This document shows positions 1 through 64,000 of a stretch of 64,000 nucleotides of DNA, piece by piece. A program made the translations under genes and the position numbers. Origin of the DNA: Tetradesmus obliquus. Taxonomy: Eukaryota; Chlorophyta; Chlorophyceae; Sphaeropleales; Scenedesmaceae. The stretch is from NCBI GenBank assembly GCA_030272155.1, contig CP126205.1:1910501-1974500 (forward strand), written 5' to 3'. Positions within the stretch are counted from its first letter, which is position 1. Each line of letters starts with the position of its first letter. The notes below the pieces were generated by a model, which worked only from the letters and a program-made list of their open reading frames with translations, was not told where the DNA came from and searched no databases.

Positions 1-2400
1 CCGCTTCCTCAACAGGCTGCTGGGGCTGCCGCTGGGCCGCCAGAACCTGCTCTTCAACTACTTTGCGGCAACACTGGCGGCTGAGATCGCTGCTGCACGC
101 GCTGAGGGCAGGTGTGCTTGCTCGGCAGTTATCTGGAGATCCCGGCCACTGTGATCAGCTTGTTCATCGGTTGAAGACACATGCGTTCAACCCTGAACTT
201 CACTTGGCGCTGCTGCCGCCCGCACACACATGTGTCCAACCCTGAACTTCACTTGGTGCTGCTGCCGCTGCTGCTGCTGTTTCGGTTGCGCAGGTACACC
301 GAGGGCGTGAGTGATATCCAAGGCAGCAGCATCAGCCTGGCAAGGCCCCCGCAGCTGCTGCGGCCGACCCTAATCCTTAGCTACTGCTGCTGCTGCTGCC
401 GCTGCCGCACACTGTGCAGGTACACTGAGGGCGTGAGTGACATCCAAGGCAGCAGCATCAGCTTGGCGCGGCCCCCGCAACTGCTGTGGGGCGCCGCCAG
501 CGGCGGCAGCGAGGCTGGCGCGGCGGCGCAGACATGGGTCAACACGCTGCAGGTGGATCGGGGCATGACCTTTGAGGTGAGCGGCAACAACACATCTGGG
601 CATTGTGATGTGATTCCGCATATTGTCATTCAGACTGTTGCATCAGCATACCTGGTTTGGCTGCACTACAGTGGAGCAATCTTGTTGGATGTTTAGTGTA
701 ATAGGTGGTAGCGGCAGCGAGGCGGGCGTGGCGGCGCAGACGTGGGTGAACACACTGCAGGTAGACCGGGGCATGACCTTTGAGGTGAGCGGCAACAACA
801 CATCTGGGCATTGTGATGTGATTCCGCATATTGCCATTCTGACTGTTGCTCCAGCACACATGGTCGGCTACGCTGAAGTGGAGCATTGTGTGCAGCTGTA
901 AACTTGGCGATTATATGTGGTAGCGGCAGCGAGGCGGGCGCAGCGGCGCAGACTTGGGTCAACACGCTGCAGGTAGATCGGGGCATTACCTTTGAGGTGA
1001 GCGGCGGCGGCGGCTAGTCCTTGACCGCAGCAACATTGATGTTGAATGCTGATACGGTGCGCTTTGCTGCCCAAGTCTCCTTCTGCCACTGCTGCTTTAG
1101 ATATATCCAGCCTAGTCTGTGGCGCATTGCAGAGCACGGCACTTTGACTGTTCATGTTGTGCCATTTCTTACTGCAGCATGCTGCTGCGCCGCCACCATC
1201 CTGCCCCGGCTGCCTGAGCGGCTTCACTTCTGTGCAACTCCTTGGCAAGCAGACCTCTATCAACTGTCTGTGCTGCATTGCTTTGTTCTTGCAGGATGCT
1301 GCGCGCCGCCTGGCGCACGAGTCATTCCCTGGCTGCCTGAGTGGGTTCCGTCGTAGCAGGCGGCCCATGTTTGGGTCTCACCTGGTGCTGCTGGCGCTGC
1401 AGAAGCCTGGCCAGAAGCACTTGTTCAGCCTTGTGAGACCAAACACAGGTAGGCGGGGCTGACGGTTGTGGAGGGTGATAGGTTGTCAAACAGTGATAAT
1501 GGCAGTACTTTTGTTGGCTGTGTTTTGTGTTTTAAGCTGTTGGTATTTGGCCCATATTCGCTTACCCTTCGGACGTGTGGTAAAAGTGTAAAAAGTCGGC
1601 TAAAAGTGCCAGCGGTGCAGGCTTAAAAGCCTTGGGTCGCAGGCTCGACCCCCGGCGCTTATTTGGCAGCAACTTGGTGCTGCTGGCGCTGCAAAAGCCA
1701 GGGCAGAAGCACCTCTTCAGCCTCGTGCGGCCAAACACAGGTGCGAGCGCCCAGGCTGTTGGCAGCACTTGAGTGTGATTGGATTGAGAGCAACAGCCTT
1801 GTTTTGTGTTATTGTGGGGTTCTGGTGCTGGTGTTTGGGTCCCTCTAGGTGCTGCTGGCGCTGCAGAAGCCTGGCCAGAAGCACCGCTTCAGCGTGGTGC
1901 GGCCCAACACAGGTGCGAGCGGCCAAGCTATTGGCAGTACTTGGGTGTGATTAGATTGAGAACAATAGCCTTGTTTTGTGGTATTGTGGGATTTTTGTGC
2001 GTGTTTGGGTCTCACCTGGTGCTGCTGGCGCTGCAGAGCCTGGCCAAAAGCACCTGTTCAGCCTTGTGAGACTAAACACAGGTGCGTAGTTGGGATGCCT
2101 GTGGTGTCCTTGTTACCAACCCATCTGGGGAAGCAGCCCACTTGCTGCCCTGCCCCAGCTGGACTTCTGATCCGACCTGCTGTTGCTGCTTGCTGCTGCA
2201 GCACGGCAGGCGAGGCCTTCTAGACATGACACGCATTGAGTGGGACGATTAGCACATGTGCGCCCATTGCTGAATGCAGTGCAGCTGATCCCCCTGCTCT
2301 TGCTGCTGCTGCTGCTGCTTCTGTGCTGCAGGCGAGGCCTTTTATGACATGGAGCGGGGCGACCTTGATGAGAAATACGTGCTATATCCTATGCCTGTCA

Positions 2401-2450
<50 letters not shown>

Positions 2451-5400
2451 ATTCACAAACAACACGGCAGGCGAGGCCTTTAATGACATGGAACGTGGCG
2501 AGCTGGACGAAAAATATGTGCGGCTGGCGCCAGAGGCAGCACAGGAGGATTGCGCTGACGGCCTACATCTGATCTTGCTGCTGCCATATATGTTGTTACA
2601 TTGCAGGCGAGGCGTTTTATGACATGGAACGCGGCGAGCTTGATGAGAAGTACGTGCTACATCTTATGCCATTCATGTTGCCGCTGCTGCTGCTGCTGCT
2701 GCTGCTGCCATTTCACAAACTTTGTGCCGGCAGGCGAGGCCTTCTACGACATGGAGCGGGGCGAGCTTGATGAGAAGTATGTGCGGCTGGCGCCGGAGGC
2801 TGCGCAGGAGGAGTGGGCGGCACAGCACGCCGCCAGCCTGGGCAGCTGCATCCACGGCGCTGCCTGCGCCAGCAAAGCCACGTGCCAGGTGAATGCTGTG
2901 AATGCTGTGATACGAACAAGCCAGTGGGGGTTGGTGGTCTGGGGATCATCTGAGGATGGTATGAGCCGTTGCGAGCTGTGTTTGAGATGGAAGTGTGTGG
3001 TTTGGCAGGCGATGACTGTGGAAACCAGCATGTGATTGGGTGCGTTGTCGCCAGCCTCAGCAGCTGCATCCATGGCGCCGCCTGCGCCAGCAGAGCCACT
3101 TGCCAGGCGAGTCCACATATCACAGTGCATGGTCTAGCAGGCTGCTGCGACGCGCGTAGCAGAGCCTGTCTGAAGGGATGGTATATATGCTAGCACAGCC
3201 ACTTGCCAGGCACGTGCATAGCATACATCACAGTGCTTAGACCATCTGGCAGGCTGCAGTGAGGTATGCACAACATGTATAGTGGGTGGCACAGCACGTC
3301 GCCAGCCTCAGCAGCTGCATCCATGGCGCCGCCTGCGCCAGCAGAGCCACCTGCCAGGTGAGCGCGGTGTGGTGCAGAGCATGTGTGGTGTGTACGGTAG
3401 TATGATGCGGCCAGCCTGGGCAGTTGCATCCATGGCGCTGCCTACGCCAGCAGAACACCTGCCAGGTGAATGGCTGTGCGCTGCAGAGCTCGTGTAGATT
3501 TGCTGGTTGCGGCCAGCCTCAGCAGCTGCATCCATGGCGTCGGCCTGCGCCAGCTGAGCCACCTGCCAGGTGAGTGCGTTGTGGTGCAGACCATGTGTGG
3601 TATGTACGGTAATATGATGCGGCCACCTGGGCAGCTGCATCCATGGCGCCATTGAGAGCCACGTGCCAGGTGAGCACTGTTGATGAAGCGAGTTTGTTGG
3701 TGGTCCAGAGTGGGAACTGTCGCCAGCCTCAGCAGCTGCATCCACGGAGGGGAGAATGCATGTGCGCTGCAAAGCGCCTGTAGTTTTGTTAGTTGCGGCC
3801 AGCCTCAGCAGCTGCATGCATGGCGCTGCCTGCGCCAGCAAAGCCACCTGCCAGGTGAGTGCAGTATGGTGCTTGGTCTGCAGGTCTGTACGGTATGTGT
3901 TTTGCAAGAGTTGCATGAATAGTAGTGTAACATGTTCAGCAGCGGCAGCTGCATTCAATACCCACCTTGTGCTGCGCTCTGACGTGCCTGGCCGTGCTGA
4001 TTCGCCTGCTGCTGCCATTCCTCAGGTCGGGCGGCGCCCGACTCAGATGACAATTCTGTCCGGCAGCGTGGTGCGCGTGTGGGGAGTGCTGGAGTCAGTG
4101 CTGGAGCAGTGCCTCTTCTGCCCTGTTCTCTGACATGTCTGCCTGCTGATATGGTTGCTGCTGCGTTTCCAGGTGGGCCGCCGCCTGACTGAGGTGACAA
4201 TCCTGTCCGGCAGCGTGGTGCGCGTGTGGGGGGTGCTGGAGTCAGTGCTGGAGCGGCGCTCACGCGAGCTGCATAACAAGGCAGACAGGACAATGCGCGT
4301 GGTGCGCGTCACGCTGCGCCAGCAGCAGCCGCAGCAAATCCTGCTGCAGCAGCAGCAGCAGGAACAGCAGCAGCAAGGGGAACAGCAGCCGCAGGGTCAG
4401 CAGCAGCAAGAACAGCAGCAGAAGGCTGGAGATGGTACAGGCCAGCAAGAAGAGCAGCAGCAGCAGCAACAGGAGCAGCCTGAAGCAGCCGTCAAGGCCG
4501 CCAATCATGCAAAAGCAGCTGCAGCAGGTGCTGGTGAAGAGCGCACCATAGTAGGTGTGCGTTACCCTGCCATGCTGCTGCCAGAGGTAGTGGCCACGCT
4601 AGCCTCCCTGCACAACAGCAGGAGCACAAGCCTGCAGGGCCTGCAGCAGCAGTCCCTGCAAGCGCTTTGGACCCAGCAGCAGCAGCAGCAGCAGCAAGCC
4701 AGTCAGCAGCAGCCGCTGCTGATGAGTGGCTGGTGGGCAGCAGGGGTAGACAAGCAGCAGCTGGCAGCAGCCGCTGCTGGCAAAGCAGCAGCAGGTAGCG
4801 GTGGCAGCAGCAAAGCGTCACTAACAGAGGCCTTGGGCATTGCCCGGATAGAGCCGCCAAGGCCAGTAGATAAGAAGCTGCAGGCGAAGGCCTTCAGGGC
4901 TCCCAAGACTCTGCACAGCTACTTTCAAAGCAACGGGGCAGCAGCAGCAACTGGAGGCAGCAGTACGCCAGAGCATGCTGCTTCTGATGGAGGGGCTGTT
5001 TTTGGTAGTGCAGCTACCAGTGCCAAGCAGGCTGCAGCAGCAGCAGCAGCGATGCCGGGGCGGTCAGCATCAGCGCCTGCAGCTGTTGCAGCACGTAACA
5101 GCAGCGGCAGCAAGGGCAATGCAGCAGCAGCTGGCGCTGCAGCAGCTGCAAAGAGAGGTGGCAGCGCTTCATGCCTTGACAGCTTCTTCAAGTGGCCAGC
5201 TGCAGGAGCAGCAGCAGCAGCGGCAGCAGCAGGCACTGGCAAGGGCCAGCAGCAGCATGGGGGGCAGCAGCTGCCGCCAGCCAAGAAGCAGCGTGTCCAA
5301 CCACCGCAGCAGCGGCAGCAGCAGCAGCAGCCAATCAAGTGCGACTCGTCCTCTGTTATACTGATTGACAGTGACACGGAGTGCGATGACAAATCAGTAG

Positions 5401-6041
5401 CAGTCGAAGGCTTCGATGCAGAAGACGCAGACACCGTTGGTGCTGCTGCTGCTGCTGCTGCTGTTGGTGCTGCTTCGGATGTGGGCGCTGCCAACAGCTG
5501 CGGGGTAAACAGCAAGCGCAGCAGCAAAGGCGATGCGTACTCCAAGCAGCAGCCCAGCAAGCGGCAGCGGCGAGCAGCAGCAGCAGCAATGGGCAATGGC
5601 AGCAGCAGAGGTGCTGCTGGGCAGTTTGAAACAGCAGATGGCTGGGCTGAGTCTGATGATGATGTGGAAGCAGGTCAAGGTGTTGATGCTGATGATGCTG
5701 ACTCAGACTTTGACCCAGCAGGAGAGGCTGCAGGATCGTTTTCTGCTGCTGCAGGCGCACAGCGAGTGCCGACCCAGCAGCAGCGGCAGCAGCAGCAAGC
5801 CAGCTGTGCAGCAGGGAAGCCAACAGCAGCAGTTGCAGCCAAGCCGCGCAGTGCTGCTGGATCTGCTGCTGGTGCTGGTAGCTGGTTCAGTGCAGCGAAG
5901 AAGCAGCAGCAGCAGTCTCAGGCTGAGAAGCTGCAGCTGCTGCATGGCATGGGCTTCACTGGTGCCAGGGCTGAGAGGGCACTGTGGGTCAGCAAAGGAG
6001 ACGTGGACAGGGCCATAGAGTGGTGCCTGTCGTCTGCATGA
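1..6041 (+). CDS. FGT1: Strawberry-notch / FORGETTER1-type protein, C-terminal part
   Basis: The gene enters from the left edge. Exons that join in frame with AG|GT-type borders are 1-111, 420-576, 1295-1448, 2734-2888 and 4173-6041 (TGA). Read in order they follow the C-terminal domain of strawberry notch (SBNO) proteins: FLNRLLGLPLGRQN, VDRGMTFE, LFSLVRPNTG, a Cys-bearing segment with SCIHGAACAS, then TILSGSVVRVW and ERTIVGVRYP. Known role: SBNO proteins are nuclear helicase-like cofactors, and the plant member FORGETTER1 acts with chromatin remodellers in stress memory. The last exon adds a long Gln/Ala/Ser tail that I do not know from animal SBNO. It holds two PIP-like motifs (PKTLHSYF at 4902-4925, ASCLDSFF at 5166-5189), a SUMO-interaction-like motif (VILIDSDTE, 5355-5381), Lys/Arg patches and a terminal UBA-like domain (about 5925-6038, with MGF). 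The helicase core lies outside the window. The family call is strong; the roles of the tail motifs are inferred. Confidence 0.88.
294..372 (+). repeat. Acceptor-side copy of FGT1 exon 420-576
   Basis: The acceptor cag and the first part of the next exon (tyr-thr-glu-gly-val-ser-asp-ile-gln) occur here and again at 420, where the exon runs on to its donor. This upstream copy has no usable donor of its own. Within the same intron a separate 30-base direct repeat (about 185-215 and 235-263) contains only intron sequence. Confidence 0.8.
704..1008 (+). repeat. Two donor-side copies of FGT1 exon 420-576
   Basis: Two copies (about 704-870 and 914-1008) of the exon 3' half, coding VNTLQVDRG then MTFE or ITFE, each followed by gtgagcgg. 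The first also repeats about 100 bases of the intron that follows the true donor at 576. Both lie downstream of the true donor and lack the 5' half of the exon. Confidence 0.85.
1176..1245 (+). repeat. Decayed acceptor-side copy of FGT1 exon 1295-1448
   Basis: After a ctgcag, the stretch resembles the first 50 bases of the exon that begins at 1295; the CCTGGCTGCCTGAG core is shared with one change. It is out of frame and breaks off. It lies just upstream of the true acceptor. Confidence 0.55.
1590..1665 (+). other. Possible tRNA-like (Pol III SINE) relic in an FGT1 intron
   Basis: GGCTCGACCCC here is one base from a Pol III B-box. A hairpin GGC..GCC and a six-pair acceptor-like match (AGTGCC with GGCGCT) surround it. 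The anticodon-like loop is six bases rather than seven and the T-stem does not pair, so this is not a tRNA gene. A tRNA-derived SINE relic is possible; chance similarity is not excluded. Confidence 0.2.
1664..2083 (+). repeat. Three donor-side copies of FGT1 exon 1295-1448
   Basis: Copies at about 1664-1741, 1847-1913 and 2012-2082 each code a version of VLLALQKPGQKHLFS..RPNT and end caaacacag followed by gt. They are diverged from each other and from the true exon end at 1448, and none has the exon's 5' half. All lie downstream of the true donor. Confidence 0.88.
2208..2662 (+). repeat. Four acceptor-side copies of FGT1 exon 2734-2888
   Basis: Four copies begin with cag|gcgaggc (2208, 2331, 2468 and 2605 regions) and code parts of GEAFYDMERGELDEKY. 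The shortest stops after about 20 bases; the longest continues through VRLAPEAAQED. CTG runs precede several of them (the longest at about 2403-2447), as one does the true acceptor at 2733. The last and complete version is the true exon. Confidence 0.88.
3049..3858 (+). repeat. Seven donor-side copies of FGT1 exon 2734-2888
   Basis: Copies near 3049, 3299, 3411, 3511, 3627, 3720 and 3799 code variants of ASLSSCIHGAACASRATCQ. Most end tgccag followed by gtgag or a decayed donor. Some have frame changes or are shortened. The copies share Ser and Arg where the true exon has Gly and Lys, so they probably arose from one another after a first duplication. Confidence 0.88.
4024..4130 (+). repeat. 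Acceptor-side copy of FGT1 last exon
   Basis: After ctcag the sequence codes VGRRPTQMTILSGSVVRVW..LESVLEQ, nearly the start of the last exon at 4173 (VGRRLTEVTILSGSVVRVW). It then runs into intron sequence and a stop. Confidence 0.88.
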
Positions 6042-6173
6042 GTGTGCGTCAGCAGGTTGCCAGGGCTCGTTGTTTGTGCTGCAACCGCCATCCAGGTTTC
6101 ACATCCGGTCAATCTATTGGAGTGGTAGTTATCGCGAGGCCTTCCCATGCGCTCTGCGGCAGCAAACCTCCAG

Positions 6174-6178
6174 TGTAA
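6174..6178 (+). terminator. Candidate polyadenylation signal of FGT1
   Basis: TGTAA, the signal typical of chlorophyte mRNAs, lies about 130 bases after the FGT1 stop. The rest of 6042-6400 shows no other feature I can support. Confidence 0.3.
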
Positions 6179-6400
6179 ACCCTCCTCGCTTCAAACGTTG
6201 TCACTTTGCAAGCAACGCAGACGTCGCTGCGAACAATCTACTGCAATGTTCTTATGTTCTACCACTACATGTGGAGTATCGTTTCACGCCAACACACACC
6301 CCTCGGCAGTTCTTGCACGGACGTTTCACACCGACTCTGTTAGCGTCGCAAGTGTGCGACAAGGCCGTTTGAGCTGAAGGTTTAGTTAAGTAGCAGCTCT

Positions 6401-8158
6401 ATGAATTTCAACAGCCAAGACCGCGTTGACCATGTCTTGCACGGCTGCCCCAGGCTCTGCCCCCACCTGGGCTTACAGGGCTTGGCCTGCTTGGCTGCAT
6501 GCAGCAAGGGCCTCAAAGCGACGTGCTTTGATGCTGTCAGCCTCGATGCCATCAGCCTTCTGGATACAAAAGTCAACGCAGCCAGAACCGGTCAGCTGCT
6601 AGGGCAGGACAAGGACGCGGCAGCATGGCTAGTTTAACTGCTGCAGGGCATGGCAAAACCCAAAGCAGTAGAAGCAGCAGAAGGCATAGCGCGGCAACTC
6701 ACATCATTGCCAGAAGTGCCTCTGGAGTGAGCAGTGCAGCTCGTGGCAGCTGGTGTACGCATCAATCACGAGCAGCTGCTCGCAGCAGCCAGCAGCATGC
6801 TTGCAGGAGTAGAGGTTTGGATTCAAGCACAGCAGCAACTTGGTGTGCAGACTGATGTACCAGCAGCAACACAGGCAATCTGATGTGGCAAGTACTGGGT
6901 AAGTGGTCGTCAACAATTGCAGCAAGCAGCTAGCTACCTGCGCCACTAAGCTGCACCGTTTGTTGGCCAACGGCTTGCAAACAAATCAGATGACATTGCA
7001 TGCAGCATTCTTCCAGTTGGCCTCCAGCATGAGTCGACCCCTCATCGCCTCCTCTGCTTCCTGCTGTTGCTGCTGCTGGTGTACATGCATGCACAAAATT
7101 CAACAGGACTACCTGCCAGCGAAGCCACTGCTCTGCTGACACTGGCAATGAACTGCAGCAACCCAGCGACAGCAGACGCAGCAGTCGACCACCTGCCAGC
7201 ACAGCTTGATGAGGGCACTGCCCGCCAGCTGCTGCGGACCGCAGCAGCACGCCAACACGTAGTACCTATACTGAACATGTTACATCGGCAGGGCATGCAG
7301 CAGCTCTTAGATGAAGCTACGATAGAGACCGTGTTCAGCCAGCTGCTTTGGCAAGAGTGGATTGTCCAACACCTGTGCCTAGCGCCAGCAGCAGCGCAGC
7401 TGAGCGGTGAAGCAGCACTTCGCCTGCTAGTTGAGGCCACCAAGCAGCGCAGTGATGAAGCTGTTGTGCAGCTGTGCGCCATTGCAGGAGCCCAGCAGCT
7501 GAGTAGCAGGCAGATGATGGCACTTTTGGAGGCATGCCTTGAGACATGCACGGAAGTGGACAACGAGATCACTTTATGTTTGCTAGCAGTTTGCAGCCTG
7601 CCGGCTGCAGCAGCGCTTAGCAGTGATGATGTGGTGCAGCTGATAAATGCAGTGATCAAGCATGGCCCGTGCGATCGCTCCCCTGGTGATGCTCGTTGCG
7701 ATAGCCTGCTTTTGAAGGTTATCGTGCTCAGGCAGCTGCCATGAGCAGCAGACTTCAGCAACAGTCAGATGGTGCAGCTGCTGAATGTGGCTATACTGCA
7801 CAACAGCACCTTAGGTATTTCCAGCCTGCGAAATCACAGCATAGCAGGGGGACTCAACAGCGAGATGCTGCTGGAGCCACTTCAGCAAGCCGTTGCATGC
7901 GGCAGCGGCCGTTGCACATCGCATCTTTGTGTGATGCCTTCAGCTCAACAGCTCAGTGTTGAAGCAGTGGCGCAGCTGCTGCAGGTAGCGACAGATCCTT
8001 TGTCTGTTTGCTTTTTGAGCCAGCTGCCCGCTGCCGCGCAGTTGACAAGCCGCCAGTTGTTGAAAGTGCGGGAAATGCATGTGATGCAAGGCAGCAATGA
8101 CTGCATCCTAGCACTGCGTCCACTGATTGAAGCATGCGGATTGCCTATGGGCATTTAG
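6401..8158 (+). pseudogene. Broken F-box-like/solenoid family member (copy 1)
   Basis: Exon 1 (about 6401-6898) holds the family's F-box-like segment (LGLQGLACLAACSKGLK) and the second module (INHEQLLAAASSML, GVEVWIQAQQQLGVQTDVP). It has three in-frame stops (TAA near 6634, TGA near 6727 and TGA near 6880). Exon 2 (about 7107-8158) starts after aacag and carries the repeat region, LLTLAMNCSNP then LCAIAGAQQLSSRQMMALL and SLPAAAALSSDDV. A TGA at 7742 interrupts it, and the same frame then continues to TAG at 8158. The splice also seems to join out of phase. Compared with the intact relative at 60338-62851 the layout is complete but not translatable. Host gene relic; function of the family is unknown. 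Confidence 0.7.
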
Positions 8159-9284
8159 CAGAGCTTTCGATGACAGCTGTATAGCAAGTGGTCGCTGTTG
8201 CCATGTACGACGTGCTTTGCATGACGTTCATGTGCAAGTTGCAGCAGTAGGACAGCTCAGGAACAGCCCATGCGAAGCACGCACTGCAGACAGCTCAGCT
8301 GCCACAGTGTGAAAAATACCATGCAGCAACCTCATTACTGGAAACAACAGCAGCTGCTGCTGCGGCATGGGGTTGGGCTATATCCAACTGGCGGTCGCAC
8401 ATGGTGGCCTGGACAATGCTGTGGGCTATGCAGCTGTGCCACAGCCCTGTGGCTGGGCCGCCCGCGATAGCTGGCTTTTGTTCACACGTGTAAATAACAG
8501 AGTGGACGCTGGGTGCACTGCTTGCAGTTGAAACATTGGCTATGTACATGACCCAACATGTTTGCAGGCATCACTATCGCTTTTGTGGCTATCACAATTC
8601 GTCACCAGTTCAACACACACGGAGTGTCAGGGAGCACCTGCACCAGATAACTTGTCAGCGAAATCGTTGTGCGTGCAGATCCTCATGTTGGATGAAGGTG
8701 AGCTTCAACGTCAAGTGAAGGCACCTAGCAGCTCTAGAACCGGTTTGATGCACACCAGTACTGTCACCCAGCGGGGGACCTTTAACGGGGGTTCAGCGGG
8801 AACTTTAAATGAACTTTGAATGCAGAATAACATGGTTACACCAGCGCAGCAGCTCCCTTGGCTTGCTTCCACCTCCAAGAGCGACGATCAGCATTGCTGT
8901 TCCGAAGCTTAAATTTTCTTTGAATCGTGCTCGTAGCTGCACACTGCTGTAGTTTTGCCAGAAAAAGCTTCAGTGTCACAACACGTGGTGGATCCCTCCG
9001 TGCATCGAAGCTGTCGAGTATTCAAGTATTCGACGAATATTCAGTTCTATCTAAATGGAATTGCATTGTCAGGTGCGGCAATGGTCAGCATGCTGATCAA
9101 CGACAGCAGCAGCAGCAGCTCTGAATGCAGCCGGGATGCATGTACCTTCCGTTTGCCCTCGGGTGAGCTATAAGCAGCAGCTACGAAGCGTGTTTTCATC
9201 GCAAAAACAAGTATCGGCAGCGTGCATTATATGTCAGCGGCAGCCTAGTATGCAGATGATGAATCCGCTCATGACACAGCAGGG
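8159..9284. other. Stretch without a supported gene
   Basis: Short open frames only, none with recognisable content or splice borders. It may hold the 3' flank of copy 1 and the 5' flank of the F-box/LRR relic. I see no repeat or RNA gene. Confidence 0.5.
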
Positions 9285-11767
9285 TTGCAGGCACCAGCAC
9301 CTGCCTGGCGCATGCTACACACCCTGCGGCTGTTGACACACCAATCTGCTGCTCATTGCTGCTTCTGGATCCGCCTGCAGAAGACAGACAGGCCCCTGCC
9401 TCAGCTTCCAGTGGAGCTGGTGTGCCATGTGCTGCGCCATGTGGACCAGCAGCAGCGGCTGCGCAGCTGCGCCTTGGTATGCAGCACCTGGCGTAGAGCA
9501 GCAGCAGCGGCCAGCAGCAACGTGAGGCTGGTCGCCAAGCGCGGCTACTGTCTCAATGCGCCCCCATTGAGGCGCTTGGGGCAGTGGCTACTCAAGCATG
9601 CACCAGCAGTAGCACAGCTTGTGGTCGACACCCAGTGGCGGGGTGTGAACGCAGCTGGCGATGCGCCCAGGGTCTTGCAGCTGCCTGCTGCACAGCTGCA
9701 GCGACTGCAGATGCTGTCAGTGTCCAGCTGTGAGCTGCTGGTTTAGGCAGACACATGCAGCTTGCAGCAGCAGCAGTTGCTGCTGCTTGAAGCACCGCAC
9801 AAATGTGCCACCACCAGCAGCAGCAGCAGCAGAAGCAGCGGAAGCAGCCTGCAAGCGCTCTCAAGCTTGACCAGCTTGACTTCTCTGGTGCTGCGGTCTG
9901 TTGGTCTCATTGGCCCTGTGGGCCTGGGTGGCCTGTCAGCGCTGTGTGGGCTGCAGCAGCTGCAGCTCAGCGGCTTGTATGTAGCCAAGCAGGTGCATGC
10001 ACTATTGAAGAATCCAGCACTGCAGAACGCAGCACTTGCCCAGCACCAGCAAGAGCAACAGATGAAGCAGGACGTTGTGCTGAGCCTTGGCAGTCTAACG
10101 CAGCTCACTCAGCTGGAGCTGCAGGTGGATCTGCTGCCAAAGGCGGCAGTGGCGCCATTCAGCTGCTTGCAGCAGCTGCGAGAGCTTGTGCTGTCTGGTG
10201 CCGTCAGTTCACCTGACACGCTGCTGCGGCTGCCGCCATCCCTAACAAAGTTGGAGCTGGTGTGGCGCGGGGAGCAGGAGCTCAGCAGCAGCTTGTGCCC
10301 TGACCTGGCAGCGCTGACAAACCTGCAGCACCTGTTGTGACTGGCGACAGTGCACCTGGGTTGCTGCCTGACTTTTGCGGCAGCATGCAGCAGCTGCGTG
10401 AGTTGCGGCTGTATGAAATCCTGTCACCCAACGCACTGCCCGCACTGGCACGGTCGCTGCCTGCCTTAACACGCTTGGAGGGCCTGCTCTTACACAGCAT
10501 CAGCGAGCTTGCGCCACTGCCTGCGAGTGCTGAGTATTCTGCGCTGCTGCCACTGTCGTTGCACATCACAAGCATTGACATGACTTGGTGGGACCATGGT
10601 AACTTGCTGCATGACGGCTGCGGCCAGCATTTTTAAGCAGCTGGGCGGCAGCTGCCGCAGCTCAAGCGGCTGATGCTTGGGCTTGAGGATAATTGGGATG
10701 TGTGGGATGAAAACGTGCGCTTGGGTGCTCTTGCAAACTGCACGTCAGGCGTGGGGACATGCCTGGGCGAGGGCAGTCTCAGCAAGCTGGTTAGCTGCTG
10801 CCCTGGTTTGCAGCAGCTGGGGATTCCAGGGCTGGTTGAGCCGGGCGTGCAGATGCAGCCGCGGCTGCAGCTGACAGCACTGACTTGGTTGAGTGTGGGT
10901 GGCGAGGTGGTGACTGATGATGTGGCATGTGATGTGCGGGTGCAGCTGAGCGGACTGCGGCAGTTAGGCGTGTTTGATGCATCAGGGTTCACCGACTGCG
11001 GCTTGCTGGCGCTCACGCAGCTGCGGCAGCTGGCGTGGCTAGCAGTGGGCGGCTGTGGCATCAGTGCTGAAGTGTCAGCAAGGTTTGCGCATGGCGGAGA
11101 AATTCAAGAGGATGATGAGGGTGAAAGCCTGGAGCTCCGACTGCAGGTGCGCTGTTTCACTTTGCAGGTGTGCTCTTTTGTGCCACATATGTTTGCGAAA
11201 CACAGCTGCTAGTGCATGTATCAGGTGTGCAAACATGCTGGCTTGATGCACATAGGGTATCACTGGCTATGCATGTTGAGCATCTGGCCAGGCGCACATT
11301 GCTCCAGGCATGCAATAGACACATGCAGACAGTCAGGTGCTGCTAAGCAACATGCATATCATGTCACCGCAGCTGCATCCGCTTGTACCGTACGCACTTA
11401 GACACAATGCAGCCTGTATGTTGCCTGGAGGCTTTGATTTGTCTGCCACTGGTGACGGATGCACTGCGGTGGCCACCTCATCAACGTGTAACCGCCAGCG
11501 CCAACATAACCGCTTGCCTGGCATCTGTGCTTGCGCACAACACGCGAGTGACTGACTGACTGCAATGCAGTGCTGGCCTGTGTTGGTTTTATAATGCCTG
11601 TCATTGTTGACAAAGCTGCTTGCCTGGTACTTTTGCTGTGCAGGACTCGCTGCCGCCCGTGTGGCTGCAGCTGCTGAGCCGCTGCGTGCGCAGCAATCAG
11701 CGCTCCCGGCGCGTCGATGGCAGCTGTGGCAGGCTGGCGTTGGAACAGCTGATGGAACTGCAGAGAG
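9285..11767 (+). pseudogene. F-box/leucine-rich-repeat gene, broken
   Basis: The N-terminal part has a clear F-box (PLPQLPVELVCHVLRHV, then LRSCALVCSTWRRAA). It is followed by leucine-rich repeats of the LSSLTSLTSLVLRSVGL, LTQLTQLELQVDLL and LRELVLSGA types, later GLRQLGVFDASGFTDCGLLAL. TAG at 9744 and TAA at 10634 lie in the running frame, and the frame shifts near 10335. A last possible exon, 11644-11767 (acceptor cag, donor gtgagagc), joins in phase to a donor at 11146 and codes LPPVWLQLLSRCVRSNQR. Intact members would be substrate receptors of SCF ubiquitin ligases. It is either a pseudogene or a badly assembled gene. The extent of the 3' end is uncertain. Confidence 0.65.
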
Positions 11768-13605
11768 GTGAGAGCAGGCAGCTGCACGCGGTGATGCTCA
11801 TTGGTTCACTATACAGAGCATGCAGCTAGCTAGCTGCAGATTGGTCTGCATCGACGTAAGGCGCCAGTGGCATCACAGCACTGCAGGTGGCTCATGTGAA
11901 AACAAAAGCCCTGGCTCTGCTTGCTTGGGTACCTGCCTTGGCCCCTGTGCATCAGGTTGGCAATGCAGATATTGCAACACACTTGCCAGCAGCAATCGCG
12001 AGCAGCAAACTCGTATTTGGTTGCTGCGGGTTGCTGTGTGCCTTATTCACTTGTACTGCAGGCACGTAGGGCCTCGTGACTTGGCTGAAGCTGCGGCTGG
12101 CAGCGGGAGCAGCAGCAGCAGCAGCACATACACGCTAACGCTACCCAGCAGGAGCTAGCTGCAGCTGAGGCCCACACAGCTGAGCTGGAGCGGCGGCTGG
12201 CAGCAGCAGCAGCGGCAGGAGAGTGAGCAGCATAGGAAGCAGGCGCACGCTAAACCGCATGTGCCTGACTTGGCGGTGTGGCTGTGGCTGTGGCAGCAGC
12301 AGCAGCAGGAGGAGCAGCAGCAGCAGCAGCAGCAGCAGCATCAGAGCTGGCAGGTGGCTGGCCTCAGAGCGGGCCCACAGCTGGATCATCACGTAATGCT
12401 TGCAAACATGAAGGTGTAGTGTCCCTTTCTGTTGCCGCTCCATTGGGGCGCGGGGCCGAGGGCGTTGATGCTATGGCTTGATGGGTAACATGATGATGAG
12501 CTGGATCATCACGCTTGCTTGTAGTGCAATGGTGCCAGCTGAGGCTGGTTGATCATGGGGCTGTTCTGCGTTATCAGGCAGGAGCTGGCGGCTTTTCTGG
12601 ATGCTTTGTGTTTTGTATTGCATCACCAAGGGTACACTTGGTGCGATGCAGGCTATGCAACTGACAGCACTAGTTGAGCAGCTGCATGCAGGCGGCAGTG
12701 CAGTTCATTATAATGGCGGCATGTCGACATGGTTTGCTTTCAAACATGCACCAAGTTTTGACCACCTTCAGCTGAATGTACTGCAACGGTTGCAAGCGGA
12801 ATGGAGCAGTGCATCCTCGTCCTTCCATTCGTTGGGCGCGAGGCCGGAAGCTGTGTCCAAGGTTGCTGGTGCGTTTTTCATGAAACGTAAACAGCAGCGA
12901 TGGATGCGGTGTAAAATGACAGTTTTAGGCGTGGTCACCAGAGGCCCCCCTGCCCAAAGGATCCATCAAAGAAGACGGATGTGGTGTAAGGAGCAGCACA
13001 CTGTGGCTGGCAGATTGAAGAGCTCCCTAAAAGGTTAGTGTCAAAAGCTGGTCAGCTGGCAGCTGACCTAACGGTTAGGATGGCAAAGTCGTCAGCTGAC
13101 CGTTCTGTCCCTTCCCTGAACTTCAGGCTGCATGATGCAGCACTGGTGAGGTGTTGGTGCCTGCTGTGTACGTACACGTTGCAGAGCACAAGCAGGCTGG
13201 ATTCTTATGCAGGCCATACAAACGACGTTGACGACTTGACGACTGCAGAAGCCATTCAGTGACCTGTTGAGATGAAAAGTGCGGTTGTGTTGTCTGTTTG
13301 GCGTGCGGGCTGTACGGTACAGCCAAGGTTTTTAGGCTGAGTGTGGTGCGTCTCTGCATGCTTGCTTGCACTACTGCATTGAAAGTGCTCCTAGCGATAT
13401 GAAGGTTCCCACCCTTACCTACCTCGAGATACCACTGGTCAAAGCAGCTGCTCGCGGAGAGGTGTCGCCCCCTCCGCCATCTTCAGCATTGCTGAACAGA
13501 AGTCGCGACTCCATCTTCGCGTTGTTTACTAGTCCGAACAAACTCGCTACCTGCCTAAACAAGATGCTGAAACGTGTTGAAACGTGCCCGGGTCATGAGG
13601 CCTTA
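11768..13605. other. CAG-rich stretch with no firm gene
   Basis: 12105-12130, 12196-12222 and 12295-12342 are CAG runs. A short coiled-coil-like frame ending about 12223 (AHTAELERRLAAAA) has no usable upstream exon. A 145-codon frame at 12601-13038 has mixed composition but no recognisable domain. The 15-base string around agctggatcatcacg occurs twice (12381 and 12500). These may be remains of the 3' part of the F-box/LRR gene or of another gene. Confidence 0.4.
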
Positions 13606-15291
13606 GGTTTCCCTTCTGCAAGTGCCCCCTCTGCTCGCAGAGCTAGGCCCTGCGGGCCTGGCTCGCTTGTCAGCAAGCAGCAAAAGCTTTGGATCAACTG
13701 TCGCCGTCATCGCCTGCAATAACAGCCTCGTCCTGCTGGACTGTGCTGTAGACACAGCAAGCAACAGCAAAGTGATGCAGCACATGCAGGCAGTAGGGTG
13801 GCTTTGAGCTCTGCTGCTGCGCAAAGCACCTGAAACTGCACCAAATGTGACAACGAGGTTGCTGAAACTTCCAGCAGTGCCTTTTGATGTGGCTCAGCAG
13901 CTGGTGTCAGCTGGCATGCGCATCAGCTATGCGCAGCTGCTGGCTGCAGCTGACAGCATGGTGGCAGGCGTGGAGGTGTGGGTGCAGGCGCAGCAGCAGC
14001 TGGGCGTGCAAACCGACATCCCTGCAGAAGCTGTGGCTGTCTGCTGCAGTGATAACGAGGTAGGTTCCGTTGATGGCATGCATATAAAGATCTGCACATG
14101 TCGCTTGTTGGTCAACCATGCACAAGTTGAACTCACCCCAGACCAGACACTGCGCAGACAGGCCCCAGCAATGACATGGCTGGCAGATACTGAGTAACCG
14201 ACAGATGCAATTCGCCAGAAGCACTGCTTTGCATGCTTGCTTGCTTGCGTGGCTGCAGGGATAGGCATTTGATCTTGTTTTCCTCTGTTTCCTTTTGCTG
14301 CTGCTGCTGCTGTGTTTTCAGGCCGACATCGTACAGGGCATTCAGAATGGTGACACCTCTGGCCTGCTGCAGCTAGCCATGAACTGAAGCAACCCCCAGC
14401 CAGCATCAGCAGCCCTCCAGTGCCTGTCAGCAGCAGCAGCAGCAGCAACCCCGCTTGAGCCTGACGTGGCTCGCAAGCTGCTCCTGACAGCAGCAATGCG
14501 GCATCCAGCAGCAGTTCCAGACATAGTGCAGCTGTTGCGGCAGCATGTTGACGCAGCAACAATAAAAGCAGTTCTTCTGCAGCTGATGGGGCCCACAATA
14601 GGTGTGGCGTGGCTGATACACTGCCTGGAGCAGCTGTGCAAGCTGCCAGCAGCGCAGCAGCTGACCAGCACAGCAGTGCTGCAGCTGCTGCAGGCAGCCC
14701 TCAACAAGCAGCAGCTGGTGGCCGAACAGTTGTGCAAGCTGCCAGCAGCAGCACACATTACCAGTGAGGCAGTACTGCAGCTGCTGCAGGCAGCCATTGA
14801 GCATGACGTTGATCCAGCAGAGTTGTGTGAGCTGCCAGCAGGAGCGGGGATCAGCAATGAGGCGGTGCTGCAGCTGCTGCAGGCAGCTATTGCAAAAAAC
14901 ATGGAACTAGTTCGATTGTGCGAGCTGCCAGCAGCAGCTGATATCAGCAGCGAGGCAGTGCTGCAGCTGCTGCAGGCAGCAGTAGCCGAATCAAGGACAG
15001 AAGACATTGAGGAGCTGTAGTGCTTTACAAGCAGTAGCGCAACTCAGCAGCGACGTGGTGGTATCGCTGTACAGCAGCGCTATGGAGCGTAACAGTGCTC
15101 GCATGATACGCGTGCTGTCGACTGTTCTACCGCGAGAAGTGCTGGAGCAGCTCAGTAGCGAGCAAATGCAGCAGCTACTAGCAGCAGCTGAGGAGCAGAG
15201 TGAAGATTTGGAGGATGATGAATGCATGGTGGCCCTGTGTAAATTGCCTGTTTTGCGCCAGATGATGGTTGGTGCCAACACTGTGGCATGA
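13606..15291 (+). pseudogene. Broken F-box-like/solenoid family member (copy 2)
   Basis: Exon 1 (about 13606-14059, donor gtaggt) codes PPLLAELGPAGLARLSASSK and ISYAQLLAAADSMVAGVEVW. Exon 2 (from 14322 after ttttcag, preceded by a CTG run) codes GLLQLAMN and the repeats, for example LCKLPAAAHITSEAVLQLL and LCELPAAADISSEAVLQLL. One TGA lies in exon 1 (near 13806, where relatives have Ala). Another is at the start of exon 2 (near 14385, where relatives have Cys). A frame change near 15015 leads into the final segment ending at 15291. At least five clear solenoid repeats are visible. Exon order and splice phase match the intact relative at 60338-62851. Confidence 0.7.
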
Positions 15292-15716
15292 CGTGCCGTT
15301 TAGGTCTTGCGGCAGTCAAGCAATATTTAAAGAACTGTTTGATGCGACACCTGCTCGGTTATGCATCATGCTCCACACTGCACCACGCTACAACGCTGTG
15401 CACGTGCACGTAAAATTTTGCATCCAGCACGTGTGCACACTGACTGCGCACCAGGCTCTGTGACCACTGGTAAGGTGGCACACGCCACAACTCTTCATTT
15501 CAACAACCATCTTACGTTACTGATTACGCTGCAAGCACAGCAAACACAATGATATTTGATTAAGCTTTAGCATAGTGACTGTGCAGTGGCGTGAACTTCG
15601 AGGCGCTCGCTGGACCTGAACCTGCAGCTACCGTCCGAGCCCACGTTGATTGGGCATGGGTGCACTTGCACAACCATACACATGTTGCTAATATTAAATG
15701 TTTATTTTTTGATACC

Positions 15717-17871
15717 ATGAAGCATAACAAAGCTGGCGCTGAACGCCTGCAGAACGCACTGCACAGCTGCCCCGTGCTGGGCGCGAAGCTGGGCCTGCAG
15801 GGCCTGGCCTGCCTCGCTGGCTGCAGCAGGAGCCTGAAAGATACTTGCAACGATATAGTGTTACAAGAAGCTGGCAGTCTGCTTGAGCGTTTTCTGCAGG
15901 CAAGGCAAGGCACCCATCAACGCCGACCACAGCAGCACAAGCATGCAATGGTATGGCTGGTGACGCTGCTGCACAGAGCGCCAAACACAGCGTCAGCAGC
16001 AGTCATATTCCGGATTCTGGTGTTTGTGCCCAACATGGGCTTGAAATGGGCACTGCAGCTGGTGTCAGCTGGCATGCACATCACATACGCGCAGCTGCTG
16101 GCTGCAGCTGACAGCATGGTGGCAGGATCGGAGGTGTGGATGCAGGCGCAGCAGCAGCTGAAGCTTCAAAGCGACATCCCTTCTGCCGCTTATACAGTCT
16201 GCAGTAGTGATTGGGTGAGTAGCGCTGCTAGTGTAGCAGCAGGAGCTACCAGCCATGATGCTGCAGGCTCGTAAACAACATTATTGCTGCGCTGCATGGT
16301 CTTGCTTGCCAAAATGCGGTCTCCATCCCTAACCGTGTGCACCCAGTCAGGCTGCTTTGATTTGTACTTGAGTAAGAGAAGAATGAAATTTAGTCAAACA
16401 CGTTGCTGCTGCTACATTCCTGGCACAGTAACTGGGCGATGATAGCCATGTTGCTGGTGTCACTGTTTGCAGGGATCCCTGAAGCTGCCCCCAGAGCAAA
16501 CCGTCCCCTTGCTGCAGCTGGCCGTGAACTGCAGCGACCCAGCAGTAGCAGCAGCAGCGTTGTGCCACCTGCCAGAAAAGCTTGAGCCGGGGGTGGCACG
16601 GAAGCTGCTGCTGACAGCAGTAACAAGGCAACACTCAGAGGTAGTGAAGGCCATGGCGCAGCTGCCAGCAGTGCTGCAGCACCTTGACACCGCCACACTT
16701 GAGCTGCTGCTTGGGTTCTTGGTGAAGGAGGATGACAATGCACACTCCATCAAGGCGCTACGCGAGCTGCCTGTTGCAGCGCAGCTGAGCAGTGATGCAG
16801 TGTGCCGGCTGCTGCTTGCCGCTGCACAGAATCCAGAAGCAGATATGACAGTGGCGCTGTTGTGCGAGCTGGACGGCGCCAAGCACATGACCTCTCAGAG
16901 CATGGCAGGGCTGCTGGCAGCGCTTGTTGAAAGCAGCGCAGATTCAAGTGAAAGCGACCAGGAGGTCGACATTCATGTGGATTCTATGAGTTGCATCTGT
17001 GCATTGCCGTCAGCTTTGGCACTGGGCTGCAGCACCATCATGCAGCTGCTGCGCTCATGCTGTGCGGCATCGTGGTGCTGCAGCTGTTTGGAGTTTGTTT
17101 GCGCGGTGCAGCTGAGCAAGCTGCCAGCCGCAAAGGAGCTTGACTTGGAGGAGGCCATGCAGCGCATGATTGCAGCAATTGAAGAAGGTGACAGCTCCAC
17201 CGCCAGGAGCCTTACCTACATGCCAGCAGCGCGGAGCATCAGCAGTGGGCAGCTGCTGCAGTTGCTGACAGCAGCTGTACAGCAGCCTTCATGGAGCAGC
17301 TGCAATGTTGCAGACGTGCTGTGCCAGCATGCCAGCAGCGCAGCAGCTCAGCAATAAGAATGTAGCAGGGCTGCTGCTGGCTGCCCTGCTGCAAGGCGAG
17401 GCTGGATGCGTTCGTGCACTGAGCAAGCTGCCCGCAGCACAGCAGCTGAGCAGCGAGTCTGTGTCACAACTGCTGGATGCAGCCCTCAAGATACGCAGGC
17501 GGGATTCAAGCGACTGGCATTGTATCAATGGTCTGCTTTACCTGCTGTCAGGTGGAGTGCAGCAGCTGAGCACCGACCAGACAGCAGCGGCACTGAAGGT
17601 TGCTGCGATGTGGTCCTGTGTGGATGCGTTACCACAGCTGTGCGATTGCCCAGCAGCCAGCTTGGTCAGCAGCGAGCAGCTGGCAGTGGCACTTGAGGCA
17701 GCTATCATGCGAGGCAGCGAGGCATGCTTGCTGCTGCTGTGCCAGCTGCCGGCAGCACATCAGTTCAGCGAGGAAGTGGAGAGGCGGCTTGAATGGCTGC
17801 TGGCCTCTGCAAAGCCGTTCAGAAGCCGCATGTGCTCAGCATTTGTGCGCAGGCTGCAGGCGCAACAATGA
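15717..17871 (+). pseudogene. F-box-like/solenoid family member with one frameshift (copy 3)
   Basis: Exon 1 is 15717-16214 (ATG to TGG|gtgagt), exactly 166 codons, the same as exon 1 of the intact relative. It has the F-box-like LGLQGLACLAGCSRSLK and the module ITYAQLLAAADSMVAG. Exon 2 begins at 16473 after tttgcag and codes VPLLQLAVNCSDPAV, LEPGVARKLLLTAV and many repeats. Near 17330 one extra A in TGCCAG.ATGCCAGC shifts the frame; the family reading resumes at once (MPAAQQLSNKNVAGLL) and runs to TGA at 17869. Everything else is open, so this is a recent pseudogene, a sequence error or an unrecognised splice. If repaired it would be about 630 residues. Confidence 0.65.
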
Positions 17872-18768
17872 ATGCTGCAGCAATCTGATTGCAGCAATAT
17901 ACAGGTCACGTAACCGTGTTCCAGTGATTGGAATTGGTGTGAAGTGGCAGGACTTGATCAGGTGCATTGATGAGTCACTCATGGTGCAGTGCACCCAGGC
18001 AAGTTGCCGGTGGCACCGGCTGCCAGCCCAGAGAATAGGCTGCGCTAGCTCAGCTAGGGGTGCAGTGCACCTGCTGGCCTGGCAAACGCAGCAGTTCAGT
18101 TGACACCAGCGGCTGTTGCCTGTTGCAGTGCACAGCCATCATGATGGCTGGTCAGCAGCAGGCTAGCTCTATGGACTCCAAGTCAGACAGTCTTTGTGCA
18201 CGCTAGAACCTTTGCCACATGATGTTTAAGGATGGACAGTCTAGCATGAAAAATGCAAAGCTGCTGTACAGCTGCGCACCTTCAAGCATGGCTTTGTGTG
18301 CAGCTCATGCAGAAGGCAAGCATAGGCACAGGCTTGTGAGCAAGCAACGTATATCATGTACGTGCAATGTGAACATTGGAAGCATACCAAAAGATTATGT
18401 GCTGGACTGGATAGTTGCAGTCTGTGGGTGCATTGCTGCATTGGATGCAACATTTGTTGCTTCAATCCGGCGTGCGCGCCTGCGGCATTTTGCGCTGGAA
18501 AGCTGTAACTAGTATCATATAATTTTTGTTTCACCAATATGGCAGAAGATACGACCGCAAGTTGTGCCTGGACTGGATTTTCGCAGGGAGTTTCACTTTG
18601 GCACTAGTGTGACCGCACCAGCGCTGACAGCTCTGCAAGTAGCTGAACGCAGCTGCGACGCCATTTATAATTTTCCTTTTCTGTATCTTCAACCCTGAAC
18701 ACGCCTATGTATCTGCCTTGATGCTGAAAGTTCGGTGCTCAACAGCTGCTGATCAAGCTCTGCACGAT
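17872..18768. other. Spacer between family copy 3 and the PAN-domain gene
   Basis: Short frames only. It should contain the 3' end of copy 3 and the promoter of the gene starting at 18769. No motif is clear enough to name. Confidence 0.4.
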
Positions 18769-21021
18769 ATGGCCACCCGTAACAGGTGTATCAGACATAC
18801 ATCGTTAGTTGCAACTTTACTGCTGTGCGCTACAGCTGCTGCGGGGCTTTCTCAGATGCATATGGTAGTCGCAGCTGTGCAACCAAGACCTGGATACAGC
18901 GTATCAGCAGCTGGAAAGGAAAACAAGTGTCCGCAAGGCACATACAACACAGCGGCTGCTGGCCAAAAGAACTGCGTCAGCTGTCCTGCTGGCTTCACTA
19001 CACTAGCAGAGGGTACCGCGACAGCTGCCTGCTTTGTGCGACCCGGATGGTGAGCACGATCCCTTGAGGCATATCGCACCTGCAAGTACCTGACCTTGTG
19101 AGCAAAGCACGGCTGCAGTAGCTATCCTGTGCTTCTGCTGCTGTGCTGCTGCTGCCTGGCTGGATGCAGCTGTGCCTTACGGTTGCAAGCAGCTAGATGG
19201 GTGCTCAGCACAAGACCACCAAGCAGGCTGCATGCTATCCTCATTTGATATACGCCAGCACAGGCGTTGCATGCTTGCCCATCACATGCGCTCTGGGGTG
19301 ACCCCAGTAGTTGCCTCACCCCATCTGTGCATGCCTACATTGCTGCTGCAACATCCTGCTGTGTTGCTTGCATCCTGCGCTGCGCAGGCAATTAGATGCT
19401 AAGTCAAAGCAGCCCAGGCCATGTGACAAAGGCAGCTGGTCGCCTGGGGGCAGCCCAAAGGACCCCAGCGGCAGCTGCATCAAGTGTGCTGCTGGGTTTA
19501 CCACACAGACAGATGAATCGACCAAAGCAACTGACTGCGAAGGTGAGAGCAGCAGGACATACTTGTGCAGTGTGCCCACACAGTGATGACATGCGCATGC
19601 TGCAAACCGCTTTTGCATTCGCATATGAAGCCGGCATAGCAGTGAGGCGGCATGTTATTACAGGCCAGCACAAGCCAAGCTGTTGCAGCTGAGGGCGACC
19701 ACACCATATGTTACATCTCACTGCTCTGCAGTGTTTTTGCGGGGCCGTGGGGGGTGCGGCTGCGTGCTGTGCCAATCAAGCCACGCCTGTGCATACAGCC
19801 AGCTCAACTACGCGCACATGTAGTGATGCGCTTGATTCGGTGGTGCGGCAAGCTGTCCTGTCATGCACTTCACCACAAAGAAGGTTTTCTGAGCTGCTAA
19901 TGACGTCACCTTCTGTTGAACATTTTCGTTTTGCAGTGTGCCTGGCGGGCCGTGGGGGCCCCAGCTGTGCGCTGTGCCTTTGACGTAGACCTGCACAACA
20001 CATGTCTCTGCAGCTGCGTATGACGTCACCATCTGTCGCGTTATACTACTGCTCGCAGTGTGCTTGGAGGGCCGGGGAGGCCCCAGCTGTGCGCTGTGCC
20101 CCTCGGGCAGCTTCAGCGCAGACGGCGGCAAGCGCAGCCCCTGCAGTGCATGCCAGCCGGGACAGACCAGTCCGCGTGGCGCCACCAACCCCGCGCAGTG
20201 CTTTGCAGCAATGATGCCGGTGAGCTGACAGCAGCTGCTGCAGGGCTAGCAGGTGCTTGCGACATGCACAGATTCACAGCAATGCTCATGTTTCAACGCC
20301 TGCAGCAGACCCTGCGCATGGCTGGAGCGATGGTGCGACTGCTGTGGCTTGATTGCTGACATGTTCTTGATGCTGCTGCTTCTGTTGCTGTCCTGCAGGC
20401 TGATCAAGACTATTTTCCACTCAGCGAAGACAAGCTCTGGAAGGGCGTGGCAGCGCAGTCTGCGGAGGCCTGTGCAGCAGCTTGCGCAGCCAACACCGGT
20501 GAAGGCAGCGGGCCGCCTGCCTGCATAATGTACAGGTGGGCAGCGGTGTGCTGGGCTGCACGCGCTTGGCTGTTAACAAACATGCAGCTTTGACTTCAGG
20601 TGTCTGGTTTGCTTCAAAGTGCTGCTCACGCTGCTGCTGCGGCCGCCCCGGCGCTGTGCTTCCTGCAAGCAGGTGGTCGGACGCCGCCGGTTGCCAGCAG
20701 CTGCAGGAGCAGCAGCCGCTGCCCGACTCCTCCCTGCTGGGCTTCAAAGTCCTGCAAGGCACCGATTATGCAATCTATCGCGTTCCTGCAAGCACAACCG
20801 CCGGCGAGCAGGTCGGCAGCCAAGAGGCTAAAACCCTGCAGGAATGTGTTGCAGCGTGTGATGCGCTGAACACTTGTGAGGTTTTTAGCTTCCCAGGGTT
20901 CAAGGCAGCAGGGGCCTGCAGGATGTTCAGCAGTGTGCTGGAGTCGGAGTATCAGAGCATGGTGCATGTGTCTGGCGCGCACCTGTTTTACGGCAGGACC
21001 AGGGCACGGCTTGAGGGCTGA
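18769..21021 (+). CDS. Secreted Cys-rich (ephrin-receptor/GCC2-like) and PAN-domain protein
   Basis: Five exons join in phase: 18769-19049, 19388-19542, 20059-20219, 20399-20535 and 20673-21021 (TGA), giving about 360 residues. The N-terminus has a basic start and a hydrophobic run (LVATLLLCATAAAG) typical of a signal peptide. Three Cys-rich units follow: CPQGTYNTAAAGQKNCVSC with CPAGFTT; CDKGSWSPGG with CIKCAAGFTT; and CALCPSGSFSADGG with CSACQPGQTSPRGATNPAQC. These match the ephrin-receptor/GCC2-GCC3 type. Exons 4-5 give two PAN/Apple-like halves (AEACAAACAAN; LQECVAACDALNTCEVFSF). Such proteins are usually extracellular or cell-wall adhesion or carbohydrate-binding proteins, which is an inference here. 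An in-frame ATG at 18721 could lengthen the start. The intron before exon 3 holds two copies of that exon's start. Confidence 0.75.
19726..19985 (+). repeat. Two acceptor-side copies of PAN-gene exon 3
   Basis: Copies near 19726 and 19936 repeat cag|tgtg and the coding start of exon 3 (VCLAGRGGPSCALC at the second), which is complete only at 20059. The first is more decayed. Both lie upstream of the true acceptor, the same arrangement as in FGT1, GFS12 and PFK. Confidence 0.75.
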
Positions 21022-21286
21022 AAAGCACAAGCGTATATTGGCGAGGCTGTGGCTGCGTATGACATTGTTAGTTTGAGGCAGCTGTTGCATGAATATGCTG
21101 TTGTATTGATACAGTGGCTGTGGAGTTGTGAAGTGCAGAATCGGATGGTGTGTCTAGGTAGGGTTTTTAGTTAGGCTCATAGGTGCAGGCTGCCGCAGAG
21201 GCAGATCTGTATGTGTCTGTGGGTTCTTGTTAATACGATGCACGCGAGTTGCGGGTTTTGGTTGCATCAACTTCGCGCAGAGCAGT

Positions 21287-21291
21287 TGTAA
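21287..21291 (+). terminator. Candidate polyadenylation signal of the PAN gene
   Basis: TGTAA about 265 bases after the stop codon; a chlorophyte-type signal. The remainder of 21022-21861 shows nothing else I can support. Confidence 0.25.
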
Positions 21292-21861
21292 CACTGCCGG
21301 AGAGACCATCACCAGGTTATACTGCATACCCAAGCATGTCTGAGGGTTGCTGATGGCTGTAGTTCAGGTTGCATATTGCTTTGGCATGCATCATCCACGA
21401 TTCCTGTCCAGTTGCTTGGTTCGCCATACATTGATGACTGTTGAAGGGGTGGGCAGTTGTAACCATCGTGACAAGTAGTCAGACTGTCTATGTTGCAGGT
21501 CTGCACGCCGTGCAATGCAGTGCAATGCAGAGTCCATCGGTTCTTACACCGTGACGACAGACAATGCTACTAGCATGATGATCATGGTATGGTAAACTCT
21601 TCAGGTCTGCTGGCAGCCTTCAAAATGGAGCAGGGTCATGGGGACGTGGCGTTACACTTGGCTGCCTGGGTTGCCAAGGATCAAATTGTCAAAACTCAGT
21701 GCTGCCGGCAGTCAGCCCCTAGCACAACCACCAGCACTACTGGTGTGAAGCACCTTGCTGTCAGTGCAGCCGCCACTATAACCATGAGCCTGCAGTCAGT
21801 CACCGCAAACAAAAAAGATGCTGTGTGCCGACAACGCTGGCCCCAGCGCTGTTCAACTGCC

Positions 21862-24800
21862 TTAACCACAAACCTCACCAGCAGCAGCCATGCGCCGGCA
21901 TGCATGCTTATGCCGGCGCCAGTCAGCCGCCTGGCAGGCAGCGCTGCAGTAGCGGCAGCGGCAGCCAACACAGCGCTTGTTGGCGGCTGCCACCTCGCTC
22001 ACCCCAGCCAGGTTCTCGCAGCAGGGGTTGTTGCACACCACAGGCACTGGTGCTGCTGCCGCCAGCGCCCTGCACAGCTCCAGGGCAGCTGCAAACTGCT
22101 GCTCCACATGAGCAATAGTGAAGATCGCCTCACCATCCTCCTCGAGCTGCTGACCCAGGTTTTGTGCAACTGCCTGATATGCAGCCTCTGCAGCTGCCCA
22201 GCGTGGTTTCAAGTGGAGCTGCAGCAGGTGGCCCCACTTGACTGGCTGGCCGCTGCTACTGCCGCTGCCGTCGCTGCTGGTGCTGCTGGACTGCGCAGTG
22301 CTGCTGCTGCTACCGCAGCTGTCGCCAGCAGTGCATGTGGCTGTACTGCTGCTGCTGCTGCTGCTGCTTGCCTCGTCACTGCTTGCGCAGCCAGCTGTAC
22401 TGCCTTCGCCAGTGGCTGCTGCTGCTGCTGCTGCTGGTTCCGAGCTTGGCTGTGTGACGATGCTCCACATGCAGAGCGCCGCGCTCAGCACGCAGCGCTG
22501 CCACACCTGGCACCACTGACCTTCGGCACTCCTGTAGCGCTGACCTGGCGCGGGCCCAAACCTTGCCATGATGACGCCGCTTGATGCTGGCGACCACCTC
22601 ACACAGAAGTCAGCTCCAGCCACAAGCGACTCAAACAGCAGCTGCGGCCCTGCTGCCTCCATGGCGGTGGGCGCTGCGTGCAAGCACCACAGCCAGCAGC
22701 GCAGCGCTGGCACGCACCTGGCTGCTGCTGGTCTTCTCAGTGATACCTGCTGCAAGTGCGGGGCGCACCAGCAGCGTTTCAAACATTCTCGGGGCCGCCG
22801 CAAGGAAGTATGTGGCCGCGTCATGCCCTGCTGCAGCTGGCTGGTGCTGCTGCTGTATGAGTGCTGCTGTCCTGGTGAACTGCACTGCCCGCTTCATAAA
22901 GCTAGTAAGGGCAGAGGCCAGGCCAGCAACTGCTGCTGTGTCTGCCAGTAATGTTGCAGAGCTCAGCACTGCATTGACTGCAGGGGCCAGCAGCTCAGCA
23001 GCTACCAGCATGTCTTGCGGCTTCAGCTGGTCAGAGCGCATGCAGCAGTCGATGAGGGCTGCGTAAGCCTCTGGGTGTGCTGCTGCCAGGGCGCGGAGGT
23101 GACTCTGCTGCACCACTGCAGCAACAAACCAACAATGGTGTTTGCAGCACACACAGCAGCAGGGATGGCGCTCGGTAACTGCCGCCGTCTTGTCAAACAA
23201 AAGGGCATAGTCACGTGGCTTGTCGCTCTCAATGCATTGTTGCTGTCCAACATGCTGGGATAGGAAACACCCTGCAGAGTGCGCGCTGGCGCAATAAGCA
23301 GCATCAGGTTTGATGATCGCATGTGCAGTGCAGCGCTGCAATGCCAACGCCTAGCCTGCCACCTGTGCGCGTCTGCCCAGAGCAGCAGTGGCATACAGAG
23401 CTACACAGTTAAAACCAAGAAAACATCCACTGGCTAAGGTGGCAACGCCTGCGCAAAACAGCTCACCAATCGTGCCGTCCTCAGCCGCTATCACTATTTC
23501 TGCAGCGCCCCTCAGCGCATACAGCTGGGAGATCATCAAAGAGGGTGCTTGCCAGCTTGGCAGCTGCTGCAGCTGCACTGGTGCTGCCAGCGCTTGCAGC
23601 AGCTGCAGCCCTGCCTCCTTCAGCACCTCAGGCAGGCAGCCCCCGTCTGTGCAGCACATGGAATGGCGAATCTGTGCTGCCAGCAGCACGTCACAGCGTA
23701 GCAGCAGTGTGTGCGTCTCTGTGGTTGCCGCCGACTGCTGCTGCTGCTGCACTGCATCAGCAGCCAGCAGCTGCAGCTCTAGCACCAGCCGCACAGCAGC
23801 TGCTGAGAGCAGCACGGCATTGCACGCCTGCTGCTGCTGCTGCTGTAGCCTGCGGCGCCCCTGTGCCTGCAAGCTGGCAAAGAGGGCGGTGACAGCCATG
23901 TTGGCTTGTGCCCAGCTTGTGTCAATGTCACCCTCTTCGTGCAAGCTGGCGTCCTCTGGCAGCACATCTGCTGCTGCATCCAGGTATGCCTGCCCGCCTG
24001 GCAGCTGCATGTCCTGGTGGAAGGCAGGGATGGGCAGCAGCTGCAGCAGAGCCCCCGTCCTTGACCTTTGCTGCTGCTGCTGCTGCTGTTGCTGGTGCAG
24101 CAGCGTGGCAAAAGCAACCACAGGCTGTAACAGCACCTGCTGCAAAGCATCAGCCAGCAGCAACTGCTCCAACTGCTGTGCTGCATCTGCTGGCAGCTGC
24201 TGCTCTGTAAGAAAAGCTTGCACCCTCAGGACCAATGCCGCGGCAGCGCACTGCGTACTGATGTATGATTTGTGCCGTTTGCCGCTGCTTCTGCTGCTGG
24301 CTGTTGCTGCAGCTGGCGGCAGCGCCGCACACCGATGCAATTGCTGCAGCAGCCGCATCGTGCCCCGCACTGCAGCGTGCTGCAGGGCGGGCGGCACTAG
24401 CATGCATGCGTAGCGAAAGCCTATCTCTGTTGCGGCCATGAGGGTACGCATGGTGTCAAACACTGAGTCACAGGGGGTCCAGCCCCCTGATGTGCTGCTC
24501 CACTGCTGCCTGATGGCCTGCATCAGCGGCACTACGCTGGCATGCATGCTGCTGAGCAGCCCTGCATAGTGGGAGCAGCGGCAGCAGCAGCATCAGCAGC
24601 AGCAACATCAGCAATGTAAGAAGCGATGCCAGCCATGCCGACAGCTATGCAAGCAATAAGTGCAAAGGCTTGCTGGTGTGCTTGCTGTGCACCAGGCCAA
24701 GTGAGAGCAGGAGCAGTTCCCCGCAGGTGCAAGAAAGCAACATGACACAAACGTTTGCAGGAACATGAAAGGGGCAGAACCCATGCAGCATGTTATCTAT

Positions 24801-25353
24801 TGTGCAGCAGCTGAAGAGGCACACCAGCTGCAGAAAACAGCAGGCAGCATCTGTGCATCATCAGCCAAGCTGACAAATGCAGGGCGCCTGTACCATGTCA
24901 ACTAGCTCTGAGCTCATCATATCTAAGCATTGACAGCACTGCACCCACACATCTGCTGCCGTTGGGAGCTGCTCGTGTGCTCCAGCTGTGTCGTGCCGCT
25001 GCTGCAGCAGCCCAAGCTGCAGCTGCTTTGGCCGCTGCTGCAGCCAAGCCAGCAGGGTGCCTGCGCTGCGCGCTGCATGGTGCCGCAGCAGCAGGCACAA
25101 CACGCGGCCTGGCGCAGCTGCTGCTGCGTCGCTGAGTCCCTCTTGTAACTCAATGTCTTCCAGCAGCAGAGCACTGCCCCGTATCAGATGCATCTGATCA
25201 CCCGTCAAAACAGCAGCGTCAGGCGGCAGCTGCTGCAGCACCTGAGACACGCCCTGGCTCTGCACCATGGCATTCAACAGGCTTGCTTTGGCCTCTAAAT
25301 CATGCAGCAGCTGCTGCTGCTCCGTTTGCTGGGGTCCGTTTGCTGGGGCCCAG
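21862..25353 (-). pseudogene. MYND-finger protein paralogue, decaying
   Basis: This is a second copy of the neighbouring gene at 25414-29246. The first exon is recognisable from about 25353 (LLHDLEAKASLLNAMVQ, then QVLQQLPPDAAVL) but loses similarity before the expected donor. Exon b (24561-23467) is open, keeps both splice borders and codes LLQLLPIPAFHQDMQLPGG. Exon c starts at 23115 (VVQQSHLRALAAAHPEAYAAL). Near 22665 it has about ten bases where the paralogue has 21, which shifts the frame before MEAAGPQLLF. Downstream the frame is open to a C-terminal MYND zinc finger (CNNPCCENLAG, CVGCRCRYCSAAC, ADWRRHKHAC). It begins only about 60 bases after the stop of its paralogue, leaving almost no room for a promoter. 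Confidence 0.65.
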
Positions 25354-25413
25354 AAGCCAAGTCAGGGGCAGAGCACCCTTGCAGTGCCTGGCACCCACCC
25401 AGCTGCAAACGCT

Positions 25414-26288
25414 TCACCCACAGCCCTCACCAGCAGCAGCCATGCGCCGGCACGCATGCTTGTGCCGGCGCCAGTCAGCCACCTGGCAGGCAGCGCTGCA
25501 GTAGCGGCAGCGGCAGCCGGCACACGCCTTGCTGGCAGCTGCTGCCTCGCTCACGCCAGCCAGGTTCTCGCAGCTGGGGTTGTTGCACACCACAGGCACT
25601 GGTGCTGCTGCCGCCAGCGCCCTGCACAGCTCTAGGGCAGCTGCATACCGCTGCCCCACATGTGCAGCATACCAATCGGTGTCATCGTCTTCCACAGGCT
25701 CCTGAGCCAGTTGTTGAGCCACTGCCCTGTACTCAGCAACTGCTGCTGTCCAGCGCGAGTTTGAGTGCAGATCGAGCAGGTACTTCCACTGCACCTGCTC
25801 ACTGCAATCTCTGCGGTTGCTGCTGCTGCTAGACTCTGCCACCCCGCTGCTGCTGCCGTTGCTGCTGCTCTCGGCAGAAATGTCTGTGGCAGTGCCGCTG
25901 CCGCCGGCCTCGTCAATGCTAGCGCAGTCAGCTGCGCTGCCATCACCACTAGGTACTCTTGCTGCTGCTGCTGCTGCTGCTGCTGCTGATGTGACTGGCG
26001 AGCTCCGTCCCCTCATGATGCTCCAAATGCACACCGCCGCGCTCAGCACACATCGCTGCCACACCTGCTTCCATTGCCATTCAGCGGTCCTGTGGTGCGG
26101 AACTGAGCTGGGCCGAAACCGCGTCAGAAGAACACCGCCAGATGTTGGGGACCACCTCGTACAGAACTGGGGTCCAGCCATGATTGCGTCAAACAGCAGC
26201 TGGGGCCCTGCTGCCTCCATAGCATCTGCTACCTGCACCACGCTACGCGCAAGCACCACAGCCAGCAGCGCTGAGCTAGCACGCACCT

Positions 26289-26340
<52 letters not shown>

Positions 26341-26530
26341 TGTACCACTGCTGCTGTCGCCGCCGCCGCCGCTGCTGCTGCCGCCGCCACCGTCGCCGCT
26401 GCTGCTACTGGTACTGTTGGTGCTGCTGCTTTTAGGCACTCGCTGAAATGCAGGCCAAACTAACAGGGTTTCTACTATCTTGGAGGCTGCTGCCGGGAAG
26501 TATGCAGCGGCTTCATGCCCTGATGCTGCA

Positions 26531-26564
<34 letters not shown>

Positions 26565-28985
26565 GCTCCTGTTGCATGCTGGCTGCTGCTTTGATGTACT
26601 GCACTGCCCGTTTGACGAGACTGGTCAGGGCAGATGCCAGGCCAGCAACTGCTTCTGTGTTGGCCAGTGCTGCCTCAGACCTCAGCACTGCAGCGACTGC
26701 AGGGTGAAGCATCTCAGCAGCTGCCAGCATATCTTGTGGCTTCAGCTGCTCTGAGCGCATGCAGCAGTCGATGAGGGCTGTGTAGGCCTCTGGGTGTGCT
26801 GCTGCCAGGGCAGTCAGGTGACTCTGCTGTACCACTGCAATTTCAAACCAGAACAAATGTTTGCAGCAGACACAGCAGCAGACACAGTGCTAAGTAGCTG
26901 CCACTAGTAATGATGCAACAACGTATAAGCAAAGGTGGTCTATTTAACATGCTGGGTGGGACAAATGTGGCTACCCACTGCATGGTAGCACCAGCAGCAG
27001 CAGCAGCAGCAGCAGTAGCAAGTGCAACATCCTCAGGCCATGGCAGTGCTGCAAGGCTAAAGACAGCAGGTTCACAGCTGTGTGTCTGTGCCTGAAGCAG
27101 CAGGTACACACAGTGCCGCACAGTCTCATTCAAAGGCAACTGCAGTGCATGGCAGCAGCAACGCCGAAACAAATCTCACCTATCGAGCCATTTTCCGCAA
27201 CTATTATGCTCTCCGCGGCAGCCCTGAGCGCATACAGCTGCCGAGCAACTGTGAATACAGCCGCGGAATCAGTTAGCCCCTGCCATTTGAACAGCTTGAG
27301 CAGCTGCACCGGGGCTGCTAGCGCCTGCAGCAGCTGCAGCCCTGCCTGCTGCAGCACCTCAGGCGGCTGGCAGCTGCCGCCTGAGCGCTGCATGGCAAGC
27401 CGTATCTGTGCCATCAGGCACGTGTTGCAGCGTGACAGCAGGCTTCGCGCCTGCAACGCTGCTGGCTGCTGCTGCTGCTGCACTGCATCAGCGGCTAGCA
27501 GCTGCAGCTCCAGCACCAGCCGCACAGCCGCTTCCAAATGCAGCAATGCATTGCACGCCTGCTCCTGGAGGCTGCTGCTGCGCACCTGCACCTGCAAGCT
27601 CTCACAGAGTGCAGCAGCGGCCAGGTTGGCGCGAGCCCAGCTTGACTCAATGTCGTCCTCCGGGTTTGAACTGGCGTCCACTGGCAGCACATCTGCTGCT
27701 GCATCCAGGTATGCCTGCCCGCCTGGCAGCTGCATGTCCTGGTGGAAGGCAGGGATGGGCAGCAGCTGCAGCAGTGCCCCCGTCTTCCGCTGTCGCTGCT
27801 GCCGCTGCTGCTGCTGCTGTTGCTTCTGCTGCTGCTGCTGGGCGGCATGCTGCTGGTGCAGCAGCGAGGCGAAAGCCAGCAGCGGGTGCAACAGCAGCTC
27901 TTGAAAACCTTGGTCAAGCAGCAGCTGCTCCACCTGCCGTGTGATATCTGCTGGCAACTGCTGCTCCTTCGCCAAGCAATGGAGCCGTAAAATCAATCCA
28001 GTGGCAGCACAATGCGTATCAATGTACGCGGCGTGCAGGGTGCTGCTGCTGCTGCTGCTGCCGGCTCCATGTGCGGCTGTTGAAGCAACTGGCAGCAGCG
28101 CTCCCCTGCATTCGTGCAGCTGCTGCATGATCTGCAAGCTCCCTTGCATTGCACTGTGCTGCAGCGCAGGAGGGACTAGCTCGCGTGAAAAACGCAAGCT
28201 CTGATCTGTGACGGTCATCAGGGCATGCATGGTGTCAAAAAGAAGCTCGTACGGCGTCCAGTCCCCTGACGCGCTGCTCCATTGCTGCTTGATGGTTTGT
28301 ATCAGCGGCACAATGCTGGCGTGCATGCTGCTGAGCAGCCCTGCGCAGTGGACATCAGCAGCAGAAGCAGCAGCAGAAGAAGAATCACTGGTGTTGCAAT
28401 GCTGCGTGGTTTGTTAAGGTAAGTACGCTGTTGTCACGCAAGTGCAGGAACTTGACACAACAATCACATACAAGTATAATCCAGTGCCAAGTGCCAAGTG
28501 CAGCAAGATGCTGAGTGGCGTGCAGGTGAAATGTGCACCAACTGCGCGCTAACAGCAGGCCCATTCTGTGCAAAGTTCACGCTGAAAGTTACAGCAGGTC
28601 GTTCACAGGTGAACGCTAGACTGCTTGCATGCAACCTTATGCCACATGCTTGTGACACAAGCAGCATGCATGCCAGGAGCGCACCTGACTGCTCAAGCTG
28701 CCGCAGCATTGCCGCTGCCAGGGCTGCCACACTGCAGCCTGTCTGGGGCGCCTGTGACACTGCTAAGAGCTCTGAGCTCATCATGTCCAAGCATTTGCAG
28801 CCCTGCACCCAGGCATCCACTGCTGTCGGGAGCTGCTCACTGCCTCCATCTCCGTCCTGCCTCTGCTGCAGCAGCCCAAGCTGCAGCTGCTTTGGCCGCT
28901 GCTGCAGCCATGCCAGCAGGGTGGCTGCGCTGCGCGCTGCCTGCTGACGCAGCAGCAGACCCAGCACGCGGCCTGGCGCTGCTGC

Positions 28986-29027
<42 letters not shown>

Positions 29028-29246
29028 GGCATTCAGTTGCTCATAAATGTCGACTACATCTTCAAGCAGCAAGGCACCGGCTGTGATCAGCATATGCTGT
29101 TCAAGTGTTTCATCAGCAGCAGGTGGCAGCTGCTGCAGCACCTGAGAGGCCCTTGGGGTCTGCAGCACTTCATGTAGCCGATTTGCTTTAGCTTCTATGT
29201 CATGTAACATCTTCTGATGCTGCCTCTCCCGTGTGCTGCGGAGCAT
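25414..29246 (-). CDS. Large protein with C-terminal MYND zinc finger
   Basis: Three exons join in phase: 29246-28685, 28340-27180 and 26834-25414, giving 1047 residues. The start ATG at 29246 is the first in frame after a stop near 29310. Most of the protein is Ala/Gln/Leu-rich and probably helical (LLAWLQQRPKQLQLGLLQQR; LLPIPAFHQDMQLPGGQAYL), and I do not recognise it. A 20-residue-scale Ser run lies near 26290-26335. The last 60 residues form a MYND finger, with CNNPSC, CAGCRCRYCSAAC and ADWRRHKHAC supplying the zinc ligands. MYND fingers bind proline-rich partners, often in chromatin or methyltransferase proteins; no SET domain is visible here. The gene is followed head-to-tail by a decaying paralogue. 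Confidence 0.7.
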
Positions 29247-30483
29247 TGCTGCATGTGCAGCAGAGGCCTGTTGTTCCAGGTTCGCTTGTTGTCCTGACAC
29301 ACCGGGTGACTAACACGCGCACTTTGTTCGCAATGCAAATGTAGTTGCTCCGAAGAATCTTTGTTGCAATTAACCACACGCCTAAGCACCTACGACAGCG
29401 TTATGGCATGTTGTTCTGAAGGGACTCTGAGCCCTGGCAGGGTTGGCGAGCACCAGCACTTTTGCTGCAGTGCACGAAGCAATGGCGCTATCACTGCCGA
29501 TGAATTACATCCTTACTCGTAGCCACTGCGTCAAAAGCAATGAGGCTTGCAGAACACGCGGGCCTTTGTGAACCATCTCGTTACATGGGTGGCCTCGCCA
29601 ATCTTGAGAGCCAATGACAGGCCCAGTGGACAAAGTATGCAACCTCAACACAGTGTTCGGAGTTGTGCACCGCCTTTTCTCAGATAACCTGCAGCTGCAT
29701 GCAGATCTCCAGAGTAAGAAGCCTGCTCATGCTCCTGTTGTGTTGCTGCCTGGTGTCCAAGGTACGGCCCCTTCAGTTATACATATACTGCCTGCTGCTA
29801 CTGATGCTGCTGATGCTGCTGCTGCTGCTTTTCTCAAAAGTCACACGCTGCCGCTTCACTTGGCGTCAGTCGACGGCCAGCTGATATGACTGCCCGCCAA
29901 CAGCTGCACAACCAGCAGCAACAGCCGCAGCAGCAGCAGTAGCAACAGCAAGCAGTGGGCAGGGTCACCAAGGTCAGTAACATGTATACACCGCGCATAT
30001 CAGAACAGGCTGCTTCTCAGTGCTGCCTTCACCAGCAGCCACACCATGCCATGCCAGGCAGCTGCAAAGCATCGCTCTATCGCTCAGGGTGCTGCACCAG
30101 CATCGACGCCGCACTGAGACGATCTCACCTCAACCAATCAGTATATCCGTGTTGAGCATTGCAGACAAGCAGCAGCACTGCCCTGCGCCTTGCTTGTCAG
30201 TGTGGCGGCATCCGCAAGCACACTGGCAAGTGCTGCCATCCAAAGCGCCACAGCCCTTGGCATTGCTGAGGCATATGCATCCGAGGTTTTGGGGTACAGC
30301 AGCATGGATGTATTGCATGCACTGCCACGGCGCATCATTCTTGCCAGCTGTTGCAGAGTCATATATCCCAACTCAGCTGGCCGCTGTCGCTGCAGCTGCA
30401 GCACCCATACACTGCAGTCCTCTTGCTACTTGCCAGCAGGCCTCCAGTGCCAACTCAGATGCTGCACGACTCGCACTGCAGCA
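29247..30483. other. Spacer with one small candidate frame
   Basis: A 91-codon frame on the + strand (29614-29889) starts MTGPVDKVCNLNTVFGVVHR and becomes Ala/Leu-rich. No domain, partner exon or relative is visible, so it is not called as a gene. The rest should hold the 3' end of the gene to the right and the promoter of the MYND gene. Confidence 0.3.
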
Positions 30484-31945
30484 TTAGCTCGCCGCTGTTG
30501 CTGCTGCTGCAGCACCAATCAGCTTCATCATCCTTTCACTGTGTGGCACAAACTGCTTTGCTTCCACCACAATCCCTTCGACCTTCTGCTTCTTCTTTTT
30601 CTGCTTTGCAGCAGGGGCGGCTTTGACCTTGCCACCCTGCTGCTGCTGCTGCGGCGGCTGCTGTGTGCGCCACGCAGTGTCTGCTGCTGCAGCAGCAGCC
30701 AGCAGTGCTGCCCCGTCCACTGCCAGCTGCTGAAGCACCTTGCTGTGCCGCTTCTTCTTGGCTGCACTGGCTGCTGCCAGGTTCAACAGTGGAATCACAT
30801 CACGCACCCTCCTGCGCTCACCACCTGGCTGTGCATGTGGGCCATCAGCATTTGCAGCTCCATGCTGCTGCTGCTGCTGCTGGCCGTAATCGCTGCCACG
30901 TATCGCACACGGAGTGCCGGGGGCCACACGCCTGAACAGCCGCACTCCTGCAAGGTCTTCTTGCTGCCCATCTTCTGCAGGAATGTCTGCTGCTGTTGGA
31001 GCTGCTGCTGCTGCTGCTGCTGCTCCTGCTGCTGCTGCAGGTGGTGGTGCGTCCTCCAGCTGCTTTGCAAGTATGCTGTTGAGTGCAGCAGCGAGCTGCA
31101 AACATCACATAGGCAACACCCGGGCAGGCAGGCGCGTGGGAGACATGAGCACTGATGTAGACTTGCTGTGCCGCACGCTGAAGCTGAGCAGCATGTAGGC
31201 GGCAAATCAAAATCTATGAGCCCATGTGGTAGATCTGGTGCTGCTGCAGCGGATGGTCGTAGAGCAGGTGCGTGATACTTCTGTACTGCATATCTCAAGC
31301 ATTGCTCAGGTCGCCGCTTGTGCGTGTCCAGGTTCCTGCAAGTTCCTGCAAGTTCCTGCAATGTTCTGTAGGCACTCGCGGGCACTTCCTGCAAGCTCCT
31401 GCAAGCTCCTGAAAGGCCTTACTTACCCGTTGCTGGGTGATGTCCAGCTCCCCGGTGTCATCTTGCCCTCGTGCATCATGGTGGGCTGTCGTGGCTGCTG
31501 CTGCTGCATCCCCTGTTGCTGCTGCTGCTGCTGCTGGCTGCTGAAAACCTCTGGGGCCTGCTGCGCTGCTGCGCCTGCGCGCCTTGCTTTCGGCCTGCAA
31601 GATGCACACCGAACACATGCGCCAGTGCAAGACAGGTTTGCAGCTTTCAGGCATACCTGTGCAGCGGACAATGCAGGCGTATTACAAAAGGGGTACACCA
31701 GCAGATAGAGTCCACAGTTGTGGCTGGGAGCTGTGTCAGCAGGCATGTTCAAAGATGTGGCACAGTAGGAGGATGAGGCTGGTGGAGGTAGCAGCTGACA
31801 CCATAAAAGCACACACCTCCTTGCGTGCGCTTTCAGCAATGTCTTCTGCTGACACCGCCACTGCCTGGAACAGTGACAGGTCCTCCTCAGAAGATGAGCT
31901 GCTGCTGGGCATTGCGGATGCAGGCAAATCACGAGGGTGCGAGGC

Positions 31946-31990
<45 letters not shown>

Positions 31991-32079
31991 GTGGTGGTGG
32001 TGGTGGTGGTGGTGGTGGTGGTGGTGGAAGTGCTGCTGCTGTTGCTGCTGCAGCTGCTGTTGTCCCGTGGTCACTACGA
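30484..32079 (-). CDS. Unrecognised Lys-rich protein with His/Gln runs
   Basis: Three exons join without phase change: about 32079-31817, 31594-31427 and 31095-30484. The first has an upstream acceptor (gtcgtag), so at least one more 5' exon is missing. Exon 1 has a run of about 15 His followed by about 14 Gln, then SEEDLSLFQAVAVSAEDIAE. Exon 2 ends GELDITQQR. Exon 3 has LAAALNSILAKQLEDAPPP, VRLFRRVAPGTPCAI, a basic stretch (AAKKKRHSK), KQKKKKQKVEGIVVEAKQF and an Ala-rich end. The basic patches suggest a nuclear or nucleolar location, such as ribosome biogenesis, but this is a guess. I do not recognise the family. Confidence 0.55.
31327..31415 (-). repeat. Short tandem repeat in an intron
   Basis: Several diverged copies of a ten-base unit, ttcctgcaag (+ strand), sit just downstream of the exon 2 donor of the Lys-rich gene. 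It looks like an ordinary minisatellite. Confidence 0.6.
31950..32028. repeat. Joined (CTG)n and (GTG)n microsatellites
   Basis: On the + strand about 14 CTG units pass directly into about 15 GTG units. Read on the minus strand as coding sequence they give a His run followed by a Gln run in exon 1 of the Lys-rich protein. The second repeat probably grew from a CTG-to-GTG change. Confidence 0.85.
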
Positions 32080-32453
32080 CAGGTTACAGACCATAGAGAA
32101 CTGAAAAATCAGGTGTTGCGCAAGTGCTTTCTGCTGAGCAGACAGGGCTGAACGCCGTCATGGGCAATGCAGCAGCTGTCACGGGTCCTGTCACTTGCGA
32201 AGTCAGTGTGACAAGTGCCACGACGCCTTTGAATCGTTCAGGCACACACACAGCACTGTATAGACAAGTTTTCAGCGTCTGTATTGTGTGTTTATTCAAC
32301 AACGACGTGACCTTGGCACCCAAGTGATCGAAAACAGAGTTCAAAAGCAGGACCGAGTTGTTGTGAACCAAGTCCGTGGCTTATCTGTTTGTATCCGCTG
32401 GCATACATGTTGAACGATCCTGATATTACGTGATCTTGCAATGCTGTTGGAGC

Positions 32454-32924
32454 ATGGAAGGCTATGGGCAGCAGGTGCACAGGCTGTGCCAGCAGTTGCA
32501 GCAGGTGCTGGGTGCTGCTGTCACACCTCAAGCAGGTGAGCACTGAACACTGCACAGCATGCTGTCTTACATGCCCCAGCATTACCAACCTCTATGTTGG
32601 TCCCTGTTTGTGAGGAATGCATACGGGTGATAACACACCAGATGTTGAGAGCTTCCGATATGTTTGAGCAGGATGTGGTGCAGTACTGCGTGCTGCTGTA
32701 CTTGATGCCCTCACTGGCCGGCTGTGCTGCCTTTGTGTCTCCCAACAGAACAACATAATAGATCACGGTGTAACATTGATGGTTGCTTGCTGCTGTGCCA
32801 TGATGATGCAGTGGTGCCTCATGCATACCCTGAGGGCTCTGGTGCAGCCATCTGTGAGCTCAATGGCAGCAACAGCAACAGCAGCAGCAGCAGCAAGAGT
32901 ACTGCTGCTGAACCGTTCCCACAT

Positions 32925-32957
<33 letters not shown>

Positions 32958-33118
32958 TCGCTTCCACAGATCACCCAGCTGCTCACAACTAATCAGCAGC
33001 TACTGGTGACGCTTCTGGTTGACACATGGCAGCAACAACAGCAAGATCTGGCAGGTGCAAAAGCTGCTCATCAGCATGCAACACATCAGCAACATAGCAC
33101 AGCTGCAATCTCATCAGC

Positions 33119-33155
<37 letters not shown>

Positions 33156-33612
33156 GCAAACTTTACCGGCAGCAGCAGCAGCACATGCAGCAGGTGGATG
33201 CACCCAGGGCTGCAGCAGTACCTGTGTGAGTTAGAACGAGGCCCGTGGACACACACTGCGACACAGCAGCAGCAGCAGCAGCCAGTGCCTACATCTGGTG
33301 GACGCTCGGCTGGTGTAGGCAGCAGCAGTACTGCAGAAGCAGCAGCAGCAGCTGGGGCAGAAGCAAACTCTGAAAGTCAAAGTGGCTTGCTGGCATGGCT
33401 GGCTGCTGCGCACCCTACAGCAGCGGACTCTGTGGATGGGACCATCAAGCCGCAGCAACAGCAGTGTAGCCAGAAAGCCGGCAACAGCAGCAGCAGCAGC
33501 AGCAGCACGGCAGCAGGCCACAGTATTGCAGACTTTCTTTCTGCAGCAGGCAGCGGCTGCAGCAGCCACCCGAACATCCAGCCAGTGCTGCTGCTGGCAA
33601 CAAGCAGCACCC

Positions 33613-33648
<36 letters not shown>

Positions 33649-36308
33649 GCTGTGCCATGGTGACGCCGCACTGCCGCAGTGACCTGCAGTCACTGCTTCG
33701 CTACAGCCCCAGTAGCTTAGGTGGCGACTGGCACTTGCGCTTCCTGCTGCATCAGCTGCTGCATGCTTTGGCAGCACTGCATGGCCAGGGGCTAGCACTT
33801 GGGGGGTTGTCTGCGCAGCAGCTGCTGCTGCTGCGCCCGGGGTGGCTTGCGCTGCTGGCAAAGCCAGCTGGGACGCTGCTGATGGACAGCAGCAGTGACA
33901 CTGCAGCAGCAGCAGCAGGAGTTACCCTAGGAGGGAGCTTCACCGGCACAAGCAGCAGCACACAGCTGCAGCCTTGGAGTCAGCAGCGGCAACAGCAGCA
34001 GCAGCAGCAGCGGCTAGTTGTTGTGAAGGAGCCCTGGTACAGCCTGCGGCAGCTGACAGAGCTGTGGCGGCTGCGCAGCATCAGCAACCTGGAGTACCTG
34101 CTGTGGCTGAACGCTGCTGCGGGGCGGGTGTGGGGTGACAGGCGGCGGCACCCGCTGGTGCCCTGGGTGATTGACTTCAGCGTGCGGCCGTCAGTGAAAG
34201 GTGAGTTGTGCTTCTGCGCTATTTCGTCACGATTGTAAACCGTACATCATCTTTGGAAACACGTCATGCTTTGGAAACACGTCATGCTTTGGAAACACAT
34301 CATGCTTTGGAAACACGTCGTGCTTTGGAAACACGTCATGCTTTGAAAACACGTCATGCTTTGGAAACACGTCATGCTTTGGAAACACGTCATGCTTTGG
34401 AAACACGTCATGCTTTGGAAACACGTCATGCTTTGGAAACACGTCATGCTGTTTATAATCTGCCTGAATCACACTAAGCACTGTGCGGCAAGGTCTGCAA
34501 GGTGGGTGGGGTGTGTTGAACGCTGCTGCGGGGCGGGTGTGGGGCGACAGGCGGCGGCACCAGCTGCTGCCCTGGGTGATCGACTTCAGCGTGCGGTCAG
34601 TACTGACAGGTGAGCTGTGTGATATGCACTGCTTCGTCGCAATATGCACGACACTATACATCAACTGTGGAACGAAGTTTTGCCAATATAACGCTGCCTT
34701 AACTATGTTGAGAAGTGTGCGTCAAGATTTGCAAGGTGGGTTGGGTGTGTTGCATGCTGCTGCGGGGCGGGTGTGGGCGACAGGCGGCGCCACCCGCTGC
34801 TGCCCTGGGTGATTGACTTCTGTGTGCGGCCTGCGCTTACAGGTGGGTTGCGTGGTTTGCATCTGTTTGTTACAGTGATACACCAAGTATCCTTGATGTC
34901 AACACGTGATATTGATGCAACGCTGCCCCTTATAAATTTGGTAGTGTGCGACAAAGTTGGCAAGGTGAGTTGGTTGTGCTGAATGCTGCTGCGGGGCGGG
35001 TGTGGGGTGACAGACGCCGCCACCCTCTGGTGCCCTGGGTCATTGACTTCAGTGTGCGGCCAGTCTTGCAAGGTAAGATGACAGCAATGACATGTTTGAG
35101 ATGCTGGTAGTGGTAGTGGTAATATTGCAAGCTGGTTACCCGCTGGTGCCTTGGGGATGACTTCAGCGTGCGGCCAGCACTGACAGGTTTGAGCTTGTGA
35201 CAGTTTGTTTATGACAATAATGCCAACGACGCTATGCTGTTTTTTTGTTGCATGCTGGTGCAGTGGAATGCATGGACTCCATGGTCGGACCAACTGCATA
35301 GGCAACTGGTGCTCATGGCGGTGTCTGAGTTGTCGTATGTCTCGTATGCTGCAGGACATACAGCTGCAGGCAGCAGCAGCAGCAGCAGCGCCCCGCCAGG
35401 CTGGCGCGACCTCAGCATCAGTCAGTATCGCCGCATCAAGGGCGATGCGCAGCTCAGCCAAACCTACGCCATGTCAGCTGCAGCAGCCGCTGCAGCAGCC
35501 GGCCTCGCTCCCGGCGAGCGTTATAACAACTGTTATAATATCTACACCAGCCGCCACCCCTGGGCCTGGCCCGGCGGCTGGGGGGATGCGGCATCACCCC
35601 TTGCAGCAGCAGCAGCAGTAGACGGCAGCTCTGGCGATGCAGCAGCAGCAGCGGCAGCGATTGTGCCGCCGCACCACATTAGTAATGAGCCTATGAGTGA
35701 GCTGTCATTTGCCATTTACATGGCCCGGCGGCTGCCTGTTGAGCTGCTGGTTAGTCTGGTGCGGAGGTCTTTCCGGCCTGCGGAGTACCCTGCAAGCATT
35801 GAGGTGCTGTTCCTCAGCAGCCCTGATGAGGCACTGCCCCAATTCTACATGGACCCCAAGGTGAGCCTAAATAGCATGTTATAACACATATAATAACACA
35901 TGTTACAACATCCTCAAAACACCGTCATAAGCATGGACAGGGCATGGTAAGCGTGAAGTTGTCTCACAGCTGTTCGTAGGAGCACGGTTGAGAAGGGCAT
36001 AACGTGCGCTGGAGGGGTTTGGGTGTGGCAGTGTGCAGAGTACCCTGCAAGCATTGAGGTGCTGTTCCTCAGCAGCCCTGACGAAGCACTGCCCCAGTTC
36101 TACATGGACCCCAAGGTGATCGGTGAAACATGTTATGATGTGTTGTAACAGTTCAAGCATCACTGGCACGACATGCAGCTGCGCAGGCATGTTGTTAAGG
36201 CAGTGGCTAGTATGTTGTAGAGGAAGCTGGGTGGCGTGCAGCCGAGGGGTTGGGGTGGCAGGTTGCTGCTGCCCGCAGTTTGCAACGATCTGACTCCAAA
36301 CACTAAGC

Positions 36309-36339
<31 letters not shown>

Positions 36340-37611
36340 CTGGTGACTGCATGTGTCACTTGCCTCAGGTGTTCCAGTCACTCCACCCAGACATGCCTGA
36401 CCTGGCAGTGCCTGCCTGGGCAGCAGATGCGGCTGAGTTTGTGGCGCTGCACAGGTGCAGCACCAGTAGCAGCAACAGCAGCAGCAGCAGCAGCAAGGCT
36501 GGGGTAATGCAAATGTCTACCCTTGGCCTTTGTGCTGCGCTATACATTCATGCCGATAACCCTTGTCTGAGTCCTAATCATCAACTTGAATTGAGCATGT
36601 TTTGTGGCAGCTTCTATGGCACATGTGGCACAGCTCCTGTATTCTGGTCTCTTCAGTAGAACCTCACTGAAGCTTCTCATGCACGTTGTGCTTCTCGTCT
36701 CTATCACGCTACACCCGCAGGGCCGCACTGGAAAGCGAGCAGGTCTCAGCAAACCTGCACCGCTGGATAGACCTCACCTTTGGTGCCGCACTGTCAGGGC
36801 CAGCAGGCCTAGCAGCAAAGAACATCCACCTGGCACCTGGCAGCCAGCAGCAGGGCAGCAGCAGCAGCAGTGAGCCTGCCACGCATGGCGTCTGCCAGCT
36901 GTTCAGCCGCCCACACCCGCCACGCTGCAGCAGCAGCAGCAGCAGCAGCAGCGGCAGGGGTGGTGCTGGAAGCATTGCTGCTGGCGAGGTTCATGGCGCA
37001 CGCATGCTGACAGCAAACACGCCTGACTCAGCAGCGGCAGCAGCAGCAGGTCGCCAACAGGTGCAGCCCGCCAGTTCTGATACCAGCAGCAGCAGCAGCA
37101 GCAGGCACCAGGCTGCACACCCCTCAACCACCGCCACTGATCTACTGCCAGGTGCACAGCCTACAACAACAGGAGCAGGTGCAGGAGTGATTAGTGCTGA
37201 TCCAGACTTCCTGAACCCGGCTGCAGAACCGCTGCCGCCTCCATCCCCTGCTGACCTGGCTCAGTGCTGGCTGCAGCTATCCAGCCTGGAAGCTGCTGCA
37301 GCTGCCGGCTGCTGGCAGCCAGGAGCAGCAGCAGCAGCAGCAGTGGTGCCAGCATCGCAGCCTCTTGCAGCAGCAGCAGCTGGCAGCAGTGTGGCTCGCC
37401 TCAGTCAAGCCTGGATGCAGGATGCCGGCAGGCCAGGAGACAGCAACAGCAGCAGCAGCAGCAAAATGCAGGATAGTAACTTTCAGCTGCTGCCAGCTGC
37501 TGCTGCCGACCTGGCAGCAGTTGGCCACATAGCACTGAAGCTGTACCAGCAGCAGCAGCAGGATGTAGCGCTGGGCAGGGCTGCTGGCATCATGACAGCA
37601 GAAGCAATTAT

Positions 37612-37644
<33 letters not shown>

Positions 37645-38235
37645 TGACATGCATAAAAACCTACAGCAGCAGCAGCAGGAGTGTGTGTTTCAGCCGTCGT
37701 TGCTGCAAGGTGTGCCTGCCGCTGTCGCTCTCTTTGCGCAGCAGTGTGCCGCAGGCCAGCTGTCTGCTACTGGACTGCTGCACAGCAGCTTCTTCCCCAG
37801 CTGGATGGAGCAGGCCAGGAACTTCATGCTGAAGCTGCTGTTCACACAGCAAGTTCACTGTGAACTCCAGCGCAGTTGCCAGCCCAGCAGCAGCAGCAGC
37901 AGCAGCGATGGTGCACAAGACACAGCTGCTGCTCCTGCTGCTTCGGCTGCAGACAGTAGTGGTGTAACCGGCAGTGGTGTAACCAGCAGTCACTGCTGGC
38001 GTTTGGGTGACGCCTTTGAGTCCCTTGCTCGCCTGTCTGCGCCAGGCGGCGAGCTGCAGCAGCTGGGGCAGTGCCCAGAGGCTCTGCAGCTGTGCCTGCC
38101 AGCTGTGCTGCATGTTATACGCAACAGGCTGCTTGGACAGCAGCAGCAGCAGCAGCAGCAGTGGCAGGGATGCAGCAAGCCAGGGGCTGCTAGGCATGCA
38201 GGTTGTAGTGCTGGTGATGCGCAAGGCGACAAACT

Positions 38236-38277
<42 letters not shown>

Positions 38278-40568
38278 TTTTGTTGATGCAGTGTGTCTGG
38301 TCATCTTGCGGCTTGTGTCAGTGCTGCCGCCACTGCAGCTGCAGCAGCACCTGCTGCCGCTGCTGCAGGAGCTGCTGACAGCAGACAGCGAGGAAGACAG
38401 TCCAGCAGCAGCAACAGCTGCTGGCATACGTGCATCAGAAACTGCAGCAGCAGCTGCAGCGCCAGGTCAACAGGCAGCAGACATCAATGCTGCTGCCGCT
38501 GCTGCTGCTGCTCTGCGCATTGCAGCTCGCAGGCGGGCAGTGCTGCAGCCGCTGCTGTGGCAGATGCTGCTGAGCAAGCTGCCGCAGCAGCAGCTGCTGT
38601 CAGCGCTGCTGCCGCCGCTGCTGGCGGCTGCTCTTGAGCCTCAAAGAGACTGGCTGGCTGGAGACCCAGCAGCAGCAGCAGCAGCAGGTTCACAGCTGCT
38701 GTGCATTGGCAATGGCATTGTGAGTAGTAGCAGTAAGCCCAGTGTGACACCTGGCAGCAGCATGCCAGCAGCAGGCTTCCTTGCTTTGATGCCAGGCATT
38801 GCAGCGGCGGCAGCCGCAGCAGCATCACCAGAAGCTACAGCAGCAGCAGATGGTCTTGGTGACCAGCAGCAGCAGCAGCAGCAGCATCAGTGCAGCAGCT
38901 CTCAAGGACAGCTGGCCGCCAGCTGCCTTGCCACGCTGGCTCAGGCGCTGCCATTTCCTGTGGTGTGCCAGTTTGTGCTGAGGCCGCTACTGATAGCCCT
39001 GCCATACACTGGCACCAGCAGCAGCAGCATTGGTGCTGCAACAGCCAATGGTGTTGTTTGTCACACTGGCTCTGAGCCTAATGGGGCAGCGCAGGCACTG
39101 CTCGCAGTGGGCAGTGTGCTGCCAGCTCAGCTGGCTGCTGAGTTTGTGTTCATGCCTGTCCTGCAGCTGGGGCTGCAGCCGCTGCTCAGCAGCAGCAGCA
39201 GTGCAGCAGCTGCAGGCAGCCCGAGAGCATCAACCAGCAGCAGCAGACGGTCATCTGCAGGAGCAGCAGCAGCAGCTGCTGCTGCTGCTGCTGGTGAGGA
39301 TGTGGCCCGGGTAGCAACACACACTGCAACTGCTCTGCCGGTGCTTGAAGGCTTGTTAGCGCATGTGCTGCCGGCACTGAGTGTTGAAGCAGTGCTGCCG
39401 GCCTTGGCTGATGTATCATCACCAAAAGCAGCAGCAGCAGCGACAGCAGCAGTAGCAGCAGGTGTGGGCGTTGGTACCATGAGTGCAGCAGCTAGCAGTG
39501 CTGGAGGTGTTGGACTAGCGGGAGTGCAGGGATCCAGCAGTAGTATGGCGGTGACTGCTGCTGGCAACAGGGCGAACACTCCTCCTTCTGCACCCAGCAG
39601 CAGCAACAGCAGCAGCAGTGCAGCAGCAGCTGCAGGAAAGCGCAGCACAGCAGGTGTGCAGCTGCACCAGCTGTCGAAGCTACTGCTGCAGCCGCCAGAA
39701 ATGCAAGCAGTGCAGGACAGCCCTCTGCTGTATCCTCGCATTGCTGCGCTGCTGCTGCTTTCATTGGAGCAAGCTTCAGTATCAGCAGCAGCTGGAGACA
39801 GCAGCAGCAGCAGCAGTTGTGCGGCGCTTGTGCGCAGCTGGCTACTGCCGCAGGTGCTGCTGCCGCTGCTAGGGTCAGCAGCAGAGCCGTGGCAGCAGCA
39901 GCAGCAGCAGCAGGCTGTGGCACGCTGCTACTGGCGCACTGTGCTGCTGCTGTATGCTGCTGCTGTTCGGCAGCTGGGGCTCAAAGAAGTGCGGGAGGTT
40001 GTGTCAGCCTGGCACGGCGTTGAGGTGCGTTACATTCACTATGTCAAACCTTGTTACTTTATGTGTCACAATAGGCCCTCATTTTGTTCGGAGTCATGCG
40101 GGCCAGGACGTTGCAGGACGATGTTGTACAGTTCCCTGTGTTACTGCAAGCCTTTCCTGCTTTGCAGCAAGACGTACGTAAAAGATATCAAAGACCATCA
40201 AACCTGCACACATGAACCGTGGACCCATCTGCATGCTGAACACTGTTCTGGCTGCTCTGTTGCTGCAGGTCTGGCTGTCAACTGAAACTGCCTGGGAGCC
40301 TCAGCAGCACGTGTGCACGCAGATACATCTGAATGCTGAGCTGTTTTTGTCTGGCGGCTGCTTTGTCTGTGCAGGTTTGGCTGTCAACTGAGACTAGCTG
40401 GGAGCCTCAGCAGCCGCCGCTGCTGTCACCCCTGGACTCAGCACCTCAGCAGCAGCAAAGCGAGCCCCACCCGTTGCAGCTGCTGCACATGCTTGCACAG
40501 CAGGAGCAGGCGGCTGCTGCAGCGGTGGCAGCAGCAGCAGCAGCACAAAACACGGGTACCAGTGGCAC

Positions 40569-40603
<35 letters not shown>

Positions 40604-41155
40604 TGTTGAATTCAAATGGATGGCCGCTGCCTGGCATGCTTGAAGCTCCACTTGCTCCCAAGACCCCCAAAGCAGCAGCAGCATCAGCAACAGCGCTGAG
40701 CAGCGGAAGCACAGCAAGCAGCAATGCAGCTAGTACTGCCGAACCCAACAGCAGCAGCAGTGGTGCAGTGAGCAGGAGCAGCAGCGGCAACATATCAGGC
40801 CGAGTCAGCCACCTGCTGCAGCGCATTGCCGAGGAGAAGGTTGTGCGGCGCAGCCTGAACACAACACACGAGTTTCTAGAGGGTGTGGGATGGAGCATGC
40901 CGCGACCAGTGTCTGCATCAGCAGCAGTTGCTGCAAATGACGCAGCAGCAGCAGCAGCGTCAGCTGGCGCTGAGGCAGCTTCTGCAGCAGCTGCTGCTGC
41001 TGCTGCACCGGCTGCTGTTGGACTGGCTGAGCTGCTTCAAGCTGACCATCCCATGATGTCTAGGACAGCATCAGCGCCTGTGGATGCAGCAGCAGCTGCA
41101 GCTGCACCTGCCGGGCTGTTGTCACAGGCTTCAAGCCTGCAGCAGCAGCAACCTG

Positions 41156-41199
<44 letters not shown>

Positions 41200-44100
41200 G
41201 TAAAGACGCCCGGCTCTGCTGCTACTGCTGCAGCTGCCGTCAAGGGCAAGCCGCGAGAAGCAGCAGCAGCAGCAGCAGCAGCGGCAGCAGGCAGTAGCAC
41301 ATACACAGCAGCTGCACCGCTGGGTGTAGCGTCAAAGCCGGCCAGCGCGGCTGCAGGACTGACTGCTGCTGCAGCTGCTCCCGGAGCTGTTCCTGTACAC
41401 AAGCAAACTGCTGCTGGGCATGCTGCTGCTGCTACTGCCGCTGGCCGTGGCTGGGCTTCTGAGCTGAAGGAGTTGCGGCTGCTGCTGGAGTCACCTGCGC
41501 GCGCTGCAACAGGTGCGGCAGCTGTCCTTTTGGTGTGTTGTGTTTGTTGCACTGCTGTGAGGGCGAGATCACTTTCATCCTGCAAGCGCTGTGCCCCACT
41601 GCTGAAGCAGCACTCCAGTGGTTTGCAGTATGCTCGCCTGAATCTTGTGTCATCTCTCCTGCTGTTGCATGCCCTGCTCTGGCCCACGTGCAGTCCTCTG
41701 TTCCTCTGCTCAACGCGCTGCCTTCCCTTGCTTGCTGCTTTCTGCATTTGCAGCTGAGCAAGGGCCCTCAGCAGGCAAGGAGTGGTTCTGGCTGCTGCAC
41801 AACCCCCGCCTGGACCCCACACACCTGCTGCCAGTACTCACCCCTCCACCAACCGCCGGCAGCAGCAGCAGCAGCAGCGGCAGCAGCAGGCCGTGGCGCT
41901 CTGTAGCTGGCTGCTGGTGGGAGCCTGGCTGGAGCTTGGGGGCTGTGGCGCTGCATGCCTGGCCGGCTCACCGAGAGAGAATGCGGGCGCTGGCAGTTGA
42001 TCCTCTGGAGAGGTGGCTAGCCACTGCAGGTAAAGGTTGGGTGGTGTGTAGGTGACTGATGCTGTAGATGCTGCATGTGTTTACGCATGCGGGCGCTGGC
42101 TGTTGATCCAGGGAGAGGTGGCTGGCTACTGCAGGTGCGCATTAGGTTCTGTGCAATTTGTGATTATGTGGTTTGGAGGCTGGTGTTTTTGATGAAGAGC
42201 GGGCGCTGGCAGTTGCTCCTGAGGAGAAGCGGCTGGCGAGTGCAGCTGAGCACACAGATCGAGTGCTGCGTGATCAGTGTCATGCTGGCGGGAGCTTGGT
42301 TGCTGTGTGGTTGCATGCGTGGCCTGCGCACAGGGAGCGCATGCGGGCACTGGCTGTTGATCCTGGAGAGAGGTGGCTGGCGACTGCAGGTGAGCGGGTC
42401 TTGTGGCGTGTTAGCTTTATCACCTGTGCTTGTAAACTACTCTAAAGAGCACGTGTGTCATCTGCGAGGATAATAGCTTGGATGCAGGGGTTCCGCAGCT
42501 GCAAGCTCCGTTGTTACCGAGCCCTCGACATATGCATCACACTGTGTGGCGTGGTGCCCTTATGCCTTTCTTCATCTTATCTCACCTCCCTGACGCAGGC
42601 CGCAGTGGCGTGCGTGAGGGTGGCAGCGCAGCAGCTTCTTCCGTGGTGCGGGTGTGGGAGCTGGCAGATGCCGAGACAAAAGTGCAGTACGCAGGGCACA
42701 GCGCAGCAGTGCACAAGCTGGCATTCTTAGGCCCTGGCAGTGCGGCAGTAGCTTCGTTGGATGTTTCTGGCGCGATTCATGTCTGGTCCCGCAGCACAGG
42801 CAGGCAGCTGACATGCTTTATCCCAGAGGAGATGCCAGATGCTATCGGCGGTTTAAGGCCGCGTCAAAACCCCACAGACCTAAACATATTGGGGCCGCTG
42901 AACCCTGCAGCGGAGGGCGCAGGCACAGCGGCAGGTCTTTCCAGCAGCTCTGTACACAGTGGCAGCAGCGGATCTGGACCAGCGGCCTCAGGAGGACCAG
43001 CAGCAGCAGCAGCGGCGGCGGCGGCGGCGGTTAGTCAGCATGCGGACGGCTCCTCTGCAGCAGCAGCAGCAGCAAGTGTGTCATCGCCCGGGGGCTTCCT
43101 AGAGCGTGGCTGCAGCAGTGGCAGGGGCTGGCAAGCACTGGCCACCCTGCCGACCAGCAGGCAGCTGTCAGGCGCTGCTGCTGCAAGCACATCCGATGTC
43201 CACCAGCTGGACGCTGCTGCTGATGCTGGATCAGTCCAAGGCTCTGTTGTTGGCAGTGCGCCGTCTGCTGCCTTGGCTCTTGGCGGTCAGCTGGGTTACA
43301 CTTGCATGGCAGCTGTGGGCACAAGCGATGCATTTGCTGACAGGACAGGCCTGCTTGGCAGCAGCAGCAGCAGCAGCAGCAGTGGCGATGGTTACACTGG
43401 CGGCTATGGCAGCTGTGGGTTGCTGCTTGCAGGAACTGCAGACGGGCATGTCTGCTGCCTGGATGTAGAGTCTGGCGCTCTTGTTGAGGACTTTGTGGCG
43501 TGCTGGGAGCCCCGACAGCCAAGGCAGCTAGCAACAGCAGCAGCAGCAGCAGGTCTAGGCTACTACAGCCAGCAGCAGCAGCAGCAGCTCAACCCGCTGC
43601 TGCTTGCAGGCGGCAGCGGAAGTGCCGGCTGGGAGGATCCTTCAAGCTGCGTGGTCTCTGCAGTTTGCAGCAGCAGCAGCGGCGGCGGCGGCGGCTGGCT
43701 GGCCGCTGGCAGCGGCAGCGGCAGATTGTTACTGTTAGATTCAAGGGCTGGGCTGGTTGTGGGCAGCTGGCAGGCACACAATCAGCGGCTGAGTCAGCTG
43801 CAGGGGCTTGCAGGATCCCGAGGTGACTGGCAGCTGCTCAGCTGCTCACTCGACAAAACCCTAAAGCTTTGGGATCTGCGGATGCTCAGGCACACGAGGC
43901 ACTGGTCTGGCAGCAGCAGCAGCAGCAGCAGCGTGCCTGTTGCTGCCTTCAAGGGCACACGAGATGGGATCGAGGGCTTTGTGGTGTACCAGGATGCAGC
44001 GATCGTGTATGGCGGCGCAAACCTCGGACTTGCGCCGCTTGACAGCGGTGGCAGCAGCAGCAGCGTGCCAAGTCAGCAGCAGCAGCAGGGGTGGTCGGCG

Positions 44101-44310
44101 CCGGCAGCAGCAGTGACACGCAACGTGCGCATGACAGGCATCCGAGGTGGCAGTGCGCGGGGTTTAGGGTCTGGCGGGAAGGGTTCCCGTGAGGGTTTAG
44201 GGCCTAAGGCGGCGTCATCTGGCTCTGCCATTGTGGGGCTTGGGCTGCTGCCGCACAGCAAGCTGCTTGTGGTTGGCTCAGAGGATGGGCAGCTGAAGAT
44301 TTGCAGGTAG
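32454..44310 (+). CDS. GFS12: GFS12/WDR81-type BEACH-WD40 protein
   Basis: Eight exons join in phase: 32454-32535, 32749-34200, 35355-35860, 36369-36454, 36721-40024, 40375-41512, 41754-42029 and 42599-44310 (TAG), giving 2851 residues. Order of parts: an N-terminal kinase-like region ([18 protein letters not shown]); the segment [16 protein letters not shown] with [10 protein letters not shown]; then BEACH ([88 protein letters not shown]). A very long Ala/Ser/Gln-rich middle follows, and then C-terminal WD40 repeats ([46 protein letters not shown]). These match human WDR81 and plant GFS12 segment by segment. Known role: WDR81 acts in endosomal maturation and GFS12 in plant vacuolar and endosomal sorting. 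Exon 1 and its join are less certain. Several introns carry partial exon copies. Confidence 0.9.
34252..34455 (+). repeat. 18-bp minisatellite, about 11 units, in a GFS12 intron
   Basis: Unit tttggaaacacgtcatgc, nearly perfect, about 11 copies, starting 50 bases after the true donor at 34200. The unit length is a multiple of three, so it is open in several frames (FGNTSC or similar). Each unit carries an ACGT core (CACGTCAT). Confidence 0.92.
34517..35190 (+). repeat. Four donor-side copies of GFS12 exon 2 end
   Basis: Copies near 34517, 34749, 34985 and 35140 repeat the end of exon 2. The first and third code [14 protein letters not shown], and three read LLPWVIDF or LVPWVIDF. Each ends in a donor-like ag|gt, and the last is short and decayed. 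They follow the true donor at 34200, and none includes the body of exon 2. Confidence 0.88.
36036..36116 (+). repeat. Donor-side copy of GFS12 exon 3 end
   Basis: Codes [20 protein letters not shown] then FYMDPK and ends accccaag|gtgatc, nearly identical to the end of exon 3 at 35860. It lies 180 bases downstream of that donor. Confidence 0.9.
40268..40315 (+). repeat. Acceptor-side copy of GFS12 exon 6 start
   Basis: After gctgcag it codes [13 protein letters not shown], then diverges. The true exon 6 at 40375 starts [15 protein letters not shown]. Confidence 0.88.
42088..42392 (+). repeat. Three donor-side copies of GFS12 exon 7 end
   Basis: Copies at about 42088-42134, 42197-42240 and 42293-42389 repeat the end of exon 7 ([17 protein letters not shown]). 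Two end actgcag followed by gtg. The last copy is longest and reaches back to the [12 protein letters not shown] part. Confidence 0.88.
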
Positions 44311-44462
44311 TTGTTGCAGTTGAGATGTGATCCAGCATTATTGAGCAGTGTGTAGGGCGCTGTGCCAGCTGTATCAAATGCAACCCAGTAATGGACCTGT
44401 GACCTGTGCCAGGACACGTGTCAGTGGCTGTTGAACAAAGTTACAAGTTCAGCCACAGCATT

Positions 44463-44550
44463 GTTGCCATCTTTAAGGCAGCTGCTCTGCCGCAGAACAA
44501 CCTGCTGGTGGTTGGTTTGGAGGTTGGGCAGCTGAAGGATGCAGGCAGTC
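44463..44550 (+). repeat. Copy of the GFS12 terminal coding segment beyond the stop
   Basis: About 80 bases resemble the last codons of GFS12: LLVVGLEVGQLKD here against [13 protein letters not shown] before the stop at 44310. The copy is in the 3' flank and is out of use as coding sequence. Confidence 0.7.
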
Positions 44551-46819
44551 GCAGCTAACATGCCTGTGCCCATGTACCACATGCTACTTGGCAGTTGCCC
44601 CTGTGCTGGGCATGCTCTCTGCTGTTGCAGCACAAGCGGATGATCAGAAACACCGTTGACATTGGAAGTTCAAGCTACAGCATGACTGCGCACCAGGAAA
44701 GGTGCACAGGGGACAGGCCCCTAGGGGAGGGGAGGGCAGAAAATGCGCGAGAGAGAGACAGGCGCGACAGAGAGGCCTACTATGGCAGGCGCGCAGAAGA
44801 AGAAGAAGAGGGGTTACACGGTGTGCACAGGCAACTACGTTGGCAGGCGCGCCAAAAAACTCAGAAATCTTAAAGTAGATGCATACATATGAACCAATGA
44901 TGGAAGTATGTGCATGGCGGGTCGTGAGGCAAGTACCTGGTGCCCTAAGTTGTCCGATCTACGATCGGTGGCACATGTGGTAAACCGTCAGATAGAATTT
45001 CGCCTATTGCACATCGCACAAGTTTTCTCGCTGCCAGCAGCCCCAGGAGTGGCAGTACGGACCCTGAGGTGAGCATGATGGCTCAAGCATATTACACAAC
45101 GCATTATCATATGCGTGATCTGTAATGCAATGATCGGCACTTATAATCAGTTTTTTCAACAACCAACTGCGATCCTGCTGGCGGGCGATGGCGGGCTTTG
45201 GCGGGCTTGCACAGCTATCGTCGCAGCGACAAGTCACACAGAGCAGTCCGTTCAATGATGTGATCATACCGATTTATTATCTTTTTTAGGTTCTTCTTCC
45301 ATCGGTTGTCGTTGATGTCACCTCGTGGACGCCGGTCGTGCAGGCAGAAGATCTAACGGACAGCAAATACGATTTGCGGGGGCCCCGTTTGAAGGCCTGT
45401 GCGGCCTAGGGCACGGGCCGGCGCTGTGCACAGTGCCCCCACTTTGGAGCAAGCGTTCTTGCTGCAGCTTAATCCACACAGGCTGGATGCTCCTGAACTT
45501 GCAGGGGTGGTTGCATGTACTTACGAGGGTACATCACACTGGCTTGCACCGGCCACACATGTCTGCACGTGAAGAGCCCCTCCCGTGCACCAATGCACAG
45601 GACTACTGCCACTGTGCCTCCCACAACGCCAAACCAGCCTGCGAGATCAGCACTGCGATCCTGCTACCAATCTCGTCACAGCAGCGACGCCACTCAAGCC
45701 TGCAGGAGGATAACAGATGTACGTGTGCCGCTTGCTGCTGAGCACATGCACACAGTGGGAGATAGGTGCCACAGCACTTGCAGCAGTTGCGCATAACAGA
45801 TAAGGCGGATGACAATGCCGAATGCAGCAGAGGCGGGTACCTGCAGCAAATGCCACAGCCGCCGCGCTGCACGCGTGTCACTGCAATTGCAGCTGGCCAA
45901 GACAGCCACAACAATCCATCATCCACCTGGCATCGACAGCAGACACGCACACATACATAAGCATACAGACGACAACAGGCTCAATGTTGCTGCGGCAGCA
46001 CAACCATAGTCAAGTGAATGCTGCAAACAATACAGTACAAGGGTTGCGGTCCACTGAACCGCAGCACGGCGCCAGCACCTGCAACAGTGTCACAGGGACA
46101 GCAAACACACACTGCTGTGTCCATGGCACAGCATCAATACTGCATCCTAGATTTCACAGTGTTTTGCTGATCCAACATAAAGACCGCGCTTACTCAGGAC
46201 GAGGCACATGCAGTACGAATGGTATGCAACCATGCATACAACAGTGTGACGGCGGCATGGCATGCTGCGGTCTCACCAGCATCTGCAGTCAAACACAAGC
46301 TCTACATACACCACACGCGGTAGCCTATCGCCTCTTCTTCTGAGAAGCTCAAGGCCAGGCTCTATCCCATGCATACGCAACATCAACCTCACACCAATGC
46401 AACACAGACGCCGTGTAAAGCACACACACACACGCACACCTCCAACACACGGATAATGCAGCAAATGCATCCTCTCAGCATGGCTCGCACACACAGCCGC
46501 TACACAGACACACAGCCGCTGCAGCAGAGCTCCCTGTGCAGAAACACACTCCACACCTACCCCGCAAACGTTCACCAAAGCGACACACATACAGCCAAAC
46601 TATCCACTCCTAACACACACAAAGCCACAAACAGCCCATTGTTGTGTTTACCACTGTAGCGGCTCATGCTCAGGGTTGGACCCTCAACCCTCAACGCCAT
46701 GACAACCTTCCAGCACACTGTATTTTCTAAGCCAGCGCAGCGCTGCTCCGGGCAGCGACTGTCCATCGCGTCCCAGCTGCGCCCTTGCGCTGAACGCATG
46801 TGCACAAACCAACAAGGCG
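44551..46819. other. Convergent spacer between GFS12 and PFK
   Basis: No supported gene. Frames are short or of biased composition. 46395-46640 is CA-rich (many cacaca stretches) without a fixed repeat unit. 44740-44790 is purine-rich (gagaga). Confidence 0.45.
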
Positions 46820-47115
46820 ACTGCTGCTGGCGTGATGGCGCTGTTCTGTTAGTCAACAGCAGCTCGCCAGCCACGAGAGAACCAGGGTCAATGCAGTGTA
46901 AGCATAACCCTTCAAACTGGCTGCTTCTTGCGTGCCGGCGCTGTGCTGTTCCTGAACAGCGGCTGGCCGATCGCTGCCTGCAGCCTCGTCAATATGCCGC
47001 CACACACATACACTGTATGGGTCCATGTGGATCCTTTGCCCTTCACACTGACTGCTTTCTGCGTGCCAGCACAGCGCTGCTCCTGGAAAGCGGCTGGCCA
47101 ATGGCTGCCCAGCAG
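46820..47115 (-). repeat. Three copies of the PFK terminal coding segment beyond the stop
   Basis: Copies at about 47113-47060, 46995-46925 and 46872-46820 repeat the last PFK codons (LRAAIGQPLFRNSTAPARKK at the true end, QAAIGQPLFRNSTAPARKK in the middle copy). All lie downstream of the TGA at 47162. The third is only weakly similar. Confidence 0.75.
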
Positions 47116-47161
47116 CCCATCCACCTCCCTGTCAGGGGCTTAACTGTTTACGCTTTGCTCT

Positions 47162-47737
47162 TCAAGCTGGCTGCTTCTTGCGTGCCGGGGCTGTGCTGTT
47201 CCTGAACAGCGGCTGGCCGATTGCTGCCCGCAGCCGCGTCCAGCTGCGGCCGTTGACGTCCACCTTGCGTGCGCTCTGCGTGATGACACTGGACGGCAGC
47301 AGCACGCTGTGGCTGTTGACCTGGCCCACCATGACACCTGCAGCAGCAGCAGCAGCAGCAGATGGGTTGGGATAAAATGAAACAGATGTTACTTGCGGGC
47401 AGCAGCACGCTGTGGCTGTTCACCTGGCACACCATGACGCCTCTGCAGCAGCAGCAGCGGCAGCAGGGGCAGCAGCAGCAGCAGCAACATGTAAGGTTAT
47501 CAGCAGCAGTCACAGCAGTAGCAGCAGAAGCAGCAGAAGCAGCAGAGGCAGGCTGACTGACAAACAAGCTTTCTGCATTCATGTTGGTGCTCACAGGCTA
47601 CTGCAGTGTTGCTTCCAAACGTTATGCTATTTGCACAGGGGTTCAGGGCTTACCTGTGTATCCTGCAAAGGCTGCGTCCACCGCGTGCATGCCCAGCACC
47701 CTGCAGTAGATGTGGTCGGGGCTGGTGCACGGTACCG

Positions 47738-47777
<40 letters not shown>

Positions 47778-49793
47778 CACCGCAGTACACTAAGTCATAT
47801 AGCAGTATAATGGCTAGTGCATTGGGCAACACACAAGGAGAGATATGCTGATTGGCGTGCACAGAAACAGCATTTCCCTGAACCTGAACCCATACCACCC
47901 CTACTCAATCCGTGGCGACGCCTGCGCCAATTTGAAAACCATGTACGTTGGGTCGATGTAATTTAAGGTTGCTGCAGGGATGTCCGCCTTTGATGCCTTT
48001 CTTGAGGAAGATGCCAATGTCACCCCAACCCCGAGCACAACCCCTAAGCCCCAACCCAGTCCGCCAGCACACCTGCACCATGTAGGTGGGGCTGCTGTAC
48101 TAGAGTGTGTACCATCTTGTGTCAAAACATCACAAATTTGAAGCTGACCACACCCATAAACCTGAAGCAGACATACCTGCACCATGTATGTGGGGTCAAT
48201 GTACTTGAGAGTCGAGTCAGCAATGGCAGCCTTGATGGCCTTCTTGAGGAAGATGCAAATGTCACCCCAAACAGAACTTCGAAACTCAACCCGTAAGCCC
48301 CGACACAGCCAGTCAGCACAGCTGCACCATGTAGGTGGGACTGCTGTACTAGATTGTGTACCGTCTTCGGGTCAAGACTTCACACATTTGAAGCTGAAGA
48401 AACCCATAAACGTAAAGCAGACATACCTGCACCATGTATGTGGGGTCAATGTACTTCAGGGTTGAATCAGGGATGGCTGCCTTGATGGCCTTCTTCAGGA
48501 AAATGCCGATGTCACCCAGTAGTGGGTTGCCAGCCTCATCCAAAGGAATGGGCTCACCAGCTGCATTGCGGCAATGAAAAGTAACATGTTAATTTGTTGA
48601 TATGACAAATTCTGCAATGCTTGGCTGGTATACATGGCCTTCTTGAGGAATATGCCAATGTCACCCAGCAGCGGGTTGCCCGCGTCATCCAGCGGGATGG
48701 GCTCACCAGCTGCAGCGCAGCAATGTAACAAGTGATTTGTAATGACACACCATGTCATAGTGATTTGTAATGACACACCATGTCATAGTGTTGTTGTGAG
48801 ATGCCAATGCCTCCCAGCAGCGGGTTACCGGCCTCATCCAGGGGGGTGGGCTCAACAGCAGCAGCGCAGCAGTTTGCATAAGAAACAGCTGGTAGTCTGC
48901 GAACGACTCAGTACAAAATGACGTGTCACTGATGCTGCTGCTGCTGCAGCTGCGGCCGCTGCTGCTGCCTGTACCATCAACAACCTTACCTGGGTGCATC
49001 AGGTCCTGCCCAGCTCCCTCCGCCACACAGATCACAGCATGGCTGTTGCGCTCCAGCAGGTCTTTGAGGTAGGCCAAAACCCCACAGGGACCCTCCAGCT
49101 CAAACTTCTCCTCTGCAGTACAACAGGCAGGACAGTTTCAGCGCAAAAGGCATTACAAATTAAGTCCCTGTCTGCCTTCTGCAGTGCAGGTGTAGCATGG
49201 CATATCTGTTTGCAGCAGGAGCGCTTCAGGTTGACGTACAACAACAGGCAGAACCTGGGCAGTACCGATCATTGTGCTGCAGTACATGGTCAGTGCTCCA
49301 GGTCTACAACTAAACTTGTATGTTCAAGCAACACGGGATACCTGGGATGAGGCAGATGTCCACGCCCTCCGACGCCAGGGAGGCCTGCAGCGCGATGAAG
49401 CCCGAGCGCCGCCCAAACACCTGCCAGGACGGCAGACACAAAACCACACAGCAGCGACGGCAGGCAGCACAGTATTTTTGGCATCTGAGCAGCATCAGTG
49501 TCTGTAGCAGGGAGTAGGATTGACACAGAGCCGCCCGAAAGCAGGCAAGACAACATACACAGCAGATTAGCTTGCTCAGCATGATTGCCGGCAGGGTGGC
49601 TGCAGGTGTGGCAAAACGCTGTAATGATACAGCCAAAAAGCATGAGAATTTGCCGGCAGACCAGACTCGATCGCAGAATGCATGGCCCGCTGCTGCTGCT
49701 GCTGCTGTCAGCGCCGCACCTTGACCAGGCCCACACCCTTCCTTGCACTAGCTGCCTCGATCTTGGCAGCAAGCAGCGGCCGCTGCACCTCCT

Positions 49794-49826
<33 letters not shown>

Positions 49827-50684
49827 CATCAATGTTGGTAGCTGCACCCAAACCAGCTTTTGCTGCCTTGATGAAACTGTGGCAACAGCTCAAACACTGC
49901 CAGAGCTGTCACGAGAAGCGCTTGCTAACAAGTGTCACTGTGGGCCGTTCCTTTTTCCGCATACTGCTTGTGCTTCTTGAGGCATCTGTGTCGACAAGTT
50001 GGATATCACATGCAGATTGATCTGCTCAAAGCTAGGGGTTGTGTCCTGGAGCATCACACCATTATTCTCAACATGACACAGCGCAACATAGCATAGCATG
50101 TCACATAACATGCACCCCACCTGTACCACTGTGTCGAAGCCAAAGGTCTTGTCCATGAGCATCACGTCATTGTCAATGCTCTTCTTTAGACCCACAATGC
50201 AGCAGAGGATGCTGCTGCTGATGGCCACATAACATGCAACCAGAACTATGCAAGCCCTCAGCCGCTCCACCAAATGTAAGCCAACTCATATTCAACATGC
50301 GGATCCTACCTGCACCACCGTGTCAAAGCCAAAGGCCTTATCCATGAGCATCACGTCATTGTCAACGCTCTTCTTTAGACCCACAATGCAGCAGAGGATG
50401 CTGCTGCTGATGGCCACATAACATGCAACCAGAATTATGCAAGCCCTCAGCCGCTCCACCAAATGTAAGCCAACTCATATTCAACATGCGGATCCTACCT
50501 GCACCACCGTGTCAAAGCCAAAGGTCTTATCCATGAGCATCACATCATTGTCGATGCTCTTCGGCACGCCCACAATGCAGCAGGGGATGCGCCGCCGCTG
50601 GCAGCCCTCAGCCAGCTGTGCCCCCAGCTGGTTGCCGCCCTGGCCGCCAATCACAAACAGCATGTTGATGCGCCTGCGTGCAGA

Positions 50685-50723
<39 letters not shown>

Positions 50724-50810
50724 CATGAAGTAAGCAGGAGTCAGCTTTGCAACTGCACTGCTATGCCACGCCAGCCGACGATCACAAACGGCATGTTGAT
50801 GCGCCTGCAG

Positions 50811-50849
<39 letters not shown>

Positions 50850-53800
50850 GCGGCGGCAGCAGCAGCAGCAACAAAAAGGAGGTAGCAGTGACGTCAGCCA
50901 AAAGGTTGAAACTGCATGCAGAATTGTTATGCAACATTTATTGCAATCCAAAGGTATGCTGCTTGCAGTGAGAAGAGAATACCAATGTAACATGGTGACA
51001 ACAGACATGTGACGCGTTACTTACCAGAAGTCCAGCTTGTCCAAGATCTGCTCCAGCTCATCCGCTGCTGCCTCAGCACCCAGCATGCTTGCAAGCGTAT
51101 CTGCCCAACCCCCAACACACCTCAACAAAAAAACATGAAAAGCAACATGTTACTTACCAAAACTCCAGCTTGTCCAGAATTTGCTCCAGCTCATCTGCTG
51201 CTGCCTCAGCGCCCAGCATGCTCGCCAGCGCATCCGCCTGGCTCCTGGCATGCAAACAACACAATTCAAAATGTAACAAGAAAAGTAACATGTTACTTAC
51301 CAGAAGTCCAGCTTGTCCAAGATCTACATCTGCTCCAGCTCATCCGCTGCTGCCTCAGCACCCAGCATGCTTGCAAGCGTATCTGCCCAACCCCCAACAC
51401 ACCTCAACAAAATAACATGAAAAGCAATATGTTACTTACCAAAACTCCAGCTTGTCCAGAATTTGCTCCAGCTCATCTGCTGCTGCCTCAGCGCCCAGCA
51501 TGCTCGCCAGCGCATCCGCCTGGCTCCTGGCATGCAAATAACACAATAAAAAGGCAACAAGAAAAGTAACATGTTACTCACCAGAACTCCAGCTTGTCCA
51601 AGATCTGCTCCAGCTCATCTGCTGCTGCCTCAGCACCCAGCATGCTGGCCAGCGCATCCGCTTGGCTCCTGCTGCTGCTGATGCGGCCACCATTGCCATT
51701 ACTGCCGCCGCCGCCGCCGCCGCTGCTTCTGCTGCTGCTGCTGCTGCTGTCTGTATCAGATCCAGGCGAGCCTGATCCTGAGGCCAGTACACTTGCATCG
51801 CCGCTGTTGCTGTTATCCCACTCTTCCTCCTCATCGCTGCTGCTAGGGCCGTGCAAGCGCTGCAGGCGGTGGCGCTGCCGGCTGCGGGTTGGCGCGCGGT
51901 GCACGTTGCTGGTGCCGAGGATGGTGCCGCCGGTGTGGTGGATGCCCTCGATCTTGTCGGGTGTTAAAACGATGGGCTTGTAGTCATGCGCAGTAAAGCC
52001 GCGCACGCCGTATCTGCAACGGCAGGGATCAACAGGTCAGTAGCAGCTGTTGCGTCGGGTTTTTAAGTACGGTAGAAGCAAAGGCTGTTGGTTTAGTACA
52101 GAGGGTGGAGGCTGGTGCCCAGGATTGTGCCGCCGATGTGGTGGATGCCTTCGATTTTGTCTGGGGTGAGCACGATGGGCTTGTAGTCATGCGCAGTAAA
52201 GCCGCGCACGCCGTATCTGCAACGGCAGGGATCAACAGGTCAGTAGCAGCTGTTGCGTCGGGGTAGAAGCAAAGGCTGTTGGTTTAGTACAGAGGGTGGA
52301 GGGTGGAGGCTGGTGCCCAGCATTGTGCCGCCTGTGTGGTGGATGCCTTTGATCTTGTCTGGGGTGAGCACGATGGGCTTGTAGTCATGCGCAGTAAAGC
52401 CGCGCACGCCGTATCTGCAACGGCAGGTATCAACAGGTCAGTAGCAGCTGTTGCGTCGGGGTAGAAGCAAAGGCTGTTGGTTTAGTACAGAGGGTGGAGG
52501 GTGGAGGCTGGTGCCCAGCATTGTGCCGCCTGTGTGGTGGATGCCTTTGATCTTGTCTGGTGTTAAGACGATGGGCTTGTAGTCGTGTGCTGTGAAGCCG
52601 TGCACGCCATAGCTGCAATCAGGTGTAGGGTTCAAAGGTTTAAATCGGTCAAGGCTCAGAGTGGAGTTACAAGCAGTGGGGCATGGTTCGACATTTGGTG
52701 CGAAGGGTGATTGGGAAGCGGCAGCAGTAGCAGAGTACACGTTCAAGTTGCTACCACCGCACGAAGACAGTGCAGCGAGGCCAGTGGAAAGCGTGCTGTG
52801 CAGCTGTACTTTGTACAAGATTGTGAAGGGCAGCTGCCTTGCTCATTCAACATCTCGGAGAGTATGTTGACTGTTAAAGGCAGCCAATATGCATCATGTC
52901 TGCAGGCCATCACCATATGCCCAGCACCCTCTCCTCGTGCACACCATAGTTCGCCAGGCGCGTGTGCTGCCTGACAAATTGCAGTCAAACACGGTCAAAC
53001 ACAGTCAAATGCAGCAGAAACGCAAGCATAGTATCTTGCGCCTCACCGTATGCCAAGCACGCTCTCCTCGTGGCCTCCATAGTCAGCCAGGCGCGTGTGC
53101 TGCCTGACAAATGCAGTCAAACACAGTCAAACACATAGTAACGCACCAGAATGCAGGCATAGTATCTGTCGGCTCACCGAATGCCCAGCACGCTTTCCTC
53201 GTGCACGCCGTAGTCCGCCAGCCGCTTGCACAGGGCCTGGATGATGTCATTCATGCCCGGGCAGATGCCGCCTGCATTTGAAGATGGCAAGGCGTGATTA
53301 TCAGCTGCATCCCTGCCTGGCAATAGGCACCCTGCTGCTGCTGCTGCTGCTGCACATGCATGCACTGCCGCTCTTCCCGGCAATCAGCAAGCGCCGCATC
53401 ATGCAACTCTGCCGGACCAACTGCTATGCCTAACGCAGCCTTCAACCGGTAAAGCCATACCCATACCTGTGCTGATGATGGCTGCAGTCACTGTCTTGGG
53501 GTCATAGTATGTCTCTTCCTGTGGCCCCGCCCTTTCACTACAGCTATACCAACTGCCATGGGTCAAAGCCAACCCTCCAATTATTTTCCTCACCTGTCGA
53601 TATGATTGCTGCTGTGACTGTCTTGGGGTCAAAGTAGATCTCTTCCCGAGGCCCGGCACGCAGGGCATACGGCGGCAGCGGCATCACCTTTGTGCCATCC
53701 CCCTGCTGCACCGCATCCATGCTTGCCACACTGGCAAAGGTGTTTGCAGGGCCAGCAAACACGCCGCTGTTGAGCGTCCTGTTGCGCAGCGTGCTGCTGC

Positions 53801-55421
53801 TGCTGCTGCTGCTGCTGGATTCGCTGCCGCTGTGGTCGCCAGGGATGCTGTAGGAGCCGAACTCAACGAGGTTGAGCGCTGCACGGTCGTCATCTGACAC
53901 GTACCTGTGCCGCGCGGGAGTGAAGGCGTGGCAGCAGCAGTGTGCAGCGGCACGACAACAACAGTGCGTCAGTTGTTGGAATGCTGGGAACGTTGTGGAG
54001 AGCCGAGTTCCACAGGGCGAGCGCTGCTTGGTCGTCATATGGCAAGCATCTGGGCGCAGTTGTAGGTGTGTTGTAGGTAGCTGGGTGGGAGGGCATGGCC
54101 GCGCAAATGCAGCGCAGCGGCAGCAGGGCCAGTTGACGAGAGGAGCATTACGCGCGCAGCGGCGCCAACTAGTCAACTTTGCACAGGGTGTGCTGCGGCA
54201 GCTAAGTATGTGCTCCTGCTGCTGCTGCTGCCATGTCAGCTGCCACTATGAAGCATCTCAGCGCATTTTTGCAAGCAGCTACCAGCATTGCGGCATTGCT
54301 GCAGAGAGCTTGCAGAACGCCTGGCATGCTCTGCACTGCTACTACAACCAACAACCGCACAAGCTACACAACAGCCCTGCAGCTGGCCAGCAGTGCGGCT
54401 TCACCTGCCCTCCCACACTTTGCCGATGTTGTCCTCAATTGTGGTGTGGCGAGGCGGCCCCAGGATGTGGCGCATGGTGGGGCACTCCAGCACCTCATCT
54501 GTGGGGGTGGCCAGCGTGACTGGCGGGACTGCGCAGCAGCAGCAGCAGCAGCAGCAGCAGGCAATCAGGAACATGAACAAGCAGCAGCATGCTGCACACG
54601 GCAGGGCAGATCAGCAGCTAATCTGCTTGTGAGGCTCCGTGTCGATGACCACAAAGCAGACCACCATGCATTCACCAAGACAGCCCTGGCAACAGCAGCC
54701 AGTGCACTCAGTTAATGCTCAGTTGATTAGACAAGACGCAAACAAGCTTGGATTTTGAGAACTTGCGCGATGTAGTCTGCAAGTCGTCCGTCACAGGTCT
54801 GCACTTGAACAGCTGCAGGTGAACTAGGGTTGTGACTAGGGTTTCAGCAGCTGTTCTGTGGTGCTGAATGAGTGAGGGCTGCACACTCGTGTCACCAGGC
54901 ACACTGCTGAGTGCACATGAAGACACAGAAAGGCAACGCGAGGTGGTTGTTGTGAAGGTCTGGCCTGCAGCTGTTTGATGGCCCACATGCACAGCATCGC
55001 AGAAAGGCGTGCGAGTGTGCATTTGCTTGCACCAACGTTGCTTTCCAGCTTGGGCCATGTTGCTTGCATAGCAGCTCACAGACAGCACATATTGCTTACT
55101 TGCAAACAGCAGTCGCCCATCCATGCTCATCATGCCAGCCCCGCCCGCTGCCTGGGCAGCTGCAGCTGCAGCTGCTGGCGCTGCTGCTGCATGCTCCCTT
55201 GCACTAGGTTTTGCTGCCTGCGATCCACCCGCTGCAGCTGCTGTCGGACTGCCTTTTGCTTCCGGCTGCTGCTTGCTGCTGCCCTCAGATCCGCTGGGTT
55301 TCGCTGCTGGGCAGCTGATGCTCCTTCTGCTGCTGTGCGGGTGGTGCAAGGCCCCTGTCAAGGCAGTTGGGGCACGCGCGCGAACGTGCAGCCTTGGAAG
55401 GCCTTTAAAATGCAGCTTCAT
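47162..55421 (-). CDS. PFK: Plant-type ATP-dependent 6-phosphofructokinase
   Basis: Twelve exons join in phase: 55421-55100, 54528-54414, 53904-53594, 53271-53178, 52013-51582, 50673-50499, 49791-49720, 49420-49342, 49112-48990, 48560-48427, 47738-47654 and 47337-47162 (TGA), giving 705 residues. It phosphorylates fructose 6-phosphate in glycolysis. Family marks in order: AGPREEIYFDPKTVTAAI, GGICPGMND, YGVRGF with HHTGGTILGTS, VPKSIDNDVMLMDKTFGFDT (catalytic Asp), FGRRSGFIALQASLAS, AVICVAEGAGQDL, GNPLLGDIG with LKYIDPTYMVQ, and AVDAAFAGYTG. The N-terminus is basic and Ser/Ala-rich (SSRRSISCPAAK), suggesting plastid import. Two oddities: the usual GGDGT loop is GGQGGN (Gln at 50640-50642), and exon 5 adds about 80 Ser/Gly/Asp-rich residues inside the catalytic domain. 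A close relative is Arabidopsis PFK1/PFK5. Most introns carry partial exon copies. Confidence 0.9.
47393..47447 (-). repeat. Acceptor-side copy of PFK exon 12 start
   Basis: After ctgcag it codes GVMVCQVNSHSVLLP, against GVMVGQVNSHSVLLP at the true exon start (47337). It then runs into intron. Confidence 0.88.
47930..48258 (-). repeat. Two donor-side copies of PFK exon 10 end
   Basis: Copies at about 48258-48178 and 48015-47940 code variants of LKKAIKAAI..TLKYIDPTYM. Only the first keeps the gtatgt donor. A stretch of intron (around 48070-48130 and 48320-48390) is repeated along with them. Confidence 0.85.
48630..48860 (-). repeat. Two acceptor-side copies of PFK exon 10 start
   Basis: Copies at about 48712-48630 and 48860-48795 code GEPIPLDDAGNPLLGDIGIF or a shorter variant. 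The true exon starts at 48560. Confidence 0.85.
50115..50410 (-). repeat. Two donor-side copies of PFK exon 6 end
   Basis: Copies at about 50405-50309 and 50215-50122 code SIDNDVMLMDKTFGFDTVVQ or a close variant, each with a donor. The rest of exon 6 is missing. The two copies are nearly identical over most of their length, including flanking intron. Confidence 0.9.
50765..50806 (-). repeat. Acceptor-side copy of PFK exon 6 start
   Basis: After gctgcag it codes RINMPFVIVG, against RINMLFVIGG at the true exon start (50673). It is preceded by a long CTG run on the coding strand (50815-50868). Confidence 0.82.
51020..51540 (-). repeat. Four donor-side copies of PFK exon 5 end
   Basis: Copies at about 51535-51440, 51390-51300, 51247-51160 and 51110-51025 code ADALASMLGAEAAADELEQI followed by LDKLEFW or a shortened form. 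Each is followed by a gtaag-type donor. They alternate in two types, so a two-unit block was probably duplicated again. Confidence 0.9.
52098..52618 (-). repeat. Three acceptor-side copies of PFK exon 5 start
   Basis: Copies at about 52616-52498, 52416-52300 and 52216-52098 begin ttgcag or similar and code YGVRGFTAHDYKPIVLTPDK then IHHTGGT. They are very similar to the true start at 52013 and break off at the same place. Confidence 0.92.
52906..53105 (-). repeat. Two donor-side copies of PFK exon 4 end
   Basis: Copies at about 53105-53046 and 52975-52910 code the LADYGVHEESVLGI end of exon 4 with changes, followed by gtgagg- or gtgatg-like donors. The true donor is at 53178. Confidence 0.85.
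53465..53530 (-). repeat. Donor-side copy of PFK exon 3 end
   Basis: Codes EETYYDPKTVTAAIISTG and ends acag|gtatgg. The true exon 3 end (53594) reads EEIYFDPKTVTAAIISTG. Confidence 0.88.
53990..54056 (-). repeat. Acceptor-side copy of PFK exon 3 start
   Basis: A diverged copy of the first 55 bases of exon 3 (YVSDDDRAALNLVEFGS at 53904). It contains gacgacc, gcagcgctc and gaactcggctc in the same order, but the frame is lost. Confidence 0.65.
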
Positions 55422-56069
55422 TTAATAGAAGCAAAGCGTGCGGCACGATCAAGGCCTGATCAGGGGCACGGCCATTCGAAACTGTCGTCGTGCCTTGCTT
55501 GCAGGAGTATTGACTGCAGCTGTCTGCGAAGTGTGTGTGAGTTTATACGTCTGTCATTGGCGACTTCTGCGTTCTTTCTGCATGGTCAGCAGCACTCGGA
55601 CCACTGTCACTTGGAGTGCTTGCGTGACAGCATCACATGGATGCCGCTGCCGCGTTCGTGCAGGAATCTGACCTGCAACTTTCTTAACAGCCTTTTCGAT
55701 AGATTTCGGGTGTTACCCAAAGCTCTCTCACAGTATGCTGCCCCTCTGACCTTGAAGGGGCAATAGACTGAGCACCTGACTACTCCCAGTATTGGCCCAG
55801 TGGGAGTGCACTGCAGTGTTGCAGCAAATGATTTTGACCACCAGAGCTTGTTCTTCCGGAAAACACATCTAGTTCCAATGTGGAAATCCCGCTCAAATGC
55901 TGACAAACAGATATGCACTAACATCGCGTCACTGCTGCGGCCCAGGCTGGCGCCCATTGCCAGCAATCGCCTGCTGCATGAGCTGCTGCAAGGTTTTCAG
56001 CGTGCACAAACACCAACGCGACACATTGCAATGCCTTGAGCCGTGGCTGTTGACGGCAGCATTATTAAC
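55422..56069. other. PFK upstream region
   Basis: About 650 bases between the PFK start codon and the 3' end of the next family relic. It should hold the PFK promoter. I see no motif that I can defend. Confidence 0.35.
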
Positions 56070-57438
56070 TTATTCTTGAGCTGCCGCGTCACGACTCAGG
56101 CGTATTCCCAGCTTGCAGAGCTGAGTGATTATGCGCCTGTCTTCGCCCTGCTGCTCAACTTCTGCTTCTGCTGCTAGTCGGTGCTCTATTTCCTCAAGCA
56201 GATGCTCCACCTGCTGACTGCTGAGCTGCTGAAACAGCACTGCAGGCAGGCCAATGACAACACTTGACAACACTTCTATGGTCCAAGCACAGCCGCGGCG
56301 GACAGCTACCTCAAGCAGCGCATACACTGCATCATTATTTAGTTGCGCCACTGCCGGTACAACACACAGGGCGTGTAAGCTCATCCAGTACCCATGCTCC
56401 ACTGCTGTCTGCAGCAGCTGCAGCACTGCCTCACTGCCTCACTGCTGTGCTGCTGGCAGCTTGCACAGCTCTGCCGGCACGCCCAGCACGCCCCGACTGA
56501 GCACTGCCTGCATCAGCTGCAGCAGCACCTCACTGCTGAGCTTCCTTGCTGCTGGCAGCTTGCTGAGCTCCTCCATGCAGTAATACCAGTCACCAATATA
56601 AATGCTGTCCTGCTTTGCCGCTGCTGCTGCTAGCAGCTGCTCCATCTGCTGGGCGCTGAGCTGCGCCAGCAGCACTGGCGGCAGGCCAGTAGTCAAAGCC
56701 CGCAAGGCGGCTGAACAGCCCTGCCACAGCTGTGCTTAGCAGCGCAGCCACTGCCTCTGCTGATAGCTGCGCCACTGCTGGTACTGTGCCTAAGGCTGCT
56801 ATGCTGTCCCTGAGGCCTCTGTCGACTGCTGCCTGCAGCAGCTGCAGCACTGCCCCGCTGCTGATGCACGCTGCTGCTGGCAGCTTGCATAGCTCTGCCA
56901 GCACGTTGCCCCGCTGAAGGTTTGTCTGCAGCAGCTGCAGCACTGCCCCACTGCTGAGCTGCTGTGCTGCTGGCAGCCGGCACAGTGCAGCCAAGGCACT
57001 CAAGGCATGTTCTGACCAACAGTATGCCTGCAGACAACCTGTGAGCGGCTCATAGCAGTCCATGGCGCTTATGGCCGCCTGTACAAGTGTTGACATGGCT
57101 TGTTTAGTTAGCAGTGCTGCTGCCCGCAGCTTGCACAGCTGCGGCACACAGCAACTTGTTGTCCACAAGTCACTAACCAGCAAAAGCTGCCCAACCATTG
57201 CCTCCAACGCTGCTGCATCCACATGCTGCTGCACGGCTGGCAGCTGCATCAAGTAGTGCACTGCTGTTGTGTGCTGCCGCATTGCTGCTGTCAGCAGCAG
57301 CTTGCGTGCCACGCCAGGCTCAAGCAGCGCTGCATCGGCAGCTTGCAGGGTTTTAAAAGCTGCTTTCACTGCCGCTGGTTTGCCGCAGTGCACAAGGAGC
57401 TGCAGCAGGACAGCACCACTGCCATCTCTGATGCCCTG
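56070..57438 (-). pseudogene. Broken F-box-like/solenoid family member, exon 2 only (copy 5)
   Basis: It starts at an acceptor (gtgcag, 57438) with VLLQLLVHCGKPAAVKAA and LEPGVARKLLLTAAMRQH. Repeats such as LCRLPAAQQLSSGAVLQLL and LCKLPAAACISSGAVLQLL follow. The frame shifts near 56690 and there is a TGA near 56440. The reading then resumes to the end at 56070. No exon 1 is found upstream of it; instead the end of copy 6 lies there, so this looks like a tandem duplication that took only the second exon. Confidence 0.65.
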
Positions 57439-57556
57439 CACAGCGGGATGCTGACAACACAGCAGCAGCAGCAGCAGCAGGGACAAACAAATGGTCAGGG
57501 AGGAAGGCCTAGAAGTACCCAGGCAAGCCTGCACCTTGCAGTACTCGCAGCCATGT

Positions 57557-58899
57557 TCAATGGTTTGCTGCACAGTGTAACAGCCTCAACACTGATGGGC
57601 TGCATATATACAGGCGATGGGCTGCATATGTACAGGCAAGCTCTGTTGTGAAGGTTGTGAAGTAGTAAACGCTGCCGTAAAAACAGCGCATCCCTGCCTG
57701 CAGCAGCCCTGCCACTGCCTCACTGCTGAGCTGCTGCACCGCTGGCAACCCCAACAGCCGCTGCACACAGCGCTCAGTGGCCAAGGGGAGGTCGCAGTGT
57801 ATCACAGCCTGCAGCAGCCCTGCCACCGCCTCACTGCCGAGCTGCCGTGCTGCAGGCAGCTGGCACTGCACCTCCACGCACGCAAGGTTGCTGCTGGCTG
57901 ATGCTCCTGCAGCAGCCCTGCCACCACCTCACTGCTGAGCTGCTGTGCTGCAGGCAGCTGGCACAGCACCTCCACGCACGCAAGGTTGCTGGTGGCTGAT
58001 GCTGCCTGCAGCAGCCCTTCCACCGCCTCACTGCTGAGCTGCTGTGCCGCTGGCAGCAGCAGCAGTGCGCGCAAGTGCGGCCAGCTGTTCCTGGCCCCTT
58101 CGTGGCTGAGCAGCTGGCCAAGCACTGCTTCCAGCGTTGCTGCATCAACATGCTGAGCCAAGGCTGGCAGCCGCAGCATGTGCGCCACTGCGGCTCCATG
58201 CCCCTGCGTTGCTGCTGTCAGCAGCAGCTTGCGAGCTGCGTTGGGCTCAAGCAGCGCTGCGTCTGCAGGCTGCAGGCGTAACAGCGCTGTTGCCACTGTC
58301 GCTGGAGTGCAGCAGTGCACGACAAGCTGCAGCAGCTGGGCGCCAGTGCCATCTCTAACAGCCTGTACGGCATGCACCTGTTGCCACAGCAGCAGGAGTA
58401 GCAGAAGCAGAAGGAATCAGACGCTCCAGCATACAAAACCACTTCGGCTAGACTGCAAGCAGTGCTCAGTTCATCTGTTGGCTACACACAAGCGCCACAC
58501 AGCCATGAGTGCATGCCAATGTGGGCCACATCTGCACAGGTCTCAGGCTGGTCTTCCGCAAGGTACAACCGGTAGGACACTTGGGTAGGACAAAGGATAC
58601 ACTCACACATGCATCATCGCAGCAGACAGCCACAGCTTCTGCAGGGATGTCGCTTTGTACGCCCAGCAGCCGCTGTGCCCGCACCCACACCTCCACTCCT
58701 GGCACCATGCTGTCAGATGCAGACAGCAGCTGTGCATAGGTGATGCGCATGCCAGCTGCCACCATGCGCCAGGCACACTCCAGGGGCACTGCTGGGAGGT
58801 GAGCAACCTAGCCTTCTCTTCTCCTGCAGCTGCAGGCTCCTTGCGCAGCAGCAGTCCTGCTAGCCACCGACCCCCACACAAGTTCATCCAAAATCTCAC
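57557..58899 (-). pseudogene. Broken F-box-like/solenoid family member (copy 6)
   Basis: A partial exon 1 (58899 to about 58604, donor gtgagt) has WLAGLLLRKEP, then after a frame shift ITYAQLLSASDSMVPGVEVW. Exon 2 begins near 58379 after caacag (CTG-rich tract before it). It codes LLQLVVHCCTPATVATAL, LEPNAARKLLLTAATQ and repeats such as LCQLPAAQQLSSEVVAGLL. A frame shift near 57900 lies in a short deletion between two near-identical repeats. The first, F-box-like part of exon 1 is missing. Confidence 0.65.
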
Positions 58900-59849
58900 A
58901 GCAGGCTGTTGCTGCAGTCCTCACCCTGATGACTGCTGTAACCAGCGCTTCATGTGGCCTGGCGTCAATCAACCCAGGCGGACTTGACCAGAGCAAGACA
59001 AGCCTGCATAGCTGTGCGAGATAGGTCAAGCACAGGAACACACCAACAAAGCAAAGTGACCAAAAGCCAACACCAACACAGGCACGTGGCGGCTGCACAG
59101 CTGTGATGCAAGTCAGTAACAGGAATATACTGTTGATGGCAGAGCCGCCATACTAAGAAGAATGCAGTGCACTGCCTGAGCACTGCAGCCAGCTGCACCA
59201 GCAGGTGCAGCGTCATGCAGCAGACAGTGCGCTGCAACAAATCAGACACCCAACAGTTTTGCTGCTGCCACAAAAACGAGCACCCAGCAGTGTGCTGCAG
59301 CTTTTGTGCTGGGCACAGCTCAGCATCTCAATTCAGGCATGTGTTGCTACTAGCAGAATATTGTACAGCAAGGCACAGGACATTAGCGCGTGTCACTGAC
59401 AAACAGGGGATACCCTAGAGAGCTCTCTACTCGAGTGTCGCAACCATTGACGCGTTAGAGCAATGCACTGCAGCTGCATGCTGACTCATCCCAGCGCCAT
59501 GCACCTCAAAGTACGTGGCAACATGATTGATATATGTAATCCATGGTGTGTTCATCGACACAAAGCCAACCGCAACACAACCGCCTTTGATGAAACCCAA
59601 GGAAGCCAAGGAAGCCAGACAGCCATCGCACGGCTGCAGCCTGCATGCAGGCAGTGTGCATGCGCCAAGGCTCGCAGGCAAGGGTGCCAGGCTGACCAGC
59701 CTGATTGTCAAGTACATGCCCCCGTAACCTTTCTGCAATATCACCGAACCAAAATAACCAACTTCAACTTGCCTCTCGACAACCAACCAAGGCTGCCGCA
59801 GCTGCTGACTACAGAGCTCCTCAAGCAGCTGGCAGCAGGATTTGAACAA
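58900..59849. other. Stretch without a supported gene
   Basis: Short frames only, no domain or splice structure I can support. Confidence 0.4.
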
Positions 59850-60337
59850 ACTCAGACCGTCTTACAACAGCTGCCCGTCACAGCTGTGCTCAGCAGCGCA
59901 ACCACCGCCGGGTTGGTGAGCTGCACCATTGGTGGCACTAATGGCACAGCACACACGGCTGGTACGCTGTCGCGGCAGCCTGCCAGCAGTACTACTGCCT
60001 GGGCCAGGGACGCCATCCTGCAAAGCAGCTTGCAGCAGCAGCGCCACTGCCTGCCTGGTGAGCTGCTGCATGCCGCCATCGCCACAGCAAAAAGCACCAC
60101 CCCCACACCACCGCATACCACTGCAGCACCCACGATGTGCCCAGGTTGCCTTGCTGCAAAGAAGCCTGCAGCAGCAGCGCCATTGCCCTCCTGGTGAACT
60201 GCTGCTTGGCTGGCAGCGTGCACAGAAGTTCTCCACCCACCCTGCACTGCCCCAGCACGCAGCTGCTTCATGCAGCAACTCCATCTGCTCCAGGGTTTTC
60301 AAACTTGCTGCACAGGCTAGCACGCCACGGGCTGCTT
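59850..60337 (-). pseudogene. Fragment of F-box-like/solenoid family member (copy 7)
   Basis: Pieces of repeat in different frames: SVPAVCAVPLVPPMVQLTNP and AVVALLSTAVT match the final repeat of the intact gene (ALCAVPATVELSGEAVVALL). CAG-rich fragments upstream match other repeats. It lies directly downstream of the intact gene, so it may be an old extra copy of that gene's 3' end. Confidence 0.45.
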
Positions 60338-62851
60338 TCACTGTCCTTGCGTGTCCAGACCCAGCTGCTTCAGCTGTGCTGATATCTGGTCCAGCTGCTG
60401 CAGGCTGAGCTTCTCAAGCAACAGGCATTTTGAGATCGCATCTAGCGTCATTGGACATCTGCGCTCCACAGCTGCACTGAGCAGCGCAACCACTGCCTCA
60501 CCGCTGAGCTCCACTGTTGCAGGTACAGCACACAGTGCCGATATGCTGCTGCAGAATCCCTTCTCCACCGCTGCCTGCAGCAGCTGTAGCACTACCTCAC
60601 TGCTGACACCTGCTGTTGCTGGCAACTGCCACAGCTCCTGCACGCACCTAGCGCAGTGTCCATCGCTGCCCTGCTCCAGAGCTGCTGCTAGCAGCTGCTC
60701 CATATGCTGACCGTTGAGCTGCCGCAGCAGCGAAGGCGGCAGACCAGCCGACAGCTCTCCTACGGTTCGGTGACAGCCGCGCTTCACAGCTGTGCTAAGC
60801 AGCACAAACACGTCATCATTGCCACCAGCTCGGAGCTGTGCAGCTGCGGGCAGAGCACAAATCATTTCTACACATTTCCAGTCCTTGCCCGCTGCTGCAT
60901 GCAGCAGCACCATCACTGCTTTGCTGCTGAAGCATGCTGCTGCTGGCAGCTTGCACAGCTCGGCTGGCACCCTGCCCTGCTTGAGGGCCGCCAGCAGCAG
61001 CTCCAGCACTGCTAAGCTGCTGATGCGCGCTGCTGCTGGCAGCTCACACAGCCCTTCCAGCCCACTGCCGCGCTCAAGGGCTGCCTGTGGCAGCTGCAGC
61101 ACTGTAGCACTGCTAATGATAGCTGCTGCTGGTAGCCTGCACAACTCTGCCGGCACCGTACCCTGCTCCAGGGCTGCTTGCAGCAGCTGCAGCAATGCCT
61201 CACTGCTGCGCTGCTGCGCTGTGGGCACCTGGCACAGGATCTTCGCACACACAGTACTGCCGCTGCCCAGTGCTGCCTGCAACAACGCTGCTACTGCCTG
61301 ACTGCTGAGCTGCTGCGCTGCGGGCAGCTGGGACAGAATCTTCGCACACACGGTATTGCCGCTGCCCAGTGCCGCCTGCAACAACGCTGCTACTGCCTGA
61401 CTGCTGATCTGCTCCGCTGCAGGCAGCTGGCACAGCTCTTGGGTACAGCTGCCGGTGTAGCCGTCGCAGCTAACTGCCAACCGCAGCAGCCGTGCCAATG
61501 CCGCACTGCTGAGCTGCTGCGCTGCAGGCAGCCCACATACCACCTCCACACAGGCAAACCTTCTGCTGCTCATGGCCACCCGCACCAGCTCTTCCACTGC
61601 CTCGCTGCTGAGCTGCTGTGCTACTGACAAACGGCAGACTGCAGCAATATCTGGTCTACGGCAGACATGACCGACTTCCCTTATGGCTGCCTGCAAAACG
61701 CTCATTACGGCTGCTCTGCTCATGAGCGCTGCTGCTGGCAGCTTGCACAGCTGCAGCACACATTCAACAGGCTCATGACCATGGGTTTCTAGAAGTTGTG
61801 TAACCAATGCTTCAAGCCTTGCTGAATCCACATGCTGTTGCATGATTGGCAGCTCCACCATCTGCTCTACTGCTCCTATTTTTAGCTGTGTTGCTGCTGC
61901 CAGCAGCAGCTTGCGAGCCACGGCAGGTTCAAGCAGGCTTGCTTCTGCTGCTGTGGCCTGCAGGCGCTGTATGGCTCTGAAAACTATAATGTTGCTTCTG
62001 CAGTTGATGGCCAGCTGCAACAGGTCAGCCCCACCGTTCTTGAAGGCCCAGAAGGTGTCCAACTGATACAGCAGCAGCAGCAGCAGCAGCAGGGTCACAA
62101 AACAGTGCTACAATTACAGGGTTGTAGTCTCGCAGCGCTGTCACATGCAAGCATAGTGCAGATGCACATCATGCCTCTCATCCATTTCAGCGCTTGGCTA
62201 CCGATGTAACCATAATCAGTGCTGCAAAAACCACCATTGTTAAAAAGCAGAACCGCAGCAAAATTCTACACAGTGAACTTGTCTGTAGGGGAGTTGTGCA
62301 CACCTCAGGCTGGTCAAGCACCTGCCATGCAGCCTGCACCAGCAGCCACTTACCCCTCCATCATTGCAGCAGACGGTCACCGCTTCTGCAGGGATGTCTG
62401 TCTGTATCCCTAGCTGCTGCTGCGCCTGCACCCACACCTCCACTCCGGCCACCATGTTGCGGGCCGCAGCCAGCAGCTGTGCATAGCTGATACGCGCACC
62501 AGCTGCAACCAGCCGGGTAGCCAACTCCGAGGGCACTTCTGGAAGGTTCAGCAGCCGTGTTGCCACATCTGCTGCAGTGGCAGGCGCTCTGCGCAGCAGC
62601 AGTGCTGCAACCCACTCTACTGCCTGCATGTTCTTCATCACCTTGCTGCTGCTGCGTGCTGTGTCTATAACAGAGCCCAGCATCACAAGGCCGTAGCGGC
62701 AAGCGTTGGCTTCAACTGTTTGCTGTAGGCTCTTGCTGCTTGCTGCCAGGCAAGCCAGGCCCTGCGGGCCTAGCTCTGCGAGCAGAGAGGGCAAATCCAG
62801 CACAGAGTCTAAGCCCTCTTGGCCTGAGCTTCGCCCCACAAGACTTTCCAT
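60338..62851 (-). CDS. Intact F-box-like/alpha-solenoid family protein (copy 4)
   Basis: Two exons, 62851-62354 (166 codons) and 62062-60338 (TGA), join in phase 0 with gtaagt and tatcag borders, giving 740 residues. Exon 1 has an F-box-like N-terminus (LPSLLAELGPQGLACLAASS) and a second module (ISYAQLLAAARNMVAGVEVW, QQQLGIQTDIPAEAV). Exon 2 starts LLQLAINC and LLEPAVARKLLLAAA. It then carries about a dozen two-helix repeats of 31-37 residues, for example LCQLPAAEQISSQAVAALL. It ends in a Leu-rich tail. I know no named domain for the repeat; its helix-turn-helix spacing suggests an alpha-solenoid. By analogy with F-box/LRR proteins it could be an SCF substrate receptor, but this is inference. 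The other copies in this window are broken or shifted. Confidence 0.75.
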
Positions 62852-63449
62852 TTTAGCCTCGCCCCAAAGAATCGCAAACGCAACGACAGGGCGTGATAGA
62901 CTGCACGAACTCTCGCCTCCCGCTTAGAGGTTAATAGCCAGCTGCAACGCCACCAAACAGCACACTAAAGGCAGCTAAAAAGAACGAAGCTGCGCGCAGC
63001 CCGTTAAGGCTATATTTTCGGAAGACCTGCGGCTGCAGCTGCCTCGGCGGCGCCGAAACCTAACAAGAGCAAGATCATGCGTAGATGCGTCCTCATCACA
63101 GGCAGTGCACTGGTTTACGCAGACTACACCGAGACGAGCAGTTATGCTGCAATGGTCCAGCTGGCGTACAGGCTGAATGGGCCGCTTTGGGCTGTGTATT
63201 TGCTCCACGCCGACAGTTGCCTTGACCCGCCATGTTCACCCACGTTGGAGGCCGCTGTGAAGCCACCCATCAAATACTCTTCCTCTTCCAAAAGCGCCGG
63301 CCCAGCAAGCAAGCCTGCTGCTGCTCGGCAATACGAGCCACAGCAGGGACCACATGCTGTACAGCACAGCACCGACAACCTTGGACCCATCAGCAGCCTG
63401 CGCCTGCCACAACTTCTCTGCATGCATCCCTGATGTTGGAACACACCGC
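62852..63449. other. Spacer upstream of the intact family gene
   Basis: A + frame at 63077-63433 (118 codons) has no recognisable content. The promoter of the minus-strand gene starting at 62851 should lie here. Confidence 0.35.
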
Positions 63450-64000
63450 CCCCCTGCTGCTTGTGTACACTTGTATGCAGCCAACATAGTGCAACAACTG
63501 CTGTGCTGCTGGCAGGTAGTTTGCTGTATGCATAGCTGTCTTGAACCCTTGGAGGATGAAGCCATCAGCACCAAATATAACAAACATTCCTATGCCTGTT
63601 ATGAATCACAAACATATGCTGCCATGTACCGCACATGTACGCCCAACCTGAAACACACGTCACGTACCTTGCAACTTCTACTTTCTGACAGTGGTGACCA
63701 CGCCAGCCGATGGCTGGCAGCTGTTGCACAGCTCTGAGACAAAACACCGGCAGCACTGTATGTAAGGAGCCTTGCAGCCCACACCAGCCACCAGAATGTG
63801 ACACCTCCCATGACCCTTCGAAGCCCTTGCCCAGTGCTGCCAGCATGAGCTGCAGCACTGCCTAGCTGCTGATGCCTGCTGCTGCTGGCAGTCTGCACAA
63901 CTCTGCCGGCACCCTGCCCCTCTGCTCGGTTGCCTGCAGCAGCTGCAGCAGCTGCAGCACTGCTGATGCCCGCTGCTGCTGGCAGCTCACACAACTCCTC
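63450..64000 (-). pseudogene. Fragment of F-box-like/solenoid family member, runs off the edge (copy 8)
   Basis: Family repeats in broken frames: ELCELPAAAGISS at the right edge, then AELCRLPAAAGISS with a TAG, AVLQLMLAALGKGF, and further left NYLPAAQQLLHYVG. The gene continues beyond 64000. Confidence 0.55.

Follow-up and report, generated by a model that had tools for sequence, protein, structure and literature searches.

The window analysed here, a 64,000-nucleotide stretch of DNA from the green alga Tetradesmus obliquus, contains four genes, FGT1, a PAN-domain gene, GFS12 and PFK, whose introns an earlier note had described as filled with about 50 partial copies of neighbouring exons. Two kinds of copy are distinguished: donor-side copies, composed of the 3' part of an exon with its donor, and acceptor-side copies, composed of an acceptor with the 5' part of an exon. 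The observation holds in the window, where 43 half-exon copies reaching a splice site are present in FGT1 (17), GFS12 (5, a count covering two exon ends only) and PFK (21); copies in the PAN-domain gene, whose PAN matches at 20503-21018 fall below the curated cut-off, lie outside this count.

FGT1 is carried on the forward strand, and its modelled exons at 420-576 (continuing in an open frame from an acceptor at 419), 1295-1448, 2734-2888 and 4173-6038 (where the open frame of exon 4 stops, though the true end may differ) form one reading frame across introns 577-1294, 1449-2733 and 2889-4172, as had been proposed; once joined, they match the SBNO domain (E 3.6e-14). Exon 1 is accompanied by one acceptor-side copy (287-363) and two donor-side copies (711-844, 923-1005), and exon 2 by one acceptor-side copy (1165-1225) and three donor-side copies (1672-1742, 1832-1914, 2002-2083). 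Similarly, exon 3 has three acceptor-side copies (2328-2382, 2465-2555, 2603-2657) and six donor-side copies (3049-3865), and a single acceptor-side copy (3977-4107) belongs to exon 4. In the BEACH gene GFS12, also on the forward strand, four donor-side copies (34517-35199) derive from an exon ending at about 34200, and one (36034-36119) from an exon ending at about 35862.

PFK lies on the minus strand, its ten exons running from 53904 to 47162, and exons 1-9, when joined, match PFK (E 1.2e-51). Exon 1 of the model (53594-53904) has one acceptor-side copy (54000-54055) and one donor-side copy (53475-53530), exon 2 (53178-53271) has two donor-side copies (52910-53097), and exon 3 (51582-52013) has three acceptor-side (52111-52618) and four donor-side copies (50999-51529). 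Exon 4 (50499-50673) is associated with one acceptor-side copy (50774-50808) and two donor-side copies (50107-50414), exon 8 (48427-48560) with two acceptor-side (48634-48871) and two donor-side copies (47938-48267), and exon 10 (47162-47337, including the stop codon) with one acceptor-side copy (47385-47442). Copies were found for neither exon 5 (49720-49791), exon 6 (49342-49420), exon 7 (48990-49112) nor exon 9 (47654-47738, its donor shifted by one base to hold the frame). Two copies of the 3' end of exon 10 (46910-47126), which include the stop codon region, lie downstream of the true stop, and the association of each copy with its own side of the exon thus extends beyond the PFK stop codon.

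Position, order and distribution of the copies

Together with ten further genes, FGT1, GFS12 and PFK provide 110 copies that reach a splice site, and every one lies on the side predicted for it: 60 donor-side copies downstream of the true donor and 50 acceptor-side copies upstream of the true acceptor, with no donor-end copy upstream and no acceptor-end copy downstream. The scan of exon edges from which copies were drawn omitted some outer ends of the models. Three kinesin genes with copies that had not been picked for repeats (L019, L022 and L036) follow the same rule. Consistent with this, queries made of exon sequence only, and hence blind to splice sites, gave 125 direct matches outside exons in 16 genes, of which 113 terminate no more than 9 bp from the correct splice site, none at the wrong site and 12 at neither or unclearly. 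Eleven exon-only copies touch neither site, and five of these end 11-13 bp before the modelled donor; the claim that there is no exception stands as far as wrong-side copies are concerned. As a measure of chance, the exon queries gave 292 matches in 784 mismatched gene pairs, or 0.37 per pair, counting both strands and all places.

In all 14 introns that hold both kinds of copy, among them three of FGT1 and two of PFK, the donor-side copies come first, as the earlier note had maintained. The joint chance of this order is 4e-10 under free shuffling, a value to be read with the reservation that copies arising in tandem stay close to their own site in any case. Reversed order and full-length exon copies with both splice sites had been named as observations that would speak against the rule; the former is absent from the 14 introns, and no true case of the latter exists among the 125 exon-only matches, which sets the pattern apart from mutually exclusive tandem exons. 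A seeming whole-exon copy of exon 3 in one gene (L063) was rejected, as it sits at the end of a profile and no real donor is found there. Whole-exon duplications would be expected 7.6 times if breakpoints fell freely (0 seen, P 5e-4).

The copies are, with few exceptions, direct repeats. Self-BLAST of the window (word 11, dust on, E<=1e-6) returned 92 local repeat pairs, defined as less than 4 kb apart, all of them direct; with a shorter word and 16 overlapping pieces of the window, two inverted pairs turn up. Across 22 gene models there are 96 direct and 9 inverted pairs, exon-only queries gave 2 inverted against 125 direct matches, and edge-window queries, which yield 81 inverted matches without a length limit, yield 1 inverted against 110 direct once limits are applied. 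The nearest copy lies 93-409 bp away (median 146), aligned stretches are 88% identical at the median, and introns with copies have a median length of 728 bp vs 238.5 bp for those without.

Half-exon copies are nevertheless confined to a minority of the genes of this alga. The sample beyond the window consisted of genes of six Pfam families, and then of two more (PF00501 and PF00664), in which no pair shows the required overlap, as judged by eye on rows outside the scripted count. By profile matches, copies occur in 13 of 109 multi-match gene clusters (the tally left out 7 of 402 rows: a repeat array on C13, Adaptin), and at the sequence level in 4 of 28 kinesin genes, modelled from 34 clusters. 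The proposal that genes of this lineage grow in this way as a rule does not survive these counts. A kinesin cluster on C5 that had been flagged was removed as being a merged-frame match; in the set of 22 gene models, L055 has no repeat pair that touches an exon. Of the 13 flagged genes 11 were read at the sequence level, all except a tRNA-synthetase gene on C15 and an SNF2 gene on C12.

The flagged genes are spread over eight contigs (C2, C7, C8, C10, C12, C13, C14 and C15). In a post hoc contrast, clusters with copies number 1/60 on C1-C6 vs 12/49 on C7-C17 (Fisher 4.7e-4), and the same contrast in kinesins at the sequence level gives 1/19 vs 3/9 (P 0.08); 19 kinesin genes on C1-C7, with 100 introns between them, contain none of the 110 copies. 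So strong a concentration in few genes calls for a further cause beyond duplication and a filter imposed by splicing.

Proposed border-straddling duplication and its alternatives

The explanation that we favour, and regard as probable though well short of certain, is that in a minority of genes short segments straddling the end of an exon were duplicated repeatedly, in direct orientation, into the adjoining intron. Such a duplication would be silent provided that splicing pairs the outermost donor with the outermost acceptor, since all inner copies are then removed with the intron. Duplications within an exon or of a whole exon would alter the mRNA and be purged, and so would any that create a new exon by placing an acceptor copy ahead of a donor copy; introns would presumably lengthen as copies accumulate. 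Donor-before-acceptor order and the lack of full exons would thus be the footprint of tandem origin together with selection for an unchanged mRNA. In favour of this explanation stand the observed positions, order and orientation, the shortage of whole-exon duplications and the intact domains: joining via the outermost sites restores both SBNO and PFK, which agrees with the proposal that these sites give the right product and from which their real use is probable. The accompanying proposal that duplications inside exons are selected out fits the whole-exon shortage, with selection the likely cause of both shortage and order.

The claim of tandem duplication across the exon border is borne out in part. 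Specifically, in 23 of 58 copy families the intron flank matches over the predicted tandem unit (z>=4), whereas in 35 the flank of the nearest copy is unrecognisable (z<4), though copies align at a median of 89%; for these 35 families tandem duplication remains the presumed event. In 36 of the 58 families, similarity reaches no further than 9 bp from the splice site. Among 14 listed copies that are at least 94% identical and extend little into the flank, 8 have an unrecognisable flank and 6 a like flank, five of the six being CTG or CAG runs. Some short-extension flanks do retain a faint likeness, scoring above the 95th percentile of mismatched flanks in 7 of 34 cases on the donor side and in 11 of 30 on the acceptor side. 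At codon positions 1, 2 and 3 the exon part has diverged by.063,.039 and.209 in flank-matching pairs (n=27) and by.068,.043 and.187 in pairs with an extension of up to 9 bp (n=64). Exon-part divergence is thus alike with and without the flank, and the lost flank is therefore not simply a matter of age.

Additional data suggest that the copies may not be simply dead. When the intron flank is taken as neutral yardstick, and with the proviso that pairs drawn from a single array lack independence, the exon part shows 4 indels against 20.5 expected between exon and copy (P 1.2e-5) and 6 against at least 11.9 between copies (P.048); changes at codon positions 1 and 2 number 73 against 98.4 (P.005) and 23 against at least 34.2 (P.03), respectively. 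If that yardstick is fair, the copies would be better preserved than dead copies should be; third positions vary more than the flank, at CpG and elsewhere, which makes the yardstick uncertain. The silent share of changes drops with divergence from.75 to.49. Profile searches catch copies that keep protein likeness, and genes so chosen are therefore biased for tests of silent change; FGT1, GFS12 and PFK, not chosen by profile, show 223 silent and 150 other changes. Polarised private changes in copies other than the oldest (19 of 40 silent vs 26% expected) are no more than suggestive.

One alternative built on these data holds that the copies diverged as working exons in other haplotypes or parental genomes and were left in the intron by unequal exchange, as snapshots of other exon versions, dead but young. 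It would account for coding-like differences (a ratio of position 2 to position 3 of about 0.2) with few indels, for flanking intron that is often unlike, as between diverged homologues, for the similar exon-part divergence with and without a matching flank, and for a donor copy of exon 2 in one gene (L067) whose seven differences in 144 exon bases are all silent. It requires, however, that homologues differ by about 20% at third positions and that more than two versions existed, because copies within one array also differ mutually in a coding-like way; we consider it rather unlikely. We advance only tentatively the related idea that intronic half-exons are an archive of preserved exon variants, assembled as diverged homologues exchanged sequence at exon borders, and it is likewise doubtful that the copies acquired their differences while coding in other haplotypes, or were kept by some unknown use, rather than being plain tandem by-products.

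Less probable still is that alternative splicing includes the copies in some mRNAs and that selection keeps them. Coding-like divergence would agree with such use, as would the donor GT kept in 46 of 52 copies and the acceptor AG in 46 of 50, but this retention is, by estimate, about what divergence alone gives, and splice-site conservation was set aside as a sign of use. Spacing is even modulo 3 (classes 0/1/2: donor 10/10/10, acceptor 12/9/7), so that use of an inner site would usually shift the frame, and inclusion of copies through frame-preserving alternative sites was accordingly ranked low. Usable splice pairs at the inner break number 2 among the 60 donor copies and 2 among the 50 acceptor copies, where shifted controls give 1.7 and 3.4 (AG by itself, 35 vs 41.1; GT by itself, 22 vs 16.4, sd 3.5), and seamless splicing into a copy was rejected for want of an excess. 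Neither spacing nor inner breaks give a sign that copies are translated, and in 27 of the 110 copies a gap breaks the frame, which is also what dead sequence may show and so agrees with the favoured explanation.

Gene conversion between exon and copies, which would keep the exon part alike as the flank drifts, could explain why the flank is often lost and why copies in the same array frequently agree with one another where they differ from the exon. Third positions nevertheless differ by.209 against.138 for the matching flank in the same pairs, the opposite of homogenisation, and differences show no general clumping (p averages.53; of 69 copies, 6 fall below.05, four of these from one array in L046), making this reading very unlikely. 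An artefact of assembly or annotation is scarcely credible, since mis-assembly repeats near-identical sequence, whereas the copies are 88% identical at the median and the flagged genes lie on eight contigs. Border-straddling duplication filtered by outermost-site splicing, which we continue to prefer, does not explain why few genes are hit so heavily, or why copies keep a coding-like exon part when their flank has often gone.

Relation to known systems

The half-exon copies suggest one way in which introns can grow, and the long introns of this lineage (mean intron length in T. obliquus is 462 bp; PMC5966456) may partly stem from such copying. They offer a base-resolution view of how the logic of splicing could filter duplications, those sparing the outermost sites persisting, as well as a natural assay of spliceosome choice where several good copies of a donor or acceptor are present. 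Their coding-like preservation outside the reading frame poses a testable question on exchange between diverged homologues and, if the archive reading is true, these genes store variants of their exons within their introns. For gene predictors the copies are a warning, as they could pass for exons.

A literature search, with most subscription journals outside its scope, found no description of the pattern; four related systems serve for comparison. Firstly, tandem duplication of an exon-internal segment carrying AGGT creates a new intron (Yenerall and Zhou, 2012; PMC3443670). Both processes involve a local direct duplication within a gene that splicing makes harmless, but in the alga it is an existing border that is duplicated, many times in one gene, and the old intron is longer, with no sign of a new one; the usable splice pair at the inner break that marks such intron gain is no more frequent than in controls. 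Secondly, potato provides a single case, in which a duplication spanning an intron-exon border of the RdRp gene gave rise to a new intron and inserted exonic sequence (PMC4974935). The duplicated unit, an intron 3' end with an exon 5' end, equals the acceptor-side type of the alga, whose copies differ in lying, by the dozen, wholly outside the modelled reading frame. Thirdly, the dmrt1 gene of Solea contains intragenic duplications of whole exons that are present in cDNA (PMC7605655); exon sequence is repeated inside one gene there too, whereas each copy in the alga has one of the two splice sites only. Finally, introners likewise fill introns with copied sequence, but there one element recurs in many genes (PMC9860276), whereas the copies of the alga match their own neighbouring exon, and exon queries match other genes only at the rate of 0.37 per pair taken as background. 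Within the literature covered, the pattern would stand as an undescribed variant of internal gene duplication.

Placement and order of half-exon copies

The window, bases 1910501-1974500 of contig 15 in a genome of 104.66 Mb and 17 contigs, has a GC content of ~57%, and its local repeats are all direct (92/92), with a shorter word adding 2 inverted pairs. FGT1 (with an SBNO domain), PFK and, for the BEACH gene (GFS12 in the earlier note), two exon ends were modelled; joined via their outermost splice sites, FGT1 and PFK yield open frames with intact domains. Exon context outside the window came from searching the genome with six Pfam families. For kinesins, 20 of 34 clusters were fetched by contig order, ignoring repeats, and modelled with a spliced profile aligner, which gave a clean motor domain in nearly all loci and a low score for one (L050). 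The set was extended by nine loci that overlapping profile matches had singled out, and later by eight more kinesin genes.

Firstly, windows around modelled splice sites were used as queries under fixed limits: a match had to come within 8 bp of the site, include 20 or more exon bases, be 30 or longer and have E no higher than 1e-3. This test identified 110 copies in 13 genes, 60 donor-side (an exon 3' part with its donor) and 50 acceptor-side (an acceptor with an exon 5' part), each on the predicted side (110/110), while a single inverted match passed the same limits. Both kinds occur in 14 of the 32 copy-bearing introns, and donor copies precede acceptor copies in all 14. Secondly, a sharper test employed exon-only queries from 16 genes, which are blind to splice sites. 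Its 125 exon-like direct matches outside exons divide into 60 that end at a donor, in the following intron or the 3' flank, and 53 that start at an acceptor, in the preceding intron or the 5' flank; another 11 touch neither splice site, and the last looks like a whole exon but sits at a false model end. Not one donor-ended match lay upstream, nor any acceptor-started match downstream. Inverted exon-only matches numbered two, and exon queries against mismatched genes gave a background of 0.37 matches per pair, both strands counted. The placement rule is real wherever copies occur, and the claim of predicted side and strict order holds unusually cleanly.

Copies of the end of the last PFK exon, including the stop codon region, lie past the true stop (46910-47126, minus strand); the outermost rule seems to extend to the stop codon. 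In a P450 gene (L064:990-1025, gene strand), a donor-side copy terminates in CTGCAG at the point where the next exon apparently starts, as if the copied exon end had been turned into the intron's acceptor.

Proposed tandem duplication and the intron flank

A duplication spanning a donor would place its copy downstream, and one spanning an acceptor upstream; with the outermost sites used, both would leave with the intron, and duplication of a whole exon or whole intron would produce a new exon. The order is therefore mostly as predicted by tandem origin combined with selection on the mRNA. Among 58 events, 7.6 are expected, from spacing and exon lengths, to hold a whole exon, and none does (P 5e-4); whole-intron duplications were also not found, although with only 1.1 expected their absence says little. 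Taken singly, the simple tandem-duplication mechanism proposed earlier explains the data best, yet part of the flank and preservation evidence falls outside it.

Shared intron flank, expected beyond the splice site after tandem duplication, is not recognisable in 35 of 58 copy families (z below 4), yet median identity is 89% in these families versus 87% in those with flank, and exon-part divergence is similar whether or not the flank matches. Fourteen copies combine at least 94% identity with an extension of at most 9 bp: eight have unlike flank, five CTG- or CAG-run flanks, and one like flank. In exon 2 of locus L067, a copy beside unlike flank matches over 144 exon bases, and each of the seven changes that set it apart from the exon is silent.

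Intron-only arrays, ~73-97% alike and without exon parts, occupy a tRNA-synthetase intron (L060:2941-4273, gene strand), and duplication is thus not confined to exon borders. Within the window, a short-unit tandem array (TTTGGAAACACGTCATGC-like) adjoins half-exon copies in a BEACH-gene intron (34244-34450). Two adjoining gene-sized blocks at 21866-29221, 73-84% alike over five stretches, carry long minus-strand frames, with a MYND finger in one; the pair reads as a tandem gene duplicate. An FGT1 intron contains a dispersed ~105-bp repeat (1553-1658) with matches up to 95% on many contigs (67 matches in all to a 3 kb query covering it, several repeat kinds pooled); holding what we take to be a tRNA B-box-like stretch, it looks like an inserted candidate tRNA-derived SINE.

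Preservation of the copies

Across 110 exon-copy pairs, differences at codon positions 1, 2 and 3 number 183, 132 and 556. In 15 copy-copy pairs, both members intronic, they number 14/472, 9/473 and 59/473 versus 69/954 in flank. Exon-copy pairs have 4 gaps per 2139 exon-part bases versus 24 per 1254 flank bases, where ~20 would be expected in the exon part of a dead copy (P 1.2e-5). Several points count against excess preservation: some copies do decay, since the silent share is lower in 27 frame-broken copies (0.43) than in 83 intact ones (0.63) and drops as divergence grows; third positions are more variable than flank; flank alignments favour the better conserved part; and copies of one array are non-independent. 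Excess preservation is likely real, though not settled. CpG sites differ ~3x as often as other sites in exon-copy alignments of the 13 genes (.31 vs.10 in intron;.46 vs.14 at third positions), pointing to strong CpG mutability.

The copies may be exon versions that diverged in other haplotypes and were later joined by unequal exchange, although this requires a very diverse or hybrid species. Gene conversion between exon and copies predicts third positions more alike than flank, but they are less alike, and differences show no general tendency to cluster. The copies are unlikely to be translated, as their spacing is even modulo 3 and splice sites are not in excess at inner breaks.

Distribution among genes

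Copies are concentrated in a minority of genes, and the suggestion that the rule is general across the lineage was not borne out: copies occur in 4 of 28 kinesin genes (L046, in four introns, L019, L022 and L036), and the less sensitive profile matches flagged 13 of 109 multi-match gene clusters. Four further kinesins (L050, L055, L056, L058) gave one exon-like match each, the background level. Among the 20 fully fetched kinesin loci, 14 are without a local direct repeat of at least 40 bp; in the other six, repeats cover 40% of bases in L046 and 1-13% elsewhere. In a post hoc comparison, copy-bearing genes appear commoner on the smaller contigs (C7-C17, 12/49; C1-C6, 1/60); for kinesins alone the counts are 3/9 and 1/19 (P 0.08).

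PFK and class I aminoacyl-tRNA synthetases are normally essential enzymes, and because PFK and two such synthetases are among the affected genes, these are less likely to be pseudogenes. The median intron is 728 bp with copies (n=32) versus 238.5 bp without (n=112); figures given in a published account of T. obliquus include 107.7 Mb, 57% GC and introns averaging 462 bp (PMC5966456).
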